From Ramlibacter pinisoli (GTDB lineage Bacteria; Pseudomonadota; Gammaproteobacteria; Burkholderiales; Burkholderiaceae_C): 64,000 nt of DNA. The first letter of the stretch is position 1, and each line of letters opens with the position of its first letter. Below, piece by piece: positions 1 through 64,000 of the stretch. The notes beneath the pieces are model-generated. The model was not told the origin of the DNA. It saw only the letters and a list, made by a program, of their open reading frames with translations, and searched no databases. The stretch spans positions 310,001 through 374,000 of the forward strand of contig NZ_WSEL01000009.1 in assembly GCF_009758015.1 (NCBI RefSeq). The letters are read 5' to 3'. A program made the translations under genes and the position numbers.

Positions 1-875
1 CTGAAGAGCGTGGCGGAACGCGGCGCCGCCACGCCCGCCCTGGAGCCTGGCGGCGCGGCCTCGGGCTGCGCCAGTGCCCGGTCGGCAAAGACGAGGTCGG
101 CGGCGCTGCTGACGCCCGGGTGATCCGGTTCCAGCCAGGCGAAGAAGCCCAGGCCGACACCCGCGCCGGGGAGCAGCGACACGGGCGCATCCTGCAGCAC
201 GGCCATCGAATGCTCGTGCTGGCGGCGCACCCCGGGCAGGCGCTCGGCTTCCAGTGCGGCCGGCGAGCCGCCGGCACGCGTGGACAGCCCGTGGAACTGG
301 AGCGCATCCGTGCAGAAGCTCTCGGCGTGCCGCAGCGATCCGATGCAGAGCCAGGGATGCCGCCCGCCGACCGCGAGGTTCTGCCGCACCGCCAGCACCG
401 CGCCCTGCGAAGGATGGTGCAGCGGCGTGTGGTCGACGTACTGGCTGACGTAGTACTCGTTCAGCCGGACCGCGCCGTAGCTGGCCAGCGCGATGTCCTG
501 GGCGAAGACGAGGTCGACCCGGCAGGGTTCCCCGGCAACGTTGTCCAGCGACACATGCCAGAACCACGCCGGGGCGGCTGCGGCCAGCGTCAGCGACACG
601 CGAAAGCGCAAGCCCGCCCACTCGCCCGCGATCTCGAGGCCGCTCCCGTCGACCCGGACCTCGCCGGGGCTGTGCGGCCCGAGCAGTTCCGTCCATTCGA
701 CGCGCGTTCCGTGGCGGCGCAGGTAGAGGTTGGCCGCACCGCCCTCGAGCTCGTTGCCGAGGAAGGCGTTCACCATCACGTCGCGGTGGTCGATGCGACG
801 GACGGAACCGTTCCTGTTCACCTGCACCACCAGGCCCGAAGGGCTGGCCAGGTTCAGCGGGCCGAATGCGCTCAT
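1..875 (-). CDS. GH94-like glycoside phosphorylase / cyclic glucan synthetase-type protein, partial (3' end outside window)
   Basis: An open reading frame starts at the ATG at 875 and runs off the window without a stop, giving about 291 residues. The N-terminus (MSAFGPLNLASPSG) is followed by beta-rich sequence and segments such as VFAQDIALASYGAVRLNEYY, QYVDH and GRHPWLCIGSL. I recognise these as typical of the N-terminal sandwich domain of GH94 (former GT36) phosphorylases and NdvB-type cyclic beta-glucan synthetases. The catalytic domain is beyond the edge, so the sugar specificity is unknown. The start codon overlaps the stop of the ABC-type gene at 872-2581 (ATGA), so the two are very likely cotranscribed and translationally coupled. 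The family call is from remembered motifs, not a search. Confidence 0.7.
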   Translation of the reverse strand, partial: MSAFGPLNLASPSGLVVQVNRNGSVRRIDHRDVMVNAFLGNELEGGAANLYLRRHGTRVEWTELLGPHSPGEVRVDGSGLEIAGEWAGLRFRVSLTLAAAAPAWFWHVSLDNVAGEPCRVDLVFAQDIALASYGAVRLNEYYVSQYVDHTPLHHPSQGAVLAVRQNLAVGGRHPWLCIGSLRHAESFCTDALQFHGLSTRAGGSPAALEAERLPGVRRQHEHSMAVLQDAPVSLLPGAGVGLGFFAWLEPDHPGVSSAADLVFADRALAQPEAAPPGSRAGVAAPRSATLF

Positions 876-2581
876 GTGACCGGCCTTTCGATGTGGATGG
901 GCTGCGTGCTCCACTTCCCGCCGGCTTCGATCGTGAGTCGCAGGTTGTGGTTGGCAGCGAGCGCCTCGTCGGAGGCGAAGGTGACGACGGTGACAGACCG
1001 CTCCTGCAGGAGTTCGATCAGGTGGGCCGCGACGTCGGTGCCGAGCAGGGTGTCGGGATCCTCGAGCAGGGCGATCCGCGGCGCAGCGAGCAGGACGCGC
1101 GCAAACGCAAGGCGCTGCCGGTCCGCCAGCGGCAGCAACTCATCCCAGTCGCCCACCGCCCTCAGGCCGCCGGCGCGGACCACCGTCTCCTCGGCCCCGA
1201 CCGCGTGCAGCACGGCGGCAATGGTCGCGTCGTCGGCAGCACCTTCATGATGGGTGGGCAGGACCGCTTCGCGCAGGGTTCCCGGCGGCATGTAGGGCCG
1301 CTCGGGGATGAACGAGATCTCGCCGGGCGGCGGCCGCAGGATGCGGCCTTCTCCCGCCCGCCACAGGCCCGCGCTGGCCCGGAAGAGCGCCATGCGCCCT
1401 CCCTTGCCGGAACCGGTCACCAGCACATGCGTGCCGGCAGGGATGACAAGGTTCAGCGAGTGCAGCAAGGGCGTGCCGTCGCGCCGCATGCGCAACGACA
1501 GGCCGTCCCAGGCGAACCGCGGCTCGCCGTCGACGATCTCGATGCCGCCCGCACTGCGTGCCGTCACCCTTTCGGAGCTCGCGGCCAGGTCCGACAGCCG
1601 GGCAACGACGACGGCCAGGCCCGAGATCTGCTGGAACTGCGTCACGACCAGGGAGAACGCGCCGACCAGGTGGGAAAAGGCCATGGCCGATTGCGTGATC
1701 ACCCCGAAGTCGGCCTGGCCCCGGATGAACAGCGGCGCGACGATGAGTGCCGGAATGATCTGGATGAGGTAGTTGTAGCCGGTGGTGAAGTAGCCGAGGT
1801 TGCGGTTCACGCTGATGATGCGCCTCGCGTTCGACACCAGGTCGTCCACCCGACGGTTCAGGCGTGCGCCGATGCGGCCTTCGCGGTGCAGCACGGCGAC
1901 GGACTCGGCGTTCTCGCGCAGGTGGACCAGTTCCCCCCGCAGGCTCGCCTCGCGGTCCGCCTGGTGGTAGTTGAGCCCGATCAGTTTCCGGCCGAAGAGA
2001 ACCGTCAGGCCCGAGCCGAGCGCCGCGTAGCCGACGGCCACGCCGAACAGCAGCGGGCTGATCGACCACATCACGCTCGAGAACGCGAGGATCGTGAAGG
2101 TCGTGTTGAGCAGCACCAGGGCGAGCGAGAGGGTGCTGGCGGAAAAGACGCGCACGTCGTCGGCGATGCGCTGGTCCGGATTCGCGAACTCGCGTTCACG
2201 CAGCCAGTAGTAAGTGGCACCCTCCAGGTACAGGCCCACCAGCCGGCGCGTCAGCCAGTCGCGCCACAGCAGCGCGAGGCGTTCCTCGGCGAAGCGGTAC
2301 AGGACGGCCACGATCGTGGACAGCGCAAAGACGCCGACGTACAGCAGAGCCATGGAGACGAAGCGCGGCATGCTCTGCCGCTCGATCGCGGTCATGAAGT
2401 CGCGCCCGACGTAGCTGTTCACGACGTTCAGGCCGTTGATCGCCAGCAGCAACACGAGCAGCGCCGCGAACAGCGTTTTCGCCCGGCGCCCCGCATCCGG
2501 CGAACCCGCAAAGGCCCCGATGGCGTTGCGCCAGCGCGTCCATGTCAGACGATCGAACAGGATCTGACGGAATTCCGTCAT
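872..2581 (-). CDS. SbmA/YddA-type ABC membrane protein with degenerate ATPase domain
   Basis: 569 residues from the ATG at 2581, which has AGGAG nine bases upstream; a longer GTG-initiated frame to 2764 is low-complexity and has no Shine-Dalgarno. The N-terminal half is an ABC_membrane_2-type domain with about six hydrophobic segments and the conserved LRENAESVAVLHREG segment. The C-terminal half aligns with a nucleotide-binding domain, but every key motif is altered. The Walker A equivalent is TGSGKGGRMALF (Arg and Met at the usual Lys and Ser/Thr positions, around residue 385). The Q-loop is FIPERPY (Glu for Gln), the signature is PLADRQRLAF instead of LSLGEQQR, Walker B is IALLEDPDT, and the H-loop His is replaced in TFASDEAL. 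ATP hydrolysis is therefore doubtful. It is coupled to the GH94-like gene downstream. Confidence 0.85.
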   Translation of the reverse strand: MTEFRQILFDRLTWTRWRNAIGAFAGSPDAGRRAKTLFAALLVLLLAINGLNVVNSYVGRDFMTAIERQSMPRFVSMALLYVGVFALSTIVAVLYRFAEERLALLWRDWLTRRLVGLYLEGATYYWLREREFANPDQRIADDVRVFSASTLSLALVLLNTTFTILAFSSVMWSISPLLFGVAVGYAALGSGLTVLFGRKLIGLNYHQADREASLRGELVHLRENAESVAVLHREGRIGARLNRRVDDLVSNARRIISVNRNLGYFTTGYNYLIQIIPALIVAPLFIRGQADFGVITQSAMAFSHLVGAFSLVVTQFQQISGLAVVVARLSDLAASSERVTARSAGGIEIVDGEPRFAWDGLSLRMRRDGTPLLHSLNLVIPAGTHVLVTGSGKGGRMALFRASAGLWRAGEGRILRPPPGEISFIPERPYMPPGTLREAVLPTHHEGAADDATIAAVLHAVGAEETVVRAGGLRAVGDWDELLPLADRQRLAFARVLLAAPRIALLEDPDTLLGTDVAAHLIELLQERSVTVVTFASDEALAANHNLRLTIEAGGKWSTQPIHIERPVT

Positions 2582-2978
2582 CGCGGTCTGCTCCTGGCGC
2601 ACGATGCGCGCATCAGGTTCGCCCGGCCCCTGGCCTTGCCCGCGGGATGGGCGAACGGGTTCCGGATCGGCGCGCCCCCGCCGTCCTCGCCCCCGGCGTC
2701 GACCTGGCGCGCCCGGGTTGCGACGACCCGGCGGACGCCACGCGGAAACTGGTCCTGCCTGCACGACAGGGGCGGTCTTCCCGCATTGAAGCAGCTTTGC
2801 GCAGCCGCGTGTCGGGCACCATGGGACGTTGGCCCAATGGCGGCTCAGCGGAAGGTGGGCAGCTTGCCCGCCCGACCTCAGCCGAGACCCGGAATCGACG
2901 GGGCCGGCTCACGCGCGCGGGGCCGGATGCACCACGCCAGAGCGACGCCCGAGCCAGGACAGGGCCCGGGCGTGGGGA
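2582..2978. other. 397-bp region without a convincing gene; 5' region of the ABC/GH94 operon
   Basis: No frame here has protein-like composition: the open frames on both strands are Arg/Pro/Gly-rich, as expected by chance at this GC content. The region separates the ABC-type gene (start 2581) from the end of the FAH gene (2979), both on the minus strand. It holds one recognisable element, the near-palindrome at 2822-2837, and is probably the promoter and leader of the ABC/GH94 operon. Confidence 0.5.
2822..2837. promoter_or_regulatory. DosR-like box 1 (TGGGACGTTGGCCCAA)
   Basis: A 16-bp near-palindrome 241 bp upstream of the ABC-type start. It shares the pattern TGGGAC-n4-GnCCnA with the copies at 14185, 62623 and 62660. 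The pattern resembles the GGGAC/GTCCC arms of the mycobacterial DosR (NarL/FixJ family) operator. Its role is inferred from recurrence in promoter regions only. Confidence 0.45.
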
Positions 2979-3821
2979 TCAGCCGGCGACCACCCGCTGC
3001 CTCTGCTGGCCCAGTCCCTCGATGCCGAGGGTCACCACATCGCCCGGCTTCAGGTAGGTCGGCGGTTTCATCCCCAGGCCGACACCAGGCGGCGTGCCAG
3101 TGGAAATGATGTCGCCCGGACGCAGGCTCATGAACTGAGACAGATACGACACCAGGCTGGCCACGCCGAACACCATGGTCGCCGTGGAGCCCTTCTGGCG
3201 CGACACGCCGTTGACCTGCAGCCACATGGGCAGGTGCTGGGGGTCCGGGATCTCGTCGCGCGTGACCAGCCAGGGACCGATGGGGCCGAAGGTGTCGGCA
3301 GACTTCCCCTTGGTCCACTGGCCCTGCCGCTCGATCTGGAACTCGCGCTCCGACAGGTCGTTGATCACGCAGTAGCCCGCGACGTGCTCCATCGCATCCT
3401 GCTCGCTGACGTACTTCGCCGTCTTGCCGATCACCACGCCCAGCTCGACTTCCCAGTCGGTCTTGACCGAACCGCGGGGGATCTCGATGTCGTCGTCCGG
3501 CCCGACGATCGCGGAGGTCGCCTTCATGAAGATGATCGGCTCGGGCGGCACCGTCGCGCCGGTCTCCTCCGCGTGGTCGGAGTAGTTCAGGCCAATGCAG
3601 ATGAACTTCCCGGTGCCGGCGACGCAGGGACCGAGGCGCGGGGAACCCTGCACCAGCGGCAGGGTCGCGGGATCGATCGCCGCCAGGCGCGCCAGCCCCT
3701 GGGGCAGCAGCACCTCGCCCGCGATGTCGCCCACGAGGGCCGTGAGGTCCCGCAACTGGCCCCTGGCATCCAGCAGGCCGGGCTTTTCCTGGCCCGCCGG
3801 GCCGAAACGCAGCAACTTCAT
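2979..3821 (-). CDS. Fumarylacetoacetate hydrolase family protein (2,4-diketo-3-deoxy-fuconate hydrolase / ureidoglycolate lyase-like)
   Basis: 280 residues; the start at 3821 has AAGGAAG upstream. The family fold is evident from IGLNYSDHAEETG, AIVGPDDDIEIPRGS, DWEVELGVVIG (two metal-binding Glu), NDLSERE (metal-binding Asp) and STGTPPGVGLG. Members of this family cleave or hydrate beta-diketo acids in the cytoplasm using a divalent metal. The gene follows an SDR dehydrogenase by 21 bp as the last gene of a TRAP/CoA-transferase operon. The SDR plus FAH pair matches the last two steps of non-phosphorylative L-fucose/L-rhamnose breakdown (diketo-deoxy acid to pyruvate plus lactate), but the other operon genes do not fit that route, so the substrate stays open. 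Confidence 0.88.
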   Translation of the reverse strand: MKLLRFGPAGQEKPGLLDARGQLRDLTALVGDIAGEVLLPQGLARLAAIDPATLPLVQGSPRLGPCVAGTGKFICIGLNYSDHAEETGATVPPEPIIFMKATSAIVGPDDDIEIPRGSVKTDWEVELGVVIGKTAKYVSEQDAMEHVAGYCVINDLSEREFQIERQGQWTKGKSADTFGPIGPWLVTRDEIPDPQHLPMWLQVNGVSRQKGSTATMVFGVASLVSYLSQFMSLRPGDIISTGTPPGVGLGMKPPTYLKPGDVVTLGIEGLGQQRQRVVAG

Positions 3822-3842
3822 GATTCGATGCTTCCTTGACGA

Positions 3843-4571
3843 TCAGATGGCCCAGCCGCCGTCGATGACGTGGACCTGGCCCGTGGTGTAGGTGGCAGCC
3901 GCGAGGTACACGGCGAGGTCGGCGATTTCCTCCGGCGCGCCGATGCGTCCCATGGGCTGGCGCGCGACGAAGTCGGCGCGCGCCTTCTCGAAGTCACCGG
4001 TCGCCTTCAAGCGCTCCTGGAGCGAGGGCGACTCCACGGTGCCCGGGCAGATCGCGTTGCAGCGGATGCCCTGCGCCACGAAGTCGGCGGCGACCGACTT
4101 GGTCAGGCCGATCACGGCGGCCTTGGTCACGCCGTAGGCGAAACGGTTGGCCACGCCCTTGACGCTGCTGGCCACCGAGGCCATGTTGATGATGGCGCCG
4201 TCGCGGCGCTCCAGCATGCCGGGCAGCACCGCCCGGATGGTGCGGACCATGGCCTTGACGTTGAGGTCGTAGGCGAAGTCGAGGTCCTTGTCGCTGGCCT
4301 GCAGCACGCTGCCGCCGTGCACGACGCCGGCGCAGTTGAACAGCACGTCCACGCGGCCGATGGCCCCGGCGAGGTCGCGCACGGCCGCTTCGTCCAGCAC
4401 GTCGAGCTTGCGCACGGTGACGCCGGGCAACTCGCGCAGGCCGGCCATGCCGGCTTCGTTGATGTCGGTGGCCCAGACGCGGGCGCCGGCGCGGGCGAAC
4501 GCTTCGACGCTGGCGCGGCCGATGCCTTGCGCGGCGGCGGTGATGAGGACAGTCTTGCCGGTGAGGTTCAT
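3843..4571 (-). CDS. Short-chain dehydrogenase/reductase (DHRS6/BDH2-like)
   Basis: 242 residues. I chose the ATG at 4571 because MNLTGKTVLITAAAQGIGR is the true Rossmann N-terminus and GGAGA lies eight bases upstream; the longer frame to 4802 is antisense noise. The cofactor motif is TAAAQGIG, NAG-type NCAGVVH is present, and the catalytic centre is a Ser in NMASVASS followed by YGVTK. The AAAQGIG form is typical of the DHRS6 subgroup, which includes 3-hydroxybutyrate and 2-keto-3-deoxy-L-fuconate dehydrogenases using NAD. The gene overlaps the upstream CoA transferase by ATGA. It presumably oxidises a hydroxyacid whose product is handled by the neighbouring FAH enzyme. Confidence 0.9.
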   Translation of the reverse strand: MNLTGKTVLITAAAQGIGRASVEAFARAGARVWATDINEAGMAGLRELPGVTVRKLDVLDEAAVRDLAGAIGRVDVLFNCAGVVHGGSVLQASDKDLDFAYDLNVKAMVRTIRAVLPGMLERRDGAIINMASVASSVKGVANRFAYGVTKAAVIGLTKSVAADFVAQGIRCNAICPGTVESPSLQERLKATGDFEKARADFVARQPMGRIGAPEEIADLAVYLAAATYTTGQVHVIDGGWAI

Positions 4572-5731
4572 GCGGCGGTTTCTCCAAGGGGATCGAGTTC
4601 GAATTCGGCGCGCAGCGCCGCGCTGTGCTCGCCGATGCGCGGCGCACCGCGCGCACCCAGTGCACGCTGGCCGTCGATGCGCAGCGGACCGCGCGTGGTG
4701 TGCACGGGGGTCCCATCGCCGCGCTGCACGGTCTGGAGCATGTCCAGGCGGCGGAAAGCTTCGCTGTCCAGCAGGCGCGGCCAGTCCAGCACCTCGGCGC
4801 ACCAGACGTCGGCCGGCCGCAGGCGCCCGAGCCAGTGCTCCGTCTTGTGGCGGACCAGCTCGGCCGCGACCAGGCGCTTGATCTCGTCGCGCTTGCCGAA
4901 GGCGTCCTCGGCCGAGTAGCGGCGCAGGTCCGGCAGCGGCAGCGTCTCGGCCAGTTGCTCCAGCGGCATCATCGCCAGCGCCAGATAGCCATCCTGCGTG
5001 GGATAGATGCCGTAGGGCGCCGCGAGGTAGGCGTTGGCGTTGCGGAAGCCGGCCCGGCGCGGCAGGCGGCCGCCGTCGTTCAGGTGCGTGGTGAGCAGCT
5101 CGAACTGCAGGTCGATCAGCGCCTCGAGCAGGCTCGTCTGCACCAGCGCGCCCTTGCCCGTGAGTCCCCGGCGCACCAGGGCGGCCAGGATGCCTTCGGT
5201 GAGGATGTGGCCCGCCAGCATGTCGGCCACCGACAGGCCGAGCGGAACCGGGCCGTCGCCGTCATGGCCGTTGAGCCAGGTGACACCCGACACCGATTGC
5301 GCCAGCAGGTCCTGGCCCGGCAGGCCGACCCAGGGCCCGCTCTCGCCGTAGCCGGACACGCTGGCGTAGACCAGGCGCGGGTTGAGTGCTTGCACGTCGT
5401 CCCAGCCGAGCCCCAGTCGCTCGATGACACCCGGCCGGAAGTTCTGGATCAGGACATCCGCGCGCTGCAGCAGGCGGCGCAGCACGGCCAGGTCGTCCGG
5501 GTTCTTCAGGTCGAGCGCCAGGCTTTCCTTGCTGCGGTTGATGGCGTGGAACAGCGTCGAATCGCCGCCCAGGTCGGTGTCGGTGAGGTAGAGCGTGCGG
5601 CAGATGTCGCCGGTGCCGGCGCGCTCCACCTTGATCACGCGGGCCCCCAGGTCCGCGAGCCGCAGGGCCGCCGACGGGCCCGACAGGAACTGGCTGAGGT
5701 CGACGACCAGCAGCCCTTGCAGCAGGCTCAT
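4568..5731 (-). CDS. CaiB/BaiF family CoA transferase (family III), copy 1
   Basis: 387 residues from MSLLQGLLVVDLSQFLSGP. Family III features include the N-terminal VVDLSQFLSGPSAALRLADLGARVIKVE segment, NRSKESLALDLKNP, QNFRPGVIERLGLG and SVSGYGESGPW. The CoA-binding and catalytic Asp lies in the SVADMLAGH region. These enzymes move CoA between organic acids in the cytosol. Copy 1 is clearly paralogous to the product of 9892-11091 in the divergent operon (SQFL(S/A)GPS, NRSKES versus NRNKRS, ADMLAGH versus VDMMTGAH). Its start overlaps the stop of the solute-binding-like gene and its stop overlaps the SDR start, so translation is tightly coupled. Confidence 0.93.
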   Translation of the reverse strand: MSLLQGLLVVDLSQFLSGPSAALRLADLGARVIKVERAGTGDICRTLYLTDTDLGGDSTLFHAINRSKESLALDLKNPDDLAVLRRLLQRADVLIQNFRPGVIERLGLGWDDVQALNPRLVYASVSGYGESGPWVGLPGQDLLAQSVSGVTWLNGHDGDGPVPLGLSVADMLAGHILTEGILAALVRRGLTGKGALVQTSLLEALIDLQFELLTTHLNDGGRLPRRAGFRNANAYLAAPYGIYPTQDGYLALAMMPLEQLAETLPLPDLRRYSAEDAFGKRDEIKRLVAAELVRHKTEHWLGRLRPADVWCAEVLDWPRLLDSEAFRRLDMLQTVQRGDGTPVHTTRGPLRIDGQRALGARGAPRIGEHSAALRAEFELDPLGETAA

Positions 5732-6858
5732 CGCGGCAGGGTCTCCCGGAACATGCGGTTCAGGTCGGCCACGATGGCGCCCGCGGGCTCCGTCCCGCGC
5801 AGTCCCGCCATCAGGCGCTCCGAGGCTGCGTCCTGGTAGGGCATGTAGCCATCGTGGCGCGGGCGGACCCAGGCGCCTTCCAGCGTGCGTCGCGTGGCGC
5901 GGTAGAAGTCGTGCGTCGCGGCGTTGGCGCCGTCGTCCTCCCATGCCCTGGCGTGCCCGGCCTGGCCGCCGGACGCCACGTACGGACCCGACTGCGCCTG
6001 CGGGCCCGCGACCCACAGCGCGAAGTCGAGCGCCTCCTGGGTGTGGGCGCCGCGGGCCGACACGGCGATGCCGGTGCCGCCGAGGGCGGAACCCGACGGT
6101 CCCCTGCCGCGCAGCGACGGGATGTCGGAGAAGCCGATGCGCCCCGGCCGGAACCCCGCGACGGCGTAGTTCACATACCCGTAGATGAGGGGCACGCAGC
6201 GGATGGGGGAATCGTCCAGCGCCATGCGCTCGAACACCGCAATGGGGTCCTGCGTGAAGTCGGCGTCGGCCAGGTGCGGCAACAGCGCGCGCAGCAACTC
6301 GATCGCCACCGAAGCGGTCTCGGGTTCGAACAGCTCGGGCCCTTCCACGCGGCCTGGCGCCCCGAGCTGTGCCGTGAGCGTGTACAGGCACATCAGGGCG
6401 TGCGGCGAGCGCAGCGGCAGCGCCACGTAGCCGGCCCGTGCGAGTTCCAGCACCTGCTCCCAGTTGGCCGCAGGTGCCGTCAGCCGGTCCGGACGCCAGG
6501 CCTGGACCTGGGTCGCGGCGTCGATCGCCAGCGCCCACTGCTTGCCCTGCCAGAAGTAGCTGGGATGCGAGGCGCCGACGCTGCCTGCAGCGATGTCCGC
6601 CAGGCGGTCCTGCGGCAGCGGCAGCAGGCAGTTCTCGCGCGCGACCTGGCCCACGTGCGGGTGGTCGATCACGATCAGGTCGTACTCGCGGGCCAGCTGG
6701 TCGACCGGGAAGGTCTCGAACTCCTGGAGCGAGCGCCGGTCCCACGTGATCGCCACGCCGGTGCGTTCCTGCCAGAGCGCCGAGCAGGCTTCCAGCGGCT
6801 GCCAGCCGCGCGGATGGTTCCAGGTCATGCCCCGCAGGGCCACTGTGTTCTTCGTCAT
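5728..6858 (-). CDS. Solute-binding-protein-fold protein without signal peptide (SBP_bac type)
   Basis: 376 residues from the ATG at 6858, with GGAGG six bases upstream. The sequence resembles family 1 sugar-type ABC binding proteins: a Trp-rich start (MTWNHPRGWQPLEACSALW), YDLIVIDHPHVG, YFWQGKQWALAIDAATQVQ, NWEQVLELARAG, and a C-terminus with YMPYQDAASERLM. However, the N-terminus (MTKNTVALRGMTW) has no hydrophobic signal segment, no Tat motif and no lipobox, so export is unlikely. No ABC permease genes are nearby. It sits between the TRAP large permease and CoA transferase 1, overlapping the latter by ATGA. It may be a cytosolic sensor or chaperone of the substrate; an unseen signal from a misassigned start is unlikely because dctM ends within 1 base of the ATG. 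Confidence 0.8.
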   Translation of the reverse strand: MTKNTVALRGMTWNHPRGWQPLEACSALWQERTGVAITWDRRSLQEFETFPVDQLAREYDLIVIDHPHVGQVARENCLLPLPQDRLADIAAGSVGASHPSYFWQGKQWALAIDAATQVQAWRPDRLTAPAANWEQVLELARAGYVALPLRSPHALMCLYTLTAQLGAPGRVEGPELFEPETASVAIELLRALLPHLADADFTQDPIAVFERMALDDSPIRCVPLIYGYVNYAVAGFRPGRIGFSDIPSLRGRGPSGSALGGTGIAVSARGAHTQEALDFALWVAGPQAQSGPYVASGGQAGHARAWEDDGANAATHDFYRATRRTLEGAWVRPRHDGYMPYQDAASERLMAGLRGTEPAGAIVADLNRMFRETLPR

Positions 6859-8162
6859 TGCACTCCTCCGGTGCCGTACAGCAGGTTGGGCAGCCACAGC
6901 GACAGCTGCGGGAACACCGACAACAGCACCAGCAGGCCCATCATCACGGCCAGGTAGGGCGCGATCTCGCGGGAGTAGTCGCCCATCTTCACCTTGAGCG
7001 TCTGCGAGGAGATGTACATGAGGCCGCCCACCGGCGGCGTGATGCCGGCGATGGTGAGGTTGGTGATCAGCACGATGCCGAAGTGCACCTTGTCGATGTG
7101 CGCGCCCTCGATCAGGGGCAGCAGCATGGGCGTCAGGATGATCAGCGCCGCCGATCCCTCGATGGCGGTTCCCAGCGCGATCAGCACCAGGTTGATCAGC
7201 AGCAGCAGCATGACCGGGTTGGTCGTGGTGCCCGCCAGCCAGCCCGACATCGCCTGCGGCACCTGTTGCCAGGACAGGTAGAAGCCGAAGGCGGCGGCCG
7301 CGCAGATCATCATCATCACGCTGGCGGAATCGCGCACGGACTCGGCCAGCACTTCCGGCAGGTCGCGCAGCCTGATCTCGCGATAGCCGAACAGCGCCAC
7401 CAGCACGACGTAGATCACGACGACGGCGCCGGACTCGGTGGTGGTGAAGATGCCGTAGCGGGTGCCGCCCAGGATCACCACGGGGATGGACAGGGCCCAC
7501 AGGCCGTCGATCACGGCCTGGGTGATCTCGCTCGCCGTGGCGCGGCTGGCGCGCTGCGGCTGGTACTTGCGCCGGGTCGCCAGGAAGTGGGTGGTGAGCA
7601 TCAGCCCGGCAGCCAGCAGCAGGCCCGGCACCACGCCGGCGGCGAACAGCCGGCCGATCGAGGCCTCGGCCAGGAAGCCGTAGACGATCAGGCCGATCGA
7701 GGGCGGGATCAGTGCCGTGATGATGGCAGCGGACGACGTGATCACGGCGGCAAAGGGCGCGCCGTAGCCGCGCTGCACCATCTGGGAGCCGATGGTCTTG
7801 GACAGCATCGCCGCGTCGGCGTTGGCCGAGGCCGTGAGGCCGCCCAGCAGCGTCGCCAGCACCGTGCACATCTGCGCCAGTGCGCCGGTCATGTGGCCGA
7901 CCAGCACCTCGGCGAGATGGAGCAGGCGCCGGGTGATGCCCGACGCATTCATCACGCAGCCTGCCAGCACGAACAGCGGCAGCGCCAGCAGCGACACCGA
8001 TTCGGTGCCCTCGGCCATCTGCTGGGCGAAGTTGGCCAGCGGCATCTCGCCCATGTTCATCAGGAAGAACGACAGCGCGGCGATCGCCATCGACCAGGTC
8101 ACGGGCGTCTGCAGGGCCAGCAGCGCCAGCATCAGCACGGAGGGAAGCCAGAGTTGCAGCAT
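6855..8162 (-). CDS. TRAP transporter large permease (DctM family)
   Basis: 435 residues from MLQLWLPSVLMLALLALQTP, almost entirely hydrophobic with about 11-12 membrane segments. DctM signatures include FVLAGCVMNASGITRRLL, LGGLTASANADAAMLSKTIG, IPPSIGLIVYG, and a C-terminal TPPVGGLMYISS. It is the sodium-driven transport channel of a tripartite carboxylate uptake system in the inner membrane. The start at 8162 is two bases after the dctQ stop, and the gene ends overlapping the solute-binding-like gene. A longer frame reaching 8471 would overlap dctQ and is rejected. Confidence 0.94.
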   Translation of the reverse strand: MLQLWLPSVLMLALLALQTPVTWSMAIAALSFFLMNMGEMPLANFAQQMAEGTESVSLLALPLFVLAGCVMNASGITRRLLHLAEVLVGHMTGALAQMCTVLATLLGGLTASANADAAMLSKTIGSQMVQRGYGAPFAAVITSSAAIITALIPPSIGLIVYGFLAEASIGRLFAAGVVPGLLLAAGLMLTTHFLATRRKYQPQRASRATASEITQAVIDGLWALSIPVVILGGTRYGIFTTTESGAVVVIYVVLVALFGYREIRLRDLPEVLAESVRDSASVMMMICAAAAFGFYLSWQQVPQAMSGWLAGTTTNPVMLLLLINLVLIALGTAIEGSAALIILTPMLLPLIEGAHIDKVHFGIVLITNLTIAGITPPVGGLMYISSQTLKVKMGDYSREIAPYLAVMMGLLVLLSVFPQLSLWLPNLLYGTGGVQ

Positions 8163-8164
8163 GC

Positions 8165-8728
8165 TCACAGCGCGGACTCCGAGGAGGCCCGCCACTGCCA
8201 GCCATCGCGCCAGGGCGCCAGCAGCAGGTGCTGCACCAGCATGAGGATGGAGGCGACGGACATGGGCGCGTAGACGACGGAACGCGGGATGTCCAGCGAC
8301 ACCACGCGGATGGAATGGGCGATCACGCCCTGCCAGGCGAACATGGCCGCCAGCACGACGAACAGCACGGCAAGCAGCAGCCAGTTGCCGATGAACACGA
8401 CGCGCCGGACCTTGGGCGGGAACATCGCGACCAGGGCATCGACGTCGGCATGCATGCGCCAGCGCACGCACGCCGCCGAGCCGAAGAACACCAGCCAGCC
8501 GAAAGCGATCACCGCGGCCTCGAAGGTCCAGGCGGCGGGCTGGGGGAACAGGTAGCGGGTGATGACACCCCAGGCAATGGAGGCGACGATGGCCAGCATG
8601 CAGGCAACGCCGATGGCCTCGTCGATGCGCCGCAGGCTGAGCAGCCGGCCGGCGCGCGAGGCACCGGCGGCCGGCACGGCTTCCTCCTGCCCCCCGGACG
8701 GGGGCGCGAGAGTTTGCACGGTCTGCAT
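8165..8728 (-). CDS. TRAP transporter small permease (DctQ family)
   Basis: 187 residues with a polar N-terminus of about 35 residues followed by four membrane segments (IDEAIGVACMLAIVASIAWG, AWTFEAAVIAFGWLVFFGSA, the VVFIGNWLLLAVLFVVLAAM region, and MSVASILMLVQHLLLAP). The GWLVFFGSAACVRWRMHADVDAL block around the second and third segments is the usual DctQ pattern. It pairs with the large permease. It lies seven bases after the binding-protein gene and two bases before dctM in the operon 9725 to 2979. Confidence 0.92.
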   Translation of the reverse strand: MQTVQTLAPPSGGQEEAVPAAGASRAGRLLSLRRIDEAIGVACMLAIVASIAWGVITRYLFPQPAAWTFEAAVIAFGWLVFFGSAACVRWRMHADVDALVAMFPPKVRRVVFIGNWLLLAVLFVVLAAMFAWQGVIAHSIRVVSLDIPRSVVYAPMSVASILMLVQHLLLAPWRDGWQWRASSESAL

Positions 8729-8735
8729 CTCGCGA

Positions 8736-9725
8736 TCAGTGGGCGAGCGCCTGGCGCGCCTTGTCGTAGATGCCCGGCGTCAGGCCCGGCACTTTCGCAT
8801 AGGCAGCCTTGGCCTTCTCGGCGAAGGCCTTCACGTCCACGTTCTCGACGATCTGCACGCCGTTCTTCTTCAACTCCTCGGCGAAGGCCTTGTCGGAGGC
8901 GACGGTGGCGGCGGTGAGTTCGGCCCCGGCCTTGCGGCCCTCCTCCAGCAGGATCTTCTGCAGGTCCGCCGGCAGGCTGTTGAAGAAGCTGGTGCTGGTG
9001 ACGAAGGCGGCGAACATCATCTGGTGCGCGGTGTTGGACACCACCTTGCGCACTTCATACAGCTTGGAGCCGGCCAGCGAACCGTAGTTGGCCTCGGCGG
9101 CATCGACCACGCCCGTCTGCAGGGCGTTGTAGACCTCGCCCCAGGGCAGCGCCTGCGGACGGGCGCCCAGGGCGGTGAAGGTCTCCAGCATGATCGGCGA
9201 CGGCGGCACGCGCAGGGTCATGCCGGCGATATCGGCCGGGGTGCGCACCGGCTTGCTGGCCAGGAGGTGGCGCACACCGAAGAGGCCGTCGGCCATGACC
9301 AGCTTGAGGCCCTGCTGCTCCAGCCTGGTGGACATCTCGCCGAAGACCGGCGAGGTGAACAGGCGCTTGGCCTCGTCCGGGTTGGCGAACATGTAGGGGC
9401 CGGCCACGACGGCCATGTCAGGCACGAACTGCGACAGCTGGCCGTAGTCGGTGACGCTGAGCACGCGGGCGCCGCCCTTGATCATCTCGTTGACCTTCTT
9501 CTGCGGGCCGAGCTGGTCGCCCGTGAAGATGGTCAGCGTGAGCTGCCCCTTGGAGCGCTCCTTCACGCGGTCGGCGAAGCTGTGCATGACCTTCACCACC
9601 GGTTCGTTCGGATTGACCTGCGAGGTGGAGAAGCGCAGCTGGTAGCTCTCGGCCTGGGCCGGAGCGACCGCGCCCAGCAGGCCGGCAAGCGCGGCGGCGG
9701 CGAGGAAATGGCGGCGAACGTTCAT
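8736..9725 (-). CDS. TRAP transporter substrate-binding protein (DctP family)
   Basis: 329 residues with a Sec signal peptide (MNVRRHFLAAAALAGLLGA, probable cleavage after AQA). DctP features are LRFSTSQVNPNEP at the mature N-terminus, GPYMFANPDEAKRLF, ADIAGMTLRVPPSPIMLE with the carboxylate-binding Arg, and GEVYNALQTGVVDAAEANYG. It captures a carboxylate in the periplasm. It is the first gene of the minus-strand operon and has AGGAG five bases before its ATG. Substrate is unknown; the two CoA transferases and MaoC hydratase nearby suggest a mono- or dicarboxylic acid that is activated as a CoA ester. Confidence 0.94.
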   Translation of the reverse strand: MNVRRHFLAAAALAGLLGAVAPAQAESYQLRFSTSQVNPNEPVVKVMHSFADRVKERSKGQLTLTIFTGDQLGPQKKVNEMIKGGARVLSVTDYGQLSQFVPDMAVVAGPYMFANPDEAKRLFTSPVFGEMSTRLEQQGLKLVMADGLFGVRHLLASKPVRTPADIAGMTLRVPPSPIMLETFTALGARPQALPWGEVYNALQTGVVDAAEANYGSLAGSKLYEVRKVVSNTAHQMMFAAFVTSTSFFNSLPADLQKILLEEGRKAGAELTAATVASDKAFAEELKKNGVQIVENVDVKAFAEKAKAAYAKVPGLTPGIYDKARQALAH

Positions 9726-9891
9726 GCTGTCTCCTGAAGGATGAAAGGTGGAAAGGCTGTTCTTGCGCGAACGGAAGATTTATAGGTGAATGCTAGGTGC
9801 ACAGAAGAATCAGCCGCCTAGGGGTTTCCACTGAACCTCAAGACCCATCAGACTGGTGTTCGCGTCTCTCTGATGAATCTATCATTCACCC
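9726..9891. promoter_or_regulatory. Divergent promoter region between the TRAP operon and the CoA transferase/MaoC/IclR operon
   Basis: This 166-bp spacer is noticeably richer in A/T than its surroundings. It holds GGTGAATG at 9785-9792 and its exact reverse complement CATTCACC at 9883-9890, just before the CoA transferase ATG. These are candidate half-sites for the IclR-type regulator encoded at 11552-12343. A TATCAT hexamer at 9880-9885 could serve as a -10 element for the plus-strand operon. No expression data are implied. Confidence 0.5.
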
Positions 9892-11091
9892 ATGAATCTC
9901 AATCAGGACGACACCGCCCTGCCTCTGGCCGGCCTGACCGTGCTGGACTTCAGCCAGTTCCTGGCCGGCCCGTCGTGCGCATTGCGCATGGCAGACCTCG
10001 GCGCCGACGTGATCAAGGTGGAGCGCCCGGACGGGGGCGACCTCTGCCGGCAACTGGTGCTGGCGGACCAGAAGGTGGGCGGCGACAGCGCCCTCTTCCA
10101 CACCATCAACCGCAACAAGCGAAGCTTCGCGGCTGACCTCAAGGACCCCGCCGATCTCGAGCACGTGACAGCGCTGGTGGCGCGCGCGGACGTGATGATC
10201 CACAACTTCCGCCCCGGCGTGATGGAACGGCTGGGCCTGGATTTTGCCGCGGTGCAACAGCTCAATCCGCGCATGGTCTACGCGGCCGTCACAGGCTATG
10301 GCGAGGCGGGACCATGGCGCGGCAAGCCGGGTCAGGACCTGCTGGTGCAATCGCTGTCCGGCATGGCCTGGCTCAGCGGCCAGGGCGGGGACGACGCGCC
10401 GCCGGTGCCCGCCGGCCTCTCCGTGGTGGACATGATGACCGGCGCCCACCTGCTGCAGGGCATCCTGGCGCTGCTCGTGCGCCGGGGCATCACCGGCCGC
10501 GGCGGGCGGGTGGATGCCAGCCTGCTGGAAACCGCGCTGGACCTGCAATTCGAGCCCTTCACCGCCTTCCTCAACGGCGACGGCGAGGCGCCGCGGCGCA
10601 GCCGCGTGAACCACGCCAACGTGCACGCCGCCGCGCCCTACGGCATCTACCGCACGGCCGACGGCTTCCTGGCGCTGGCCATGGCGCCGATGGACGAACT
10701 GGCCCGCCTGGTCGAGAGCCCCCGGCTGGCGGAACTGGCCGCCGACCGCGCCAGCTGGTACCGCGAGCGCGACACGCTCAAGCAGGCGCTGCAGGACCAC
10801 CTCCGGAGCCGCTCGACGCAGCACTGGCTGGCGCAGCTGGAGCCGGCCGGCATCTGGTGTGCCGACGTGCTGACCTGGTCGCGGCTGCTGGAGCACCCCG
10901 GCTTCGCCGTCCTCGACATGGTGCAGCCGCTGTCCGGTCGCGCCGCCGGCATGAAGACCACCCGCTGCCCGCTGCGCATCGACCGCCAGGTGCTGCGCAG
11001 CCCGCGGCCCGCGCCCGCCATCGGCGAGCACACGCAGGAGATCCTGCGAGAACTGGGGCTCGGCCCCGCCAGGGAAGGAAGCGTCGCATGA
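9892..11091 (+). CDS. CaiB/BaiF family CoA transferase (family III), copy 2
   Basis: 399 residues. Recognisable family III blocks are [78 protein letters not shown] and [10 protein letters not shown], the last holding the catalytic Asp region. It transfers CoA between acyl donors and a free acid in the cytosol. It opens the plus-strand operon with a MaoC hydratase and an IclR regulator (both junctions are ATGA overlaps), and it is divergent from the TRAP operon that holds its paralogue. Having a distinct CoA transferase in each divergent arm suggests two related acids or a two-step CoA exchange. Confidence 0.94.
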
Positions 11092-11555
11092 CCGACGAGC
11101 GTTTTTTCGAGGAGTACGAGCTGGGAAGCACCCGTCGCACCACCGGCCGCACCATCACCGAGGGCGACATCGTGCTGCACGCCGGCCAGACCGGCGACTT
11201 CTTCCCGCACCACATGGACGCGGCCTGGTGCGCCACCCAGGAGTTCAAGCAGCGCATCGCGCATGGCACCCTCGTGTTCAGCGTGGGCATCGGCCTGACC
11301 GCCTCCACGATCAACCCCCGGGCCATGTCCTACGGCTACGACAGGCTGCGCTTCGTCAAGCCGGTGTTCATCGGCGACACGATCTATTCCCGCGTGGAGA
11401 TCACCGACCGCCGTCCGCACCCCAAGCGCGCCGGTCACGGCATCGTGGTGGAAACGGTCACGGTCACCAACCAGCGCGACGAGACCGTGCTGGTCTGCGA
11501 TCATCTGCACCTGGTCGAGCGGCGCGTGCCGCTGGCCGCCGCCGACAACCGATGA
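11088..11555 (+). CDS. MaoC family dehydratase (hot-dog fold)
   Basis: 155 residues with the typical layout: [32 protein letters not shown] at the N-terminus, catalytic Asp and His in [23 protein letters not shown], and [17 protein letters not shown]. MaoC proteins hydrate or dehydrate acyl-CoA esters. The gene is translationally coupled to CoA transferase 2, so it probably acts on the CoA ester made there, as in itaconyl-CoA or mesaconyl-CoA routes; that comparison is by family only. A citramalyl-CoA-type lyase is not present in the window. Confidence 0.92.
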
Positions 11556-12343
11556 CCGCCTCGACCCCGCCAGTCACCGACAGCGAGTCCCCGCGCAACA
11601 AGTACGCGGTCCCCGCGCTGGAGAAGGCGCTGGACGTGCTGGAGTACCTGTCCGAGCAGGCCGTGCCGCTCACGCAGGCGCAGCTGGCCCGCGCGCTGGG
11701 ACGCGAACCCAGCGAGCTGTTCCGGATGCTGACCGTGCTGGAAGCGCGCGGTTACCTGCGCCGCGACGATGCGGGTGGCTACCAGCTCACGCTCAAGCTC
11801 TTCGAACTGAGCCGCACCCATTCGCCGCACGAGCAGCTGATCGACGTGGCCACGCCGCTGATGCGCGACCTGGTCGATCTCGCCCGCCAGTCCTGTCACC
11901 TGTCGGTGCTGCACCGGGACAAGGTGCTGGTGCTGGAGCAGGTGGAAAGTCCGCAACCCGTCCGGTTGTCGGTCCAGATCGGCTCCCTGCACTCCCCGGT
12001 GGCCACGGTCTCGGGTCAACTGCTCCTGGCCCACCTGGAAGCGGGCGAACGCACCGAACTGCTGGCGCGCCAGGCCGACTACCTGCGCATGGGTGCGCGG
12101 GAACGGCAGGAGTTCAACGAGCGGCTCGAGCGCGTGCGGGCCGATGGCTGGGCGTATGCCGAGGGCGCGCGGTTCATGGGCGGCATCGATCTCGGGGTGC
12201 CGATCGGGAGCGAGGGCGCCCGCACCCGCGCCGCCCTCACCATCGCCGCCCTGAAGGGCCCGGACTGCCCCGACCTGTTCGACCTGTTGCCCCGCCTGCA
12301 GCAGTGTGCGGGCGAGATCACGCGCATCTGCGGCCTCGGCTAG
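11552..12343 (+). CDS. IclR family transcriptional regulator
   Basis: 263 residues. An N-terminal winged helix-turn-helix ([47 protein letters not shown], about residues 20-75) is followed by the IclR effector domain ([44 protein letters not shown]). Its ATG overlaps the MaoC stop. The position at the end of the CoA transferase/MaoC operon, next to the divergent TRAP operon, makes it the probable regulator of both, most likely binding in 9726-9891 in response to the transported acid or its CoA ester. Confidence 0.94.
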
Positions 12344-12442
12344 CCAGGCTGGCAGCCGGGCCAATCAACACGGGCATGTGCCTGATCCGGACGAGGTCAT
12401 TCGCCTGGCGCTGACCGGCGCGCTCCCGTAGCTCTGCACATC

Positions 12443-12465
12443 AGCCCCCCCGACGCGGGGGGGCT
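12443..12465. terminator. Strong GC hairpin after the IclR gene
   Basis: A perfect 9-bp stem (AGCCCCCCC / GGGGGGGCT) with a 5-base GACGC loop, 100 bp after the iclR stop and before sorA. There is no T-run on either strand, so it may be a Rho-assisted terminator or a transcript-end stabiliser. Confidence 0.5.
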
Positions 12466-12551
12466 CCGGCACCCCGCCTCCTCTTGCGCCGCCCCCCTGC
12501 GCGCAATAGAGTCGTTGGCTGCACTACTGCATGCGTTGGACAGAGGAAGAG

Positions 12552-13769
12552 ATGAAGAACGACCAGCCGGATTCCGGCCGCCGCCGCCTGCTGGCGGGCA
12601 GCGCCGCCACCATCGCCGCGGCCACCCTGGGCCGCGAAGCCGCCGCACAGGCCGCGGCACCGGCCGCGCCCGCCGCCAAACCCGCCCTGCCCGGGTACGT
12701 GGCCTGGAAGAACCAGGACCACATGATCGTGCACACCAGCACGACCATCGAGACCAAGCGCAGCGCCTTCGGCACCAGCATCGTCACGCCGTCCGATCGC
12801 CTGTACATCCGCAACAACCTGCCCGCGCCCGACGCGTCCATCGTCGCCAACCGCGACGCCTGGCAGATGGCCGTCGAAGGCGTGCGCCAGCCGCGCACCC
12901 TGAGCGTCGCCGACCTCAAGGGCATGGGCCTGGAGACGATGGCCACCGTGCTGCAGTGCTCCGGCAACGGCCGCGGCTACTTCGCGGACAAGCCGAGCGG
13001 CACCAAGTGGTCCGTCGGCGCGGCCGGCTGCGTGCTGTGGAGCGGCGTGCCGGTGCGCACCGTCGTCGCCGCACTCGGCGGCCTGGCCGATGGCGCCCGC
13101 TTCATGACCGGCACCGGTGGCGAGACCCTGCCGGCGGGCATCGATCCCAAGACCATCATGGTGGAGCGCTCGGTGCCCGTGCGCACCTTCGAAGACGCGC
13201 TGCTCGCCTGGGAAATGAACGGCGACCCGCTGCCGCATGCGCACGGCGGCCCGCTGCGCCTGATCGTGCCGGGCTACAGCGGCGTCAACAACATCAAGTA
13301 CATCAAGCGCCTGGCCTTCACCGAGCAGGAGACCGAAGCCGCGATCCAGAAGACCGGCTACCGCATGTCCCCGCCCGGCGCCAAGGGCGATCCGAGCCAT
13401 CCCTCCGTGTGGGAGATGGACGTCAAGTCCTGGATCAACGGCCCCGCGCCGGAAGCCGGCACGGTCAAGGCCGGCTGGGTGCAGATCCAGGGGGTCGCCA
13501 TGGGCGGCACGCGGTCCCTGCGCCGCATCGACGTCTCACTCGACGGCGGCCAGAGCTGGCAGGAAGCGCGCTTCGTCGGCCCGGACCTGGGCCGCTTCGC
13601 CTGGCGCCAGTTCGTGCTGCCCGTGCAGCTGAAGCCGGGCCAGTACATGCTGGCCTCGCGCGCGCAGGACGTGCAGTTCAACTGGCAGGTGGAAGCCAGC
13701 CCGGAGAACGGCGGCGGCTACCTCAACAGCGGCTGGCGCTCGCACGCGTTCCCGCTGACGGTGGCGTGA
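12552..13769 (+). CDS. sorA: Sulfite dehydrogenase molybdopterin subunit (SorA/SoxC-like)
   Basis: 405 residues. I chose the ATG at 12552 because GAGGAAGAG precedes it and the Tat motif follows (GRRRLLAGSAATIAAATLG); the earlier ATG at 12531 has no ribosome site. The sulfite oxidase fold is shown by RLYIRNNLPAP, WQMAVEGVRQPRTLSVADL, and VLQCSGNGRGYF, whose Cys136 is the expected molybdenum ligand. HGGPLRLIVPGYSGVNNIKYIKRL and the C-terminal dimerisation domain follow (GVAMGGTRSLRRIDVSLDGG). It would oxidise sulfite to sulfate in the periplasm, passing electrons to the cytochrome encoded immediately downstream. Confidence 0.9.
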   Translation: MKNDQPDSGRRRLLAGSAATIAAATLGREAAAQAAAPAAPAAKPALPGYVAWKNQDHMIVHTSTTIETKRSAFGTSIVTPSDRLYIRNNLPAPDASIVANRDAWQMAVEGVRQPRTLSVADLKGMGLETMATVLQCSGNGRGYFADKPSGTKWSVGAAGCVLWSGVPVRTVVAALGGLADGARFMTGTGGETLPAGIDPKTIMVERSVPVRTFEDALLAWEMNGDPLPHAHGGPLRLIVPGYSGVNNIKYIKRLAFTEQETEAAIQKTGYRMSPPGAKGDPSHPSVWEMDVKSWINGPAPEAGTVKAGWVQIQGVAMGGTRSLRRIDVSLDGGQSWQEARFVGPDLGRFAWRQFVLPVQLKPGQYMLASRAQDVQFNWQVEASPENGGGYLNSGWRSHAFPLTVA

Positions 13770-14062
13770 TGGCGCGCATCCTTCCCGCCATCGCGCTGCT
13801 GCTCGCGGCGGGCGCGGCCCAGGCCGCCGAGGACGGCAAGGCGCTGTTCAGCAGCGTCACGCCCGCCTGCTCCCTGTGCCACGCCCTGAAGGACGCCGGG
13901 GCCACCGGCGCCGTCGGCCCGTCGCTGGACGAACTGAAACCGGATGCGCCGCGCGTGGTCAAGGCGCTGCGCAACGGCATCGGCCAGATGCCCGCCTTCC
14001 GGCACCTGAGCGACGAACAGGTGCAGGAACTGGCGAAATACATCGAGAAGGCGACGCGCTGA
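13769..14062 (+). CDS. sorB: Monohaem cytochrome c (SorB-like), electron acceptor of sulfite dehydrogenase
   Basis: 97 residues with a Sec signal (MARILPAIALLLAAGAAQA), a CSLCH haem-binding motif near residue 36, GAVGPSLDEL, and a C-terminal Met ligand in GQMPAFRHLSDEQVQELAKYI. Its ATG overlaps the sorA stop (TGATG), the usual arrangement for the SorAB heterodimer. It should relay electrons from sulfite oxidation to the respiratory chain. A generic class I cytochrome c partner is the alternative reading, and the tight coupling makes that functionally equivalent. Confidence 0.88.
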   Translation: MARILPAIALLLAAGAAQAAEDGKALFSSVTPACSLCHALKDAGATGAVGPSLDELKPDAPRVVKALRNGIGQMPAFRHLSDEQVQELAKYIEKATR

Positions 14063-14084
14063 GCCGCGCCCCTTGAAACCCACC

Positions 14085-14105
14085 CTGGCGCCGCAACGGC
14101 GCCAG
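14085..14105. terminator. Hairpin terminator candidate after sorB
   Basis: A perfect 9-bp inverted repeat CTGGCGCCG-CAA-CGGCGCCAG beginning 22 bp after the sorB stop. No U-tract follows. It probably marks the end of the sorAB transcript. Confidence 0.5.
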
Positions 14106-14329
14106 GCGGTGCGCACCGCCCGGCTGGCCCGGACCCGTGCGCTGAGCTTGTCCCACCCGGCGTCGGCGGCGTGCCGCGCACCGGTTGGACCAAGGTCCCA
14201 TGCGCTCGCGCTGCGCGCGGGCGCATCATGGCGTCCAGCGCCGAGGAGCGGCCGCATCCGCCGGGGATGGTGATCGTCGGGGCCCGCGGCTGCGCCGCGA
14301 GGGTGCTTCCACCTGTCTGGAGGTGAAGC
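14106..14329 (+). other. Upstream region of the GH65/LDH operon
   Basis: No credible coding frame. Together with the sorB hairpin and the small frame at 14330 it fills the 362-bp gap between sorB and the HAD gene. It contains the near-palindrome at 14185-14200. It is probably the promoter and leader for the operon that follows. Confidence 0.5.
14185..14200. promoter_or_regulatory. DosR-like box 2 (TTGGACCAAGGTCCCA)
   Basis: Read on the other strand this is TGGGACCTTGGTCCAA, which differs from box 1 at only two positions. It is 145 bp upstream of the possible leader peptide start and 240 bp upstream of the HAD gene, almost the same distance as box 1 from its gene. It is the second of four copies in the window. 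Confidence 0.5.
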
Positions 14330-14428
14330 GTGGACCAGACGCTTTCCGTTGGCACCGTCCCCTTCGACCACGAACACCACCTGCCTGTCGGCCTGCCGGG
14401 TCGACGGCTCGAAGGAGCGACGTGGTGA
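14330..14428 (+). CDS. Possible 32-residue leader peptide upstream of the HAD gene
   Basis: A GTG-initiated frame preceded by a consensus Shine-Dalgarno (GGAGG at 14319-14323, six bases away) and ending in a TGA that overlaps the HAD GTG start (GTGA). The peptide runs VDQTLSVGTVPFDHEHHLPV and ends in RRLEGATW. It is His-rich in the middle (DHEHH). The 15-base string TGGAGGTGAAGCGTG around its start recurs exactly at the ldh start (17558-17572). The strong ribosome site and coupling support translation; no homologue is known to me. A chance frame is possible because of its short length. Confidence 0.45.
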   Translation: MDQTLSVGTVPFDHEHHLPVGLPGRRLEGATW

Positions 14429-15171
14429 CCGCCGGCCCGGTCACGCCGGACCGCTTCGACGCCGTCCTCTTCGACATGGACGGCGTTCTCACGTCGACCG
14501 CCCGGATCCATGCGCGCTGCTGGAAGACGGTGTTCGACGAGTTCCTCTCGTTGCGGGCAGGCGATGCGGAGTCGTTCCGGCCGTTCGACATCGACACCGA
14601 CTACAAGTGGTACGTGGACGGCAAGGCGCGCTACGACGGCGTGAGGAGCTTCCTCGCGTCCCGCGACATCACCCTTGCGGAAGGTGCACCTTCGGACCCG
14701 CCGGCTGCCGACACGGTCTGCGGCCTGGGCAACCGCAAGGACGCGCTGGTCGAGGCGGCGATCGACCGTGGCGAGGTCGAGTCGTACCCCGGATCGGTGA
14801 CCTTCGTGCGGCAACTGCGCGACCGGGGCATCCGCACGGCCGTGGTCTCGTCGAGCAACCACTGCGAGCAGATCCTGCTCGCGGCGGGCATCCTCGACCT
14901 GTTCGATGCCAGGGTCGACGGAGTGGTCGCAACCCAGCTCGGGCTTCCCGGCAAGCCTGCGCCGGACGCCTTCCTCAAGGCCGCCGAGCTGGTGAACGCC
15001 AGCCCGGCCCGCGCGGTGGTCATCGAAGACGCCATTGCCGGTGTCCAGGCCGGCCGGGCCGGGCAGTTCGGCCTGGTGATCGGCGTGGCCAGGGACGCAG
15101 GTGCAGACACCCTGCGGGCGAACGGCGCCGACATCGTCGTGGCCGACCTGGCGGAGTTGCTCGATGCTTAA
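14425..15171 (+). CDS. HAD-superfamily hydrolase, beta-phosphoglucomutase family
   Basis: 248 residues from the GTG at 14425, with AAGGAG seven bases upstream (GTG 14422 is too close). HAD motif I is FDMDGVLTS (Asp17, Asp19), motif II is VVSSSNHCEQIL, the motif III Lys is in GLPGKPAPDAFLKA, and motif IV is VIEDAIAGVQAGRAG. An alpha-helical cap with YKWYVDGKARYDGVRSFL (the usual substrate-loop pattern) and CGLGNRKD lies between. The family converts beta-glucose 1-phosphate to glucose 6-phosphate. It directly precedes and overlaps a GH65 phosphorylase, which would supply that substrate. Confidence 0.9.
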   Translation: MTAGPVTPDRFDAVLFDMDGVLTSTARIHARCWKTVFDEFLSLRAGDAESFRPFDIDTDYKWYVDGKARYDGVRSFLASRDITLAEGAPSDPPAADTVCGLGNRKDALVEAAIDRGEVESYPGSVTFVRQLRDRGIRTAVVSSSNHCEQILLAAGILDLFDARVDGVVATQLGLPGKPAPDAFLKAAELVNASPARAVVIEDAIAGVQAGRAGQFGLVIGVARDAGADTLRANGADIVVADLAELLDA

Positions 15172-17491
15172 GCACGAGCCGGTCCTGCCGCCGGAGATCA
15201 TCTACCCGATCGAGGAGTGGCGCTGGGTCGAAAAGTCGTTCGCGCCGGGCTTCCTGCCCCAGGCCGAGACGGTCTTCACCGTCTCCAATGGCTACCTAGG
15301 CATCCGGGGAGCGTTCGAGGAAGGCGGGCCGGCCTTTCGCCACGGCACGTTCGTCAACGGGTTCCACGAGACCTGGCCCATCCCCTACGGCGAGTGGGCG
15401 TTCGGCTTCGCCACGACCGGCCAGACGATCGCGAACCTGCCGGACGCCAAGATCATCCGCCTGTACGTCGACGATGAGCCCTTCGACCTGGCGAACGCCC
15501 GCCTCCTGAGCTTCGAGCGTGCACTCGACATGCGGGCCGGCACGCTCGAGCGGCGGGTGCTCTGGGAAACGCCTGCCGGCCGGCAGGTCCTGGTCGAGTC
15601 GCAGCGCCTGGTCTCGTTCCAGGAGAAGCATGTCGCCGCGATCTCCTACCGGGTGACGGTCCTCAACGCCAAGGCCGCGCTCGTCCTGTCGTCCGAGGTC
15701 GTCGAGCACCTGCCGACCGGCCAGGACGTGAAGGACGACCCCCGGCTGGCGCACGCGACCATGGATCGCGTGCTCTCCCTGCAGGCGGCCGAAGGCAAGG
15801 ATCGCCGCGTGATCCTGGGCTACCGGACGACCCGCAGCGGCATGACCATGGCCTGCGGCATCGACCATGTCCTGGAGACCGACTGCACCTGGACGATGAA
15901 GGCCGACTGGGGCGGGCATGGCGCGCGCCTGGTGTTCTCCGTGGACGCGGAGCCGGGCAAGCCGATCGCGCTCACCAAGTACATCACCCACCACACCTCC
16001 CGGGACGACAAGACCGCCGAGCTCTGCCTGCGCGCAGGACGAACGCTGGATCGTGTGGTGGCCGAGGGGTTCGGGCGGCTCCTGGACGACCAGCGCGCCT
16101 ACCTGGACGACTTCTGGCACCGCAGCGACATCCAGATCAGCTCGCGGCACCCGCGCATGCAGCAATGCCTGCGCTGGAACCTGTTCCAGCTGATCCAGGC
16201 CTGCGGCCGCGCCGATCGCGCCGGCATTGCAGCCAAGGGGCTGACCAGCCAGACGTACGACGGCCACTACTTCTGGGACATGGAAATCTACGTCCTGCCG
16301 TTCCTGATCTACACGTCGCCCAGCCTGGCGCGCAATGTCCTGCGGTTCCGCTACAGCATCCTGGACAAGGCGCGCGAACGCGCCCGCGCGGTGGGCCAGA
16401 AAGGCGCGCTGTTTCCCTGGCGCACCATTAGCGGTGACGAAGCGTCGGCCTACTACGCCGCCGGCACCGCGCAGTACCACATCAACGCCGCCGTCGCCCA
16501 TGGCATCGTCAAGTACGTCGATGTCACGGGCGACCGGAACTTCCTGCTCGAATGCGGCGCCGAAATGCTGGTCGAGACCGCGCGGCTCTGGTTCGACCTG
16601 GGCTTCTTCTCGCCGCGGCGCGACGGGCGTTTCTGCATCCACCGGGTGACGGGGCCGGACGAATACACCACGGTGGTCAACAACAACACCTACACCAACC
16701 TGATGGCGCGCGACAACCTGCGGTTCGCCGCCGACGCGGTGGACGACATGCGGCAGCACAGTCCCGACCACTACCGGGCACTGGTGCTGCGGACCGGGCT
16801 CGATCCAGCCGAAGCGGACGACTGGCGGCGGGCGGCCGAGCGCATGTACGTCCCCTTCGACGAGCGTTCGCAGATCCATCCGCAGGACGACGACTTCCTC
16901 GACCTGAAGAAGTGGGACTTCGAGGGCACGCCGCGCGACCAGTACCCGCTGCTGCTGCACTTTCACCCACTGGTCATTTACCGGCACCAGGTCATCAAGC
17001 AGGCCGACGTGGTGCTGGCGATGTTCCTGCTGGGCAATGAATTCACCCTGGAACAGAAGCGGCGCAACTTCGACTACTACGACGAGCTGACCACTGGCGA
17101 CTCATCCCTCTCGGCCTGCATCCAGAGCATCCTGGCGTTCGAAGTCGGTCACGACGAGCACGCCATCAGCTATCTCATCAGTGCCCTGCTCATGGACCTG
17201 GCCGATGTCGGCGCCAGGGACGGCTGCCACATCGCCTCGATGGGCGGAACGTGGATGGGCGTCGTCTACGGCGTGGCCGGCCTGCGCGACAACGGCGGGC
17301 GTCTCACGTTCCAGCCGCACCGGCAGGTGCAGGCCCTGCGCTTCCGCCTGAGCGTGCGCGGCCAGCAACTCGCCGTCGAGATGGAGAGCGGCAGCGTCAC
17401 GTACCGGCTGGAGCAGGGTGACGGCCTGACCATCTGGCACCGGGACGAGCGGCTGGAGTTGCAGCCGGGACGACCGGTGCAACGTTCCTAG
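15164..17491 (+). CDS. Glycoside hydrolase family 65 disaccharide phosphorylase (trehalose/maltose/kojibiose type)
   Basis: 775 residues from MLKHEPVLPPEIIYPIEEWR; the ATG at 15164 overlaps the HAD gene by eight bases. The N-terminal sandwich domain contains ETVFTVSNGYLGIRGAFEEG. The (alpha/alpha)6 catalytic domain has SQTYDGHYFWDMEIYVLPF, the general acid Glu500 in TGPDEYTTVVNNNTYTN, and KQADVVLAMFLLGNEFT near the phosphate site. The small C-terminal beta domain ends with VTYRLEQGDGLTIWH. GH65 phosphorylases split alpha-glucosidic disaccharides with phosphate to glucose plus beta-glucose 1-phosphate. The exact disaccharide cannot be read from the sequence. The tandem beta-PGM gene strongly supports phosphorolysis rather than hydrolysis. 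Confidence 0.93.
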   Translation: MLKHEPVLPPEIIYPIEEWRWVEKSFAPGFLPQAETVFTVSNGYLGIRGAFEEGGPAFRHGTFVNGFHETWPIPYGEWAFGFATTGQTIANLPDAKIIRLYVDDEPFDLANARLLSFERALDMRAGTLERRVLWETPAGRQVLVESQRLVSFQEKHVAAISYRVTVLNAKAALVLSSEVVEHLPTGQDVKDDPRLAHATMDRVLSLQAAEGKDRRVILGYRTTRSGMTMACGIDHVLETDCTWTMKADWGGHGARLVFSVDAEPGKPIALTKYITHHTSRDDKTAELCLRAGRTLDRVVAEGFGRLLDDQRAYLDDFWHRSDIQISSRHPRMQQCLRWNLFQLIQACGRADRAGIAAKGLTSQTYDGHYFWDMEIYVLPFLIYTSPSLARNVLRFRYSILDKARERARAVGQKGALFPWRTISGDEASAYYAAGTAQYHINAAVAHGIVKYVDVTGDRNFLLECGAEMLVETARLWFDLGFFSPRRDGRFCIHRVTGPDEYTTVVNNNTYTNLMARDNLRFAADAVDDMRQHSPDHYRALVLRTGLDPAEADDWRRAAERMYVPFDERSQIHPQDDDFLDLKKWDFEGTPRDQYPLLLHFHPLVIYRHQVIKQADVVLAMFLLGNEFTLEQKRRNFDYYDELTTGDSSLSACIQSILAFEVGHDEHAISYLISALLMDLADVGARDGCHIASMGGTWMGVVYGVAGLRDNGGRLTFQPHRQVQALRFRLSVRGQQLAVEMESGSVTYRLEQGDGLTIWHRDERLELQPGRPVQRS

Positions 17492-17572
17492 ACCGGCGGA
17501 CGGGCCACCGCTGGCCGCGAGAGTTTGTCGACGTGCACGAAGGCCCGCCTGGAACCCTGGAGGTGAAGCGTG

Positions 17573-18547
17573 ATGCAGGACACCAAGATCGCGATCATCG
17601 GCGCCGGCCGGGTCGGCAGCACCTTTGCGTACACCCTGGCGACCTCGGGCCTGGCCCGGGAGATCGTGCTGATCGACGCCGACAGCGCGCGCGCGGAGGG
17701 CGAGGCCATGGACATCGCGCACGCGGTTCCCTTCCACCGCCCGGTCGTCGTGCGGCCCGGGGCGATCGACGACGCGCAGGGGGCGCTGGTGACCGTGCTC
17801 ACGGCCGGCGCAGCGCAGCGGCCGGGCGAAGCGCGGACGGCGCTCTTCCAGCGCAACGTCGAGATGCTGCGGGATGTCCTCCAGGGCGTCATGGACGTGA
17901 ACCCGGAAGGCCTCTTCCTGATGACCACCAACCCCGTGGATGCCCTGACCTATGTCGCGTTGCGGCTGACGGGCCTGCCGCCTGGCAGGGTCTTCGGCTC
18001 GGGCACGGTGCTGGACTCGGCCCGCCTGCGGGCGGAACTCGCTGGGCACTGCGCGGTGGACGCCAGGAACGTCCACGCCTACGTGCTCGGGGAGCATGGG
18101 GACAGCGAGTTCGTCGCCTGGTCCACGGCGAGCCTGGGCAACGTGCCGATCCCCGACTACTGCAGCCTGGCCGGCATGGTCTTTTCACGGACCGAGATGG
18201 ACGCCATCGAGCAGCGCGTGCGCCGGGCGGCCTACGAGATCATCCAGCGCAAGGGGGCGACCAACTTCGCCATCGCCACCTCGCTGACCCGGATCGTCGA
18301 GGCGATCGTGCGAGACGACGCATCGGTCCTCACCGTCTCCACCCTGCTGCACGGCGAGTACGGCATCTCGGATGTCTGCCTGAGCCTGCCGGCCATCGTG
18401 GGCCGGCACGGCGTCACCAGGACGCTGCCGGTCTCGCTGGCGCCGGAGGAGCTGTCGGCGATGCAACGCTCGGCCGAGGCGATCAGGGGCGTCATCGCCG
18501 ACGTCGCGGACCTGCCGCCGGCCATTCCCCCGTCATTGCCGGCCTGA
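17573..18547 (+). CDS. ldh: L-lactate dehydrogenase (NAD-dependent LDH/MDH family)
   Basis: 324 residues from the ATG at 17573; the GTG at 17570 is an alternative start, and both follow a consensus GGAGG at 17559. Features are AIIGAGRVGSTFAYTL, LIDADSARAEGEAMDI, TAGAAQRPGEARTALFQRN (the active-site loop with Arg), TTNPVDALTYV, the catalytic His175 in LGEHGDSEFVAWS, and a C-terminal helix. The GEHGDSE pattern and GAAQRPGE loop favour lactate over malate. It sits 81 bp after the GH65 gene on the same strand, so the group could take a disaccharide to pyruvate and regenerate NAD by forming lactate. The last codons (PPSLPA) lie inside an intergenic repeat unit, so the natural C-terminus may have been altered. 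Confidence 0.9.
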   Translation: MQDTKIAIIGAGRVGSTFAYTLATSGLAREIVLIDADSARAEGEAMDIAHAVPFHRPVVVRPGAIDDAQGALVTVLTAGAAQRPGEARTALFQRNVEMLRDVLQGVMDVNPEGLFLMTTNPVDALTYVALRLTGLPPGRVFGSGTVLDSARLRAELAGHCAVDARNVHAYVLGEHGDSEFVAWSTASLGNVPIPDYCSLAGMVFSRTEMDAIEQRVRRAAYEIIQRKGATNFAIATSLTRIVEAIVRDDASVLTVSTLLHGEYGISDVCLSLPAIVGRHGVTRTLPVSLAPEELSAMQRSAEAIRGVIADVADLPPAIPPSLPA

Positions 18548-18895
18548 CCTCATTCCGGAGATGGATGCCGGGTCGAGCCCGGCATGACGTTCAAACGTGA
18601 AGCACGGCTTCCCCACCTCGTCATTGCGGGCTTGACCCGCCATCCATCTCCTGTCCGTTGTGCCAGGTGCAGCGCCGTTCCGGAGGTGGATGCCGGGTCA
18701 GGCCTGGATGACGTTCAAAAGGTGGAGCACGTGCCTCCCCGCCCCGTCATTGCGGGCTTGACCCGCAATCCATCTCCTGTCCGTGGAGCCAGGTGCAGCC
18801 TTGTTCCGGAGGTGGATGCCGGGTCAAGCCCGGCATGACGGGTCTGGAGGTCAGGCCCGGCATGACGGGTCCCAGGGTCGGGCCGGGTACGCCTC
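18531..18895. repeat. Tandem 126-bp intergenic repeat (about 2.5 copies)
   Basis: The element CGTCATTGCGGGCTTGACCC starts at 18619 and again at 18745 (126 bp apart). The partner element TTCCGGAGGTGGATGCCGGG occurs at 18553 (one variant base), 18678 and 18804. Short inverted parts (GGTCAAGCCCGGCATGACG and relatives) continue to about 18880. The first half-unit (CGTCATTGCCGGCCTGACC, 18531-18549) overlaps the ldh stop codon. This style of GTCATTGCGGG... dispersed repeat is common between genes of proteobacteria; a diverged single copy is at 39622-39654. There is no gene in 18548-18921. Confidence 0.85.
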
Positions 18896-18921
18896 CGGCA
18901 TTGGAGGCTGGCGTCGCCGGC

Positions 18922-20232
18922 TCAGCGGCGCACGTCGACGTCGCGCGTTTCGGGCAGCAGCGCCATCGCGCCGACGCTCAGCAAGCTCATGGCGACCACG
19001 TAGTACGCCGGGGCGAGCGGGTCGTGCGTCACGGCCAGCAACCCGGTCACGACGAACTGGGTGGTGCCGCCGAACACCGCGGTGCTGATCGCGTAGACCA
19101 GGGACATGCCGGTGCTGCGCACGGCGATCGGCAGCAGTTCGGGCACGGTCACCATGCCGGCGGCCCCGGAGACGGCGGTCAACGCCGCCAGGATGGCCGT
19201 CACGACGAGCAGCGTGCCGGTGCCAGGTGCACCGGTGAGCCACAGGAACAGGGGCACGATCAGGACCATCAGGCCGATGCGGGGCAGCTGGTTGATCAGC
19301 TTGCGCCCGTAGCGATCGCACAGGACGCCGCCCAGGATGCCGAAGGCGAAGGTCACCAGGCCGCCGATCAGCACGCTCGACTGCGCCACCGCCGCGGGCA
19401 GCTTCAGCACCTGCACGGCATAGCTGACCATGTAGTTGCCCACCTGCGAGGTGACGGCGACGGACGCGGAGACCAGCACCCCGAGCAGCACGACGCGGCG
19501 ATGGCCGCGCAGGACCGTGCCCACGATGCTCGTGCCGCTGGATTCCTGGGCCGCATGCGTCTCGGGCAAGTGGCGGCGCAGGTACAGGGCGATGGGCACC
19601 AGCGCCAGGCTGGCCAGGAACGGCACCCGCCAGCCCCAGCTCGCCAGTTGCTGCGGGGTCAGCATGAGGGACAGGGTCACGCCGAACACGCCGCCGACCG
19701 CGACCGCCAGTCCCTGGCTGCCGATCTGCCAGCTGGAGTACAGGCCGCGCTTGCCGGGCGGGGCCGCCTCGATCAGCAGCGCCGTGGCCGGGCCGACCTC
19801 CCCGCCCAGGGCCAGGCCCTGCACGAGCCGGCACAGCACGACGATGATGGGCGCGGCGACGCCGATCGCGTCGTAGCCGGGCGTCGCGGCCAACCCGAGG
19901 GTGCCGATGGTGATCAGCGCCACGGTGAGGATCATCGCGGGCTTGCGGCCGGCACGGTCGGCAAAGGAGCCGATCAGCACCCCGCCCAGGGGACGCGCGA
20001 AGAAGCCGACCCCGAAGGTGGCGACGGCGGCCAGCAGGCTGCCGAACTCGCCTCCCACCGGGAAGAAGGCCTTGCCGATGTAGACGGCGAAGTAGGCGTA
20101 GATGACGAAGTCGTAGAACTCCAGCGCGTTGCCGGCGACGGCGGCGGCGATGGCCTTGCGGCTGATCGAGCCCGCGCTCGGCTGGGCACCGGCGGCATGG
20201 CTGGACAGGGAGTCGAGGGTGGCGGCGGTCAT
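18922..20232 (-). CDS. MFS transporter of the metabolite:H+ symporter (MHS) family
   Basis: 436 residues, 12 predicted membrane segments. Characteristic MHS sequence: AGNALEFYDFVIYAYFAVYIGKAFFP, PLGGVLIGSFADRAGRKPAM (motif A), RLVQGLALGGEVGPATALLIEAAPPGKRGLYSSWQIGSQG, and RHLPETHA in the central loop. These carry organic acids or zwitterions with protons across the inner membrane; citrate, alpha-ketoglutarate and proline/betaine carriers belong here. The start at 20232 has GGAGA upstream and lies 16 bp after the M14 peptidase gene, making it the third gene of the operon beginning at 22152. Confidence 0.93.
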   Translation of the reverse strand: MTAATLDSLSSHAAGAQPSAGSISRKAIAAAVAGNALEFYDFVIYAYFAVYIGKAFFPVGGEFGSLLAAVATFGVGFFARPLGGVLIGSFADRAGRKPAMILTVALITIGTLGLAATPGYDAIGVAAPIIVVLCRLVQGLALGGEVGPATALLIEAAPPGKRGLYSSWQIGSQGLAVAVGGVFGVTLSLMLTPQQLASWGWRVPFLASLALVPIALYLRRHLPETHAAQESSGTSIVGTVLRGHRRVVLLGVLVSASVAVTSQVGNYMVSYAVQVLKLPAAVAQSSVLIGGLVTFAFGILGGVLCDRYGRKLINQLPRIGLMVLIVPLFLWLTGAPGTGTLLVVTAILAALTAVSGAAGMVTVPELLPIAVRSTGMSLVYAISTAVFGGTTQFVVTGLLAVTHDPLAPAYYVVAMSLLSVGAMALLPETRDVDVRR

Positions 20233-20248
20233 GGCGTCTCCAGGGGAA

Positions 20249-21352
20249 TCAGGCGGCGAGCGGGAAGGAACAGGTGTCGGCCAGGCCAGCCAGGGCCTGC
20301 AGGCAGGCCTCGCGGCCCTGCCGCCAGACGGCGCGCTTCCAGTCGTCGTCCTGGGGATAGAAGGCGTCCTTGAGGTCCTGCCGGATGGCAGCGGACCGGT
20401 CCGCGTCGGCGCCGGTCCGGTTCAGCCAGTGCTCGGCGCGCAGGGCGTTCATGACACGCGGCATGGGATGGGTCCCGTACTCCAGGCAGATGCCCAGGTG
20501 GCGCGCATGTGGGCACTCCTGGTGCAGCGCGGTCTGGATCGGGCCGCTCATGGGGATGCTGGCGGAGGTGCCGGTGGTCACGCTGGTGAGCGGCCCCCAC
20601 CAGCGCGTGGCTTGCTCCAGCACGGTGGGATCGGAGTCGAAGCTGGCGAAGATCCTCTCGCCGTGCCCGGACGGCCCGAGTCCCGTGTGGATGTCGACCG
20701 ATGCGAGCAGGTGGACGCCGGCCGCGTGGCGGCGCAGCACGTTCCGGAACGCCCGGTTGCTCCAGGCCGGCTCAAGGCCGCCGAAGTGCAGCCCGTCGGC
20801 ATGCGAGTGCTGGCCCAGCGACATGGCGCGCTGCAGTCCGCGCGCGCCATGGCGCTGGCGGTAGTCCTCGAGGAAGGCCTCGCTGGCGGCGCCGGGCGGC
20901 CACTCCTGCGGGAGCAGCGCGTCGTGGATGTCCGCATAGCCGGCGTTGACCGGCAGCGGCTGCCGGAAATCGACGAAGTTGCGGTTCAGGTCCACGTTCT
21001 CCTGGGTGGCGCGGCGCAGGTGCGAAAAGCCATAGGGGTTGACCGCGTGGACATGCAGCACGGCCGTGTCCGGCGCCAGGGGCCGCACGCCCTCCTCCAG
21101 CAGGCCGGTCTGGATGGCCGAGCCGCAGAAGCCCTCGACGCCATGGACGCCGCTGATCACGACCAGCAGGCGGGACGCATGGGCCGGTCCGTCGCGCACG
21201 ACGTCCATGGCCAGCAGTTCGCCCTCGGCACCCCGCAGGGGGAGCTGTTCGCTCTCGACCGGCAGGCCCCGGCGCGCCGCGGCCCGGACGAATTTGCGCC
21301 TCGCCTCGGCGTAGGTGTCGCTGAAGTGCTGCAGGACGGAAGGGTGGTCCAT
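20249..21352 (-). CDS. M14-like zinc carboxypeptidase, DUF2817 family
   Basis: 367 residues from MDHPSVLQHFSDTYAEARRKF; the longer frame to 21478 is antisense to the neighbouring gene's coding end and rejected. Metal-site features are VISGVHGVEGFCGSA (H-x-x-E), VHAVNPYGFSHLRR, ENVDLNRNFVDF and ASVDIHTGLGPSGHGE (second His), with a likely catalytic Glu in GICLEYGTHP. No signal peptide, so it acts in the cytosol. DUF2817 proteins are assigned to the M14/aspartoacylase clan but are poorly characterised. Its start lies two bases after the stop of a gamma-glutamyl hydrolase-like gene, suggesting sequential hydrolysis of an amide or peptide-like nutrient. Confidence 0.85.
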   Translation of the reverse strand: MDHPSVLQHFSDTYAEARRKFVRAAARRGLPVESEQLPLRGAEGELLAMDVVRDGPAHASRLLVVISGVHGVEGFCGSAIQTGLLEEGVRPLAPDTAVLHVHAVNPYGFSHLRRATQENVDLNRNFVDFRQPLPVNAGYADIHDALLPQEWPPGAASEAFLEDYRQRHGARGLQRAMSLGQHSHADGLHFGGLEPAWSNRAFRNVLRRHAAGVHLLASVDIHTGLGPSGHGERIFASFDSDPTVLEQATRWWGPLTSVTTGTSASIPMSGPIQTALHQECPHARHLGICLEYGTHPMPRVMNALRAEHWLNRTGADADRSAAIRQDLKDAFYPQDDDWKRAVWRQGREACLQALAGLADTCSFPLAA

Positions 21353-21354
21353 GG

Positions 21355-22152
21355 TCAGGAGGTCCGATTCGAAAGGGAACGCAGGCGCTCGTCGCGCCGC
21401 GCAAGGCAGGCCTGGCCGAAGCCCGAGAAGAGAGCCCGCGCGAGCGGGCTGTCGTCCACGCGCATCTCCGGGTGCCACTGCACGGCCAGGGTGAACCCGG
21501 GGGCGTCGGCCACGCTGAAGGCCTCGACCAGGCCGTCGGGTGCCACGGCCTCGATGCGCAGGCCTGCACCGAGGCGGTCGATGCCCTGGTGGTGCAGCGA
21601 ATTGACCTGCACCGCCTCGCAGCCGGCCAGCTGGGCGAGCCGTCCGCCGGGGACGATGCGCAGGGCATGGCTGTCGTCGTACCAGCGCTCGACGGGCCGG
21701 TCATGGTCGCCCTCGCGGTGGTCCAGGCGGCCCGGCAGCGTGTGGACCGCCGGATGCAGCGTGCCGCCGAAGGCCACGTTCAGCTCCTGGAAGCCACGGC
21801 AGACCGCCAGCAGCGGCACGCCGGCTTCCACCAGGCGCGCCAGCAGCGGCAGGATGGCGGCGTCGCGCGCGGGATCGAGCGTCATGGCGGCGTGCGGCCG
21901 CGGCGCATCGTAGCGGGCGGGATCGACGTTGGACGGGCTGCCGGTCAGCAGCACGCCGTCGACACTGGCGATCAGCGTGTCGGCGTCGAGCGCCTGCGCG
22001 TCCGAGGGCAACAGCAGCGGCAGCGCGCCGGCCACTGCCGAGACGGCGTGGACGTAGCCATGGAAGCCGGCGTGGGTGGCGTGGCCTTCACGCTCCACGC
22101 GGTCGGTCGAAATCGCCACGACCGCGCGCGGCGCGGCGAAGGGGCGGGGCAT
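21355..22152 (-). CDS. Class I glutamine amidotransferase-like hydrolase (PuuD, gamma-glutamyl-GABA hydrolase family)
   Basis: 265 residues from MPRPFAAPRAVVAISTDR, with GGAGA before the ATG; a frame extending to 22197 lacks a ribosome site. The nucleophile Cys118 is in LLAVCRGFQELNVAFGGTLHP and the His-Glu pair is in QWHPEMR near residue 230. DGVLLTGSPSNVDPARYD is typical of the PuuD group, which hydrolyses gamma-glutamylated amines in the cytosol. It heads an operon with an M14-like peptidase and an MHS transporter and is divergent from a LysR regulator, so it is probably induced by its own substrate. Confidence 0.92.
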   Translation of the reverse strand: MPRPFAAPRAVVAISTDRVEREGHATHAGFHGYVHAVSAVAGALPLLLPSDAQALDADTLIASVDGVLLTGSPSNVDPARYDAPRPHAAMTLDPARDAAILPLLARLVEAGVPLLAVCRGFQELNVAFGGTLHPAVHTLPGRLDHREGDHDRPVERWYDDSHALRIVPGGRLAQLAGCEAVQVNSLHHQGIDRLGAGLRIEAVAPDGLVEAFSVADAPGFTLAVQWHPEMRVDDSPLARALFSGFGQACLARRDERLRSLSNRTS

Positions 22153-22206
22153 GGGCTTGTCTCCTTTGAATGCGCCCCAGTCTAGGAACCGGACCACCTT
22201 GCGTAA

Positions 22207-22245
22207 ATTGCAATCTAATCAAGTAGGAATTGCACTTCCTGCAAT
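22207..22245. promoter_or_regulatory. LysR-type operator between the puuD-like operon and the LysR gene
   Basis: ATTGCACTTCCTGCAAT at 22229-22245 is a perfect 6-bp inverted repeat with a 5-base spacer, containing T-N11-A. The palindrome ATTGCAAT lies at 22207-22214, 15 bp away. The pair sits within 102 bp of divergent promoter sequence and only 9-48 bp from the LysR start, as expected for autoregulation plus activation of the divergent operon. Confidence 0.6.
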
Positions 22246-22254
22246 CATGGCGCC

Positions 22255-23184
22255 ATGAATACACGACAGCTGAGGCACTTCCTGGCGGTCATGGACCTGG
22301 GCTCGCTCAGCGCGGCGGCCCAGCAGGTCCACCTGAGCCTGCCCGCGCTCTCGCGCAGCCTGCGGGCTCTGGAGGACAGCCTGGGCATTCCCCTGTTCGA
22401 CCGCGAGGGCCGCGGCCTCGCGCCCACGCCCTACGCACAGCTGTATGCGCAGCGCGCGCGGCGCATCGTGTTCGACGAGAAGGAGGCCGCGCGCGAAGTG
22501 CGGCTGATGCAAGCCGGCGAGCTGGGTCCGCTGGCTTTCGGCATGGGGTCGTCGCTCGCGCACGGCCTGCTGGCGCCGATGGTGCTGCAGCTGCTGGCTA
22601 CCGCGCCGAACCTGCGCCTGCGCACCATGGTGCAGAGCTCGGACGTGCTGCTCGAGGCGCTGGCGCGCGAGCAGATCGACTTCTTCGTCGGCGACGTGCG
22701 CGTGGCCGAGCAGGACGCCGACATGGCCGTCGAACCCCTGCACCAGTGCAGCTTCGGCTGGTTCGTCCGCACGGGCCATCCCCTGGCTGGCAGGCGCCGC
22801 CTGCGCATCGCCGACCTGCTGGCCTACCCTTGCGTGCTCCCCGGCTTCGCCGAGGAAGGCATGCTGCGCCGCCTGGCCCGGTTGTACGGACTGTCACTTC
22901 CGCTGGAGGACCATTTCGCGGTCAACAGCAACGACATGGCCACCGTGCACGCGCTGCTGGCGGCCAGCGACGCGATCCTGCCCAGCACGCACATTTCGGC
23001 CGTGCTGGAGGTCGCGGCGGGACGGCTGCAGGCGCTCGACGTCGATCCGCCGCTGGACCTGGAGCTCACCCTGGGGATGGTGCGGCGCGACGGCCGCACC
23101 CTGCCCCCCTCGGCCGAGCGGGCCTTCGCCATCGTGCGGCGCTACTTCGAGGATGCGCAGCGCGCCATCGCCCAGCACGCCTGA
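22255..23184 (+). CDS. LysR family transcriptional regulator
   Basis: 309 residues. The winged HTH is MNTRQLRHFLAVMDLGSLSAAAQQVHLSLPALSRSLRALE (first 40 residues), followed by FDREGRGLAPTPYAQ and a periplasmic-binding-like effector domain (LGPLAFGMGSSLAHGLLAPM and onward). It is divergent from the PuuD-like/M14/MHS operon, with a good T-N11-A palindrome between them, so it most likely controls that operon. The effector is unknown. Confidence 0.94.
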   Translation: MNTRQLRHFLAVMDLGSLSAAAQQVHLSLPALSRSLRALEDSLGIPLFDREGRGLAPTPYAQLYAQRARRIVFDEKEAAREVRLMQAGELGPLAFGMGSSLAHGLLAPMVLQLLATAPNLRLRTMVQSSDVLLEALAREQIDFFVGDVRVAEQDADMAVEPLHQCSFGWFVRTGHPLAGRRRLRIADLLAYPCVLPGFAEEGMLRRLARLYGLSLPLEDHFAVNSNDMATVHALLAASDAILPSTHISAVLEVAAGRLQALDVDPPLDLELTLGMVRRDGRTLPPSAERAFAIVRRYFEDAQRAIAQHA

Positions 23185-23269
23185 ATCACCGCACGTGCCC
23201 CGGGACCGCTGGCCGAGGCGCCCCCCCGAGTGCACCGGATGGATCCGGCGCAACGGCCAACTCTCGCCC

Positions 23270-24585
23270 TCAGCCCATCCAGCGGGGCAGCGCCGTCGCG
23301 ATCGAGGGGATCCAGAACACGGCCGCCAGCAGCAGCAGGCTCATGGCCACGTAGGGCACCACGGCGCGGAAGATGTGGCCCATGGTCACGGCCGGTGGCG
23401 CCACGCCGCGCATGGTCATGAGCAGCAGCCCGTGCGGCGGCAGCAGCAGGCCCAGCTGCATGCAGATCAGGAACATCACGCCGAACCAGACCAGGTCGAC
23501 GCCGAGCCCCTGCACGACGGGCATGAAGATCGGCAGGGTGATCATCATCATGCTGACCTGGTCGACGAAGATGCCCAGGAAGATCAGCACCAGCATCATG
23601 CCGGCGACGATCATGCCGGTGGACCACCCCTTCCCCGTGATCATCTGGACCAGCCCGTTGCTGGCGCCGGAAAACGACAGGATCTGCGCGAACGTGGTGG
23701 CGCCCAGGATGATGAACAGGATCATTCCCGAGATGCCCGCCGTGCCCTTGAGGGCCTTGAGCAGCGCGTCGAACGTGAGGGCGCGGTAGGCCAGCGCCAG
23801 CACCAGGGTGGCGAAGGCGCCCAGCGCCGCACATTCGGTGGGCGTGGCCCAGCCCGCGGCCAGCGCGCCCACCACCACGCCGAAGATGGACAGCGTGGGC
23901 AGCACATAGCCGAAAAAGGGCTGCCAGCGCTCCCAGCCGCTGTAGGCCCGCTGCTCGTCGGCGGCCGGCGCCAGCGAGGGCGTGACCCGCACCCGCACGA
24001 CGATCCACAGCACGAAGGCCACCGACAGGATCACGCCCGGCAGCACGCCGCCGATCAGCAGCTTGGAAATGGAGATGCCGGAGAGCGACCCGAGCAGGAC
24101 CGTGAGCGCCGAGGGCGGGATCAGCATGTCCACGGCGCCGATGGCCATGATGGGCCCCGTGGCGAGCGTCGGGTGGTATCCCTTGGCCAGCATCACCGGC
24201 AGCAGCAGGGAGCCGAGCATCGCCGTGGTGGCGATGGTCGAGCCCGAGATCGCGGAGAACACCGTGCCCGCGACCACCGCCACCACCGCCAGGCGCCCCG
24301 GCACGCGCCGGATCAGCCGCTCGATCCCCTCGATCACCTTCAGCGCCAGGCCGGTGTGGAACAGGATCTCGCCCATCAGCACGAAGAGGGGGATGGGCGT
24401 GAGCGAGAAGGCCGTCACCGAGCCCACGCTGCTGCGCGCCAGCTGCGCCAGCCCCACCTCGCCGCCCATGTAGAGGAAGGCGCCGACGATGTTGACGGTG
24501 ATGAAGGTCAGCGCCACCGGCATGCCGATGAACAGCAGGAGCGTGGAGCCCCCCAGCATCAGCCAGGCGGCAACGACCCAGCTGC

Positions 24586-24589
<4 letters not shown>
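23270..24589 (-). CDS. TRAP transporter large permease (DctM family)
   Basis: 439 residues from MSSWVVAAWLMLGGSTLLLF, with about 12 membrane segments. DctM hallmarks: SLTPIPLFVLMGEILFHTGL, GTVFSAISGSTIATTAMLGS, IPPSALTVLLGSLSGISISKLL, GWATPTECAALGAF, and LPPHGLLLMTMRGVAPP near the C-terminus. The ATG overlaps the small-permease stop by ATGA. It is the last gene of a minus-strand run that begins with iorA at 29788. Confidence 0.94.
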
Positions 24590-26144
<1,555 letters not shown>

Positions 26145-27608
26145 TCAGGCAGACGCCAGCATGTGCTCCAGCGCCTGCCCGCTCTCGTCGGCCAGGGCGG
26201 CACGCGCCAGCTCCGACAACCGCCGGGCGCCGGCCTCGTCGCCCTCCAGCCGCGGCAGTTCGCCGAGCAGGCGCTGGAAGTTGCGCCAGCCGCGCGCGTG
26301 GGTGTCGCCGTAGCCCTTCACGAGGCGCTGGCTGCGCGCGAGCTCCAGCGCCAGCGCCGGCTGGCTGCCGGCCAGGCGCTGGATCCCGGCCAGCCAGGTG
26401 CGGATGCGTTCCTGCTCGACACCGAAGCGCAGCGACCGCGGCCGCAGTGGCCGCAGCGCCGCGATGGCGTAGAGCAGCAGGAAGCCGCGCAGCGAGCTGG
26501 TGCGCACGATGCGGCCGCTGCGCGTGAAGCGCCCGAGCGCGCCGCGGGCCCAGCCGGTGGCGAGCAGCCAGCGACCCAGTCCCGCCGGCAGGATGTCGGC
26601 GATCTCCTCGACGCGCGGATGCATGAACTCGTTGATGTGCAGCAGCTGCCCGTCCGTGAGCTTGACCTCCCCTGCGACGCGGTCGAAGCGGCTACGGCGG
26701 GTCTTCAGGTCGGCGACGCGGATCGCATCCTCGTAGGTCATCCACAGCGCGAGATGGCGCGCGGTTTCGGTGAGCACGTCGCCGGTGTCGCGCAACGGCT
26801 GCAGCAGGTCCAGGTAGGCGGCGGCATAGGGCACGTCCTGGAAATCGGCCAGGCGCAGCACGCCGTGCCGCAGCGTGTCCTGCACGTGGAGGGGAAAGCC
26901 GGCGCCGATGCGCTCGTCCAGGGCCGCCAGCCGCGGGCCGAGCCGCACCGGCGGCACGGCGTCCGGCGGCAGCGCCTCCGGCGCGAGAGCGGCGGCATGA
27001 CCGGCGGCGAACGCCTTCAGGCTCGCCTGCACGCCCACCCCGCCGCGCCGGATCGCCTCCTCGAACTGCGCCCGCTCGAACGGCAGCGCGCCCGACGCGG
27101 CCAGGGCGCCGAACAGCGCCGGGGCGATCGGCCCCGCGGCCTGTTCCGCGATGGCCGCGAAGTCGGCCGCCACGAGGCGAGCGGCCGCGGCGCGAGCACC
27201 GTCGAGGAGCTTGGGCGCGTCGACCCGGCCATCGCCCATCGCGGTGCGCTCCGTCATCGAGTAGACGCGATGGGTGGAGACGATGAAGGTGGTGCGCTCG
27301 CTGCTCACCAGTCCGCGCTGCAGCGCACGGCCCGCTTCCATCAGTTCGGACGCGATGACCACGTCGACCTCGCCCGGCACGGGAGACAGGGCCAGCACCG
27401 GCCGCGCGTCCGCGGGCACCGCGGCACGCGGGAACAGCTCCAGGTAGTACACGGTCGCGCCCGTGCGCTGGGCCACGCCGGGCACCGAGGTCGCCTGGAC
27501 GAGGTAGCCGTGGTGCTCGGCCAGGTCCACCAGCCATTCGGACAGCACGCCGCCGCCCTCCCCTCCCATGGCGAGCAGGGCGATGGTGATCGCGCGGGGC
27601 TGCGTCAT
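26145..27608 (-). CDS. iorB: Indolepyruvate ferredoxin oxidoreductase beta subunit-like protein with long C-terminal extension
   Basis: 487 residues. The N-terminal ~190 residues form the 2-oxoacid:acceptor oxidoreductase gamma-type domain (LLAMGGEGGGVLSEWLVDLAE, TSVPGVAQRTGATVYYLE, VDVVIASELMEAGRALQRG). The remaining ~300 residues form the helical extension seen in proteobacterial IorB proteins (ALWMTYEDAIRVADLKTRRSR, KLTDGQLLHINEFMHPRVEE, SQRLVKGYGDTHARGWRNF). With IorA it oxidatively decarboxylates arylpyruvates to aryl-acyl-CoA, reducing ferredoxin. Its ATG overlaps the iorA stop. Classical archaeal IorB is about 200 residues, so the long form is a lineage feature. Confidence 0.88.
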   Translation of the reverse strand: MTQPRAITIALLAMGGEGGGVLSEWLVDLAEHHGYLVQATSVPGVAQRTGATVYYLELFPRAAVPADARPVLALSPVPGEVDVVIASELMEAGRALQRGLVSSERTTFIVSTHRVYSMTERTAMGDGRVDAPKLLDGARAAAARLVAADFAAIAEQAAGPIAPALFGALAASGALPFERAQFEEAIRRGGVGVQASLKAFAAGHAAALAPEALPPDAVPPVRLGPRLAALDERIGAGFPLHVQDTLRHGVLRLADFQDVPYAAAYLDLLQPLRDTGDVLTETARHLALWMTYEDAIRVADLKTRRSRFDRVAGEVKLTDGQLLHINEFMHPRVEEIADILPAGLGRWLLATGWARGALGRFTRSGRIVRTSSLRGFLLLYAIAALRPLRPRSLRFGVEQERIRTWLAGIQRLAGSQPALALELARSQRLVKGYGDTHARGWRNFQRLLGELPRLEGDEAGARRLSELARAALADESGQALEHMLASA

Positions 27609-29788
27609 GCGGCGAGACCTTCCAGGCGGCGGGCGATCCGGCCCTGCAGCCAGCCGATCACGGCACTCCGCACGCGCTGCGCGAAGTGGTCCCAGCGGGT
27701 GGGGTTGTTGACGATCTCGGCGCGGTAGAACGACGGGCACAGCACCGCCGCGTGCGCCGCCTCCCCGCACAGGCCGCAGCCGACGCAGCTGTCGACGACC
27801 GCCGCGACCGGGTCGCGCCGCAGCGGATCGGGGTTGGGCCGGATCGTGAGCGACGGGCAGCCGGACAGCCGGATGCAGGAATGGTCGCCGGTGCAGGTGT
27901 CCGGGTCGACGCCGAAGCGCTCGCGCACGACGCGCCGGCCCTCGCCGATCGCCTTCTTCACCAGTGGCCGCACGCGCCGCTGCTTGTTCAGCATGCACTC
28001 GGACGAGGCCACGATCACCTTGGGGCCCTTGGCTTTCGTGGTCAGCGCCTCGCGCAGGACGTCGCGCATGCGCTCCAGGCTGTAGGTGTGGTCCACCGTC
28101 CGGACCCATTCGACGCCCACGCCGCGCACGGCCTTCTCGATCGGGTGCTTCGTGGACCGGATCGGGCTGTCGGCCTTCGACGACAGCAGGTCCTGCCCGC
28201 CGGTCGCCGCCGAATACCCGTTGTCGACCACCAGCAGCACGTTGTCCGTCTGGTTGAAGACCGCATTGCCGACCCCGCTGGTCAGGCCGTTGTGCCAGAA
28301 GCCGCCGTCGCCCATGATGGACAGCGTCCTCCTGCCCGTCTCCGGCGTGTTGAAGGCCGCCGCGCCCGCCCAGCCGAGGCCGTAACCCATGGTGGTCGCG
28401 CCGATGTTGAAGGGCGGCAGGATGGAGAACAGGTGGCAGCCGATGTCGCAGCTGATGTGGTGGGGGCCCAGTTCGCGCTCCACCAGCTTGATGGCGGTGA
28501 AGATCGGCCGCTCGGGACAACCGGTGCAGAACGAGGGCGGGCGGCCATGCACCTGGGCGGTGGCGTCCTGGATCGCGATGGTCTTCAGGCCCGCGGCCGC
28601 CGGCACCGCAGGCACCGCCGGCAGGGCGCCGGCGGGAAGGGCGCGGCCCTCGATCAGCGCCGGGGCCACCTGCTGCAGGAAGCGGGCGATGCCCTGCAGC
28701 AGCAGTCCCCCCGTGTACTCGCCGGCCTTGGGCAGGAAGTCCTTGCCGTGCACTTTCGTCTGCACGTCGGCGCGGCGCAGTGCCGCGTGCACCGCCTGCT
28801 CGATGAAGTCGGGCTGGCCCTCCTCCACGATCAGGATCGCCCGCTTGCCGGCGCAAAAGCGGGTGAACTCCTCGTCCACCAGCGGATAGGTGACGTTCAG
28901 CACGTAGAGCGGCACGCGCGAATGGCCGAAGGGATCCGCGACCTGCAGCAGTTCCAGCGTCCGCAGCACGCCGTTGTAGAGCCCGCCCTGCAGCACGATG
29001 CCGAAGTCCTGCGCGTCCTCGGCGAAGAACTCGTTGAGCCCGCGCTCGCGGATGAAGCGCACTGCCGCCGGCCAGCGCTGGTTCACCTTCTCCTGCTCGT
29101 GCAGGTAGGTGGACGGCGGCAGCGCGATGCGCTCGGTGTCGCGCCGCGGGTGCTCGATCGCATCCTTGAGCGTGAAGTCCGCGCGCCGGTTGTCGCTGGC
29201 GGTGAAGCTGCCGTGCACGTGGCAGGCGCGGATGCGCAGTTCCAGCATCACCGGCGTGCGGCTCGCCTCCGACAGTTCGAACCCCTGCTCCACCGCCCGC
29301 ACGATGCTGGGAAGGTTGGGACGCGGGTCCAGCAGCCAGACCTGCGACTTCATCGCGAAGGCATGCGAGCGCTCCTGCATGATGCTGGAGCCCTCGCCGT
29401 AGTCCTCGCCGACGATGATCAGCGCGCCGCCCGTGACGCCGCCCGAGGACAGGTTGGCGATGGCGTCCGACGCCACGTTGGTGCCCACCGGGGACTTGAA
29501 GGTCACGGCGCCGCGCAGCGGGTAGTTGACCGAGGCGGCCAGCGTGGCGGCGGCCGTCGCTTCCGAGGCGCTGTGCTCGAAGCGGATGCCCAGCTCGCGC
29601 AGGATGTCGTTGGCATCCGTGAGGACATCCATCAGGTGCGAGATCGGTGCGCCCTGGTAGCCGGCGACATAGGACACGCCGGACTGCAGCAGCGCCTTGG
29701 TCACGGCCAGGATGCCCTCGCCGCGGAACTCCTCGCCCGCCGCCAGGCGCAGCTTGCCGACTTCGCTGGTGAAGGATCGCTCGGCCAT
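27605..29788 (-). CDS. iorA: Indolepyruvate ferredoxin oxidoreductase alpha subunit
   Basis: 727 residues from MAERSFTSEVGKLRLAAGEE; the TTG at 29815 gives a longer frame but neither has a clear Shine-Dalgarno. The N-terminal pyrimidine domain has GYQGAPISHLMDVL and EHSASEATAAATLAASVNYP. The thiamine diphosphate motif is MGDGGFWHNGLTSGVGNAVFNQ, with VVDNGYSAATGGQ after it. The C-terminus has one 4Fe-4S cluster motif (CVGCGLCG, followed by a fourth Cys in VLCPS) and an upstream CTGDHSC segment that may bind a second. It is divergent from a LysR gene and followed by iorB and a complete TRAP system on the same strand. Confidence 0.92.
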   Translation of the reverse strand: MAERSFTSEVGKLRLAAGEEFRGEGILAVTKALLQSGVSYVAGYQGAPISHLMDVLTDANDILRELGIRFEHSASEATAAATLAASVNYPLRGAVTFKSPVGTNVASDAIANLSSGGVTGGALIIVGEDYGEGSSIMQERSHAFAMKSQVWLLDPRPNLPSIVRAVEQGFELSEASRTPVMLELRIRACHVHGSFTASDNRRADFTLKDAIEHPRRDTERIALPPSTYLHEQEKVNQRWPAAVRFIRERGLNEFFAEDAQDFGIVLQGGLYNGVLRTLELLQVADPFGHSRVPLYVLNVTYPLVDEEFTRFCAGKRAILIVEEGQPDFIEQAVHAALRRADVQTKVHGKDFLPKAGEYTGGLLLQGIARFLQQVAPALIEGRALPAGALPAVPAVPAAAGLKTIAIQDATAQVHGRPPSFCTGCPERPIFTAIKLVERELGPHHISCDIGCHLFSILPPFNIGATTMGYGLGWAGAAAFNTPETGRRTLSIMGDGGFWHNGLTSGVGNAVFNQTDNVLLVVDNGYSAATGGQDLLSSKADSPIRSTKHPIEKAVRGVGVEWVRTVDHTYSLERMRDVLREALTTKAKGPKVIVASSECMLNKQRRVRPLVKKAIGEGRRVVRERFGVDPDTCTGDHSCIRLSGCPSLTIRPNPDPLRRDPVAAVVDSCVGCGLCGEAAHAAVLCPSFYRAEIVNNPTRWDHFAQRVRSAVIGWLQGRIARRLEGLAA

Positions 29789-29903
29789 GGTGGTACCGGT
29801 GGTGACTGGCCGCAATCTAGCCAGCCGGAGCGCATTTGGCGAATGGGTTTCACGGATGATCTACATTCACCGCATCCATGATCAGGGTGAACCCTGAGGC
29901 CCC

Positions 29904-30812
29904 ATGAACTTCCGGCAACTGGACCTCAACCTCCTGCGCGTGCTGGCGGCCATCCACCGCAGCGGTTCGGTGACGGCCGCCGGCCGGTCGCTGTCGCTGT
30001 CGCAGTCGGCGACCAGCAACGCACTCGCGCGGCTGCGCGATTTCTTCCAGGACGACCTGTTCGTGCGCTCGCCCGCCGGGCTGCAGCGCACCCGCCTGTG
30101 CGAGCAGCTGGCCCCGGCGGTGCTGGCGCACCTGCTGTCCCTGGAGGCGCTGGTCACGGACCGGGACCAGTTCGACCCGGCCCGCAGCGACACGACCTGG
30201 CGGCTGTCGCTGTCGGACCTGGGCGAGATGCTGTTCCTGCCGCCGCTGGCCTCGGCCCTGCGCCAGCGCGCACCGCAGACACGCATCAGCAACATCTCCG
30301 TCGCTGGCACCGCCGTCGCCACCGCGCTGGAGACGCGCGAGATCGACTGCGCCATCGGCATCCTCCAGCCGCGCCACCGCGGGGTGCATGCCGACCTCCT
30401 GTTCCGCGAGCAGTACGTCGCGATCACCGCGCCCGGCTGGCGGCCCGCCAGCGGCCGCGCCGGCAGCAGCCTCACCCGCACGCAGCTGGCCGCCGCCTCG
30501 CTCGTGGTGGCCTCGCCCACGGCCACCTTCCACAGCAGCGTGGAGGAGATGCTCGTGCAGGAGCGGCTGGCCGACCGCATCGTGCTGCGGGCGCGCCACT
30601 TCGGCGCCCTGCCGGAGCTGGTCACCACCTCGGACCTGATGGCGATCGTGCCCGCCATGTACGCGGCCAGCCGCCCGCACCTGCGCACCTGGAAGCTGCC
30701 CTTCGCGCCGAAGTACGACGTGCGGCTGGTCTGGCACGCGAGCACCGCCCGCGACGCCGCGCAGCAGTGGTTGCGGGCGCTGCTGCACGAACTGTTCGGC
30801 CGGACGCCTTGA
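29904..30812 (+). CDS. LysR family transcriptional regulator, probable regulator of iorAB
   Basis: 302 residues. The HTH is MNFRQLDLNLLRVLAAIHRSGSVTAAGRSLSLSQSATSNALARL, of the NodD/NahR-like branch (QLDLNLLRVL...SNALARLR, then DDLFVRSPAGLQRT). The effector domain follows (TTWRLSLSDLGEMLFLPPLA). It starts 115 bp from iorA in the opposite direction. The spacer contains GGCGAATG (29838-29845) and CATTCACC (29864-29871), an almost perfect inverted pair that could be its binding site. Confidence 0.93.
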   Translation: MNFRQLDLNLLRVLAAIHRSGSVTAAGRSLSLSQSATSNALARLRDFFQDDLFVRSPAGLQRTRLCEQLAPAVLAHLLSLEALVTDRDQFDPARSDTTWRLSLSDLGEMLFLPPLASALRQRAPQTRISNISVAGTAVATALETREIDCAIGILQPRHRGVHADLLFREQYVAITAPGWRPASGRAGSSLTRTQLAAASLVVASPTATFHSSVEEMLVQERLADRIVLRARHFGALPELVTTSDLMAIVPAMYAASRPHLRTWKLPFAPKYDVRLVWHASTARDAAQQWLRALLHELFGRTP

Positions 30813-30878
30813 CGCGCCGGGCCGCGGCGGGCGCATCGCCTCCGCGGCCGCCTGAGCGGGGCGCGGTACCCTCGCCCC

Positions 30879-31817
30879 ATGGAACTGCGGCAATTGCGCT
30901 ACTTCGTGCGCGTGGTCGAACTGGGGAGCATGAGCCGGGCGGCGGTGGACCTGGACGTCGTGCAGTCCGCGGTCAGCCAGCAGATCGCGCGGCTGGAAGG
31001 CGAGCTGGCCACGCGGCTGCTGCAGCGCGGCTCCAACGGAGTGGTGGCCACCGAGGCCGGCCTGGCGTTTTTCCAGCAGGCCCAGCTCGCGCTGCGGCAC
31101 GCCGACGAGGCCGGGCGCGCCGCGCAGCAATCGCGCCTGTCCGGCAGCGTGAGCGTGGGCCTGGCGCCCACCACGGCCTCGGTGCTGGGGCTGCCGCTGA
31201 TGCTGGCAGTTCGCGAGCGCTACCCCGACGTGCGGCTGCACATGGTGGAGAGCCTGTCGGGGCACCTGTCGGCCATGCTCAATGCGCGCCAGCTCGACCT
31301 GGCCGTGCTGTTCGACGCCGATCCCGGCCGGCGCTGGAGCGTCACGCCGCTGGTGGAGGAAAAGCTCTACCTGATCCAGGCACGGGGCGGGGGCCGCAAG
31401 CCGCTGCCGGCGCGCATCCGGCTGGCCGACGTGAAGGACCTGCCGCTGATCCTGCCGAGCGGCTCGCACGGCCTGCGCAGCACGCTCGACAGCGCGTTCT
31501 CCAGCGGCCGGCTCGCCCGGCTCCTGCCGGTGGAGATCGATTCGCTCGCCCTGCTCATCGATGCCGTGCGCTCGGGACTGGGCTGCACCATCCAGCCGCG
31601 CGCCGCCCTGGCGCGCGCCGCCGACGCCGAGGCAGCCTTCGAGGTGGCCGAGATTACCGGCGGGCGGCTGCGCCGGCTCAATTCCCTGTGCAGCATCTCC
31701 GACGAGGAACTGTCGCCGGCGGCGCTGGCGGTGCGGGTGACCCTGGCCGACTGCGCGCGCGAGCTCGTCGACAGCGGCCGCTGGGCCGGCGCCCGCTTCA
31801 GCCATCACGAAGCCTGA
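30879..31817 (+). CDS. tcuR: LysR family regulator, TcuR-like
   Basis: 312 residues. The HTH is MELRQLRYFVRVVELGSMSRAAVDLDVVQSAVSQQIARLEGELATRLLQRG in the first 50 residues, then an effector domain of the Nac/Cbl-like subgroup (GSVSVGLAPTTASVLGLPLM, HMVESLSGHLSAMLNARQLDLAVLF). It is immediately upstream of, and codirectional with, tcuA and tcuB, the arrangement known for the tricarballylate operon regulator. The symbol rests on this context and is less certain than the family. Confidence 0.85.
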   Translation: MELRQLRYFVRVVELGSMSRAAVDLDVVQSAVSQQIARLEGELATRLLQRGSNGVVATEAGLAFFQQAQLALRHADEAGRAAQQSRLSGSVSVGLAPTTASVLGLPLMLAVRERYPDVRLHMVESLSGHLSAMLNARQLDLAVLFDADPGRRWSVTPLVEEKLYLIQARGGGRKPLPARIRLADVKDLPLILPSGSHGLRSTLDSAFSSGRLARLLPVEIDSLALLIDAVRSGLGCTIQPRAALARAADAEAAFEVAEITGGRLRRLNSLCSISDEELSPAALAVRVTLADCARELVDSGRWAGARFSHHEA

Positions 31818-31876
31818 TACCCCTCTGAGGATTCCCCTCTGGCCCGGGCCGGCCGTCACGTCTACAGTGCGGCGGG

Positions 31877-33280
31877 ATGCATGACGTCCTGGTGATCGGC
31901 GGCGGCAACGCCGCCCTGTGCGCCGCCCTGATGGCCCGCGAGGCCGGGGCCAGCGTGCTCCTGCTCGAAGCGGCCCCGCGCGAATGGCGCGGCGGCAATT
32001 CCCAACACACCCGCAACCTGCGCTGCATGCACGATGCGCCGCAGGACGTGCTGCTCGAGGCCTACCCCGAGGAGGAGTTCTGGCAGGACCTGCGCAAGGT
32101 CACCGGCGGCAACACCGACGAGCAGCTCGCCCGGCTGGTGATCCGGGCCTCCTCCACCTGCCGCACCTGGATGCGCAAGCACGGCGTGCGCTTCCAGCCC
32201 TCGCTGGCCGGCACGCTGCACCTGTCGCGCACCAACGCCTTCTTCATGGGCGGCGGCAAGGCGCTGGTCAACGCCTATTTCCGCAGCGCCGAGAGCCTGG
32301 GCGTGGAGATCCGCTACGAGACCCCGGTCGACCGGCTGGAACTGCAGGACGGCCGCTTCGTGGCGGCGCATGCCGGCGGCCGGCGCATCGAGGCCAGGGC
32401 CTGCGTCGTCGCCTCGGGCGGCTTCGAGTCCAACCGCGACTGGCTGCGCGAGGCCTGGGGCCGGAACGAGCGCGGCGAGTGGCCGTCCGACAACTTCCTG
32501 ATCCGCGGCACCCGCTTCAACCAGGGCGTGCTGCTCAAGGACCTGATGGCCCAGGGCGCCGACACCATCGGCGACCCCACCCAGGCGCACTGCGTGGCCA
32601 TCGATGCCCGCGCCCCGCTCTACGACGGCGGCATCGTCACGCGCGTCGACGCCGTGTCCCTGGGCGTCATGGTCAACCAGGAGGGCAAGCGCTTCCACGA
32701 CGAGGGCGAGGACTTCTGGCCCAAGCGCTATGCGCTGTGGGGCCGGCTGGTGGCGCTGCAGCCGGCCCAGATCGGCTACTGCATCATCGACGCCAAGGCC
32801 GTCGGGCGCTTCATGCCGCCGGTGTTCCCCGCCGTGAAGGCCGACACCCTGCCCGAGCTGGCCCGCGCCCTGGGCCTGGATCCCACCACCTTCATGCAGA
32901 CCCTGGACGCCTTCAATGCCGCCTGCCGCCCCGGCACCTTCGACCACACCGTGATGGACGACTGCCGCACCGAGGGCCTCACGCCGCCCAAGACCCACTG
33001 GGCCCGGCCCATCGACACCCCGCCGTTCCACGGCTACGCGCTGCGGCCCGGCATCACCTTCACCTACATGGGACTGAAGACCGACGCCCGGGCGCGGGTG
33101 CACTTCGGCGGCGCCCCCAGCGACAACCTGTTCGTGGCCGGCGAGATGATGGCCGGCAACGTGCTGGGCAAGGGGTACACCGCGGGGGTGGGCATGAGCA
33201 TCGGCACGGCGTTCGGCCGCATCGCCGGCACCGAGGCGGCCCGCGCCGCCCAGAAGGAGACCGCCGATGCAGTCGCTTGA
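31877..33280 (+). CDS. tcuA: FAD-dependent tricarballylate dehydrogenase
   Basis: 467 residues. The FAD-binding site is [22 protein letters not shown] at the N-terminus with [21 protein letters not shown]. The flavin/substrate region includes [52 protein letters not shown] and the C-terminal [19 protein letters not shown] with [20 protein letters not shown]. TcuA oxidises tricarballylate to cis-aconitate in the cytosol. The gene overlaps tcuB by 14 bp. The [21 protein letters not shown] ending distinguishes it from ordinary fumarate reductase flavoproteins. Confidence 0.92.
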
Positions 33281-34436
33281 CGCCCTGGCACGCGAGGCCG
33301 TGGCCCTGGCCAACGGCGAGGTCGTGCCGGCCACGGACTCCGCCGCCGCCACCACCGAAGCGGCGCGGCAGATGCAGATCTGCAATGCCTGCCGCTACTG
33401 CGAGACCTTCTGCGCCGTCTTCCCGGCCATGACGCGCCGGCTCGACTTCAACGCCGGCGACATCCACTACCTGGCCAACCTGTGCCACAACTGCGGCGCC
33501 TGCCTGCACGCCTGCCAGTACGCGCCGCCGCACGAATTCGCGGTCAACGTGCCGCGTGCCATGGCGCAGGTGCGCCAGCAAACCTACACCGACCACGCCT
33601 GGCCGCAGGCGCTGGGGGCGCTGTACCGCCACAACGGCGTGACGCTGGCCCTGGCCGGCGCCGGCGGGCTGGCACTGTTCCTGGTGCTGGTGCTGGCGCT
33701 GCGCGGCACCCTGCTGCATGAGCCGCTGGCCGGCAACTTCTACGCCGTCTTCCCGCACAACCTGCTGGTGGCGCTGTTCGGCGCCGCCTTCGGCTGGGCG
33801 GTGCTGGCACTGGGCATCGGTGCGTCGCGGTTCTGGCGCGGCCGCACGCCGGGCGCGGTGACGGGCGCCTCGGCCGCGGAGGCCGCGCACAACGCGCTCG
33901 CCCTCACCTACCTGGACGGCGGCCACCACGAGGGCTGCAACGAGTCCGACGACCGCTACACGCTGGCCCGGCGCCGGTTCCACCACCTGACGTTCTACGG
34001 CTTCCTGCTGTGCTTCGCGTCGACCGGCGTGGCCACGCTGTACCACTACGCGGGCCACCCGGCCCCCTACCCGGTCACCAGCCTGCCGGTGCTGCTGGGC
34101 ACCCTGGGCGGCCTGGGGCTGCTGGCGGGGCCGGCCGGCCTGCTGTGGCTGAACCTGCGCCGCCATCCCCTGCACGGCGACCCGGCCCAGCGCCCCATGG
34201 ACCGCGCCTTCATCGTGCTGCTGTTCGCCACCAGCCTCACCGGGCTGGCGCTGCTGGCCGGCCGCGACACCGGTGCCATGGCGCTGCTGCTGGCCGTGCA
34301 CCTGGGCTGCGTGCTGGCGCTGTTCCTCACGCTGCCCTACGGAAAATTTGCCCACGCCGTGTACCGCTGCGCCGCCCTGCTCCAATGGGCCATCGAGCGG
34401 CGGCAGCCGAACCGGCTGCAGTTGGGCGCCGACTGA
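33267..34436 (+). CDS. tcuB: Tricarballylate utilisation 4Fe-4S membrane protein
   Basis: 389 residues. Two cysteine clusters, [11 protein letters not shown] (about residues 39-49) and [12 protein letters not shown], bind iron-sulfur centres. They are followed by about six membrane segments and a central [27 protein letters not shown] segment. TcuB takes electrons from reduced TcuA flavin to the quinone pool. The start overlaps tcuA. The tcuC citrate-type permease that follows in Salmonella is absent here; a Bug binding protein is nearby instead. Confidence 0.92.
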
Positions 34437-34453
34437 TTGCCTGGAGAAGTGCC

Positions 34454-35236
34454 ATGAACCCTGGAGTCCTGCAGATCCCGTCGATGAAGGACCGCTGTTC
34501 CCCCGAGGAATGGCAGGCCCGCATCGACCTGGCCGCGTGCTACCGCCTGGTCGACCTGTACGGCATGTCCGACATGATGGCCAACCACATCTCGGTGCGC
34601 GTGCCGGGCGAGGAGACCTTCCTCATCAACCCCTACGGGATGATGTACGAGGAGATCACCGCCTCCTGCCTGCTCAAGGTCGACCTGGCGGGCACCGTCC
34701 TGTCCAGGCCCGACTTCGGCGCGCTGAACTACGGCGTCAACAAGGCCGGCTACGTGATCCACAGCGCCATCCACGAGGCCCGGCCCGAGGTCGGCTGCGT
34801 CATCCACACGCACAGCTGGGCGTCGATGGCGGTGTCGGCCCTCGACTGCGGCCTGTTGCCGATCACGCAGACCGCGATGCGCTTCCTGAAGATCGGCTAC
34901 CACGAGTACGAGGGCGTGGTGCTGAACGACGACGAGAAGGCTTCGCTGGTGCGCGACCTGGGCGACCGCGAAGCCGTCATCCTGCGCAACCACGGCGCGC
35001 TGGTGGTGGGCCGCACGGCCGGCGAGTGCTTCAACTGGACGCACCGGCTCGAGCTGGCCTGCCGCTCGCAGATCGCCGCCATGTCGTGCAACACCAGGCT
35101 GCGGCCGGTGCCGCCCGAGGTGCTGGAAGAGACCTGGAACAACTACCAGCCCGGCACGCGCAGGCCCTACGGCCTGATGGAATGGCCGGCGCTGCTGCGC
35201 AAGCTCGACCGGCTGGATCCGGGCTTCCGCACCTGA
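34454..35236 (+). CDS. Class II aldolase/adducin family protein
   Basis: 260 residues with CTGGAGAAG before the ATG. Zinc-binding His residues are in VGCVIHTHSWASMAVSAL and ILRNHGALVVGRTAGECF, and the substrate-binding N-terminal helix region contains YGMSDMMANHISVRVPG. FLINPYGMMYEEITAS is typical of the broad subgroup often found with Bug proteins, whose members are not all aldolases. It lies 17 bp after tcuB in the same direction. Possible roles are retro-aldol cleavage or decarboxylation of a carboxylate linked to the tricarballylate route; the substrate is unknown. Confidence 0.88.
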   Translation: MNPGVLQIPSMKDRCSPEEWQARIDLAACYRLVDLYGMSDMMANHISVRVPGEETFLINPYGMMYEEITASCLLKVDLAGTVLSRPDFGALNYGVNKAGYVIHSAIHEARPEVGCVIHTHSWASMAVSALDCGLLPITQTAMRFLKIGYHEYEGVVLNDDEKASLVRDLGDREAVILRNHGALVVGRTAGECFNWTHRLELACRSQIAAMSCNTRLRPVPPEVLEETWNNYQPGTRRPYGLMEWPALLRKLDRLDPGFRT

Positions 35237-35276
35237 GAGCGCCGGCGACAACAACGACAACGACAGGAGACAACGC

Positions 35277-36254
35277 ATGGACCGCCCCCTTCCCCTCACC
35301 CGCCGCAGCGTGCTGGCGGGCGCCGCCGCCCTGGCGGCGCCCGCGGCCTGGGCCCAGGCGGGCGACTACCCGTCGCGCCCGGTGCGCGTGCTGGTGGCGT
35401 TCACGGCCGGCGGCACCACGGACGTGCTGGCCCGGGCGGTGACCCAGAAGCTGTCCGACCGGCTCAAGCAGAGCTTCGTCATCGACAACAAGCCGGGCGG
35501 CGGCGGCAACATCGGCACCGAGATGGCGGCCCGCTCGGCGCCGGACGGCTACACCCTGATCGTCAACTCGGTCGGCCCCATGGCCGTCAACCCCACGCTC
35601 TACCCGAAGCTGAACATCAACCCGCTGGTCGACCTGGTGCCGGTGGTGCAGATCGCCGACGTGCCCAACGTGCTGGTGGTCAACCCCTCGGTGCCGGCGA
35701 AGACGGTCGACGAGTTCGTCGCCTATGCGAAGACGAAGCCCGGCCAGCTCAATTACGGCTCCACCGGCATCGGCACCTCCTCGCACCTGTCGGGCTACAT
35801 GCTGGGCAAGCGCGCCGGCATCGAGACCACGCACGTGCCGTACCGCGGCGCCGAGGCCCTGAACGACCTGCTGGCCGGCCGCATCCAGTTCATGTTCGCG
35901 ACCATCCCCTCGGTCATCCAGCACATCCAGGCCGGCAAGCTGCGCGCCATCGCGGTCACCAGCGTCAAGCGCTCGCGCTCCATGCCCGACGTGCCGACGG
36001 TGGCCGAACGCGGCTACCCCGGCTTCGAGGCCGGCTCGTGGTTCGGCGTGTTCGCCCCCAAGGGGACGCCGGAGGCCGTGATCGCCACGCTGAACAAGGC
36101 CGTGAACGAGGCGCTGCCGTCACTGGAGGCGCAGATGGTGCGCGAGGGCGCCGATCCGGTGGGCGGTTCGGCGGCGCAGCTGGGCCAGTTCGTGCAGAAG
36201 GAATACGAGAAGTGGCGCACCGTGGTGCGTGAATCGGGCGCCACCGCCGAGTGA
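35277..36254 (+). CDS. Bug/TctC family periplasmic binding protein
   Basis: 325 residues with a Tat-like signal (LTRRSVLAGAAALAAPAAWA). Family features: YPSRPVRVLVAFTAGGTTDVLARAV, FVIDNKPGGGGNIGTEMAA, APDGYTLIVNS, HVPYRGAEALNDLLAGRIQFMF and VPTVAERGYPGFEAGSWFGV. It binds a carboxylate for a TctAB-type permease or for sensing. No tctA or tctB gene is present in the window. Its position after tcuAB suggests tricarballylate, citrate or aconitate as ligand. Its stop overlaps the next gene (GTGA). Confidence 0.92.
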   Translation: MDRPLPLTRRSVLAGAAALAAPAAWAQAGDYPSRPVRVLVAFTAGGTTDVLARAVTQKLSDRLKQSFVIDNKPGGGGNIGTEMAARSAPDGYTLIVNSVGPMAVNPTLYPKLNINPLVDLVPVVQIADVPNVLVVNPSVPAKTVDEFVAYAKTKPGQLNYGSTGIGTSSHLSGYMLGKRAGIETTHVPYRGAEALNDLLAGRIQFMFATIPSVIQHIQAGKLRAIAVTSVKRSRSMPDVPTVAERGYPGFEAGSWFGVFAPKGTPEAVIATLNKAVNEALPSLEAQMVREGADPVGGSAAQLGQFVQKEYEKWRTVVRESGATAE

Positions 36255-37273
36255 GCACCGCCGCCTCCCCACCGCGCCCGCTGCGCCTGCTGCTGTCGGC
36301 GGACGCCATCGCCAGCCTGGCCCCGCGCATCGGCCAGGTGCTGGCCGGCCGCCCATACCACCTGCTGCCGCCCGACCACCCCGAGGCGGCGCAGGCCGAC
36401 GTGGCCTTCGTCTCGCGCGACATCACCGGCCTGTCGACCAAGCACCGGGTGCTGCCGGACACCCGGCGCTTCTATGACCTGCTGCTGGCCGCCCCGGCCC
36501 TGCGCTGGCTGCACGTGCATTCGGCCGGCGCCGACCGGCCCGTGTTCGTCGAACTGGTGCGGCGCGGCGTGCCGGTCACCACCTCGTCGGGCGCCAACGC
36601 GCCGGTGGTCGCCCAGACCGCGCTGCTCGGGCTGCTGGCACTGGCGCGCCACTGGCCGCGCCTGCAGGCTGCCCAGCGCGAGCACCGCTGGGCGCCCCTG
36701 TTCGGCAGCGGGCTGCCGCGCGACCTGCGCGGCCAGACCGCCGTGGTGGTGGGCTGGGGTCCGGTGGGCCGGGAGATCGGGCGCCTGCTGCAGGCGCTCG
36801 GCCTGCGGGTCGTCGTCGTGCGGCAGAGCGACCGCGCCGCCGGGCCCGGCCTGGTCACCGTGCCGGACACGCAGTTGCGCACCGTCCTGCCCACCGCCGA
36901 CTGGCTGGTGCTGGCCTGCCCGCTCACGGCGCGCACGCGCGGCCTGGTCGGCGCGGCCGAACTCGCTCTGCTGCCGCCGCACTGCGGCCTGGTGAACGTG
37001 GCCCGGGGCGACGTGGTGGACGAAGCGGCCCTGGTCACGGCCCTGCGCGCGCAACGCCTGGGCGGCGCCTACCTGGACGTGTTCATGCAGGAGCCGCTGC
37101 CGGCCGACTCGCCGCTGTGGGACCTGCCCAATGCCATCGTCACGCCGCACAGCGCCGGCTTCTCCGATGCCAACGAGGCCGCCGTGGCCGACATGTTCCT
37201 GAACAACCTGGGCCGGTTCGTGCGCGGGGAGGCGCTGGTGAACGCGGTCGAGACGGGGCCGGGCCTCGCCTGA
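36251..37273 (+). CDS. D-2-hydroxyacid dehydrogenase family protein
   Basis: 340 residues from a GTG overlapping the Bug stop. The Rossmann motif is VVVGWGPVGREIGRLLQALGL, the Arg of the active site is in VNVARGDVVDEAALVTAL, Glu in VFMQEPLPADSPLW, and the catalytic His in TPHSAGFSDANE. The N-terminal domain has LRWLHVHSAGADRPVFVELVRRGV and TTSSGANAPVVAQTAL. It interconverts a 2-keto acid and a D-2-hydroxyacid with NAD(P). It ends the tcu-associated operon. The substrate is unknown; a keto acid produced by the class II aldolase is an obvious possibility. Confidence 0.9.
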   Translation: MSTAASPPRPLRLLLSADAIASLAPRIGQVLAGRPYHLLPPDHPEAAQADVAFVSRDITGLSTKHRVLPDTRRFYDLLLAAPALRWLHVHSAGADRPVFVELVRRGVPVTTSSGANAPVVAQTALLGLLALARHWPRLQAAQREHRWAPLFGSGLPRDLRGQTAVVVGWGPVGREIGRLLQALGLRVVVVRQSDRAAGPGLVTVPDTQLRTVLPTADWLVLACPLTARTRGLVGAAELALLPPHCGLVNVARGDVVDEAALVTALRAQRLGGAYLDVFMQEPLPADSPLWDLPNAIVTPHSAGFSDANEAAVADMFLNNLGRFVRGEALVNAVETGPGLA

Positions 37274-37409
37274 CCACCGCGGTCCCCCGGCCGCCCCGTC
37301 ACAACCGCGCCCGTCCATCCGTCTGATGGGCATGCCAGCACCCCCTCCCTCCACCAGCCGGGTTACCCTGCCGCGTCGCGTGCCCGTCGGCACGCCTTGA
37401 GGAAGCGCC

Positions 37410-38420
37410 ATGCACATCGGCAAGTCCTACCGGCTCGGCGAGTTCATCGCCTGGACCCGGCGCCGCCTGGCCATCCTGCTGTTGCTGTCGGTGCTGCCGG
37501 TGGTCCTGCACCAGCTGGCCGGCTGGCATTGGCTGGCGCTGCCCTGGGTGCTGGTGGCGGTGCTCGGCGCGGCCAGCTCCTTCATCGTCGGCTTCAAGAA
37601 CGCCCAGACCTACGGCCGCACCGTGGAGGCCCAGCAGGTGTGGACGGCCATCGCCGCGGCCAGCCGCTATTGGTCGCTCATCTGCCGCGACTTCCCCACG
37701 CAGGCGGGACACGCCGCCCCCCTGCTGCAGCGGCACCTTGCCTGGCTGACCGCCCTGCGCTTCCAGCTGCGCCGGCCGCGGCCCTGGGAGACGGCCGCCG
37801 TCGGCGCCGACCTCGCCTACCGCGCCGGGCGCTTCCGCGTACCGGAGCAAGACTCCGCGCTCGAGATGGAACTCGGGCGCCACCTCGCGCCGCCGGAGCT
37901 GGCGACCGTGATGCAGGCCCGCAACAAGGCGGCGCTGCTGCTCGGGCTGCAGAGCGCCGCCATCCGCGAGCTGTACACCCGCCAGCTGCTGGTGGTGCTG
38001 CACCACACGGAAATGCAGAAGACGCTGCGCGAACTGGTCGACCAGCAGGCCCGGGCCGAGCGGCTGAAGAACTTCCCGTACCCGCGCCAGTACGCGATCG
38101 TGAACCGCATCTTCGTGTGGACCTTCGCCGCCCTGCTGCCGTTCGGGCTGGTGGGCGAATTCGCGCGCCTGGCGGCCGGCGCGCAGGGACCGGTGGCGGC
38201 GGTCCTGCCCTGGCTGGCGGCGCCGGCCAGCCTGCTGGTGTCGTGGCTCTACGTGTCGCTGGACCAGGTGGGTGCCAGCACCGAGAACCCCTTCGAGGGC
38301 GGTGCCAACGACGTCCCCATCACGCGCATCTGCCAGGTGCTGGCGCACGAGCTGCGCGAGATGGCCGGCGAGACCGACCTGCCGCCCCTGGCGCGGCCCG
38401 AGGGCGCGATCATCCTGTGA
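37410..38420 (+). CDS. Bestrophin family ion channel protein
   Basis: 336 residues. Hydrophobic segments near residues 20-60 and 235-275 flank a long cytosolic helical part, as in bacterial bestrophins (YneE type). Family marks are SSFIVGFKNAQTYGRTVEAQQVWTAI early on, YTRQLLVVLHHTEMQKTLRELVDQQ, and the C-terminal acidic belt STENPFEGGANDVPITRI. It is probably a pentameric inner-membrane anion or cation channel. It is a single gene, convergent with the hypothetical gene at 38436, with 15 bp between stops. Confidence 0.9.
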   Translation: MHIGKSYRLGEFIAWTRRRLAILLLLSVLPVVLHQLAGWHWLALPWVLVAVLGAASSFIVGFKNAQTYGRTVEAQQVWTAIAAASRYWSLICRDFPTQAGHAAPLLQRHLAWLTALRFQLRRPRPWETAAVGADLAYRAGRFRVPEQDSALEMELGRHLAPPELATVMQARNKAALLLGLQSAAIRELYTRQLLVVLHHTEMQKTLRELVDQQARAERLKNFPYPRQYAIVNRIFVWTFAALLPFGLVGEFARLAAGAQGPVAAVLPWLAAPASLLVSWLYVSLDQVGASTENPFEGGANDVPITRICQVLAHELREMAGETDLPPLARPEGAIIL

Positions 38421-38435
38421 CCGGCCCGCGCGGCG

Positions 38436-39335
38436 TCAGGCGGCGGTGGCCGCCACGCTGATCTGGCACAGCTTCAGGCACAGCAGCCGCCGGAACACCG
38501 CCGGGCCGTTGGGATCGGGCTCGCCGTCCAGCGCGCCGGCGCCCGGCCGGCTGGGCTCGGGGCGCAGCAGCGGGTGGTCCTTGCCATCGGCAGCGGCCGT
38601 GAATCCGGGCTTGTAGATGCGCACCGCCCCCTGCACCGGGGCCAGCTTGCGGTCCACCGTCTGCGTGAAGGTGGCGAACGCCTCGGGCGCCAGGCACACC
38701 ACGTGGGCCAGCCCGCGTGCCGCTTCGGCGATGCCGCGCGGATCGGCGCCGTAGTAGCGGGTGTTCGGCTTGTTGGCCAGCACCACCACCGGCAGCCGGC
38801 GCTCGGGCATCAGCAGGTGCTCGACGAAGGGGTCCAGTTGCTCCGGGCTTTCGAGCAGCCGCGGCTCGGCCAGCACCGGCACGCCGGCATCGTGCACGTC
38901 CAGCCGCTCCACCCAGGACCCCAGCACGCCGGGCGGCGCGATGATGCGGGCCGATTCCACGTCGGTGCAGCTGGTCTGCACGGCCACGACGTCGGCATCG
39001 CCGGCATCGGAGACGACGACCTGCGTGGTCCAGGTGCGGGCGCCATCGCGCTCCTGGTGGCTGACCTCCAGGGTCCAGGTGGCGCCGTCCTCGCTGGTGG
39101 CCACCGACAGCTTGCGCCCGGGCAGCACGGCGTCGATGTGGCTCTTTTCCAGCTCGGAGGCCGACGGCACGAGGCGTGGCCACTTGGCCCCCACCCAGCG
39201 CCAGGCGAGGTCCTTGGCGAAGCGCCGGTTCTCGTGCGTGTGGATGCGGCTCTTGAGGATGGAGCGGACCACGACGCTGGCGCGGCCCCCATCGCGTTTC
39301 TGCCATGGCGTGCGCAGTGCACCACTAGTGTTCAT
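38436..39335 (-). CDS. Uncharacterised 299-residue protein
   Basis: I do not recognise a named family. From the ATG at 39335 (MNTSGALRTPWQKRDGGR) the protein has a basic N-terminus with SRIHTHENRRFAKDLAWRWV. A beta-rich domain follows (LSVATSEDGATWTLEVSHQE, TWTTQVVVSDAGDADVVAVQ). An alpha/beta segment comes next (RLPVVVLANKPNTRYYGADP, GLAHVVCLAPEAFATFTQTV, APVQGAVRIYKPGF). The end, after a conserved-looking HPLL, is PAVFRRLLCLKLCQISVAATAA. The AHVVCL plus GAVRIYKPGF pattern resembles the N-terminal part of longer (>600 residue) bacterial proteins that I cannot name with certainty, so this may be a shortened form. No signal peptide or membrane segment. It is isolated, with 428 bp of non-coding DNA upstream. 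Confidence 0.75.
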   Translation of the reverse strand: MNTSGALRTPWQKRDGGRASVVVRSILKSRIHTHENRRFAKDLAWRWVGAKWPRLVPSASELEKSHIDAVLPGRKLSVATSEDGATWTLEVSHQERDGARTWTTQVVVSDAGDADVVAVQTSCTDVESARIIAPPGVLGSWVERLDVHDAGVPVLAEPRLLESPEQLDPFVEHLLMPERRLPVVVLANKPNTRYYGADPRGIAEAARGLAHVVCLAPEAFATFTQTVDRKLAPVQGAVRIYKPGFTAAADGKDHPLLRPEPSRPGAGALDGEPDPNGPAVFRRLLCLKLCQISVAATAA

Positions 39336-39441
39336 TGCATGCTTCCCTGTTACTGCGTTTGGTGCATAGCCCCCCGGTCTTGGCGGGGTCACTGCGAGAG
39401 ACAAGTCTGATGCAATAAACGTTCCGCTGGTTCCGGTCGAG

Positions 39442-39461
39442 ACAGGCTTCCGTCAGCCTGT
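39442..39461. other. Perfect hairpin ACAGGCT-TCCGTC-AGCCTGT
   Basis: A 7-bp stem with a 6-base loop about 107 bp upstream of the hypothetical gene start. Without a T-run it is not a classical terminator; it could be an operator dyad or RNA structure. Confidence 0.3.
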
Positions 39462-39621
39462 GATCTGGCTGGAAGCGAATCCACGCAACGCCATCGGCAT
39501 CGGCCGCAGGACCGCGTCGGACACCGCCTCGCCCCCGGATTGCTGTCGGTCCTGGCGGCGCGATGGGGATGGCGGACGGGATCGACGATGTGGACGTAGC
39601 AGTCGCAGACCACGCGATCCC

Positions 39622-39654
39622 CGTCATGCCGGACTGGATCCGGCATCCACCTCC
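39622..39654. repeat. Single diverged copy of the CGTCATGCCGG... intergenic repeat
   Basis: CGTCATGCCGGACTGGATCC followed by GGCATCCACCTCC has the same composition and inverted GCCGG/CCGGC architecture as the repeat units at 18531-18895. It lies between genes and shows no coding capacity. Confidence 0.6.
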
Positions 39655-39763
39655 AGGTCGTTGCGCGCCCCGGGACGTCTCACGTCGGCGTCCGGTCGAC
39701 GGGCCGCGGATGGATGGGGGCCGAGCCCGCCATGGCGAGGAGGTGGACAGCGCGAAGGCGCGG

Positions 39764-40744
39764 TCAGTCGAGCTTGATCTGGGCCGACTTCACCAGCGCC
39801 GCCCAGCGCCTGTTCTCCGCCGCGATGAAGGCGGCGAATTCCTCCGGCGTGCCGCCGCCGATCTCGTTGCCGGGACCGGTGATCTTCTCGCGCATGTCCG
39901 GCGCGGCCAGTGCCTTGTTGAAGGTCTCGTTCAGCTTCTTCACGGCCGCCGGCGGCGTGCCCTTGGGCGCGACGAGGCCCAGCCAATTCGACACGGTGAC
40001 CTGCGGGTAGCCCAGTTCCGCCATCGTCGGCACGTCGGGCAGGCTGGGCAGGCGCTTCGCGCTGGTGACGGCCAGCGGGCGCGTCTTGCCGGCCTGGATG
40101 GACGGCAGCGCGGCGTAGGTCTGCTCGAACATCATGTCGATCTCGCCCGACAGCAGGGCCTGCGAGGCCGGGCCGCCGCCCTTGTAGGGAATGGGCAGCA
40201 TGAAGATGCCGGCGGTCTGCTTGAACAGCTCGCCGCTCAGGTGGTGCGCGCCGCCGGCGCCGGCATTGCCGATGGTGAGCTGGCCGGGCTTGGCCTTGGC
40301 CGCCTCGACCACGTCCTTCAGCGACTTGAACGGCTTGTCGGCCCGCGTGACGAGCACCAGCGGCGCCCGCTCGATCATCACGATGGGCGTGAAGTCCTTC
40401 TGCGGGTCGAACGGCATCTTGGGATAGAGCGCGGGGTTGACCGCCAGCGGGCCCATCGCGCCGATGCCCAGCGTGTAGCCGTCGGCCGCGGCGCGCGCCA
40501 CGAAGTCGTGGCCGATGTTGCCGCTGGCGCCCGGCTTGTTGTCCACGATCACCGTCTTGCCCAGCATGGCCGCCACCGGGATCCCGAGCTGGCGGGCGCG
40601 GATGTCGTTGTTGCCGCCGGCGCTGAACGACACCACCAGGGTGATCGGCTTGGCGGGATAGTCCTGCGCCAGGGCGGCGCAGGGTGCGAGGACCAGCGAG
40701 GCCAGGAGGGCCGCGGCAGAGCGGCGGGTGGAGCAAATCGTCAT
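39764..40744 (-). CDS. Bug/TctC family periplasmic binding protein
   Basis: 326 residues from MTICSTRRSAAALLASLVLA, a Sec signal ending near ALAQ; the frame upstream to 40780 runs through the operator and is rejected. Family features: YPAKPITLVVSFSAGGNNDIRARQL, VIVDNKPGASGNIGHDFVAR, AADGYTLGIG and PIPYKGGGPASQALLSGEIDMMF. The Arg-specific NDIRAR (others have TD..AR) may alter ligand choice. It is divergent from the GntR gene at 40792 and its first codons abut the 26-bp operator, so GntR almost certainly controls it. Confidence 0.92.
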   Translation of the reverse strand: MTICSTRRSAAALLASLVLAPCAALAQDYPAKPITLVVSFSAGGNNDIRARQLGIPVAAMLGKTVIVDNKPGASGNIGHDFVARAAADGYTLGIGAMGPLAVNPALYPKMPFDPQKDFTPIVMIERAPLVLVTRADKPFKSLKDVVEAAKAKPGQLTIGNAGAGGAHHLSGELFKQTAGIFMLPIPYKGGGPASQALLSGEIDMMFEQTYAALPSIQAGKTRPLAVTSAKRLPSLPDVPTMAELGYPQVTVSNWLGLVAPKGTPPAAVKKLNETFNKALAAPDMREKITGPGNEIGGGTPEEFAAFIAAENRRWAALVKSAQIKLD

Positions 40745-40754
40745 GCCCGAATTC

Positions 40755-40780
40755 TTGCACTTTTTAGCTTTAACGTGCAA
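40755..40780. promoter_or_regulatory. GntR operator candidate 1: TTGCAC-N14-GTGCAA
   Basis: A 26-bp inverted repeat, 10 bp from the Bug ATG and 11 bp from the GntR start. The centre begins with TTTTT. A copy of the same length with the same TTGCACTTTTT arm is at 46217-46242, and both copies are preceded by the same CATGCCCGAA string covering a start codon. The conserved spacing strongly suggests one dimeric regulator binds both. Confidence 0.7.
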
Positions 40781-40791
40781 AGTGGGGCATA

Positions 40792-41748
40792 GTGGAAAAC
40801 ACGCATCCCGCCCCGCGGCGGGCCGCAGCCATGGGTTATCGTGACCGGCTCATGCACGTCGACCTGTCCGTTCCCGAGAGGATCATCGACCTGATCCGCG
40901 CCGACGGGCTGCCCGTGGGCAGCCACCTGCCGGCGCAGATGCTGGCCGACCGGCTGCGGCTGTCCCGCTCGCCCGTCAACCAGGCCCTGGGCCTGCTGCA
41001 CGAAAAGGGCCTGCTGCACCGCGAGCCGAACCGCGGCTACTTCCTGGCCAGCGCCATCGAGGGGCCGCCTGACGAACTGGCCAGCCAGCTCGGGCTGGAC
41101 GAAGGCGCATCGGTGAGCGCCACCTACTTCCGCATCGCGGAGGACCGGCTCAAGGGCGAACTGCCCGACGCCTTCAGCGAGACCCTGCTCAAGCAGCGCT
41201 ACGGGCTCACCGGCGCGCAGCTGCAGTCCCTGCTGAACCGCATGTCGCACGAGGGCTGGGTCCAGAAGAAGCCCGGCTACGGCTGGGAGTTCTCGCCCAT
41301 GCTCACCACCTCCGAAAGCCTGCTGCAGTCGTACCGGCTGCGCCTGGCGCTGGAGCCGGCGGCCCTGCTCGAACCGGGCTACCGCATCGCGCCGGAGGTC
41401 ATCGCGCGCTGCCGGGCCGCCGAGCAGCACCTGCTGCAGGGTGGCATCCAGACCGACAGCGCCGGCCAGATCCACGAGCGCGGCGTGCGTTTCCACGAAG
41501 CGCTGGTCGAGGGCTCGGGCAACCCGTTCTTCATCGACACCATCCGGCGGGTGAACCGGGTGCGGCGGCTGCTCTCCTACCGCTCGACGCAGGACCGCAA
41601 GCGCTACCGGCAGCACTGCGAACAGCACCTGGCCATCCTCGACCTGCTGGAGCAGGAGCGCCAGGAAGACGCCGCGCAGATGCTGCGCACCCACCTGGGC
41701 GACACGCTCAGGAACCTGAAGAAGATCTCGAAGATCCTCAAGCCCTGA
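40792..41748 (+). CDS. GntR family regulator (FadR/FCD subfamily)
   Basis: 318 residues if the GTG at 40792 is used; in-frame ATGs at 40831 and 40852 are possible, and none has a clear ribosome site. The HTH is VPERIIDLIRADGLPVGSHLPAQMLADRLRLSRSPVNQALGLLHEKGLLHREPNRGYFL. A second DNA-binding-like or linker helix region (LLKQRYGLTGAQLQSLLNRMSHEGWVQKKPGYGWEF) is followed by an FCD ligand domain with FHEALVEGSGNPFF and HLAILDLLEQERQEDAAQML, where the metal-binding His would lie. It flanks the predicted operator and probably represses the Bug genes and aconitase operon. Confidence 0.9.
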   Translation: MENTHPAPRRAAAMGYRDRLMHVDLSVPERIIDLIRADGLPVGSHLPAQMLADRLRLSRSPVNQALGLLHEKGLLHREPNRGYFLASAIEGPPDELASQLGLDEGASVSATYFRIAEDRLKGELPDAFSETLLKQRYGLTGAQLQSLLNRMSHEGWVQKKPGYGWEFSPMLTTSESLLQSYRLRLALEPAALLEPGYRIAPEVIARCRAAEQHLLQGGIQTDSAGQIHERGVRFHEALVEGSGNPFFIDTIRRVNRVRRLLSYRSTQDRKRYRQHCEQHLAILDLLEQERQEDAAQMLRTHLGDTLRNLKKISKILKP

Positions 41749-41757
41749 GCGCCGTGC

Positions 41758-42828
41758 TCAGGCCGGCAGCCGCGCGAACACCAGGCAGGTCGCGCTGGCG
41801 CAGCGCAGGGGCGTGCCGGCCGGGGCCAGCGTGCCCGCCACGGGGTCGACGGCGAAGCGCACGATGGTGTCGGAGTCCTCGTTCAGCACGTAGAGCCAGC
41901 GGCCATCGGGCGAAGGCGTGAAGAACCGCGGCGTGCGGCCGCCCGCGGGGGTCGCGGCGACGAACCGCGGCAGGCCGGTCGCGCCCTCGAGTTCGAACAC
42001 CGCGATGCTGTCATGGCCCCGGTTCGAGGCGTACAGGTGGCGGCCGTCGGCGCCGACCTGGATGCCGGCGGCGCGGCTGTTGCCGGTGAAGGTGGCCGGC
42101 AGGCTCGACAGCACGTGCAGGGGCTGCAACGCGCCGGTGTCGGCATCGAACGCATAGGTGGTGACGGTGGAGTCCAGCTCGTTCAGCACGTAGACGCGCG
42201 GCAGCCGCGGATGGAACACCGCGTGCCGCGGCCCTGCCCCTTCGCGCGCCGGCACCCAGGGCTGGACGGCCGGCACCAGGCGGCCCTGCGCGAACCGGAA
42301 ACTGAAGATGCGGTCCAGCCCCTTGTCGGGCACGATCACCCAGCGCCCGGACGGATCGAACAGGTTGAAATGCGGCTTGGAGAACGGTTGCTCGATGCGG
42401 TGCGGCCCCGGCTCGCCGGGCAACGGCTCCGACTGCGCAACGCGGCCCAGCGCCCCGTCGGCCTCGACCGGCAGCACCGCCACCAGGCCGCTGAGGTGGC
42501 CGGACACGACGAGCGACCGTTCGGCCGGGTCCAGCGCCAGGTGCACCGGGTTGCGCCCGCCGCAGTCCACGGACCCCATGGCCTCCAGCCGCCCGCCCGC
42601 CCCGATGCTGAACGCGCTCGCTTCCTGGCCGTCGCCGTGGACGGCGTAGAGGCGGGTCGCGCCGCGGTTGGCGGCCAGGTAAGACGGGTTGACGAGATCG
42701 CCGATCACCTGCAGCAGGCGCAGGTCGCCGCTGGCCTCGTCGACCTCGAACACGCTGATGCCCTCGCCGCGCGCGTTGCGCTCGCGCGTGGTGCGCGAAC
42801 CGGCGTAGGCGACCAGGCGACCGCTCAT
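41758..42828 (-). CDS. Lactonase family protein (seven-bladed propeller, 6-phosphogluconolactonase/YbhE type)
   Basis: 356 residues. The propeller repeats are visible as FEVDEASGDLRLLQVIGDLVNPSYLA, NPVHLALDPAERSLVVSGHLSG, KPHFNLFDPSGRWVIVPDKGLDRIFSF, GAGPRHAVFHPRLPRVYVLNELDSTVTTY, and TPRFFTPSPDGRWLYVLNEDSDTIV. No signal peptide, so cytosolic. Family members open sugar lactones or muconolactone-type rings. It is the last gene of the aconitase operon and its ATG overlaps the upstream stop (ATGA). In this setting the substrate may be the lactone of a hydroxylated tricarboxylate, but nothing in the sequence proves this. Confidence 0.88.
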   Translation of the reverse strand: MSGRLVAYAGSRTTRERNARGEGISVFEVDEASGDLRLLQVIGDLVNPSYLAANRGATRLYAVHGDGQEASAFSIGAGGRLEAMGSVDCGGRNPVHLALDPAERSLVVSGHLSGLVAVLPVEADGALGRVAQSEPLPGEPGPHRIEQPFSKPHFNLFDPSGRWVIVPDKGLDRIFSFRFAQGRLVPAVQPWVPAREGAGPRHAVFHPRLPRVYVLNELDSTVTTYAFDADTGALQPLHVLSSLPATFTGNSRAAGIQVGADGRHLYASNRGHDSIAVFELEGATGLPRFVAATPAGGRTPRFFTPSPDGRWLYVLNEDSDTIVRFAVDPVAGTLAPAGTPLRCASATCLVFARLPA

Positions 42829-43553
42829 GCCGCCGGGGGCGCCACGCCGGCGCCCTGGATGCCGTGCCGCGCCAGCGCCTGCGCCACGAAGCCGCCGGCC
42901 TTCATCTCCTCGACGAAGCGGCGCAGCGCCTCGGCCACCGCGGGGCGGCCGGCCGGCACGCCCATGGCCTGCTGGATCACCATGAAGCGGCCCGGCAGCA
43001 GGCGCAGCCCCGGCTGGCGCGCGAGGTCGGCCTCGAGTTGCTGCTTGACGCCGGCGGCCACCTCGGCGCCGCTGGCCACGAACTCCTGCACCACGGCCTG
43101 CGAGCTCGCGACGCGCACGATCTCGGCCTGCTTCAGCTCGCGGCTGAGGAACAGGTCGTAGGCGCTGCCCTTGGCCACCACCACCCGGTGGCCGGCCCGG
43201 TCGACCTCCTCGTTGACCTTCAGCGGCGAGCCGTCCCGCACGACGTAGGCGCCCTCGATCAGCACGTAGGGCGCGCTGAACTCGATGCCGTCGCTGCGCT
43301 TGGGATCGATGGCGAAGAAGCCGAGGTCGGCCTTCTGGCTGCGCACGGCGTCGACCGACTCGGCGGCGGTGGCGAACACCAGCAGGTCGGCCGCCACGCC
43401 CAGGCGGCGCGCGAATTCGCGCCCGAGGTCGACCGAGACGCCGGCGGCGCTGTCGCCGTCGCGGCGCGCCAGCACCGCATTGCCCACGTTGATCGAGACG
43501 CGCAGGGTGCCGCCGGGAGCGGCTTCGGCCACGAGGCCGGACAGGTCGTTCAT
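42825..43553 (-). CDS. Family 3 solute-binding-fold protein without signal peptide
   Basis: 242 residues from MNDLSGLVAEAAPGGTLRVSINVGN; GGAAC lies upstream of the ATG. The amino-acid-type binding fold is clear: GDSAAGVSVDLGREFARRLGV, ADLGFFAIDPKRSDGIEFSAPYVLIEGAYVV, GHRVVVAKGSAYDLFLSREL, and LRRFVEEMKAGGFVAQALARHGI at the end. The N-terminus is polar with no secretion signal. There are no amino-acid ABC permease genes near. It lies between aconitase and lactonase genes, overlapping the latter. Like the product of 5728-6858 it may act in the cytosol, for instance as a metabolite sensor or as an enzyme of the cyclohexadienyl dehydratase type, a family known to have evolved from this fold. Confidence 0.82.
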   Translation of the reverse strand: MNDLSGLVAEAAPGGTLRVSINVGNAVLARRDGDSAAGVSVDLGREFARRLGVAADLLVFATAAESVDAVRSQKADLGFFAIDPKRSDGIEFSAPYVLIEGAYVVRDGSPLKVNEEVDRAGHRVVVAKGSAYDLFLSRELKQAEIVRVASSQAVVQEFVASGAEVAAGVKQQLEADLARQPGLRLLPGRFMVIQQAMGVPAGRPAVAEALRRFVEEMKAGGFVAQALARHGIQGAGVAPPAA

Positions 43554-43564
43554 CGCAAGTTCCT

Positions 43565-46207
43565 TCAGGATGGGGCCGCCGCGCCCGTGCGCGCCGGCGT
43601 GGCCAGGGTCTCGTGCAGGATGGAGGGGATCACCCCGCCCACGCGCAGCAACTCGACTTCCAGCCGGGTTTCCACGGCCGCGGTGGCGTCGAAGGCCTCG
43701 ACGCCGCCATCGGCCCGCAGCACCCGGACCGCGATCGTGCCACGGACCTCGAGCCGGTCGCTGCGCGCGTCCACCGCCAGCCGGTCGCCGGGGCGCAGCG
43801 CCAGCGTGGCCGGCGTCACCCCCGCCGGCAGCCGCACCGGCAGGATCCCCATGCCGATCAGGTTGGAGCGGTGGATGCGCTCGAAGCTGTTGGCCAGCAC
43901 CGCGCGGATGCCCAGCAGGCGCTGGCCCTTGGCGGCCCAGTCGCGCGAGGAGCCCATGCCGTAGCGCTCGCCCGCCACCACGACCACCGACTCGCCGTCG
44001 CGGCGGTAGCGCGCCGCCACGTCCCAGATCGGCTGCACCTCTCCGCTGGGCGCATGCAGGGTGTGCGCCACCGGCGACGCCGGGTGCAGCAGGTTGCGCA
44101 GCGTCTTGTTGTGGAACGCGGCGCGCACCATCACCTCCCAGTTGCCACGGCGCGAGGCGAACACGTTCAGGTCGTCGCGCCGCTCGCCGCGCTCGACCAG
44201 GTAGTCGGCCACCAGGCTGTCGGGCGGGATGGCGCTGGCTGGCGAGATGTGGTCGGTGGTGACGTCGTCGCCCAGCACCAGCAGCGGATGCGCGACGTAT
44301 TCGCCCAGCAGGCTGCCTTCGGTGACGGCGGCGAACGGCGGGCGCCGCAGCGCCGTCGAGCCGGCGCTCCAGGGGAACAGTGCCCCCTGCGGCGCCGCAA
44401 GGTCGCGCCACAGCGGGTTGCCGCTCGCGATGCGGAAGTCGCGCGCGTAGTCGGTGCTGTCCTGCGCGGCGGCCAGGTGCGCGTCGACTTCCTCGTGGGT
44501 CGGCCACAGGTCCTGCAGGCGGACGGCGCGGCCGTCGGGCGCCACCTGCACCGGCTCGTCGCGCAGGTTGCGCTCGGCGTCGCCGGCCAGGCCGAAGGCC
44601 ACGACGAGGGCCGGCGACATGATGAAGCTCAGCTCGATGTCCGGATGCACGCGGCCGGGGAAATTGCGGTTGCCCGACAGGATGGCCACCGCCTTGCAGG
44701 CGCCCTCGGCCTGGCCGGCGCGGATCGGCTCGGTCAGCGGGCCCGGGTTGCCGATGCAGGTGGTGCAGCCGTAACCCACGATGCCGAAGCCCACCGCCTC
44801 GAGGTCGTCCAGCAGGCCGGCGCGCCGCAGGTAGGACGCCGCGGCGGGCGAACCGGGTGCCAGCGAGGTCTTCACCCAGGCCGGCACCCGCAGGCCGAGC
44901 AGGCGTGCCTTGCGCGCCACGAGGCCGGCCGCGATGAGCAGGCGCGGGTCGGAAGTGTTGGTGCAGCTGGTGATGGCCGCGATCGCGACCGGGTGCCGCG
45001 GCAGCGTGGACGGCCGGACGGGCGTGAAGCCGGTGGCGGCGAGCGCGCGCCCGGTGTCACCGTGGTCGAGCAGGTCCTGCGGGCGGCGCGGGCCGGCCAC
45101 GTGCAGGCCGATGGCCCCCAGGTCGATCTCGATCGTGCGCGTGTAGCGCGGCACCGCCGCGGGGTCGAACCACAGGCCGGCGCGGCGGCAATAGGCCTCG
45201 ACCAGTTCCACGGCGGCTTGCTCGCGGCCGGTCTCGCGCAGGTAGCGCAGCGTGTGGGCGTCGACCGGGAAGTAGCCTGTGGTGGCGCCGTACTCGGGCG
45301 CCATGTTGGCCACGACGGCCCGGTCGCCGGCCGCCAGGGCCGACACGCCGGGGCCGAAGAACTCGACGAACTCGCCGGTGACGTCCAGCTCGCGCAGCCG
45401 CGCGGTGACCGTGAGTGCGAGGTCGGTGGCCTGCACGCCCGGGCCCAGGCGGCCGACCAGGCGAACCCCCGTCACCTCCGGGATGCGCAGCATGGTCGGC
45501 AGCCCGAACATCACCGTCTGCGCCTCCAGGCCGCCCACGCCCCAGCCCAGCACGCCGATGCCGTTGACCATGGGCGTGTGGCTGTCGGTGCCGATCATCG
45601 CGTCGGGCACGGCCCAGCGGCCATCGGCCCGGTCCTCGGTGGTCACGACGGTGGCCAGCTGCTCCAGGTTGATGGTGTGCATGATCCCGGTGCCCGGCGG
45701 GTGGATGCGCACGTTGCGCAGTTCCTGCGCGGCCCAGCGCAGGAACTGGTAGCGCTCGCGGTTGCGCCGCATCTCGTGCTGCAGGTTCACCGCCGCCGCG
45801 TCGCTGCGCGCGTAGACCTCCACCGCCAGCGAGTGGTCGACGGACACGTCCACCGGCAGCTGCGGATTGAGCCGGCGCGGATCGGCCCCCGCTTCGGCCA
45901 GGGCGTCGCGCATGGCCGCCACGTCGACCAGCGCCGGCGTGCTGGTGGTGTCGTGCATCAGCACCCGGCCGGGCTGGAACGCGATCTCGGCCTGGCTGCG
46001 GCCGGTCTCCAGCCACGCCAGCAGGGCCGCCACGGCGGCCTCGCGCTCGTCGCCGGCGCTGTTGCGCAGCACGTTCTCCAGCAGGACGCGCAGCACCACC
46101 GGCAGGCGCTGCAGCTTGTCGCCGAAGTGCCGCGGCAGGTCCGCGAACAGCAGGTCCTCGCCGCGCCACTGCAGGTGGCCCAGCCATGGGGTCGTCCGGA
46201 TCGTCAT
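43565..46207 (-). CDS. Aconitate hydratase, AcnA/IRP1 type
   Basis: 880 residues from MTIRTTPWLGHLQWRGEDLL. The long frame beyond 46207 is antisense to the next gene and rejected. The active-site and cluster motifs are intact: QPGRVLMHDTTSTPALVDVA, VDHSLAVEV, TDSHTPMVNGIGVLGWGVGG, the first cluster Cys in AITSCTNTSDPR, two more in GYGCTTCIGNPGP, SGNRNFPGRVHPD, and the swivel domain with YGMGSSRDWAAKG. It interconverts citrate, cis-aconitate and isocitrate, or a related tricarboxylate. The operator at 46217 immediately precedes its start, so it is probably an inducible second aconitase, distinct from the housekeeping enzyme, used for catabolism of a transported tricarboxylate. Confidence 0.93.
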   Translation of the reverse strand: MTIRTTPWLGHLQWRGEDLLFADLPRHFGDKLQRLPVVLRVLLENVLRNSAGDEREAAVAALLAWLETGRSQAEIAFQPGRVLMHDTTSTPALVDVAAMRDALAEAGADPRRLNPQLPVDVSVDHSLAVEVYARSDAAAVNLQHEMRRNRERYQFLRWAAQELRNVRIHPPGTGIMHTINLEQLATVVTTEDRADGRWAVPDAMIGTDSHTPMVNGIGVLGWGVGGLEAQTVMFGLPTMLRIPEVTGVRLVGRLGPGVQATDLALTVTARLRELDVTGEFVEFFGPGVSALAAGDRAVVANMAPEYGATTGYFPVDAHTLRYLRETGREQAAVELVEAYCRRAGLWFDPAAVPRYTRTIEIDLGAIGLHVAGPRRPQDLLDHGDTGRALAATGFTPVRPSTLPRHPVAIAAITSCTNTSDPRLLIAAGLVARKARLLGLRVPAWVKTSLAPGSPAAASYLRRAGLLDDLEAVGFGIVGYGCTTCIGNPGPLTEPIRAGQAEGACKAVAILSGNRNFPGRVHPDIELSFIMSPALVVAFGLAGDAERNLRDEPVQVAPDGRAVRLQDLWPTHEEVDAHLAAAQDSTDYARDFRIASGNPLWRDLAAPQGALFPWSAGSTALRRPPFAAVTEGSLLGEYVAHPLLVLGDDVTTDHISPASAIPPDSLVADYLVERGERRDDLNVFASRRGNWEVMVRAAFHNKTLRNLLHPASPVAHTLHAPSGEVQPIWDVAARYRRDGESVVVVAGERYGMGSSRDWAAKGQRLLGIRAVLANSFERIHRSNLIGMGILPVRLPAGVTPATLALRPGDRLAVDARSDRLEVRGTIAVRVLRADGGVEAFDATAAVETRLEVELLRVGGVIPSILHETLATPARTGAAAPS

Positions 46208-46216
46208 GCCCGAAGT

Positions 46217-46242
46217 TTGCACTTTTTCAAGTTGAAATGCAA
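46217..46242. promoter_or_regulatory. GntR operator candidate 2: TTGCA-N16-TGCAA
   Basis: Same 26-bp length and TTGCACTTTTT left arm as the site at 40755-40780. It is 10 bp from the aconitase ATG and 37 bp from the Bug gene at 46280. The CATGCCCGAA string on the aconitase side is identical to that at the first site, which hints at duplication of the whole promoter edge. Confidence 0.7.
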
Positions 46243-46279
46243 TAATCGCCGCCACCCCAAAACCGCCCCAGGAGACACC

Positions 46280-47266
46280 ATGTCCATCCACCGCCGCGCC
46301 CTGCTGGGCGCCCTGGCCGCCGCCGCGGCCGTCGCCTCCACGCAGGCCGGCGCCGCCGACGCCTATCCCTCGCGCCCGATCACGATCGTCGTGCCCTTCT
46401 CGGCCGGCGGCGGGGTCGACACCATGGCCCGCCTGCTGGCCGACAAGCTGCGCACCACGCTCGGCACCAGCGTCGTCGTCGACAACAAGGCCGGCGGCAG
46501 CGGGATGATCGGCGCCATGGCGGTGGTCAAGGCACAGCCGGACGGCTACACGCTCCTGATGGGATCGGCCGGCGAGACCGCTATCAACCCCTTCGTCTAC
46601 AAGGGCCGCATGCAGTACGACCCGGCTCGGGACCTGGCGCCGATCACGCTGGTCACGCGGGTGCCCAACGTGCTGGTGGCCAGCCCCACCCTGCCGGTCA
46701 AGACCATGGAGGAACTGGTCGCTTACGGCAGGAAGAACCCCGGCAAGCTCACCTATTCGAGCAGTGGCGTCGGCAACCCGCAGCACCTGAACGGCGAGCT
46801 GCTGGAGGAGCTGGCCGGCATGCACATGGTGCACGTGCCGTACAAGGGCGCCTCGGGCCAGCTGATCGACGTGACCACCGGCCAGGTGGACCTCACCTTC
46901 GTCAGCTACACCGCGGCCAAGTCGTTCATCCAGGCCGGCAAGGTGAAGGCACTGGCGGTCACGTCCGCCAAGCGCACCAGCTTCGCGCCCGACCTGCCCG
47001 CCATCGCCGAGTACAAGCCGCTGGCCAGATACCAGCTGGAGAACTGGTTCGGCCTGTGGGCGCCGGCCGCCACGCCCGCCGACGTGCAGCAGAAGCTCAA
47101 TACGGCCGTGACGCAGGCACTGGCCGACCCCGAACTGGTGAAGAAGCTGCGCGAACAGGGCGGCGAGCCGGCGGCCATGCCCATCGCGCAGTTCCGCGAT
47201 TTCATCAAGGCAGAGTCTGCGCAGTTCGCGCGCATCGTCGAGACGGCCAGGATCACCGCCGAGTGA
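46280..47266 (+). CDS. Bug/TctC family periplasmic binding protein
   Basis: 328 residues with GGAGA before the ATG and a Tat-like signal (SIHRRALLGALAAAAAVAS). Features: YPSRPITIVVPFSAGGGVDTMARLLA, VVDNKAGGSGMIGAMAVV, PDGYTLLMGSAGETAINP, HVPYKGASGQLIDVTTGQVDLTF and YQLENWFGLWAP. It is divergent from the aconitase gene across the predicted GntR operator, which suggests a tricarboxylate ligand. No TctAB permease is nearby. Confidence 0.93.
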   Translation: MSIHRRALLGALAAAAAVASTQAGAADAYPSRPITIVVPFSAGGGVDTMARLLADKLRTTLGTSVVVDNKAGGSGMIGAMAVVKAQPDGYTLLMGSAGETAINPFVYKGRMQYDPARDLAPITLVTRVPNVLVASPTLPVKTMEELVAYGRKNPGKLTYSSSGVGNPQHLNGELLEELAGMHMVHVPYKGASGQLIDVTTGQVDLTFVSYTAAKSFIQAGKVKALAVTSAKRTSFAPDLPAIAEYKPLARYQLENWFGLWAPAATPADVQQKLNTAVTQALADPELVKKLREQGGEPAAMPIAQFRDFIKAESAQFARIVETARITAE

Positions 47267-47296
47267 GGCCGGGCGGCGGCCCGCGGGCGCCCGGCC
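47267..47296. terminator. GC hairpin directly after the Bug gene
   Basis: GGCCGGGCG (47267-47275) pairs perfectly with CGCCCGGCC (47288-47296) around a 12-base loop, starting at the base after the stop codon. No U-tract follows. Confidence 0.45.
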
Positions 47297-47363
47297 GCCC
47301 CTTGCGGCGCATGCGCACTTTCCCTCACGCCGGCCGCCCCCTGCGCGGCTACCATCGCCGCCC

Positions 47364-48047
47364 ATGACCCCTCCCGGACCCCGGATCGCACTCATCCATG
47401 CCACGCCGCTGGCGGTGGAGCCGATCCAGGCCGCTTTCAAGCGCCACTGGCCGTCTGCCATCCGCATGAACCTGCTGGACGACAGCCTGTCGGTCGACCG
47501 CGCCGCCGCCGGCAGGCTGACCGAGGCCATGGTGGGCCGCTTCCTGGAGCTCACGCGCTACGTCGTCGGCACCGGCTGCCAGGGCATCCTGTTCACCTGC
47601 TCCGCCTTCGGTCCCGCCATCGAGGCCGCCGCGCGCGAAGCGGGCCGCCCCACGCTCAAGCCGAACGAGGCCATGTTCGAGCAGGCCCTGGCGGTCAAGC
47701 CGCGCGGGGCCGTGCTGCAGGCCGGCCTGCTGGCCACCTTCGCCGCCTCCATCCCGTCGATGGCCGAGGAATTCCAGGCCATGGCGAATGCGCGCGGCAT
47801 GGCCGTCGACCTGCAAAGCATGTTCGTGCCGCAGGCCATGGACGACCTGGCGCACGGGCGCACCGCCGACCACCACCGCAAGATCGCCGATGTCGCGCGC
47901 CAGCTGCAGGGCTGCGACGTCGTGATGCTGGCCCAGTTCTCCATGGCCGACGCCAGCGAGGCGGTGCAGAAGCAACTGCCCTGCCCCGTCCTGAGCAGCC
48001 CCGACTGCGCCGTGCTCGCCCTTCACCAGAGGATCGTGAATGCCTGA
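47364..48047 (+). CDS. Aspartate/glutamate racemase family protein
   Basis: 227 residues. Features: RIALIHATPLAVEPIQAAF, NLLDDSLSVDRA, CQGILFTCSAFGPAIEAAAREAG (first catalytic Cys), LKPNEAMFEQAL, VVMLAQFSMADASEAVQKQL and PVLSSPDCAVLAL. The second catalytic Cys of classical racemases is replaced by the LAQFSMA sequence that I recall as normal for this branch, so isomerisation, decarboxylation or hydrolysis chemistry with one Cys is more likely than amino-acid racemisation. It overlaps the next gene by eight bases, an Ldh2-type dehydrogenase followed by a Bug protein. Confidence 0.87.
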   Translation: MTPPGPRIALIHATPLAVEPIQAAFKRHWPSAIRMNLLDDSLSVDRAAAGRLTEAMVGRFLELTRYVVGTGCQGILFTCSAFGPAIEAAAREAGRPTLKPNEAMFEQALAVKPRGAVLQAGLLATFAASIPSMAEEFQAMANARGMAVDLQSMFVPQAMDDLAHGRTADHHRKIADVARQLQGCDVVMLAQFSMADASEAVQKQLPCPVLSSPDCAVLALHQRIVNA

Positions 48048-49101
48048 TTCCCGCGTGCCGCCGGCGCGCCTGTGCCGTTTCATCACCGCCGCCCTCGAGC
48101 GGCTGGGCCTTCCCCCCACCGACGCTGCCACCGTTGCCCGCCTGATGACCGATGCGGAAACGCAGGGGTCCGACGGCCACGGTGCCATCCGCCTCGCGCC
48201 CTATGCGCGCCGCGTGCGCGAGGGCGGCTACAACCTGCAGCCGGCCATCCGCGTGGTGCAGGAGAAACCGGGCATGGCGCTGCTGGACGGCGACAACGGC
48301 TTCGGCCACCTGGTGATGCACAAGGCCACCGAGCTGGCCATCGAGAAGGCGCGCACCTGCGGCGTGGCCTGGGTGGGCTCGCGCCTGTCCAACCATGCCG
48401 GCCCGGCCTCGCTGTACGCGCGCATGGCGGCGGCGCAGGACATGATCGGCGTTTACTTCGCCGTGGGCAATGCCAACCACCTGCCGCCCTGGGGCGGGCT
48501 GGACATGCTGCTGTCCACCAACCCGGTGGCGGTGGCCATCCCGGCCGCCGAGGAGCCGCCGGTGGTGCTGGACATGGCGTCCACCGTGGCGGCCTACGGC
48601 AAGGTCAAGGCCAAGGCGCAGCGCGGCGAGCAGATGCCCATCGGCTGGATGATCGACCGCCTGGGCCAGCCCCTCACCGATCCCAAGCGTGCCGACGAAG
48701 GCTTCCTGATGCCCATCGGCGGCTACAAGGGCTACGGGCTGGCGCTGGTCATCGGCATGCTGGCCGGCACGCTCAACGGCGCCGCCATGGGCCGCGAGGT
48801 GATCGACTTCAACAAGGACTACCGCACCACGACCAACACCGGGCAGGCCATCCTGGTCATCGACCCGGCGGCATTCGGCGACGTGGCCGCCTTCAAGGCC
48901 CGCGTCGACACCGTGGTGCGCGAGATGCGCGCCAGCGAACGCATGCCCGGCGTCGAGCGCGTCTGGCTGCCCGGCGAGCAGAGCCACCTGCGCCGCCAGC
49001 AGAACGAACGCGAGGGCATCGCGCTGCCGCCGGCCCTGCTCGCCCAGCTGGACGCCATCGCCGGCGAGCTCGGCATCCCGACCCTGCACAACACGAATTG
49101 A
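48040..49101 (+). CDS. Ldh2/malate-L-lactate dehydrogenase family oxidoreductase
   Basis: 353 residues. This NAD(P)-dependent family has its own fold: TDAETQGSDGHGAIRLAPYARRVREGGYN, LLDGDNGFGHLVMHKATELAIEKA, VGSRLSNHAGPASLYARMAA with the active-site His, GLDMLLSTNPVAVAIPA, VVLDMASTVAAYGKV, and GYKGYGLALVIGMLAGTLNGA. Family members reduce or oxidise 2-keto/2-hydroxy acids such as malate, sulfolactate and ureidoglycolate. Coupling with the racemase-family gene and the Bug gene suggests uptake and oxidation of a hydroxy-dicarboxylate. Confidence 0.92.
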   Translation: MPDSRVPPARLCRFITAALERLGLPPTDAATVARLMTDAETQGSDGHGAIRLAPYARRVREGGYNLQPAIRVVQEKPGMALLDGDNGFGHLVMHKATELAIEKARTCGVAWVGSRLSNHAGPASLYARMAAAQDMIGVYFAVGNANHLPPWGGLDMLLSTNPVAVAIPAAEEPPVVLDMASTVAAYGKVKAKAQRGEQMPIGWMIDRLGQPLTDPKRADEGFLMPIGGYKGYGLALVIGMLAGTLNGAAMGREVIDFNKDYRTTTNTGQAILVIDPAAFGDVAAFKARVDTVVREMRASERMPGVERVWLPGEQSHLRRQQNEREGIALPPALLAQLDAIAGELGIPTLHNTN

Positions 49102-49112
49102 ACGGAGACCCC

Positions 49113-50093
49113 ATGCGCCTGAACCGCCGCCACCTCCTGCTCGCCGCCTCCAGCGGCGCGCTCGCCTTCACCGGCGCCGCCCGCGGCCAGGCCACCTGGC
49201 CCGCCAAGCCGGTCAAGATCATCGTTCCGCTGGCGGCCGGCAGTGCCGTCGACAACGCCGCGCGCATCGTGGCGCAGAAGATGGGCACCGAGCTGGGCCA
49301 GTCGTTCGTGCTGGAGAACCAGCCGGGCGCCGCCGGCCTGGTGGGCGCCGGCAACGTCGCCAAGGCCGCGCCCGACGGCTACACGCTGGGCGGCTTCAAC
49401 GACAGCATCATGACCATGGTGCCCCACATGCACGCCAAGATGCCGTGGGACATCCTGAAGGACTTCGAGCCGGTGTCGCTGGTGGCCACGGTCGAGTGGG
49501 GCCTGGTGGTCAACGCCGACTCGCCGATCCGCACCGCCGCCGAGCTCATCGCCAGCGCCAAGCGCACGCCCGGCGACCTCACCTACGGCTCGGGCGGCAA
49601 CGGCAGCCCGCAGCACATCGCGATGGCGCTGTTCGCCTCCCAGGCCGGCGTGCAGATGAAGCACGTGCCGTACAAGGGCGCGACCCAGGCCGCCATGGGC
49701 GTGGCCGGCCAGGAGGTGCAGGCCGCGTTCCAGGGCATCGCCACCGTCACCTCGCTGGTCAAGGCCGGCAAGCTGCGGCTGATCGCCGTCGCCACGCCGC
49801 GCCGCATGCCGCAGTTCCCCGACGTGCCGACGGTGGCCGAGTCGGGCCTGCCGGGCTTCGAGTTCAACTCCTGGTTCGCCATGATGGCGCCGGCCGGCAC
49901 GCCGCGGCCGATCGTGCAGGCGCTGCACGGCGCGATCCAGAAGTCGCTGGCCGACCCGGAGATCCGCGAGAAGCTCAACGGGCAGGGCCTGACGCCGCGC
50001 GGCACCTCGCCCGACGAACTGGGCGCCGCCATGCGCACCCAGTTCGCGCGTTACGGCGCGCTGATCAAGCAGAACGGGATCACGTCGGACTGA
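49113..50093 (+). CDS. Bug/TctC family periplasmic binding protein
   Basis: 326 residues, 11 bp after the Ldh2-type gene, with GGAGA upstream and a Tat-like signal (LNRRHLLLAASSGALAFTGA). Features: WPAKPVKIIVPLAAGSAVDNAARIVA, FVLENQPGAAGLVGAGNVAKA, PDGYTLGGFNDSIMTMVPHM, HVPYKGATQAAMGVAGQEVQ and VPTVAESGLPGFEFNSWFAM. It is the fourth orphan Bug protein of the window. The unusual SAVDNAAR lobe (usually T/VDxxAR) may reflect a different ligand. Confidence 0.92.
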   Translation: MRLNRRHLLLAASSGALAFTGAARGQATWPAKPVKIIVPLAAGSAVDNAARIVAQKMGTELGQSFVLENQPGAAGLVGAGNVAKAAPDGYTLGGFNDSIMTMVPHMHAKMPWDILKDFEPVSLVATVEWGLVVNADSPIRTAAELIASAKRTPGDLTYGSGGNGSPQHIAMALFASQAGVQMKHVPYKGATQAAMGVAGQEVQAAFQGIATVTSLVKAGKLRLIAVATPRRMPQFPDVPTVAESGLPGFEFNSWFAMMAPAGTPRPIVQALHGAIQKSLADPEIREKLNGQGLTPRGTSPDELGAAMRTQFARYGALIKQNGITSD

Positions 50094-50108
50094 CCCGACG
50101 CTGCGCGG

Positions 50109-50627
50109 CTAGTACTGCGGAGCGCCCTGCGGCGCCACCAGCACCCAGGCCTCGGGGCACGACAGCACCTGCGGGTAGTACGCCTGCAGCGCATTGCAGT
50201 AGTAATAGGTGGCACTCGGCGCGTTGTAGACGCCGGGCGCATAGGTGCCGTCGTAGTAGTAGGGGTAGGACGGGTAGTAGTAGCCCGGCCAGCCCCACGC
50301 CCAGCCGCCGCCGACGAACCCATGGCCGTGTCCATGGTGGCCATGACCATGTCCGCCGTGGCCGCCATGCCCACCGTGGCCTCCGCCGCCGCCGTGCCCT
50401 CCGCCGCCACCGCCCCCGCCGCCGCGCGCCTGGAAGCCGCCGCCGGGTGCCTTGGCGCCGGAGCCGCCATGGCCGCCGTGGGCCCCGTGCCCACCACCGC
50501 CGTGGCCGCCGCCACCGTGTCCACCTCCGCCGCCCCGGGCCGCAACCAGCCCGGCCGCGCAAAGCAGCAGCACGAGGCACAGCAGGCCGCGAAACAGCTT
50601 GCTGCCGGGCGATGCGGTGGTCTCCAT
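50109..50627 (-). CDS. Glycine/histidine-rich exported protein with tyrosine-rich C-terminus
   Basis: 172 residues from METTASPGSKLFRGLLCL. A hydrophobic signal or anchor (LLCLVLLLCAAGLVAA, about residues 15-30) is followed by roughly 75 residues of Gly and His in patterns such as GGGGHGGGG, HGGHGGHGG and HGHHGHGHG. The C-terminus is Tyr-rich (GYYYPSYPYYYDGTYAP) and has two Cys (YYYCNALQAYYPQVLSCPEAW), a tail seen in small hypothetical envelope proteins of Burkholderiales. Function unknown; metal binding by the His-rich part and a structural envelope role are both plausible. The gene is divergent from the DUF4136 lipoprotein gene. Confidence 0.8.
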   Translation of the reverse strand: METTASPGSKLFRGLLCLVLLLCAAGLVAARGGGGGHGGGGHGGGGHGAHGGHGGSGAKAPGGGFQARGGGGGGGGGHGGGGGHGGHGGHGGHGHGHHGHGHGFVGGGWAWGWPGYYYPSYPYYYDGTYAPGVYNAPSATYYYCNALQAYYPQVLSCPEAWVLVAPQGAPQY

Positions 50628-50807
50628 CGGGTCCTCCGGTACACGGCAGGGTGAGCTGGTCAGACCCGGACTGTCCGGCAAAGTTGCGCCACCGAACGCA
50701 AGCCGGGTAATCGAAAGCTCCAGCCACGCCTGCCGAGTTCCACGCCGCACGCCACAGCGGCCGCGGTCCTACAACGCGCCGGCGGCGCCGGGTCGACACT
50801 GCCGACC

Positions 50808-51383
50808 ATGACCCCGCGCTGCGTCCCCCGCCTGCTCGGCCTGTCGATGGCCGCACTGCTCGCCGCCTGCGCCAGCGCGCCACCGCAGGCGACGGTGCAG
50901 GTCTTCGCCAACCAGCCGGGCCAGATGGCCGGCACCACCTACCGGCACGACCGCCTGCCCTCGCAGGCCGGCCTGCCGGGCCAGGACCAGCTCGAGCGCG
51001 CAGCCGACGACCTGCTGGCCCAGGCCGGCCTGCGGCGGGTCGACACCGGCGCACAGCTGGCGGTGCAGCTGGGCTACCGACAGGACTACTACGGCAGTGC
51101 CCCCGCCTCGCCCTCGGTCGGGGTCGGCCTGGGCGCCAGCAGCTGGGGCGGCGGTGGCATCGGCATCGGGCTGGGCTTCCCGATCGGCGGCAGCGTGCAC
51201 GAGTTCCAGCGCATGGACGTGCAGGTGCGCGACGTGGCCAGCGGCAAGGTCGTGTTCCAGTCGCAGGCCAGCAGCAGTGCGGGAGCGAGCCCGGTGGCCC
51301 TGCTGGACGCCGCGCTGCAGGGCTTCCCGAACCCGCCGCCGGGCACGCGGGTCGTGCCGCTGGTCCCCCCTCCGCCCCGCTGA
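50808..51383 (+). CDS. DUF4136-type lipoprotein
   Basis: 191 residues. A lipoprotein signal with lipobox LLAAC (Cys21) leads into TVQVFANQPGQMAGTTYRHDRLPSQ, the DUF4136-like start. Other features are QLAVQLGYRQDYYGS, a Gly/Ser-rich segment (VGVGLGASSWGGGGIGIGLGF), and a final strand pair VQVRDVASGKVVFQSQASSS. It is probably anchored to the outer membrane facing the periplasm. Its function is unknown. Confidence 0.85.
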   Translation: MTPRCVPRLLGLSMAALLAACASAPPQATVQVFANQPGQMAGTTYRHDRLPSQAGLPGQDQLERAADDLLAQAGLRRVDTGAQLAVQLGYRQDYYGSAPASPSVGVGLGASSWGGGGIGIGLGFPIGGSVHEFQRMDVQVRDVASGKVVFQSQASSSAGASPVALLDAALQGFPNPPPGTRVVPLVPPPPR

Positions 51384-51432
51384 GTCACGCGGCCTGCGTA
51401 CCGCGAAAGCGCGTGGCGGCCGAGACCTGCCG

Positions 51433-52017
51433 ATGCCATCCGAACGCGAGAAGATGCTCGCCGGCCAGCCCTACCGGGCGATGGATCCCGAGCTGGTGGC
51501 TGCGCGCGAGCGCGCGCGGGCCCTGTGCGCGCGGCTGAACGCCACGGCGCCCGACCACCCGCGGCAACGCGCGGTGCTCGACCAGCTGCTGGGCGCGGCC
51601 GGGGCCCGCGTGGCCATCACCCCGCCCTTCCACTGCGACTACGGCACGCAGATCGAACTGGGCGACGACGTCTTCCTCAACTTCAACTGCGTCCTGCTGG
51701 ACGTGTGCCGCATCGCCATCGGCGCCCACACCCTGCTCGGCCCCGCGGTGCAGGTCTACACGCCCCTGCATCCCATGGATGCACGGCAGCGTCGCGAGCA
51801 GGAGTCCGGCCGGCCGGTGACGATCGGCAGCGACGTCTGGATCGGCGGCGGCGCCATCGTGCTGCCGGGGGTCACGATCGGCGATCGCGCGGTGATCGGC
51901 GCCGGCAGCGTGGTGACGCGCGATGTCCCCGCCGACGTCTTCGCGGCGGGCAATCCCTGCCGGGTGCTCCGCCCCCTGGGACCGCAGGACCCGGCGGGCC
52001 TCAGTAACCGCCCTTGA
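51433..52017 (+). CDS. Maltose/galactoside O-acetyltransferase family protein (left-handed beta helix)
   Basis: 194 residues. The N-terminal helical part MPSEREKMLAGQPYRAMDPELVAARERARAL is the maltose-acetyltransferase domain. Hexapeptide repeats follow: CDYGTQIELGDDVFLNFNCVLLDV, AHTLLGPAVQVYTPLHPMD with the catalytic His, VTIGSDVWIGGGAIVLPGVTIGDRAVIGAGSVVTRDV, and PADVFAAGNPCRVLRPL. It acetylates a sugar from acetyl-CoA in the cytosol. Its last 17 bases overlap the end of the convergent VOC gene. Confidence 0.92.
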   Translation: MPSEREKMLAGQPYRAMDPELVAARERARALCARLNATAPDHPRQRAVLDQLLGAAGARVAITPPFHCDYGTQIELGDDVFLNFNCVLLDVCRIAIGAHTLLGPAVQVYTPLHPMDARQRREQESGRPVTIGSDVWIGGGAIVLPGVTIGDRAVIGAGSVVTRDVPADVFAAGNPCRVLRPLGPQDPAGLSNRP

Positions 52018-52891
52018 ACGCCTCGCTCCCGCGCGTCCAGTTCACGTTGGTCAGGCCCGGATTGCGATTGACCAGCGCGCGGTTGTAGAGCGGGTGGCGC
52101 GTGCTGCGCACCTCGTGCTCGATCTGGAACAGCCGGCGGCCGTCGCGCGGGTCGCAGATCCACTCCAGCCGCCATTCGTGCGGATCGACATCCTTGGTGA
52201 TCAGGCCGTGCTCGCGCAGCCAGCGGTAGGGGCTGGAGAAATCGGCCAGGTACACCAGGAAGTGGTGACCGTCGTAGGGCGGCAGCTCGCGGTCGGTCTC
52301 GGTGAAGCGCAGGGTCTGGAAGCTGCCGGCACGCACGATGGCCTGGCGCCCGCGCATCTGTGCCGGCGCGCCCATGACCTCGTCGTAGAAGCGGGCGATG
52401 CCCTCGGCGGTGCCGGCCGGGACGTCGAAGTCGATGTAGGCCAGGCCGATCTCGATGCCCGGCCACTCGGGCGACGGCGCATGGCAGCGGATGCGGTTGC
52501 CCCAGGGACAGGTGAGGTCGACCACACCGTCGCCGACCGTGGCGTCGAAGGCGTGCGGGCGGTCGGGCACGACGCGGCGCGATTCGCTGCGCACCTTGTC
52601 CATGCGCGCGGTCAGCGCGGCCAGGTCGGGCAGCACGAAGCCGGCGGTGCCGCGCAGGCGCTGGGGCGTGCCGCCGCGGCTGGGCAGGTGCACCTGCGTG
52701 CGCCCGAAGTTCACCCACATGTTGTCCAGGCCGTTGAACAGGTAGGGATCGCGCGTGCCGCCCAGGCCCACGACGTAGAACAGCGTCGCGAGGCGCTGGT
52801 CGTCGATCACGCAGTTGTAGTGCTCGAGCAGGGTGATGTTGCCGAGGTCGTCGGCGGCCCGGTCGAAGGGCGGACGGTCGCTTGCGCTCAT
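52001..52891 (-). CDS. VOC superfamily (glyoxalase/extradiol dioxygenase fold) protein
   Basis: 296 residues from MSASDRPPFDRAADDLGNIT. Two VOC modules are visible: LLEHYNCVIDDQRLATLFYVVGLG to TRMDKVRSESRRVV, and IEIGLAYIDFDVPAGTAEGIARFYDEVMG to GHHFLVYLADFSSPYRWLREHGL. A possible metal set is His25, Glu residues in the second half and His in YDGHHF. It overlaps the upstream lactonase gene by ATGA. It belongs to the IclR-controlled operon starting at 54644 and could be a ring-cleavage dioxygenase or an isomerase; no closer assignment is possible by eye. Confidence 0.85.
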   Translation of the reverse strand: MSASDRPPFDRAADDLGNITLLEHYNCVIDDQRLATLFYVVGLGGTRDPYLFNGLDNMWVNFGRTQVHLPSRGGTPQRLRGTAGFVLPDLAALTARMDKVRSESRRVVPDRPHAFDATVGDGVVDLTCPWGNRIRCHAPSPEWPGIEIGLAYIDFDVPAGTAEGIARFYDEVMGAPAQMRGRQAIVRAGSFQTLRFTETDRELPPYDGHHFLVYLADFSSPYRWLREHGLITKDVDPHEWRLEWICDPRDGRRLFQIEHEVRSTRHPLYNRALVNRNPGLTNVNWTRGSEAFKGGY

Positions 52892-53808
52892 GGCTGGCTC
52901 CTGGTTGCGCCGGACGGCGGCGTGCCGAATCGCTGCTCCGGCAGGCCGGGCACGTCCACCTCGACCGATAGCACCGAGCCGGCCAGCGGCTCCTGGCGCA
53001 ACCGCCCGCGGTCGAGGAACTTGCGGGCGGTCGTGATGTAGAGGGTCGTGAGGCCGGGGCCGCCCAGGCACACGCAGGTGGGGTTGGTCACCGGCAGGTC
53101 GATCACCCGGTCGATCTCGCCGGCCGGCGTGTAGCGCACCACCCGGCTGCCGGCGAAGATGGCATTCCAGAGGTAGCCCTGCGCATCGACACAGGCGCCG
53201 TCCGGGCGCAGCCGCGCGGCCGTGTGGTCGGCGAACACGCGTTTGTTGGCCAGCGTGCCCTGGTCCAGGTCGAGATCGAACTGCCAGGTGGTGAAGCGGC
53301 GCGTGTCGGAGAAATAGAGCCGGTCCTGCGCCGGCGACAGGGCCACGGTGTTGGAGACGATCACGTCGTCGAACAGCCGCTCGCAGCGGCCGTCGGGGTC
53401 GACCCGGTAGAACGCGCCCTGCGGCCGGTGCAGCTGGTTGTCCATGGTGCCCACCCAGAAGCGGCCGCGGGCGTCGCAGCGGCCGTCGTTCAGCCGGTTG
53501 TCGCGATCGGCCGGTTCCACCTGGCACAGCAGCCGCTGCTCGCCGGTGCCCAGGTCGAACAGGAACAGGCCCAGGTCGATGCCCAGCAGCACCGTGCCGG
53601 GCTGTTGCGCCAGGGCCAGCGAGCCGACGTAGCGACCGTCGAAGGTGAAGCTGTCGTGCCGGCCGGTGGCGGGATGGAACCGCTGCAGCCGGCCGCCGTC
53701 GATGTCCAGCCACAGCAGCGAGCGGGTGCGCTCGCACCACAGCGGCGTCTCGCCCAGCAGGTCGGTGCCCGGCACCGCGCAGTGCACGCCGGCATGTCCC
53801 GCCGTCAT
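52888..53808 (-). CDS. SMP-30/gluconolactonase/LRE family protein
   Basis: 306 residues. The six-bladed propeller has the expected metal residues: LLGETPLWCERTRSLLWLDIDGGRLQRF (Glu), NRLNDGRCDARGRFWVGTMD (Asn, Asp), DDVIVSNTVALSPAQDRLYFSDT (Asn), and RPDGACVDAQGYLWNAIFAG (Asp). It hydrolyses sugar or cyclic acid lactones with a divalent metal in the cytosol. It is coupled by ATGA to the IclR gene upstream and to the VOC gene downstream. Confidence 0.92.
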   Translation of the reverse strand: MTAGHAGVHCAVPGTDLLGETPLWCERTRSLLWLDIDGGRLQRFHPATGRHDSFTFDGRYVGSLALAQQPGTVLLGIDLGLFLFDLGTGEQRLLCQVEPADRDNRLNDGRCDARGRFWVGTMDNQLHRPQGAFYRVDPDGRCERLFDDVIVSNTVALSPAQDRLYFSDTRRFTTWQFDLDLDQGTLANKRVFADHTAARLRPDGACVDAQGYLWNAIFAGSRVVRYTPAGEIDRVIDLPVTNPTCVCLGGPGLTTLYITTARKFLDRGRLRQEPLAGSVLSVEVDVPGLPEQRFGTPPSGATRSQP

Positions 53809-54644
53809 GCTGCCTTCCGGGCGCGGCGCGCCGGCCGTTCGGCCACGTTGCCCCAGGTGCCGACGTTGGCGCCCTTGAGCAGCGGCGAGGCGTGGCCGGT
53901 GGCAGCCAGTTCGTCGGCGGCGGCCAGCAGCGGCTGGCCGAACTGCAGCATGCGCGGCAGCGTCAGGCGCGACGACGGCCCGGCGATCACCACCACGCCG
54001 GTGGCGCGCTCGCCGGCGCGCTGCACCGGCGCCGCCATCGAGCTCATGCCCGGCGCATAGGCGTCCTGGATGATGCTGAAGCGGCGCTTGCGGCCTTCGT
54101 CCAGCGCCTTCAGCAGCGCCTTGATGCTGGTGGGCGCGGCCGGGCCGTAGTGCTTCGGGTCGCCGATGCCCTGGCGCGTGACGTAGGCGATGGCGTCGTC
54201 CTCGGGCAGCGTCATCAGCCAGGCCTGCCCCGCCGCGCTGCACGACAGGCGCAGGTCGATGCCCATGTCGGGGTCGTACAGCAGGCCCGAGCGCGCGCCC
54301 TGGGCCTTGGCCACCAGCGTCAGGCGCTCGCCGTCGACGATGGCCAGCCGCACCAGTTCCTCGGTGGCCTGCGCCAGCCGGTTGATCACCGGTTGCGCGA
54401 TGTCGACCACGCCCGACTTGCCCAGGAAGCTCAGGCCCATGGACGCCATCTTGGTGGTGAGCGCGTAGTCGCCGCGCTGCGGCAGCTGGCGCACGTAGCC
54501 ATAGCCGATCAGCTCGTGCAGGGTGCGATGGCAGCCGCTGCGCAGCTGGTTCAGGTCGGTCGCGATCTGCGCCAGCGCGGCGCCGTCGGGGTAGTCGACC
54601 AGGTACTCGAGGATCGCGAGCGATTTCTCCAGGGCACCACTCAT
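53805..54644 (-). CDS. IclR family transcriptional regulator
   Basis: 279 residues from MSGALEKSLAILEYLVDYPDG; the frame extends to 54914 but reads through the promoter. The winged HTH is LAQIATDLNQLRSGCHRTLHELIGYGYVRQL, and the effector domain contains EELVRLAIVDGERLTLVAKAQGARSGLLYDPDMG and APVQRAGERATGVVVIAG. It is the first gene of the minus-strand operon and divergent from the long plus-strand operon starting at 54781. Three copies of an AAGTTGAA half-site lie just upstream. Confidence 0.92.
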   Translation of the reverse strand: MSGALEKSLAILEYLVDYPDGAALAQIATDLNQLRSGCHRTLHELIGYGYVRQLPQRGDYALTTKMASMGLSFLGKSGVVDIAQPVINRLAQATEELVRLAIVDGERLTLVAKAQGARSGLLYDPDMGIDLRLSCSAAGQAWLMTLPEDDAIAYVTRQGIGDPKHYGPAAPTSIKALLKALDEGRKRRFSIIQDAYAPGMSSMAAPVQRAGERATGVVVIAGPSSRLTLPRMLQFGQPLLAAADELAATGHASPLLKGANVGTWGNVAERPARRARKAA

Positions 54645-54667
54645 GCGGGCACGTCCTTCGCCGTTCA

Positions 54668-54707
54668 AAAGTTGAATGCTATCTAAAAGTTGAACGTCAT
54701 TCAACTT
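54668..54707. promoter_or_regulatory. IclR operator candidate (AAGTTGAA half-sites)
   Basis: AAGTTGAATG at 54669-54678, AAGTTGAACG at 54687-54696 and the inverted CATTCAACTT at 54698-54707. The last two form GTTGAA-CGTCA-TTCAAC, a typical IclR palindrome. The site is 24 bp from the IclR start and 74 bp from the divergent operon. Confidence 0.65.
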
Positions 54708-54780
54708 CTTGGCATGATCGGCCGATGGGCGGCGCCGGAAGTCCCGGCACTCCGCACCTGAACGGTGGAGACAGGCAGGC

Positions 54781-55461
54781 ATGGCTTTGTTGGGACAGGC
54801 GGCGCTCGCGATGTGGTGGGACATGGCGCCCGCGATGCGGACGGAATTCCAGGACTGGCATTCGCACGAACACTTCCGCGAGCGGCTGGCCATCCCCGGC
54901 TTCCGGCGCGCCACGCGCTGGGCCAGTGCCGACGGCGGCGAAGGCGTGTTCCAGCTCTACGAACTGGAGGCCTACGCCACCCTGTCGTCCAGCCACTACC
55001 TCGCCAGCCTGAACGCGCCGACGCCCTGGTCCACGCGCATGATGCCGCACCACCGCCACATGGTGCGCAGCCAGTGCCGGGTGCTGGCATCCACCGGCGC
55101 CGGGGTCGCCCGCCATGCGCTCGCCGTGCGCCTGTCGCCGGCGCCCGGCCGCGACGAGGCGCTGCAGGCCGGCCTGCAGGCGCTGGCGGCCTCGCTGGCC
55201 GACCAGGCCGGCTGCGTGGGCGGCCACCTGCTGCGCCACGAGCCGCCGCCCATCGAGACCACCACCGAGCAGAAGATCCGTGGCGGCGACCGCTTCGCCG
55301 ACTGGGTGTTCGTGGCCGTGGGCTACGACGAGGCGGTGCTGCGCGCCCTGGCGGCATCCCGGCTCGGGCCCGAGGCTTTGCAGGCAGCGGGCGCGGCCGC
55401 CGGCGCCGAGAGCGGCCTGTACACCGTGTCCTTCTCGGCGACGCCGGCCGACGTCCGATGA
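54781..55461 (+). CDS. Uncharacterised protein, probable dimeric alpha/beta-barrel (EthD/DUF4286-like)
   Basis: 226 residues. MALLGQAALAMWWDMAPAMRTEFQDWHSHEHFRERLAIPGFRRATRW is the pattern of a ferredoxin-like barrel protein with an acidic/His edge (FQDWHSHEHFRER), and a second similar half begins around ALAVRLSPAPGRDEALQAGLQALAASLADQAG. This looks like two fused half-barrels. No signal peptide. It opens the plus-strand operon and overlaps the next gene (ATGA). Such folds often act as small monooxygenases, lyases or hydrolase partners in degradation pathways. The actual activity is unknown. Confidence 0.78.
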   Translation: MALLGQAALAMWWDMAPAMRTEFQDWHSHEHFRERLAIPGFRRATRWASADGGEGVFQLYELEAYATLSSSHYLASLNAPTPWSTRMMPHHRHMVRSQCRVLASTGAGVARHALAVRLSPAPGRDEALQAGLQALAASLADQAGCVGGHLLRHEPPPIETTTEQKIRGGDRFADWVFVAVGYDEAVLRALAASRLGPEALQAAGAAAGAESGLYTVSFSATPADVR

Positions 55462-56288
55462 CGACGCGCCCGACGGCCGGCGCCCCGCATCCGGTGGGGC
55501 TCGCGCACCTCACCGTGATCGAACTCACCCCGCCGCAGGTGGTGGAGACGGCGGCCGATGCCGGCTACACGCACCTGGGGCTGCGGATCGCGCCGGCGTC
55601 GGATGGCGAGCGGCAGCACCCCATGATCGGCGGCACGCCCATGCTGCGCGAGACGCTGGCGCGGCTGCGCGACCGCGGCGTGGCGGTGCACGACGTCGAG
55701 CTGGTGCGGCTGTCGGGGACCAGCGAGGTCGCCCGCTTCGAACCCCTGATCGCGACCGCCGCCGAGCTCGGTGCCAGCCGCCTGCTGGTGGCGGGCGACG
55801 ACGCCGACGAGGAGCGGCTGGCCGACCGCTTCCATGCGCTCGCGCAGCTGGCGGCGCGCTACGGCGTGCAGCTGGGCCTGGAGTTCATGCCCTGGCGCGG
55901 CATCCGCGACCTGCCCTCGGCCCTGCGCGTGGTGCAGCGCGCCGGCGTGGGCGGCGTCATCGTCGACGCCATCCATCTCGACCGCTCGGGCGGCACGGCG
56001 GCCGACCTGGCCGCGCTGCCGGCCGCGGCCTGGGCCTGGTTCCAGATCTGCGACGCACCGGCGCAGCGGCCCGCTTCCCAGGAGGAGCTGCTGTTCCAGA
56101 CGCGCCAGGCGCGGCTGCCACCCGGCCAGGGCGGACTCGACCTGCCCGGCATGCTGCGCGCGCTGCCGCCCGGCTGCATGGTCTCGATCGAGACGCCTCT
56201 GCACGGGCGCCCCGGCCTGCTGCCGCCGGTGGAGCGGGCGCGCCAGCTGCGCCAGCTCACCCTCGCGCTCCTGGAGCAGGCAGGATGA
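55458..56288 (+). CDS. Sugar phosphate isomerase/epimerase family TIM barrel protein
   Basis: 276 residues. The AP-endonuclease-2-like barrel is shown by GLAHLTVIELTPPQVVETAADAGYTHLGLRI, DVELVRLSG, GVQLGLEFMPWRGIRDLPSALRVV (metal Glu), GGVIVDAIHLDRSG (Asp, His) and WFQICDAPAQRP (Asp). CMVSIETPLHG would hold the last Glu. These enzymes isomerise or dehydrate sugar- or inositol-like compounds, and 3-dehydroshikimate dehydratase is also a member. It is coupled to the genes before and after it by ATGA overlaps. Confidence 0.9.
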   Translation: MTTRPTAGAPHPVGLAHLTVIELTPPQVVETAADAGYTHLGLRIAPASDGERQHPMIGGTPMLRETLARLRDRGVAVHDVELVRLSGTSEVARFEPLIATAAELGASRLLVAGDDADEERLADRFHALAQLAARYGVQLGLEFMPWRGIRDLPSALRVVQRAGVGGVIVDAIHLDRSGGTAADLAALPAAAWAWFQICDAPAQRPASQEELLFQTRQARLPPGQGGLDLPGMLRALPPGCMVSIETPLHGRPGLLPPVERARQLRQLTLALLEQAG

Positions 56289-57889
56289 CCGCCGCCGAAC
56301 GCTGGGACCGCGAGGTCGACTACCTGGTGATCGGGGCCGGCAGCGCGGGCTGCGTGCTGGCCGACCGCCTGACCGAGGACGGCCGGTACCGGGTGCTGCT
56401 GGTCGAGGCCGGGCCGGCCGACCGCAATCCCTTCATCCACGTGCCGGCCGGCTTCCTGCGCCTGATCGACGACCCGGTGGTGAGCTGGCGCTACCGCTCG
56501 GAGCCGGATGCGGCCCAGGACGGCCGCGTCATCGCCTACCCGCAGGGCCGCATGCTGGGCGGCACCGGCAGCATGAACGGCATGCTGTACGTGCGCAGCG
56601 CTCCGGCCGAACACCGCGAGTGGCTGGCGCAGGGCTGCGAAGGCTGGTCGTTCGAGGAGGTGCTGCCGTACTACGAGCGCATCGAGAACGTCGACGGCGC
56701 CGCGCCGGCCAACCGGCTGCCGGTGTCGACCTTCGCCGAGAAACACCCGCTGAACGGCGCCTTCCTGCAGGCCTGCGCCGAGGCCGGCCTGCCGCTGCGC
56801 GAGCACCTGAACGGCCCCGAGCGCGAAGGCGCCGCGGCCTTCCACCAGAACCGGGCCGGGCGCTTCCGCCGCGGCCCCGCCCAGACCTACCTGCGCCAGG
56901 CACGCGGCCGCCGCAATCTCGAGGTGATGACCGGCACGCTGGCGCAACGGCTGCTGTTCGACGGCACCAGCGCCAGCGGTGCCGAACTGCAGGGGCCGAC
57001 GGGCCGCCTGCGGGTGCGGGCACGGCGCGAAGTCATCGTGGCCTGCGGCGCGATTCGCTCGCCGCACCTGCTGCAGCTGTCGGGCATCGGGCCGGCCGAC
57101 CTGCTGCAGGGCCTGGGCATCCCGCTGCTGGCCGAGCGGCCCGGCGTCGGCGCCAACCTGCGCGACCACTATTCGGTGCGCCTGACCCAGCGCGTGCGCG
57201 GCATCGGCACGCTGAACGAGCGCACCCGCGGGCTGGCGCTCGGCCTGGAGCTGCTGCGCTATGCGGCCACCGGCGCGGGGCTGCTCACGCTGGGCGCCAG
57301 TACCTGCGCGGCGTTCGCGCGCAGCGCCGCGCACCGCACGGCGCCCGACCTGCAACTGAGCTTCGCACCGGCCAGCTTCCAGCCCGGCACCTACTCGCTG
57401 GAGCGCGAAGGCGGCATGACCATCAGCGTCTACCAGTCCTACCCGCACAGCACGGGCAGCGTGCGCGCCCGCACGGCCGATGCCGCCGACGCGCCGGCGA
57501 TCACGCCGTGCTACCTCAGCGCCGCCGCCGACGGCGAGGCGCTGCTGGCCGGGCTGCGGCTGGCGCGCCGGCTGTTCTCGATGCCGGCGCTGCAGCAATG
57601 GGGGGTGGAGGAGACGCTGCCCGGCGCCGCCGTCGACAGCGACACCGAGTGGCTGGACTACGCGCGGGCCCGCGGCGTGTCGGGCTACCACCTGGTGGGG
57701 ACCTGCCGCATGGGCGGCGCCGATGCGGTGGTCGACCCGCGGCTGCGGGTGCGCGGCGTGCAGCGGCTGCGCGTCATCGACGCCTCGGTGCTGCCCACCA
57801 CCACCTCCGGCAATTCGAACGCACCCACCCTGATGGTGGCCGAGAAGGGCGCCGCCATGGTGCTGGCCGACGCGCAGGCCACGCCATGA
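56285..57889 (+). CDS. GMC family FAD oxidoreductase (choline dehydrogenase-like)
   Basis: 534 residues. The FAD site is YLVIGAGSAGCVLADRLTEDGRYRVLLVEAGP, then PQGRMLGGTGSMNGMLYVR and the GMC signature GAIRSPHLLQLSGIGPADLL. The C-terminal catalytic region has VSGYHLVGTCRMGGADAVVDPRLRVRGVQRLRVIDASVLPTTTSGNSNAPTLMVAEKGA with the expected His and Asn. It oxidises an alcohol to an aldehyde or ketone. The absence of a signal peptide puts it in the cytosol. It is the third gene of the operon. Confidence 0.94.
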   Translation: MTAAERWDREVDYLVIGAGSAGCVLADRLTEDGRYRVLLVEAGPADRNPFIHVPAGFLRLIDDPVVSWRYRSEPDAAQDGRVIAYPQGRMLGGTGSMNGMLYVRSAPAEHREWLAQGCEGWSFEEVLPYYERIENVDGAAPANRLPVSTFAEKHPLNGAFLQACAEAGLPLREHLNGPEREGAAAFHQNRAGRFRRGPAQTYLRQARGRRNLEVMTGTLAQRLLFDGTSASGAELQGPTGRLRVRARREVIVACGAIRSPHLLQLSGIGPADLLQGLGIPLLAERPGVGANLRDHYSVRLTQRVRGIGTLNERTRGLALGLELLRYAATGAGLLTLGASTCAAFARSAAHRTAPDLQLSFAPASFQPGTYSLEREGGMTISVYQSYPHSTGSVRARTADAADAPAITPCYLSAAADGEALLAGLRLARRLFSMPALQQWGVEETLPGAAVDSDTEWLDYARARGVSGYHLVGTCRMGGADAVVDPRLRVRGVQRLRVIDASVLPTTTSGNSNAPTLMVAEKGAAMVLADAQATP

Positions 57890-59616
57890 AGCGCGATCTC
57901 GATCCGCGAGCCGCTTCGCCCGCCGTGCGCGAAGTCGACCTGGTCGTCTGCGGCGCCGGCGCGGCCGGCATGGCCACCGCCCTGTTCGCGGCCCTGGAGG
58001 GCCTGGACGTGCTGCTGCTCGAGCAGTCGCGCTGGGTCGGCGGCACCAGCGCCCTGGCGGCCGGCGCCCTGTGGATCCCCAACACGCACCTGGCCGCCGG
58101 CTCGGGCGACACGCCAGCCCGTGCCGCCCACTACCTCGAGCTCGCCACCGGCGGCCGCTCGCCGGCCGCCCTGCGCGAGCGCTTCCTGGCCCTGGGGCCG
58201 CAGGCGGTGCGCTGCCTGGAAGACCACACCGAGGTGCGTCTGCGTGCCTTCCCGCACCACCCCGACTACCTGGCCGAGCTGCCCGACGCCACCACCTGGG
58301 GCCGCGTCCTGGAGTGCCTGCCGTTCGACGGCCGCCAGCTGGGACCGGCGCTGGCCCTGGTGCGCCCGCCCATCCCCGAGTTCACCATCCTGGGCGGGAT
58401 GATGGTCGACCGCATCGACATCGGCCACCTGCTCAACGCCACGCGCTCGCGCGCCTCGTTCCTGCATGCGGCCCGCCTGCTGCTGCGGCATGCCGGCGAC
58501 CGGCTGCGCCATCCGCGCGGTGCCCGGCTGGTGATGGGCAATGCGCTGGTCGGCCGGCTGCTGCAGTCGCTGCGCCAGCGCCAGGTGCCGATCTGGACCG
58601 GCACGCCGGTGCAACAGCTGGTGCAGACCGCAGGCCGCGTCACCGGCGTGGTGGCCCTGCGCGACGGCCAGCCGCTGGAAGTGAAGGCGCGGCTGGGCGT
58701 GGTGCTGGCCGGCGGCGGCTTCAACGACCACCCCGGCCTGCGCAGCCAGTTCATCCCGGCCGACGTGACGCACTCGCCCCGCGCCGGTTGCGCCATCGGC
58801 ACGCTGCTGCAGGAAGCGATCGGGCTCGGTGCCCGGTTCGTGCGGCCGGCCGGCAGCGCCGCGTTCTGGGCCCCGGTGTCGGTGCACCGGCGCGGCGACG
58901 GCAGCACCGCCGTGTTCCCCCATTTCGTCCTCGACCGGGCCAAGCCCGGCACGGTGGTCGTCAACGCGGCCGGCGAGCGCTTCCTCAACGAGAGCCTTTC
59001 GTATCACCAGTTCGGCGAGCGCATGCTGGCCGAGGGGCCGGGCGGCCGGCCCAACGCCGTCGCCTGGCTCATCGCCGACCAGCGCGCACTCACCCGCTAC
59101 GGGCTGGGCATGGTGCGCCCGGGCGGGCGCAGCCTGGCGCACTACCTGCGCGAGGGCTACCTGGTGCGTGCGCCGTCGATCGCGGCCCTGGCCGGCCAGC
59201 TGGGCATCGACGCGGCCGCCCTGCAACGGACCATCGAGCGCATGAACGGCCACGCCCGCACCGGCGTGGACACCGAGTTCCAGCGCGGCAGCTCCGCCTA
59301 CCAGCGCAACCTGGGCGATCCGGCGGTGCAGCCCAATCCCACCCTGGCGCCCATCGCCCAGGCGCCCTATTACGCCGTGCGGCTGCAGCCCGCCGACATC
59401 GCGGCCATCGCCGGCCTCGCCACCGACCCCGAGGCGCGCGTGCTGCGCGGCGACGCACCCATCGCCGGCCTGTACGCCGTGGGCAACGACATGCAGTCGG
59501 TGATGGGCGACGCCTATCCCGGCCCCGGCATCAACCTCGGCCCCGCCCTCGTCTTCGCCTATGCCGCCGTGCAGGCCGCGAAGGCATCCATTCCCTTGCA
59601 GGCAGGTACCCCATGA
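57886..59616 (+). CDS. FAD-binding oxidoreductase of the fumarate reductase/3-ketosteroid dehydrogenase superfamily
   Basis: 576 residues. EVDLVVCGAGAAGMATALFAALEGLDVLLLEQSRWVGGTSALAAGALWIPNT is the FAD site of the KstD-like branch. GVVLAGGGFNDHPGLRSQFIP, PGTVVVNAAGERFLNESLSYHQF and the C-terminal GLYAVGNDMQSVMGDAYPGPGINLGPALVFAY complete it. These enzymes introduce or reduce C=C bonds next to a carbonyl; steroid Delta1-dehydrogenase is the best-known member. The substrate here is unknown. The gene overlaps both neighbours. Confidence 0.9.
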   Translation: MKRDLDPRAASPAVREVDLVVCGAGAAGMATALFAALEGLDVLLLEQSRWVGGTSALAAGALWIPNTHLAAGSGDTPARAAHYLELATGGRSPAALRERFLALGPQAVRCLEDHTEVRLRAFPHHPDYLAELPDATTWGRVLECLPFDGRQLGPALALVRPPIPEFTILGGMMVDRIDIGHLLNATRSRASFLHAARLLLRHAGDRLRHPRGARLVMGNALVGRLLQSLRQRQVPIWTGTPVQQLVQTAGRVTGVVALRDGQPLEVKARLGVVLAGGGFNDHPGLRSQFIPADVTHSPRAGCAIGTLLQEAIGLGARFVRPAGSAAFWAPVSVHRRGDGSTAVFPHFVLDRAKPGTVVVNAAGERFLNESLSYHQFGERMLAEGPGGRPNAVAWLIADQRALTRYGLGMVRPGGRSLAHYLREGYLVRAPSIAALAGQLGIDAAALQRTIERMNGHARTGVDTEFQRGSSAYQRNLGDPAVQPNPTLAPIAQAPYYAVRLQPADIAAIAGLATDPEARVLRGDAPIAGLYAVGNDMQSVMGDAYPGPGINLGPALVFAYAAVQAAKASIPLQAGTP

Positions 59617-60647
59617 AAGCCGTCGCGAAACTCCGCCCCGAACCCGGGGCCATGGCCCTCATCGACGTCGACCCGCCGCAGCGCCGGCCGGGCGAAGTGC
59701 TGGTGCGCATCACGGCCGGCGGCATCTGCGGCACCGACGTCGCAATCTGGAAGTGGCACGAGGCCGTGGTCGGCCAGTACGCGCCCCGCTTCCCGCTGAT
59801 CGTCGGCCACGAGTTCGCCGGCACCGTGGTGGAGTCCGACGGCGACCGCGTGCCCCCCGGCACCGTGGTGGCGGTGAACCCGCAGATCGCCTGTGGCCAC
59901 TGCCGTTACTGCGGCCTGGGCCGCCCCACCCTGTGCGACGACCGCCGCCTGATGGGCGGCCGCATCGACGGCGGCTGGACCGAGCTGGTCAGCGTGCCGC
60001 AATGGAACGTGCACCCGCTGCCCGCGGGCACCGATGCCGCGGTCGCGCCCCTGCTGGAGCCGCTGTCGGTGGCCACGCACGCGGTGCTGGAGCGCGTGCC
60101 GGTGCGCGCCGGCGACGTGGTGGCCGTCATCGGCGCCGGCCCCATCGGCATCCTGTGCGCCGTGCTGGCCCTGGCGGCCGGCGCCCGGCAGGTGCTGGTG
60201 ACCGGCGTCGCGGCCGACGCCGGCCGGCTGCGGCTGGCGCGCGAGCTGGGGGCGGTGCCGGTCGACATCGACGCGGCCGACCCGCTGGCGGCGCTGCGCG
60301 CGCTGCAGGCCGACGGCGCCGACATCGTGTACGAGACCAGCGGCGTGGCCAGCACGCTGGAGCAGGCGGTGGCGATGTGCCGCCGCGGCGGCAGCGTGGG
60401 ACTGATCGGCCTGTGCCACGGCGCCAGCACCCTGCGCAGCACGCCCATCGTGCTCAAGGAGCTCGCCCTGATCGGCTCGCGCGGCTACAACGAGACCACC
60501 TGGCGGCTGATGATGACCGTGCTGCCGCGGGTCGCGGCCGACGTGCTCAAGCTGGTGACGCACCAGGTGGAGTTCCGCGATTTCGAGCGCGCGCTGCAGA
60601 TGGTCGAGCGTCGCGAGGGCAGCAAGATCGTGCTGCGCCCGTCCTGA
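59613..60647 (+). CDS. Zinc-dependent medium-chain alcohol dehydrogenase (threonine/sorbitol dehydrogenase-like)
   Basis: 344 residues. The catalytic zinc site comprises Cys39 in GGICGTDVAIWKW, the GHEFAGTVVE His-Glu pair and LLEPLSVATHAVLE. The structural zinc lobe CGHCRYCGLGRPTLC has all four Cys. The NAD motif is VAVIGAGPIGILCAVLALAAGA. It oxidises a secondary alcohol of a polyol or hydroxyacid. It follows the FAD oxidoreductase with an ATGA overlap and is 44 bp from the DctP gene. Confidence 0.93.
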   Translation: MKAVAKLRPEPGAMALIDVDPPQRRPGEVLVRITAGGICGTDVAIWKWHEAVVGQYAPRFPLIVGHEFAGTVVESDGDRVPPGTVVAVNPQIACGHCRYCGLGRPTLCDDRRLMGGRIDGGWTELVSVPQWNVHPLPAGTDAAVAPLLEPLSVATHAVLERVPVRAGDVVAVIGAGPIGILCAVLALAAGARQVLVTGVAADAGRLRLARELGAVPVDIDAADPLAALRALQADGADIVYETSGVASTLEQAVAMCRRGGSVGLIGLCHGASTLRSTPIVLKELALIGSRGYNETTWRLMMTVLPRVAADVLKLVTHQVEFRDFERALQMVERREGSKIVLRPS

Positions 60648-60691
60648 TTCCCGCTTCCTTTCCTTCCAACCCATTCCAAGGAGACACCCGC

Positions 60692-61699
60692 ATGAACACC
60701 CGTCACTTCCTCGCCGCCACCCTGGCCGCGGCGGCGCTCGCCCTGGCCGGCCCCGTGCAGGCCCAGGAGCACACCATCCGCTTCGGCCACGTGGTGCAGC
60801 CGGGCCATCCGATCTCGCTGGGCGCGCAGAAGCTCGCCGAGCTGCTGGCGGCCCGCAGCGGCGGCAAGATGAAGCTGCAGGAACTCGGCGGGGGATCGAT
60901 CGGCGGCGAGGCCCAGCAGCTGAGCGCCGTGCAGGGCGGCGTACAGGACATGACGCTGCCCTCGGCCACGGTCATGGGCGGCGTGGTCAAGGAGTTCACC
61001 CTGCTCGACATCCCGTTCTCCTTCGGCAAGGCAGAGCAGGTCGACGCGCTGCTGGCCGGCCCGTTCGGCGAGCTGCTGATGTCGAAGCTGGCGGACAAGG
61101 GCATGGTCGGCCTGGCGTTCTGGGAAACGGGCTTCCGCCAGTTCACCAACAGCCGCAAGCCGCTGGTCAACGTGGAGGACATCAAGGGCCTGAAGCTGCG
61201 CGTGATCCCCAACCCGATGTTCGTCGAGAGCTTCAGCGCGCTGGGCGCCAATCCGGTGCCGATGGCGTTCCCGGAGCTGTACGGCGCGCTCGAATCCAAG
61301 GCCATGGATGCGCAGGAGAACCCGTTCTCGGTCATCCAGACCAGCAAGTTCTTCGAGGTCCAGAAGTTCCTCAGCGTCACCAACCACGTCTACACCGCCA
61401 ACCCGGTGGTGGTCAGCAAGAAGACCTGGGACAAGCTGACGCCGGACCAGCAGAAGATCCTGCGCGAGGCGACCATCGAGGCCGGCGCCTACCAGCGCAA
61501 GGTCAGCCGCGATGCGTCCTCGGTCGCGCGCAAGGAGCTGGAAGGCAAGATGCAGGTCAACGACGTCCCGCCCGCCACCCTGGCGCGCATGCGCGAACTC
61601 ACCACCCCGGTGGCCGAGAAGTTCGCCGCGTCGTACGACCCGGCCGTGGTGAAGGTCTACCGGGCCGAGCTGGAGAAGGTGCGCGCCACGGTGCGCTGA
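60692..61699 (+). CDS. TRAP transporter substrate-binding protein (DctP family), no permease genes nearby
   Basis: 335 residues with a Sec signal (MNTRHFLAATLAAAALALA, cleavage after QAQ or VQA) and AAGGAGA before the ATG. Features: HTIRFGHVVQPGHPISLGAQKLAELLAARSGGKMKL, GLAFWETGFRQFTNSRKPL with the ligand Arg in GLKLRVIPNPMFVE, and PVPMAFPELYGALESKAMDAQENP. It is the last gene of the plus-strand operon and indicates that the substrate of the pathway is a carboxylate. The matching dctQ/dctM genes are not within the window, unless it shares a permease. Confidence 0.92.
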   Translation: MNTRHFLAATLAAAALALAGPVQAQEHTIRFGHVVQPGHPISLGAQKLAELLAARSGGKMKLQELGGGSIGGEAQQLSAVQGGVQDMTLPSATVMGGVVKEFTLLDIPFSFGKAEQVDALLAGPFGELLMSKLADKGMVGLAFWETGFRQFTNSRKPLVNVEDIKGLKLRVIPNPMFVESFSALGANPVPMAFPELYGALESKAMDAQENPFSVIQTSKFFEVQKFLSVTNHVYTANPVVVSKKTWDKLTPDQQKILREATIEAGAYQRKVSRDASSVARKELEGKMQVNDVPPATLARMRELTTPVAEKFAASYDPAVVKVYRAELEKVRATVR

Positions 61700-61714
61700 A
61701 CACCATCGGGGCGC

Positions 61715-62566
61715 TCAGTAGCGCTCCGAGATGCGGTGGTACGGGTAGTCCGGCTCCTGGTAGTGGCCGGCCTTCTGCCGCTTGGGCAGCGCGATCTTCT
61801 CGCGCTTGACCTGCTCGTACGGGATGCGCGAGAGCAGGTCCGAGATGATGTTGAGCCGGCCGCGCCGCTTGTCGTCGGTGCGGGCCACCAGCCAGGGCGA
61901 GATCTCGGTGTCGGTGGCCAGGAACATCTCGTCGCGGGCCCGCGAGTAGTCGTACCAGCGCCCGTACGACTTCAGGTCCATCGGCGAGAGCTTCCAGACC
62001 TTGCGCCCGTCGTCGATGCGGTCCTGCAGCCGCTTTGTCTGTTCCTCCTGGCTCACCTCCAGCCAGTATTTCAGCAGCGTGACGCCCGAGCGCACGATGG
62101 CCTGCTCGACCAGCGGAACGACCTTCAGGAACTCCTGCGACTGCTCTTCGGTGCAGAAGCCCATGACCCGCTCGACGCCGGCGCGGTTGTACCAGCTGCG
62201 GTCGAAGATCACCACCTCGCCCGCGGCCGGCAGGTGCGGCACGTAGCGCTGCATGTACATCTGGCTGCTCTCGCGTTCGCTGGGCGCCGGCAGCGCCACG
62301 ACACGGAACACCCGGGGGCTGACCCGCTCGGTGATGGCCTTGATGGTGCCGCCCTTGCCGGCGCCGTCGCGGCCCTCGAACACCACGCAGACCCTGGCGC
62401 GGTGGCGCTGCACCCATTCCTGCAGCTTCACCAGCTCGATGTGCAGCTTGCGCAGTTCCTCCAGGTAGGCGCGGTTGCCCAGCTTCGTCGGGACGGCCTG
62501 CGCATCGTCGTGGTGGTCGTCCTTGCCAGCCTTGTCCTTGTGCCCGTTCTTGTGTTCCTTGCCCAT
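61715..62566 (-). CDS. ppk2: Polyphosphate kinase 2 (PPK2, class I-type short form)
   Basis: 283 residues from MGKEHKNGHKDKAGKDDHHD (charged tail of about 30 residues), with AGGAGA upstream. The Walker A motif is GRDGAGKG (residues 65-72), Walker B DRSWYNRAGVERVMGF (Asp122), and the lid region LEVSQEEQTKRLQDRIDD with KLSPMDLKSYGRWYDYSRARDEMF. EISPWLVARTDDKRRGRLNIISDLL is typical. PPK2 moves phosphate between polyphosphate and nucleoside diphosphates in the cytosol. Two DosR-like boxes lie within about 110 bp upstream, in the spacer shared with the YqhA-like gene. Confidence 0.94.
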   Translation of the reverse strand: MGKEHKNGHKDKAGKDDHHDDAQAVPTKLGNRAYLEELRKLHIELVKLQEWVQRHRARVCVVFEGRDGAGKGGTIKAITERVSPRVFRVVALPAPSERESSQMYMQRYVPHLPAAGEVVIFDRSWYNRAGVERVMGFCTEEQSQEFLKVVPLVEQAIVRSGVTLLKYWLEVSQEEQTKRLQDRIDDGRKVWKLSPMDLKSYGRWYDYSRARDEMFLATDTEISPWLVARTDDKRRGRLNIISDLLSRIPYEQVKREKIALPKRQKAGHYQEPDYPYHRISERY

Positions 62567-62622
62567 TGCCTGTCTCCTAGACGGGGGAGAACCACTGTGG
62601 AGCGCAACGGCCGACCTGCCAA

Positions 62623-62638
62623 TGGGACTTTGGGTCAA
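62623..62638. promoter_or_regulatory. DosR-like box 3 (TGGGACTTTGGGTCAA)
   Basis: A weaker copy of the 16-bp near-palindrome, 57 bp from the ppk2 start. It keeps the TGGGAC left arm and the terminal CAA but has an altered right arm (GGGTCAA). It is 37 bp (centre to centre) from box 4. Confidence 0.4.
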
Positions 62639-62659
62639 TTCCGTGACCGTCGCGTGACG

Positions 62660-62675
62660 TGGGACGAAGGTCCCA
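62660..62675. promoter_or_regulatory. DosR-like box 4 (TGGGACGAAGGTCCCA)
   Basis: The most symmetric copy: TGGGAC/GTCCCA arms around GAAG. It is 57 bp upstream of the YqhA-like start and 94 bp from ppk2 on the other side, so it could serve both divergent promoters. Confidence 0.55.
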
Positions 62676-62731
62676 TAGCTGGGCACGCACCTCGGCAGAA
62701 GAATGGGCGGCCCAGCGACCGAGAGGCCCCC

Positions 62732-63235
62732 ATGGATCCATCGAGCACCCTCCCCGAGCCCCCCCACGCCGTACCGCCGGCAACGTCGGTGCTGGGCAGG
62801 GCGCTGGCCGGTTGCCGCTTCCTGCTGCTGGGCGCCGTGGTCGGCTCCATCATCCTGGAGGCCGGGCTGGTGGCCGCCGGCATCTCGATGCTGCTGCGCA
62901 GCCTGGCCTGCGTCGGCAGCTGCGACGCCAAGGAACTGGCCCTGGTCGCGATCCAGGCGCTGGATCTGTTCCTGCTGGCCACCGTGGCCTGGCTCACCGC
63001 AAGCGGCCTCTACACGCTGTTCATCGACCCCTCGGCGCGCACCTGGCTGCGGGCCGGCGTCGAGAGCCTGGACGACCTCAAGGCCAAGTTGATCGGCGTG
63101 GTGGTGCTGGCGCTGGGCGTGCTGTTCCTGGGCGAGACGTTCGGCTGGTCGGCAGGGCCCGACCTGCTCTATTACGGCGTCGCCATTGCCGCGGTGATCC
63201 TCTCGCTCAGCGTGTTCATCCGCACGCAGAAGTGA
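62732..63235 (+). CDS. YqhA/UPF0114-like integral membrane protein
   Basis: 167 residues from MDPSSTLPEPPHAVPPATSV. GAGAGG-type purine sequence (GAGAGG) lies five bases before the ATG. Four hydrophobic segments: FLLLGAVVGSIILEAGLVAAG, LVAIQALDLFLLATVAWLTASGLYTLFI, IGVVVLALGVLFLGETF and LLYYGVAIAAVILSLSVFI. The FIDPSARTWLRAGVESLDDLKAKL loop is the characteristic YqhA segment. Two Cys (CVGSC) lie in the first loop. Function unknown. It is divergent from ppk2 with shared DosR-like boxes, so it may belong to the same stress response. Confidence 0.82.
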   Translation: MDPSSTLPEPPHAVPPATSVLGRALAGCRFLLLGAVVGSIILEAGLVAAGISMLLRSLACVGSCDAKELALVAIQALDLFLLATVAWLTASGLYTLFIDPSARTWLRAGVESLDDLKAKLIGVVVLALGVLFLGETFGWSAGPDLLYYGVAIAAVILSLSVFIRTQK

Positions 63236-63262
63236 CGGCCGGGGCAGGCCGCCAGGGCTGGT

Positions 63263-63439
63263 TCAGGCGTCGTCCTCGTCCGGCCGCGGCATGGGCACGG
63301 TGTCCTGGAAGCCGGTCGGCTCGCCCGGCTTCTGCCGCTGCCGGCGCAGCAGCGCGAAGAAGGCACTGTCGGCCCCCTCGCCCGTGTGGGGGACCGAATC
63401 CTTGTACTTCGGGACGCCCTCGGCGGGAGGCTTGGTCAT
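63263..63439 (-). CDS. Small hypothetical protein (58 residues)
   Basis: MTKPPAEGVPKYKDSVPHTG at the start, then ADSAFFALLRRQRQKPGEP and an acidic tail PMPRPDEDDA. Predominantly polar and probably disordered, with one amphipathic helix. The ATG overlaps the stop of the preceding small gene (ATGA), which supports real translation. I do not recognise a family. Confidence 0.6.
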   Translation of the reverse strand: MTKPPAEGVPKYKDSVPHTGEGADSAFFALLRRQRQKPGEPTGFQDTVPMPRPDEDDA

Positions 63440-63615
63440 GAGCGATCCTCGCTGGGCGCCTCCGGCGGGCTTTCCCGCCGCCGTTGCTCGCGCTGGGTCA
63501 TGAACCGGGCCAGGGCGCTGGCCGCGCCCTGCCCGCTGGTCTGCTGGTCGGCCTGGTCGCCGTTGCGGTCCTGCTGCTTCTGGTGGTCCGCACTGCCACG
63601 CGCGTTGGTCCCCAT
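63436..63615 (-). CDS. Small hypothetical protein (59 residues)
   Basis: Starts MGTNARGSADHQKQQDRNGD and ends in EAPSEDRS. Composition is Gln/Asp/Arg-rich, low in hydrophobics and probably disordered. GAGGA lies about ten bases upstream of the ATG at 63615. Its TGA overlaps the ATG of the next small gene, so the two form a bicistron. No family recognised. Confidence 0.5.
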   Translation of the reverse strand: MGTNARGSADHQKQQDRNGDQADQQTSGQGAASALARFMTQREQRRRESPPEAPSEDRS

Positions 63616-63737
63616 GTCCTCGGTTCCTCATCCAGTCGGTGCCGGTGGTGCGGAATCTATCGGCTCGACGGTCGCGCAGCGTCTGGTTACACGGATGAGT
63701 TGCGAGGCGACGTCAGCGCCCTGCCGATGGTCGCCGC

Positions 63738-63974
63738 TCAGCGCAATCCCTCGGCCTCGCGCTGCAGCATCTCGACGCGCGAATGGGCCCGGCCGGCCTG
63801 CCGGATGGCGGCGGAGAAATCGGAAAAGGGCGCGCCGCGCAGCCGCAGGCGGGTGACCTGCCGCAAGGCAGCGCGCGCGTCGGACTCGGCCCGGGTCAGT
63901 TCATCGCCGAGCGAGGCCGTCGAGTCGACGAACCGGGGAATCTGCAGGGCGTCGGGCGGCACGTGGTCTGGCAT
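63738..63974 (-). CDS. Small hypothetical protein (78 residues), helical
   Basis: Starts MPDHVPPDALQIPRFVDSTA. The rest (LTRAESDARAALRQVTRLRL and SRVEMLQREAEGLR) is predicted helical with heptad-like spacing. No signal or membrane segment. It is separated from the small bicistron by 122 bp. It could continue outside the window only if a different start is used upstream. No family recognised. Confidence 0.5.
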   Translation of the reverse strand: MPDHVPPDALQIPRFVDSTASLGDELTRAESDARAALRQVTRLRLRGAPFSDFSAAIRQAGRAHSRVEMLQREAEGLR

Positions 63975-64000
63975 GGCCGGCCATGCTAGCGGCGAACGGC

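Follow-up and report, generated by a model that had tools for sequence, protein, structure and literature searches.

A recurring promoter palindrome in Ramlibacter as the probable operator of a FixJ/StyR-type response regulator

Do four similar palindromes in a stretch of the Ramlibacter pinisoli genome mark jointly controlled genes, and which regulator would bind them? The window, i.e. the whole stretch of DNA that was analysed, comprises 64,000 nucleotides. An earlier note had described four copies of TGGGAC-n4-GTCCCA in it and likened them to the DosR box of mycobacteria. The observation holds, but only one of the four matches this pattern exactly. The site at 62660-62675 (plus strand, TGGGACGAAGGTCCCA) shows no mismatch, 14185-14200 (plus strand, TTGGACCAAGGTCCCA) shows one, 2822-2837 (minus strand, TGGGACGTTGGCCCAA) two and 62623-62638 (minus strand, TGGGACTTTGGGTCAA) three. 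Compared to TKGGACCWWGGTCCMA, the site at 14185 is exact, whereas those at 62660 and 2822 have one and two mismatches, respectively. With up to three mismatches the pattern of the note was found 24 times in the 64-kb window compared to a mean of 40 in shuffled sequence and thus does not exceed chance, as would be expected for accidental palindromes in a GC-rich genome. A scoring matrix built from 80 Ramlibacter sites, excluding those of the window, ranked the four sites as the top four of the 64 kb, with scores of 27.6 (14185), 23.0 (62660), 16.6 (2822) and 8.8 (62623). The fifth-best score was 4.4, inside coding sequence. Since a control matrix with rearranged columns reached 7.1, the site at 62623 is marginal by sequence alone. 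Its variant TTGACCCAANGTCCCA occurs in two further copies elsewhere in the R. pinisoli genome.

As proposed in the note, the sites are non-coding according to our own gene calls and lie upstream of genes of energy metabolism, as assigned by Pfam analysis of the neighbours. From the site at 2822 the promoter reads leftward, with a predicted −10 hexamer AAAGCT (2793-2798, minus strand), to a candidate target, an ABC transporter of the SbmA/BacA and ABC_membrane_2 type (872-2581, minus strand; start codon by our own gene caller), and to a GH94-type phosphorylase with SOGP N-terminal domain (3-875, minus strand) that extends past the window edge. The promoter at 14185 reads rightward via the predicted −10 hexamer CATCAT (14224-14229, plus strand) to a HAD hydrolase of the beta-phosphoglucomutase type (14422-15171), a GH65 phosphorylase (15164-17491) and a member of the lactate/malate dehydrogenase family (17573-18547), all on the plus strand. 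The weak operator at 62623 faces leftward to polyphosphate kinase 2 (PPK2; 61715-62566, minus strand), with CACAGT as predicted −10 hexamer (62594-62599, minus strand), and its neighbour at 62660 rightward to a UPF0114 (YqhA family) membrane protein (62732-63235, plus strand) with predicted −10 hexamer AAGAAT (62699-62704, plus strand). A second ppk2 gene with its own site was found in another genome (G023).

Across the R. pinisoli genome the operator takes the form of the 18-bp palindrome ATKGGACCWWGGTCCMAT. GGGAC is not invariant: at position 2, G accounts for 57% and T for 39%. At up to one mismatch, 22 sites were found in this genome and none for the reversed pattern, with clusters at C9:206-248 kb, around the regulator described below, and at C3:761-787 kb. 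At least three sites occur in 8 of 60 Ramlibacter genomes (raw genome counts, kinship ignored), while among 299 sampled genomes of the family those from other genera contain at most two sites. The sites also exhibit a promoter bias. From 112 sites counted in the eight genomes 82 were examined; 81 are non-coding and 80 have a start codon within 400 bp, as defined by a simple gene caller of our own. The operator looks like a genuine on-switch sequence that several soil-dwelling members of Ramlibacter have in their promoters.

A further regularity is the distance to the −10 box. The pair A...T at offset 40/44 (A40/T44) was observed in 54 of 114 gene-ward directions, i.e. at one fixed distance, whereas the 73 offsets that were tried (40/44 included) averaged 3.7 and the runner-up reached 13/114. 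Among the 50 directions that lead away from genes the pair was seen in 4, and the background rate is 0.019 per direction. Counted by site, 51 of 82 show A40/T44 toward at least one gene and 31 toward none. All four window sites possess it toward the operon named above and lack it in the opposite direction; the set from which the spacing was discovered had included 14185 and 62660, not 2822 and 62623. Judged from the sequence, the operator together with the −10 spacing is the geometry of a class-II-type activator, which overlaps −35 at a fixed distance to the −10 box of the predicted starts. The genome-wide count against the reversed control, the promoter position and the fixed −10 spacing refute a chance origin for the regulon and leave that reading a negligible probability overall; for 62623 alone chance is possible.

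The resemblance to the DosR box has its basis in a palindrome with the common GGAC-n4-GTCC core, and genes compatible with energy limitation as well as a regulator of the LuxR-type response regulator class are also shared with the mycobacterial DosR/DevR regulon. Identity with DosR boxes did not stand, however. The DosR consensus is given as TTSGGGACTWWAGTCCCSAA (PMC2275270), with a centre of TWWA compared to CWWG in the present operator and with different flanks. The regulators linked to the sites are StyR/FixJ-like: their profile scores 247 bits against StyR, the nearest solved relative, 192 against FixJ (5xso) and 64 against DosR/DevR (3c3w), which moreover belongs to another phylum. Nor were universal stress proteins located at the sites; the nearest of eight PF00582 matches in the genome is 72 kb away from any site with up to one mismatch. 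DosR orthology was rejected on consensus, regulator scores and the positions of the Usp genes, and true DosR (DevR) boxes with a DosR orthologue in a mycobacteria-like hypoxia-dormancy regulon are highly improbable. For one tandem PF00582 pair the distance to a site with three mismatches is about 1.9 kb, measured from where the pair starts.

The co-occurrence with a NarL/FixJ-family regulator that the note had suggested was supported. Seven of the eight Ramlibacter genomes with at least three sites encode a FixJ-type regulator that shares 57% or more identity with the copy in genome G046. Six of the other 52 Ramlibacter genomes have a match of 44-49% to the G046 protein, the rest none at 1e-45, so that regulator and regulon are associated among the 60 genomes with p = 1.6e-7 without the query genome (kinship ignored). 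Cultured carriers of the regulator include R. paludis and R. cellulosilyticus. The linked regulators combine the Pfam domains Response_reg and GerE (LuxR HTH) and adjoin a histidine kinase with HisKA and HATPase_c, and the motif EKTVKVHR is kept in all eight aligned sequences. As in a two-component regulon, the palindrome accompanies the regulator locus as well as the promoters of targets. When 80 loci of related regulators, the majority in other genera, were picked by the helix sequence of the main regulator, 78 operator sites with up to two mismatches were found near 46 of them and none for the reversed control; at the remaining 34 no operator was detected at this threshold.

In R. pinisoli the most likely candidate is a FixJ-type protein encoded at C9:209176-209802 (L034). 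Its gene has an overlap with a PAS histidine kinase gene; an operator and a CheY-like receiver gene come after it. Against the candidate, the protein is only 44% identical to the G046 regulator and groups in the tree with regulators of other genera, outside the Ramlibacter clade. Its kinase matches PAS but not MASE1 and in this differs from the kinases of the two relatives scanned. As a query across the relatives at 1e-50 the R. pinisoli regulator gave three matches (45-48%), of which two belong to genomes that lack the regulon, which is why the genus-wide profile was built on the G046 copy.

The operator might instead belong to another protein, with the main FixJ/StyR-type regulator a mere neighbour. 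A second FixJ-type regulator (RR2) is encoded in the same cluster in five motif genomes, and the R. pinisoli genome contains three short FixJ-HTH proteins, one adjoining a site. The best RR2 matches reach only 40% in R. pinisoli (G000) and 44% in G023, however, its helix differs, and the operator accompanies 46 of the 80 loci that had been selected by the helix of the main regulator. We consider this assignment unlikely. The short FixJ-HTH proteins were rejected as regulator due to the lack of any match at 1e-20 in 146 relatives.

Recurrence of the operator, its promoter position, the −10 spacing and the regulator association were all obtained by computation. On this sequence evidence the four sites are probably operators of a FixJ/StyR-type response regulator that would act as class-II-type activator of a genome-wide gene set. 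The phosphorylated protein would bind the 18-bp palindrome centred near −43 and could recruit RNA polymerase at promoters that keep a −10 box. Transcription is predicted to begin some 51 bases beyond the first base of the site.

The nearest solved relative is StyR (structure 1yio). Its contact residues K175 and V176 are kept in the present regulators, while H179 is replaced by Ala or Gly and V172 by Lys, and the set K175/V176/H179 is therefore incomplete. Like the sites of StyR and TodT, the two-component regulators for styrene and toluene, the operator is a 16-bp palindrome with an AC-n4-GT core, as far as the consulted passages describe them. In those passages StyR-type sites read ATAAAC-N4-GTTTAT (PMC5874301), whereas the outer bases here are GG instead of AA; the kinase likewise differs from the TodS layout given there. 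The targets, as far as seen, are not those of aromatic catabolism. FixLJ shares the FixJ-type receiver and LuxR HTH. The FixJ operator differs from the one found here, and unlike in FixLJ the kinases have MASE1/PAS or PAS only, and neither fixK nor nif was among the genes scanned. The lxa locus of Burkholderia cenocepacia, compared by description only, is likewise a low-oxygen set in a beta-proteobacterium and comprises about 50 genes, but is discussed with a CRP/FNR-type regulator (PMC6127331). The FNR motif of Accumulibacter is unrelated to the operator.

According to Pfam the targets include pta-ackA, pyruvate formate-lyase, alcohol dehydrogenase, lactate dehydrogenase and PPK2. Orthologous first genes recur behind the sites, namely DUF3141 in five genomes, ppk2 in two and a CoA transferase in two. 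With fermentation and polyphosphate/storage genes in the set, the reading of the note that these genes serve energy saving holds up. The regulator may switch on DUF3141-pta-ackA, pyruvate formate-lyase and the alcohol and lactate dehydrogenases for fermentation, and ppk2, GH65, GH94 and trehalose-type GT20/GH15 genes for polyphosphate as well as sugar storage and phosphorolysis. Envelope and lipid functions may belong to the same set, and one two-component regulator probably turns on all three groups jointly. The signal could be low respiratory energy or low oxygen, the latter inferred from gene content.

With regulator and operator unchanged, the signal might also be envelope or lipid damage. 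Envelope and lipid proteins are located at or behind many sites (DUF3300, DUF2950, Ysc84, patatin, phospholipase D, Omp85, sulfatases, DUF1254), and other genera exhibit neighbours that resemble sulfatases and RND pumps by appearance. The fermentation and storage genes of the same set speak against it. DUF3300 and DUF2950 are reported as induced in transcriptomes of root-nodule bacteria (PMC4653623), an observation compatible with microaerobic induction but no proof of it. Envelope damage is a realistic possibility, held with less than even confidence.

In the literature search no description of the operator or regulon was found, judged by title among the matches listed or by passages, and the exact core strings led only to eukaryotic subjects by title. 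A paper on Thermus FadR, judged by title, contains the string TTGGACC (PMC5597230). The analysis supplies an exact operator and predicts both the regulator and the start sites of a regulon, apparently undescribed, in which fermentation, polyphosphate and storage sugars are linked with DUF-type envelope genes (DUF3300, DUF2950, DUF3141, DUF1254).

Its patchy spread in one genus offers a clean case of a local regulator becoming global. Tentatively, and with doubt prevailing, a local two-component system, present in several phyla with its operator mainly nearby, may have grown genome-wide in some Ramlibacter lineages by spreading a module of operator plus spacing to about 20 promoters; in R. pinisoli the regulator would then have been swapped for a distant homologue that shares its recognition helix, the regulon outliving its regulator. 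Rhizobia, Cupriavidus, Variovorax and Verrucomicrobia have this pair of helix and operator next to regulators as well, so that one binding experiment would be informative for many genomes.

The four sites reported in the earlier note (named here by their start) agree with TGGGAC-n4-GTCCCA to different degrees: the copy at 62660 is exact, and those at 14185, 2822 and 62623 deviate by one, two and three mismatches, respectively. With up to three mismatches the pattern is found 24 times in the window versus 40 times in shuffles, which is fewer than expected by chance, and as given it thus proves nothing. A pattern search of the 5.5 Mb Ramlibacter pinisoli genome, in which the window spans C9:310001-374000, gave the stricter palindrome TTGGACCWWGGTCCAA / TGGGACCWWGGTCCCA. 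When at most one mismatch is allowed, the genome contains 22 copies of TKGGACCWWGGTCCMA, versus 0 for the pattern read backwards. A matrix built from 80 sites outside the window ranked exactly the four sites first in the 64 kb; site 62623 (8.8), however, barely exceeds the top value reached with a rearranged matrix (7.1).

At least three sites were found in eight Ramlibacter genomes, which were compared to 52 others of the genus. Of 112 sites with at most one mismatch counted in these eight, 82 were studied (G000, the genome of the window, 22/22; G029, 15/20; G023, 17/21; G046, 14/18; G011, 7/8; G021, 4/5; G007, 2/15; G034, 1/3). Of these, 81 are non-coding, compared to a non-coding share of 12% in the fetched G000 sequence, and 80 lie within 400 bases of a start codon, where gene calls beyond Pfam matches stem from our own simple caller and both starts and non-coding counts are approximate. 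No published account of this operator was found in a literature search of open-licence papers.

Alignment of the sites towards their genes revealed, apart from the 18-bp consensus, one extra signal, an A and a T at offsets 40 and 44, respectively, counted from the start of the site. The pair is present in 54/114 gene-ward directions (next best offset 13; average over all 73 offsets tried 3.7) and in 4/50 directions away from genes; 51/82 sites carry it towards at least one gene. In the window it points only towards the named operons, i.e. on the minus strand at 2822 (ABC transporter/GH94) and 62623 (ppk2) and on the plus strand at 14185 (HAD/GH65/LDH) and 62660 (YqhA-like UPF0114 gene). Sites 2822 and 62623 were outside the set in which the spacing was discovered, and the chance of the pair is 0.019 at each. 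On the basis of established promoter anatomy, the two bases would belong to a -10 hexamer. Transcription would then begin at about offset 51, with the operator centred close to -43 and an activator at the operator taking the place of the -35 element. With their opposite orientations, 62623 and 62660 resemble a divergent promoter pair, serving ppk2 and the YqhA-like gene, respectively.

The NarL/FixJ-family regulator postulated in the earlier note has a candidate where site density in G000 is highest (C9:206-248 kb). There, a PAS histidine kinase gene overlaps a FixJ-type response regulator gene (C9:209176-209802), followed by an operator with two mismatches and a CheY-like gene. Homologues with at least 57% identity occur in G046, G034, G007, G029, G011, G021 and G023, hence in seven of the eight operator-rich genomes, G000 being the eighth with 44%. 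With the G029 regulator as query, the best FixJ-type match in G000 was again the C9:209176 gene (50%). Among the other 52 genomes, a homology search at 1e-45 gave best matches of 44-49% in six and none in 46, each genome being counted singly irrespective of kinship. The order regulator, operator, CheY-like gene is shared by G007, G023 and G029 (two mismatches) as well as G011 and G021 (three mismatches). No CheY-like gene was seen at the G034 regulator locus; in G046, where the similar regulator adjoins a MASE1 kinase, no site of up to two mismatches lies between regulator and CheY-like gene. The recognition stretch EKTVKVHR is common to all eight aligned regulators.

A second response regulator, with the helix ERTIKxDR or ERTVKADR, is encoded close to the main one in five motif genomes (L138, L139, L141, L142 and L091), its neighbours in several loci being kinase-, Ysc84- and patatin-like by appearance. 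G000 also encodes three short FixJ-HTH proteins, each about 141 aa long, that are 67-69% alike (L034:6884-7309, C9:1534426-1534836 and C2:55503-55919), with no match at 1e-20 among 146 relatives; the L034 protein has the HTH and no Pfam receiver match.

The proposed assignment to the mycobacterial DosR (DevR) box had to be abandoned. The consensus is unlike that of DosR as given in an excerpt of PMC2275270, DevR is much less similar to the linked regulators than StyR or FixJ, and no gene for a universal stress protein, an association that the earlier note proposed to test, lies within 72 kb of any G000 site of at most one mismatch. StyR is the nearest solved relative, and its site has equal length. 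Its operator, however, is ATAAAC-N4-GTTTAT, and in alignments its residues H179 and V172 are replaced by Ala/Gly and Lys, respectively, in the linked regulators (operator from an excerpt of PMC5874301), which argues against identity with StyR. That the changed residues match the changed outer operator bases is suggestive only.

A helix-sequence scan of named genomes gave at least 559 relatives. In the best 80 loci (1.40 Mb), some of which resemble near copies of one another, the operator matched 78 times in 46 loci with up to two mismatches and 46 times in 32 loci with up to one. The reversed pattern was absent at both levels, and three mononucleotide shuffles gave 2-7 and 0-1 matches. Ramlibacter accounts for four of these loci (L153-L156) and 8/78 sites. 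In 16/35 tabulated loci a site lies 11-135 bases past the regulator stop. Whole-genome counts (at most one mismatch) in 50 of the helix-matched genomes were 0-8 outside Ramlibacter, with 4 in one Variovorax genome; in a sample of 299 genomes from the family, the only two with more than two sites were both Ramlibacter. Inside the regulator locus lie both listed sites each of G183 and G185 (Ensifer), both of G178 and all three of G175 (Bradyrhizobium). From these low counts and local positions, the regulator-operator pairing seems to be old and mostly local, whereas the large regulon seems to be an expansion in Ramlibacter. In three Bradyrhizobium loci (L159, L194, L198) the site right behind the regulator gene reads TTGGCCCWWGGGCCAA, which suggests a shifted operator in that lineage.

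In the regulator tree, one clade (99/97) holds eight FixJ-type proteins from operator-poor Ramlibacter genomes. The G000 regulator groups with other genera, apart from the other Ramlibacter copies, possibly as the product of a regulator swap; long-branch error is a possible source of the same position.

Candidate targets were taken as genes at sites or in gene runs behind them, the nearest site of some clusters having two mismatches. In G000 they comprise fermentation genes, namely DUF3141-pta (with ackA by appearance), alcohol dehydrogenase, two LDH-family enzymes, and pyruvate formate-lyase, preceded by a DUF190 gene and with a radical-SAM activase-like gene after it. Further candidates are HAD/GH65, PPK2, UPF0114, GT20 and GH15 trehalose-type genes, CoA transferase, sulfatases, FGE, DUF1254, DUF3300, DUF2950, Ysc84, phospholipase D, patatin and a mechanosensitive channel. 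For root-nodule bacteria, an excerpt of PMC4653623 describes significant induction of DUF3300 and DUF2950 in two RNA-seq studies. The relatives add DUF3141 (five genomes), PPK2 (two), quinol or cytochrome oxidase, a glycogen-debranching type enzyme and aquaporin. In G023 a site precedes the genes of a multihaem cytochrome and an MtrB/PioB-type porin (L080:5111-8129), which suggests extracellular electron transfer under the same control. We infer the inducing signal of the regulon, likewise binding by the regulator and activation of the targets.

Three copies of a variant operator, TGGGACNTTGGGTCAA, are present in the fetched G000 sequence: at window 62623-62638 and in L049 at 4756-4771 (C9:1182756) and 7903-7918 (C9:1185903). 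The genes downstream are ppk2, a transporter-like gene and a P-type ATPase. All three copies show the A...T spacing towards their own gene, that at the P-type ATPase in both directions. Over 40 bases rightward, window site 2822 and C9:1185903 are identical at 31.
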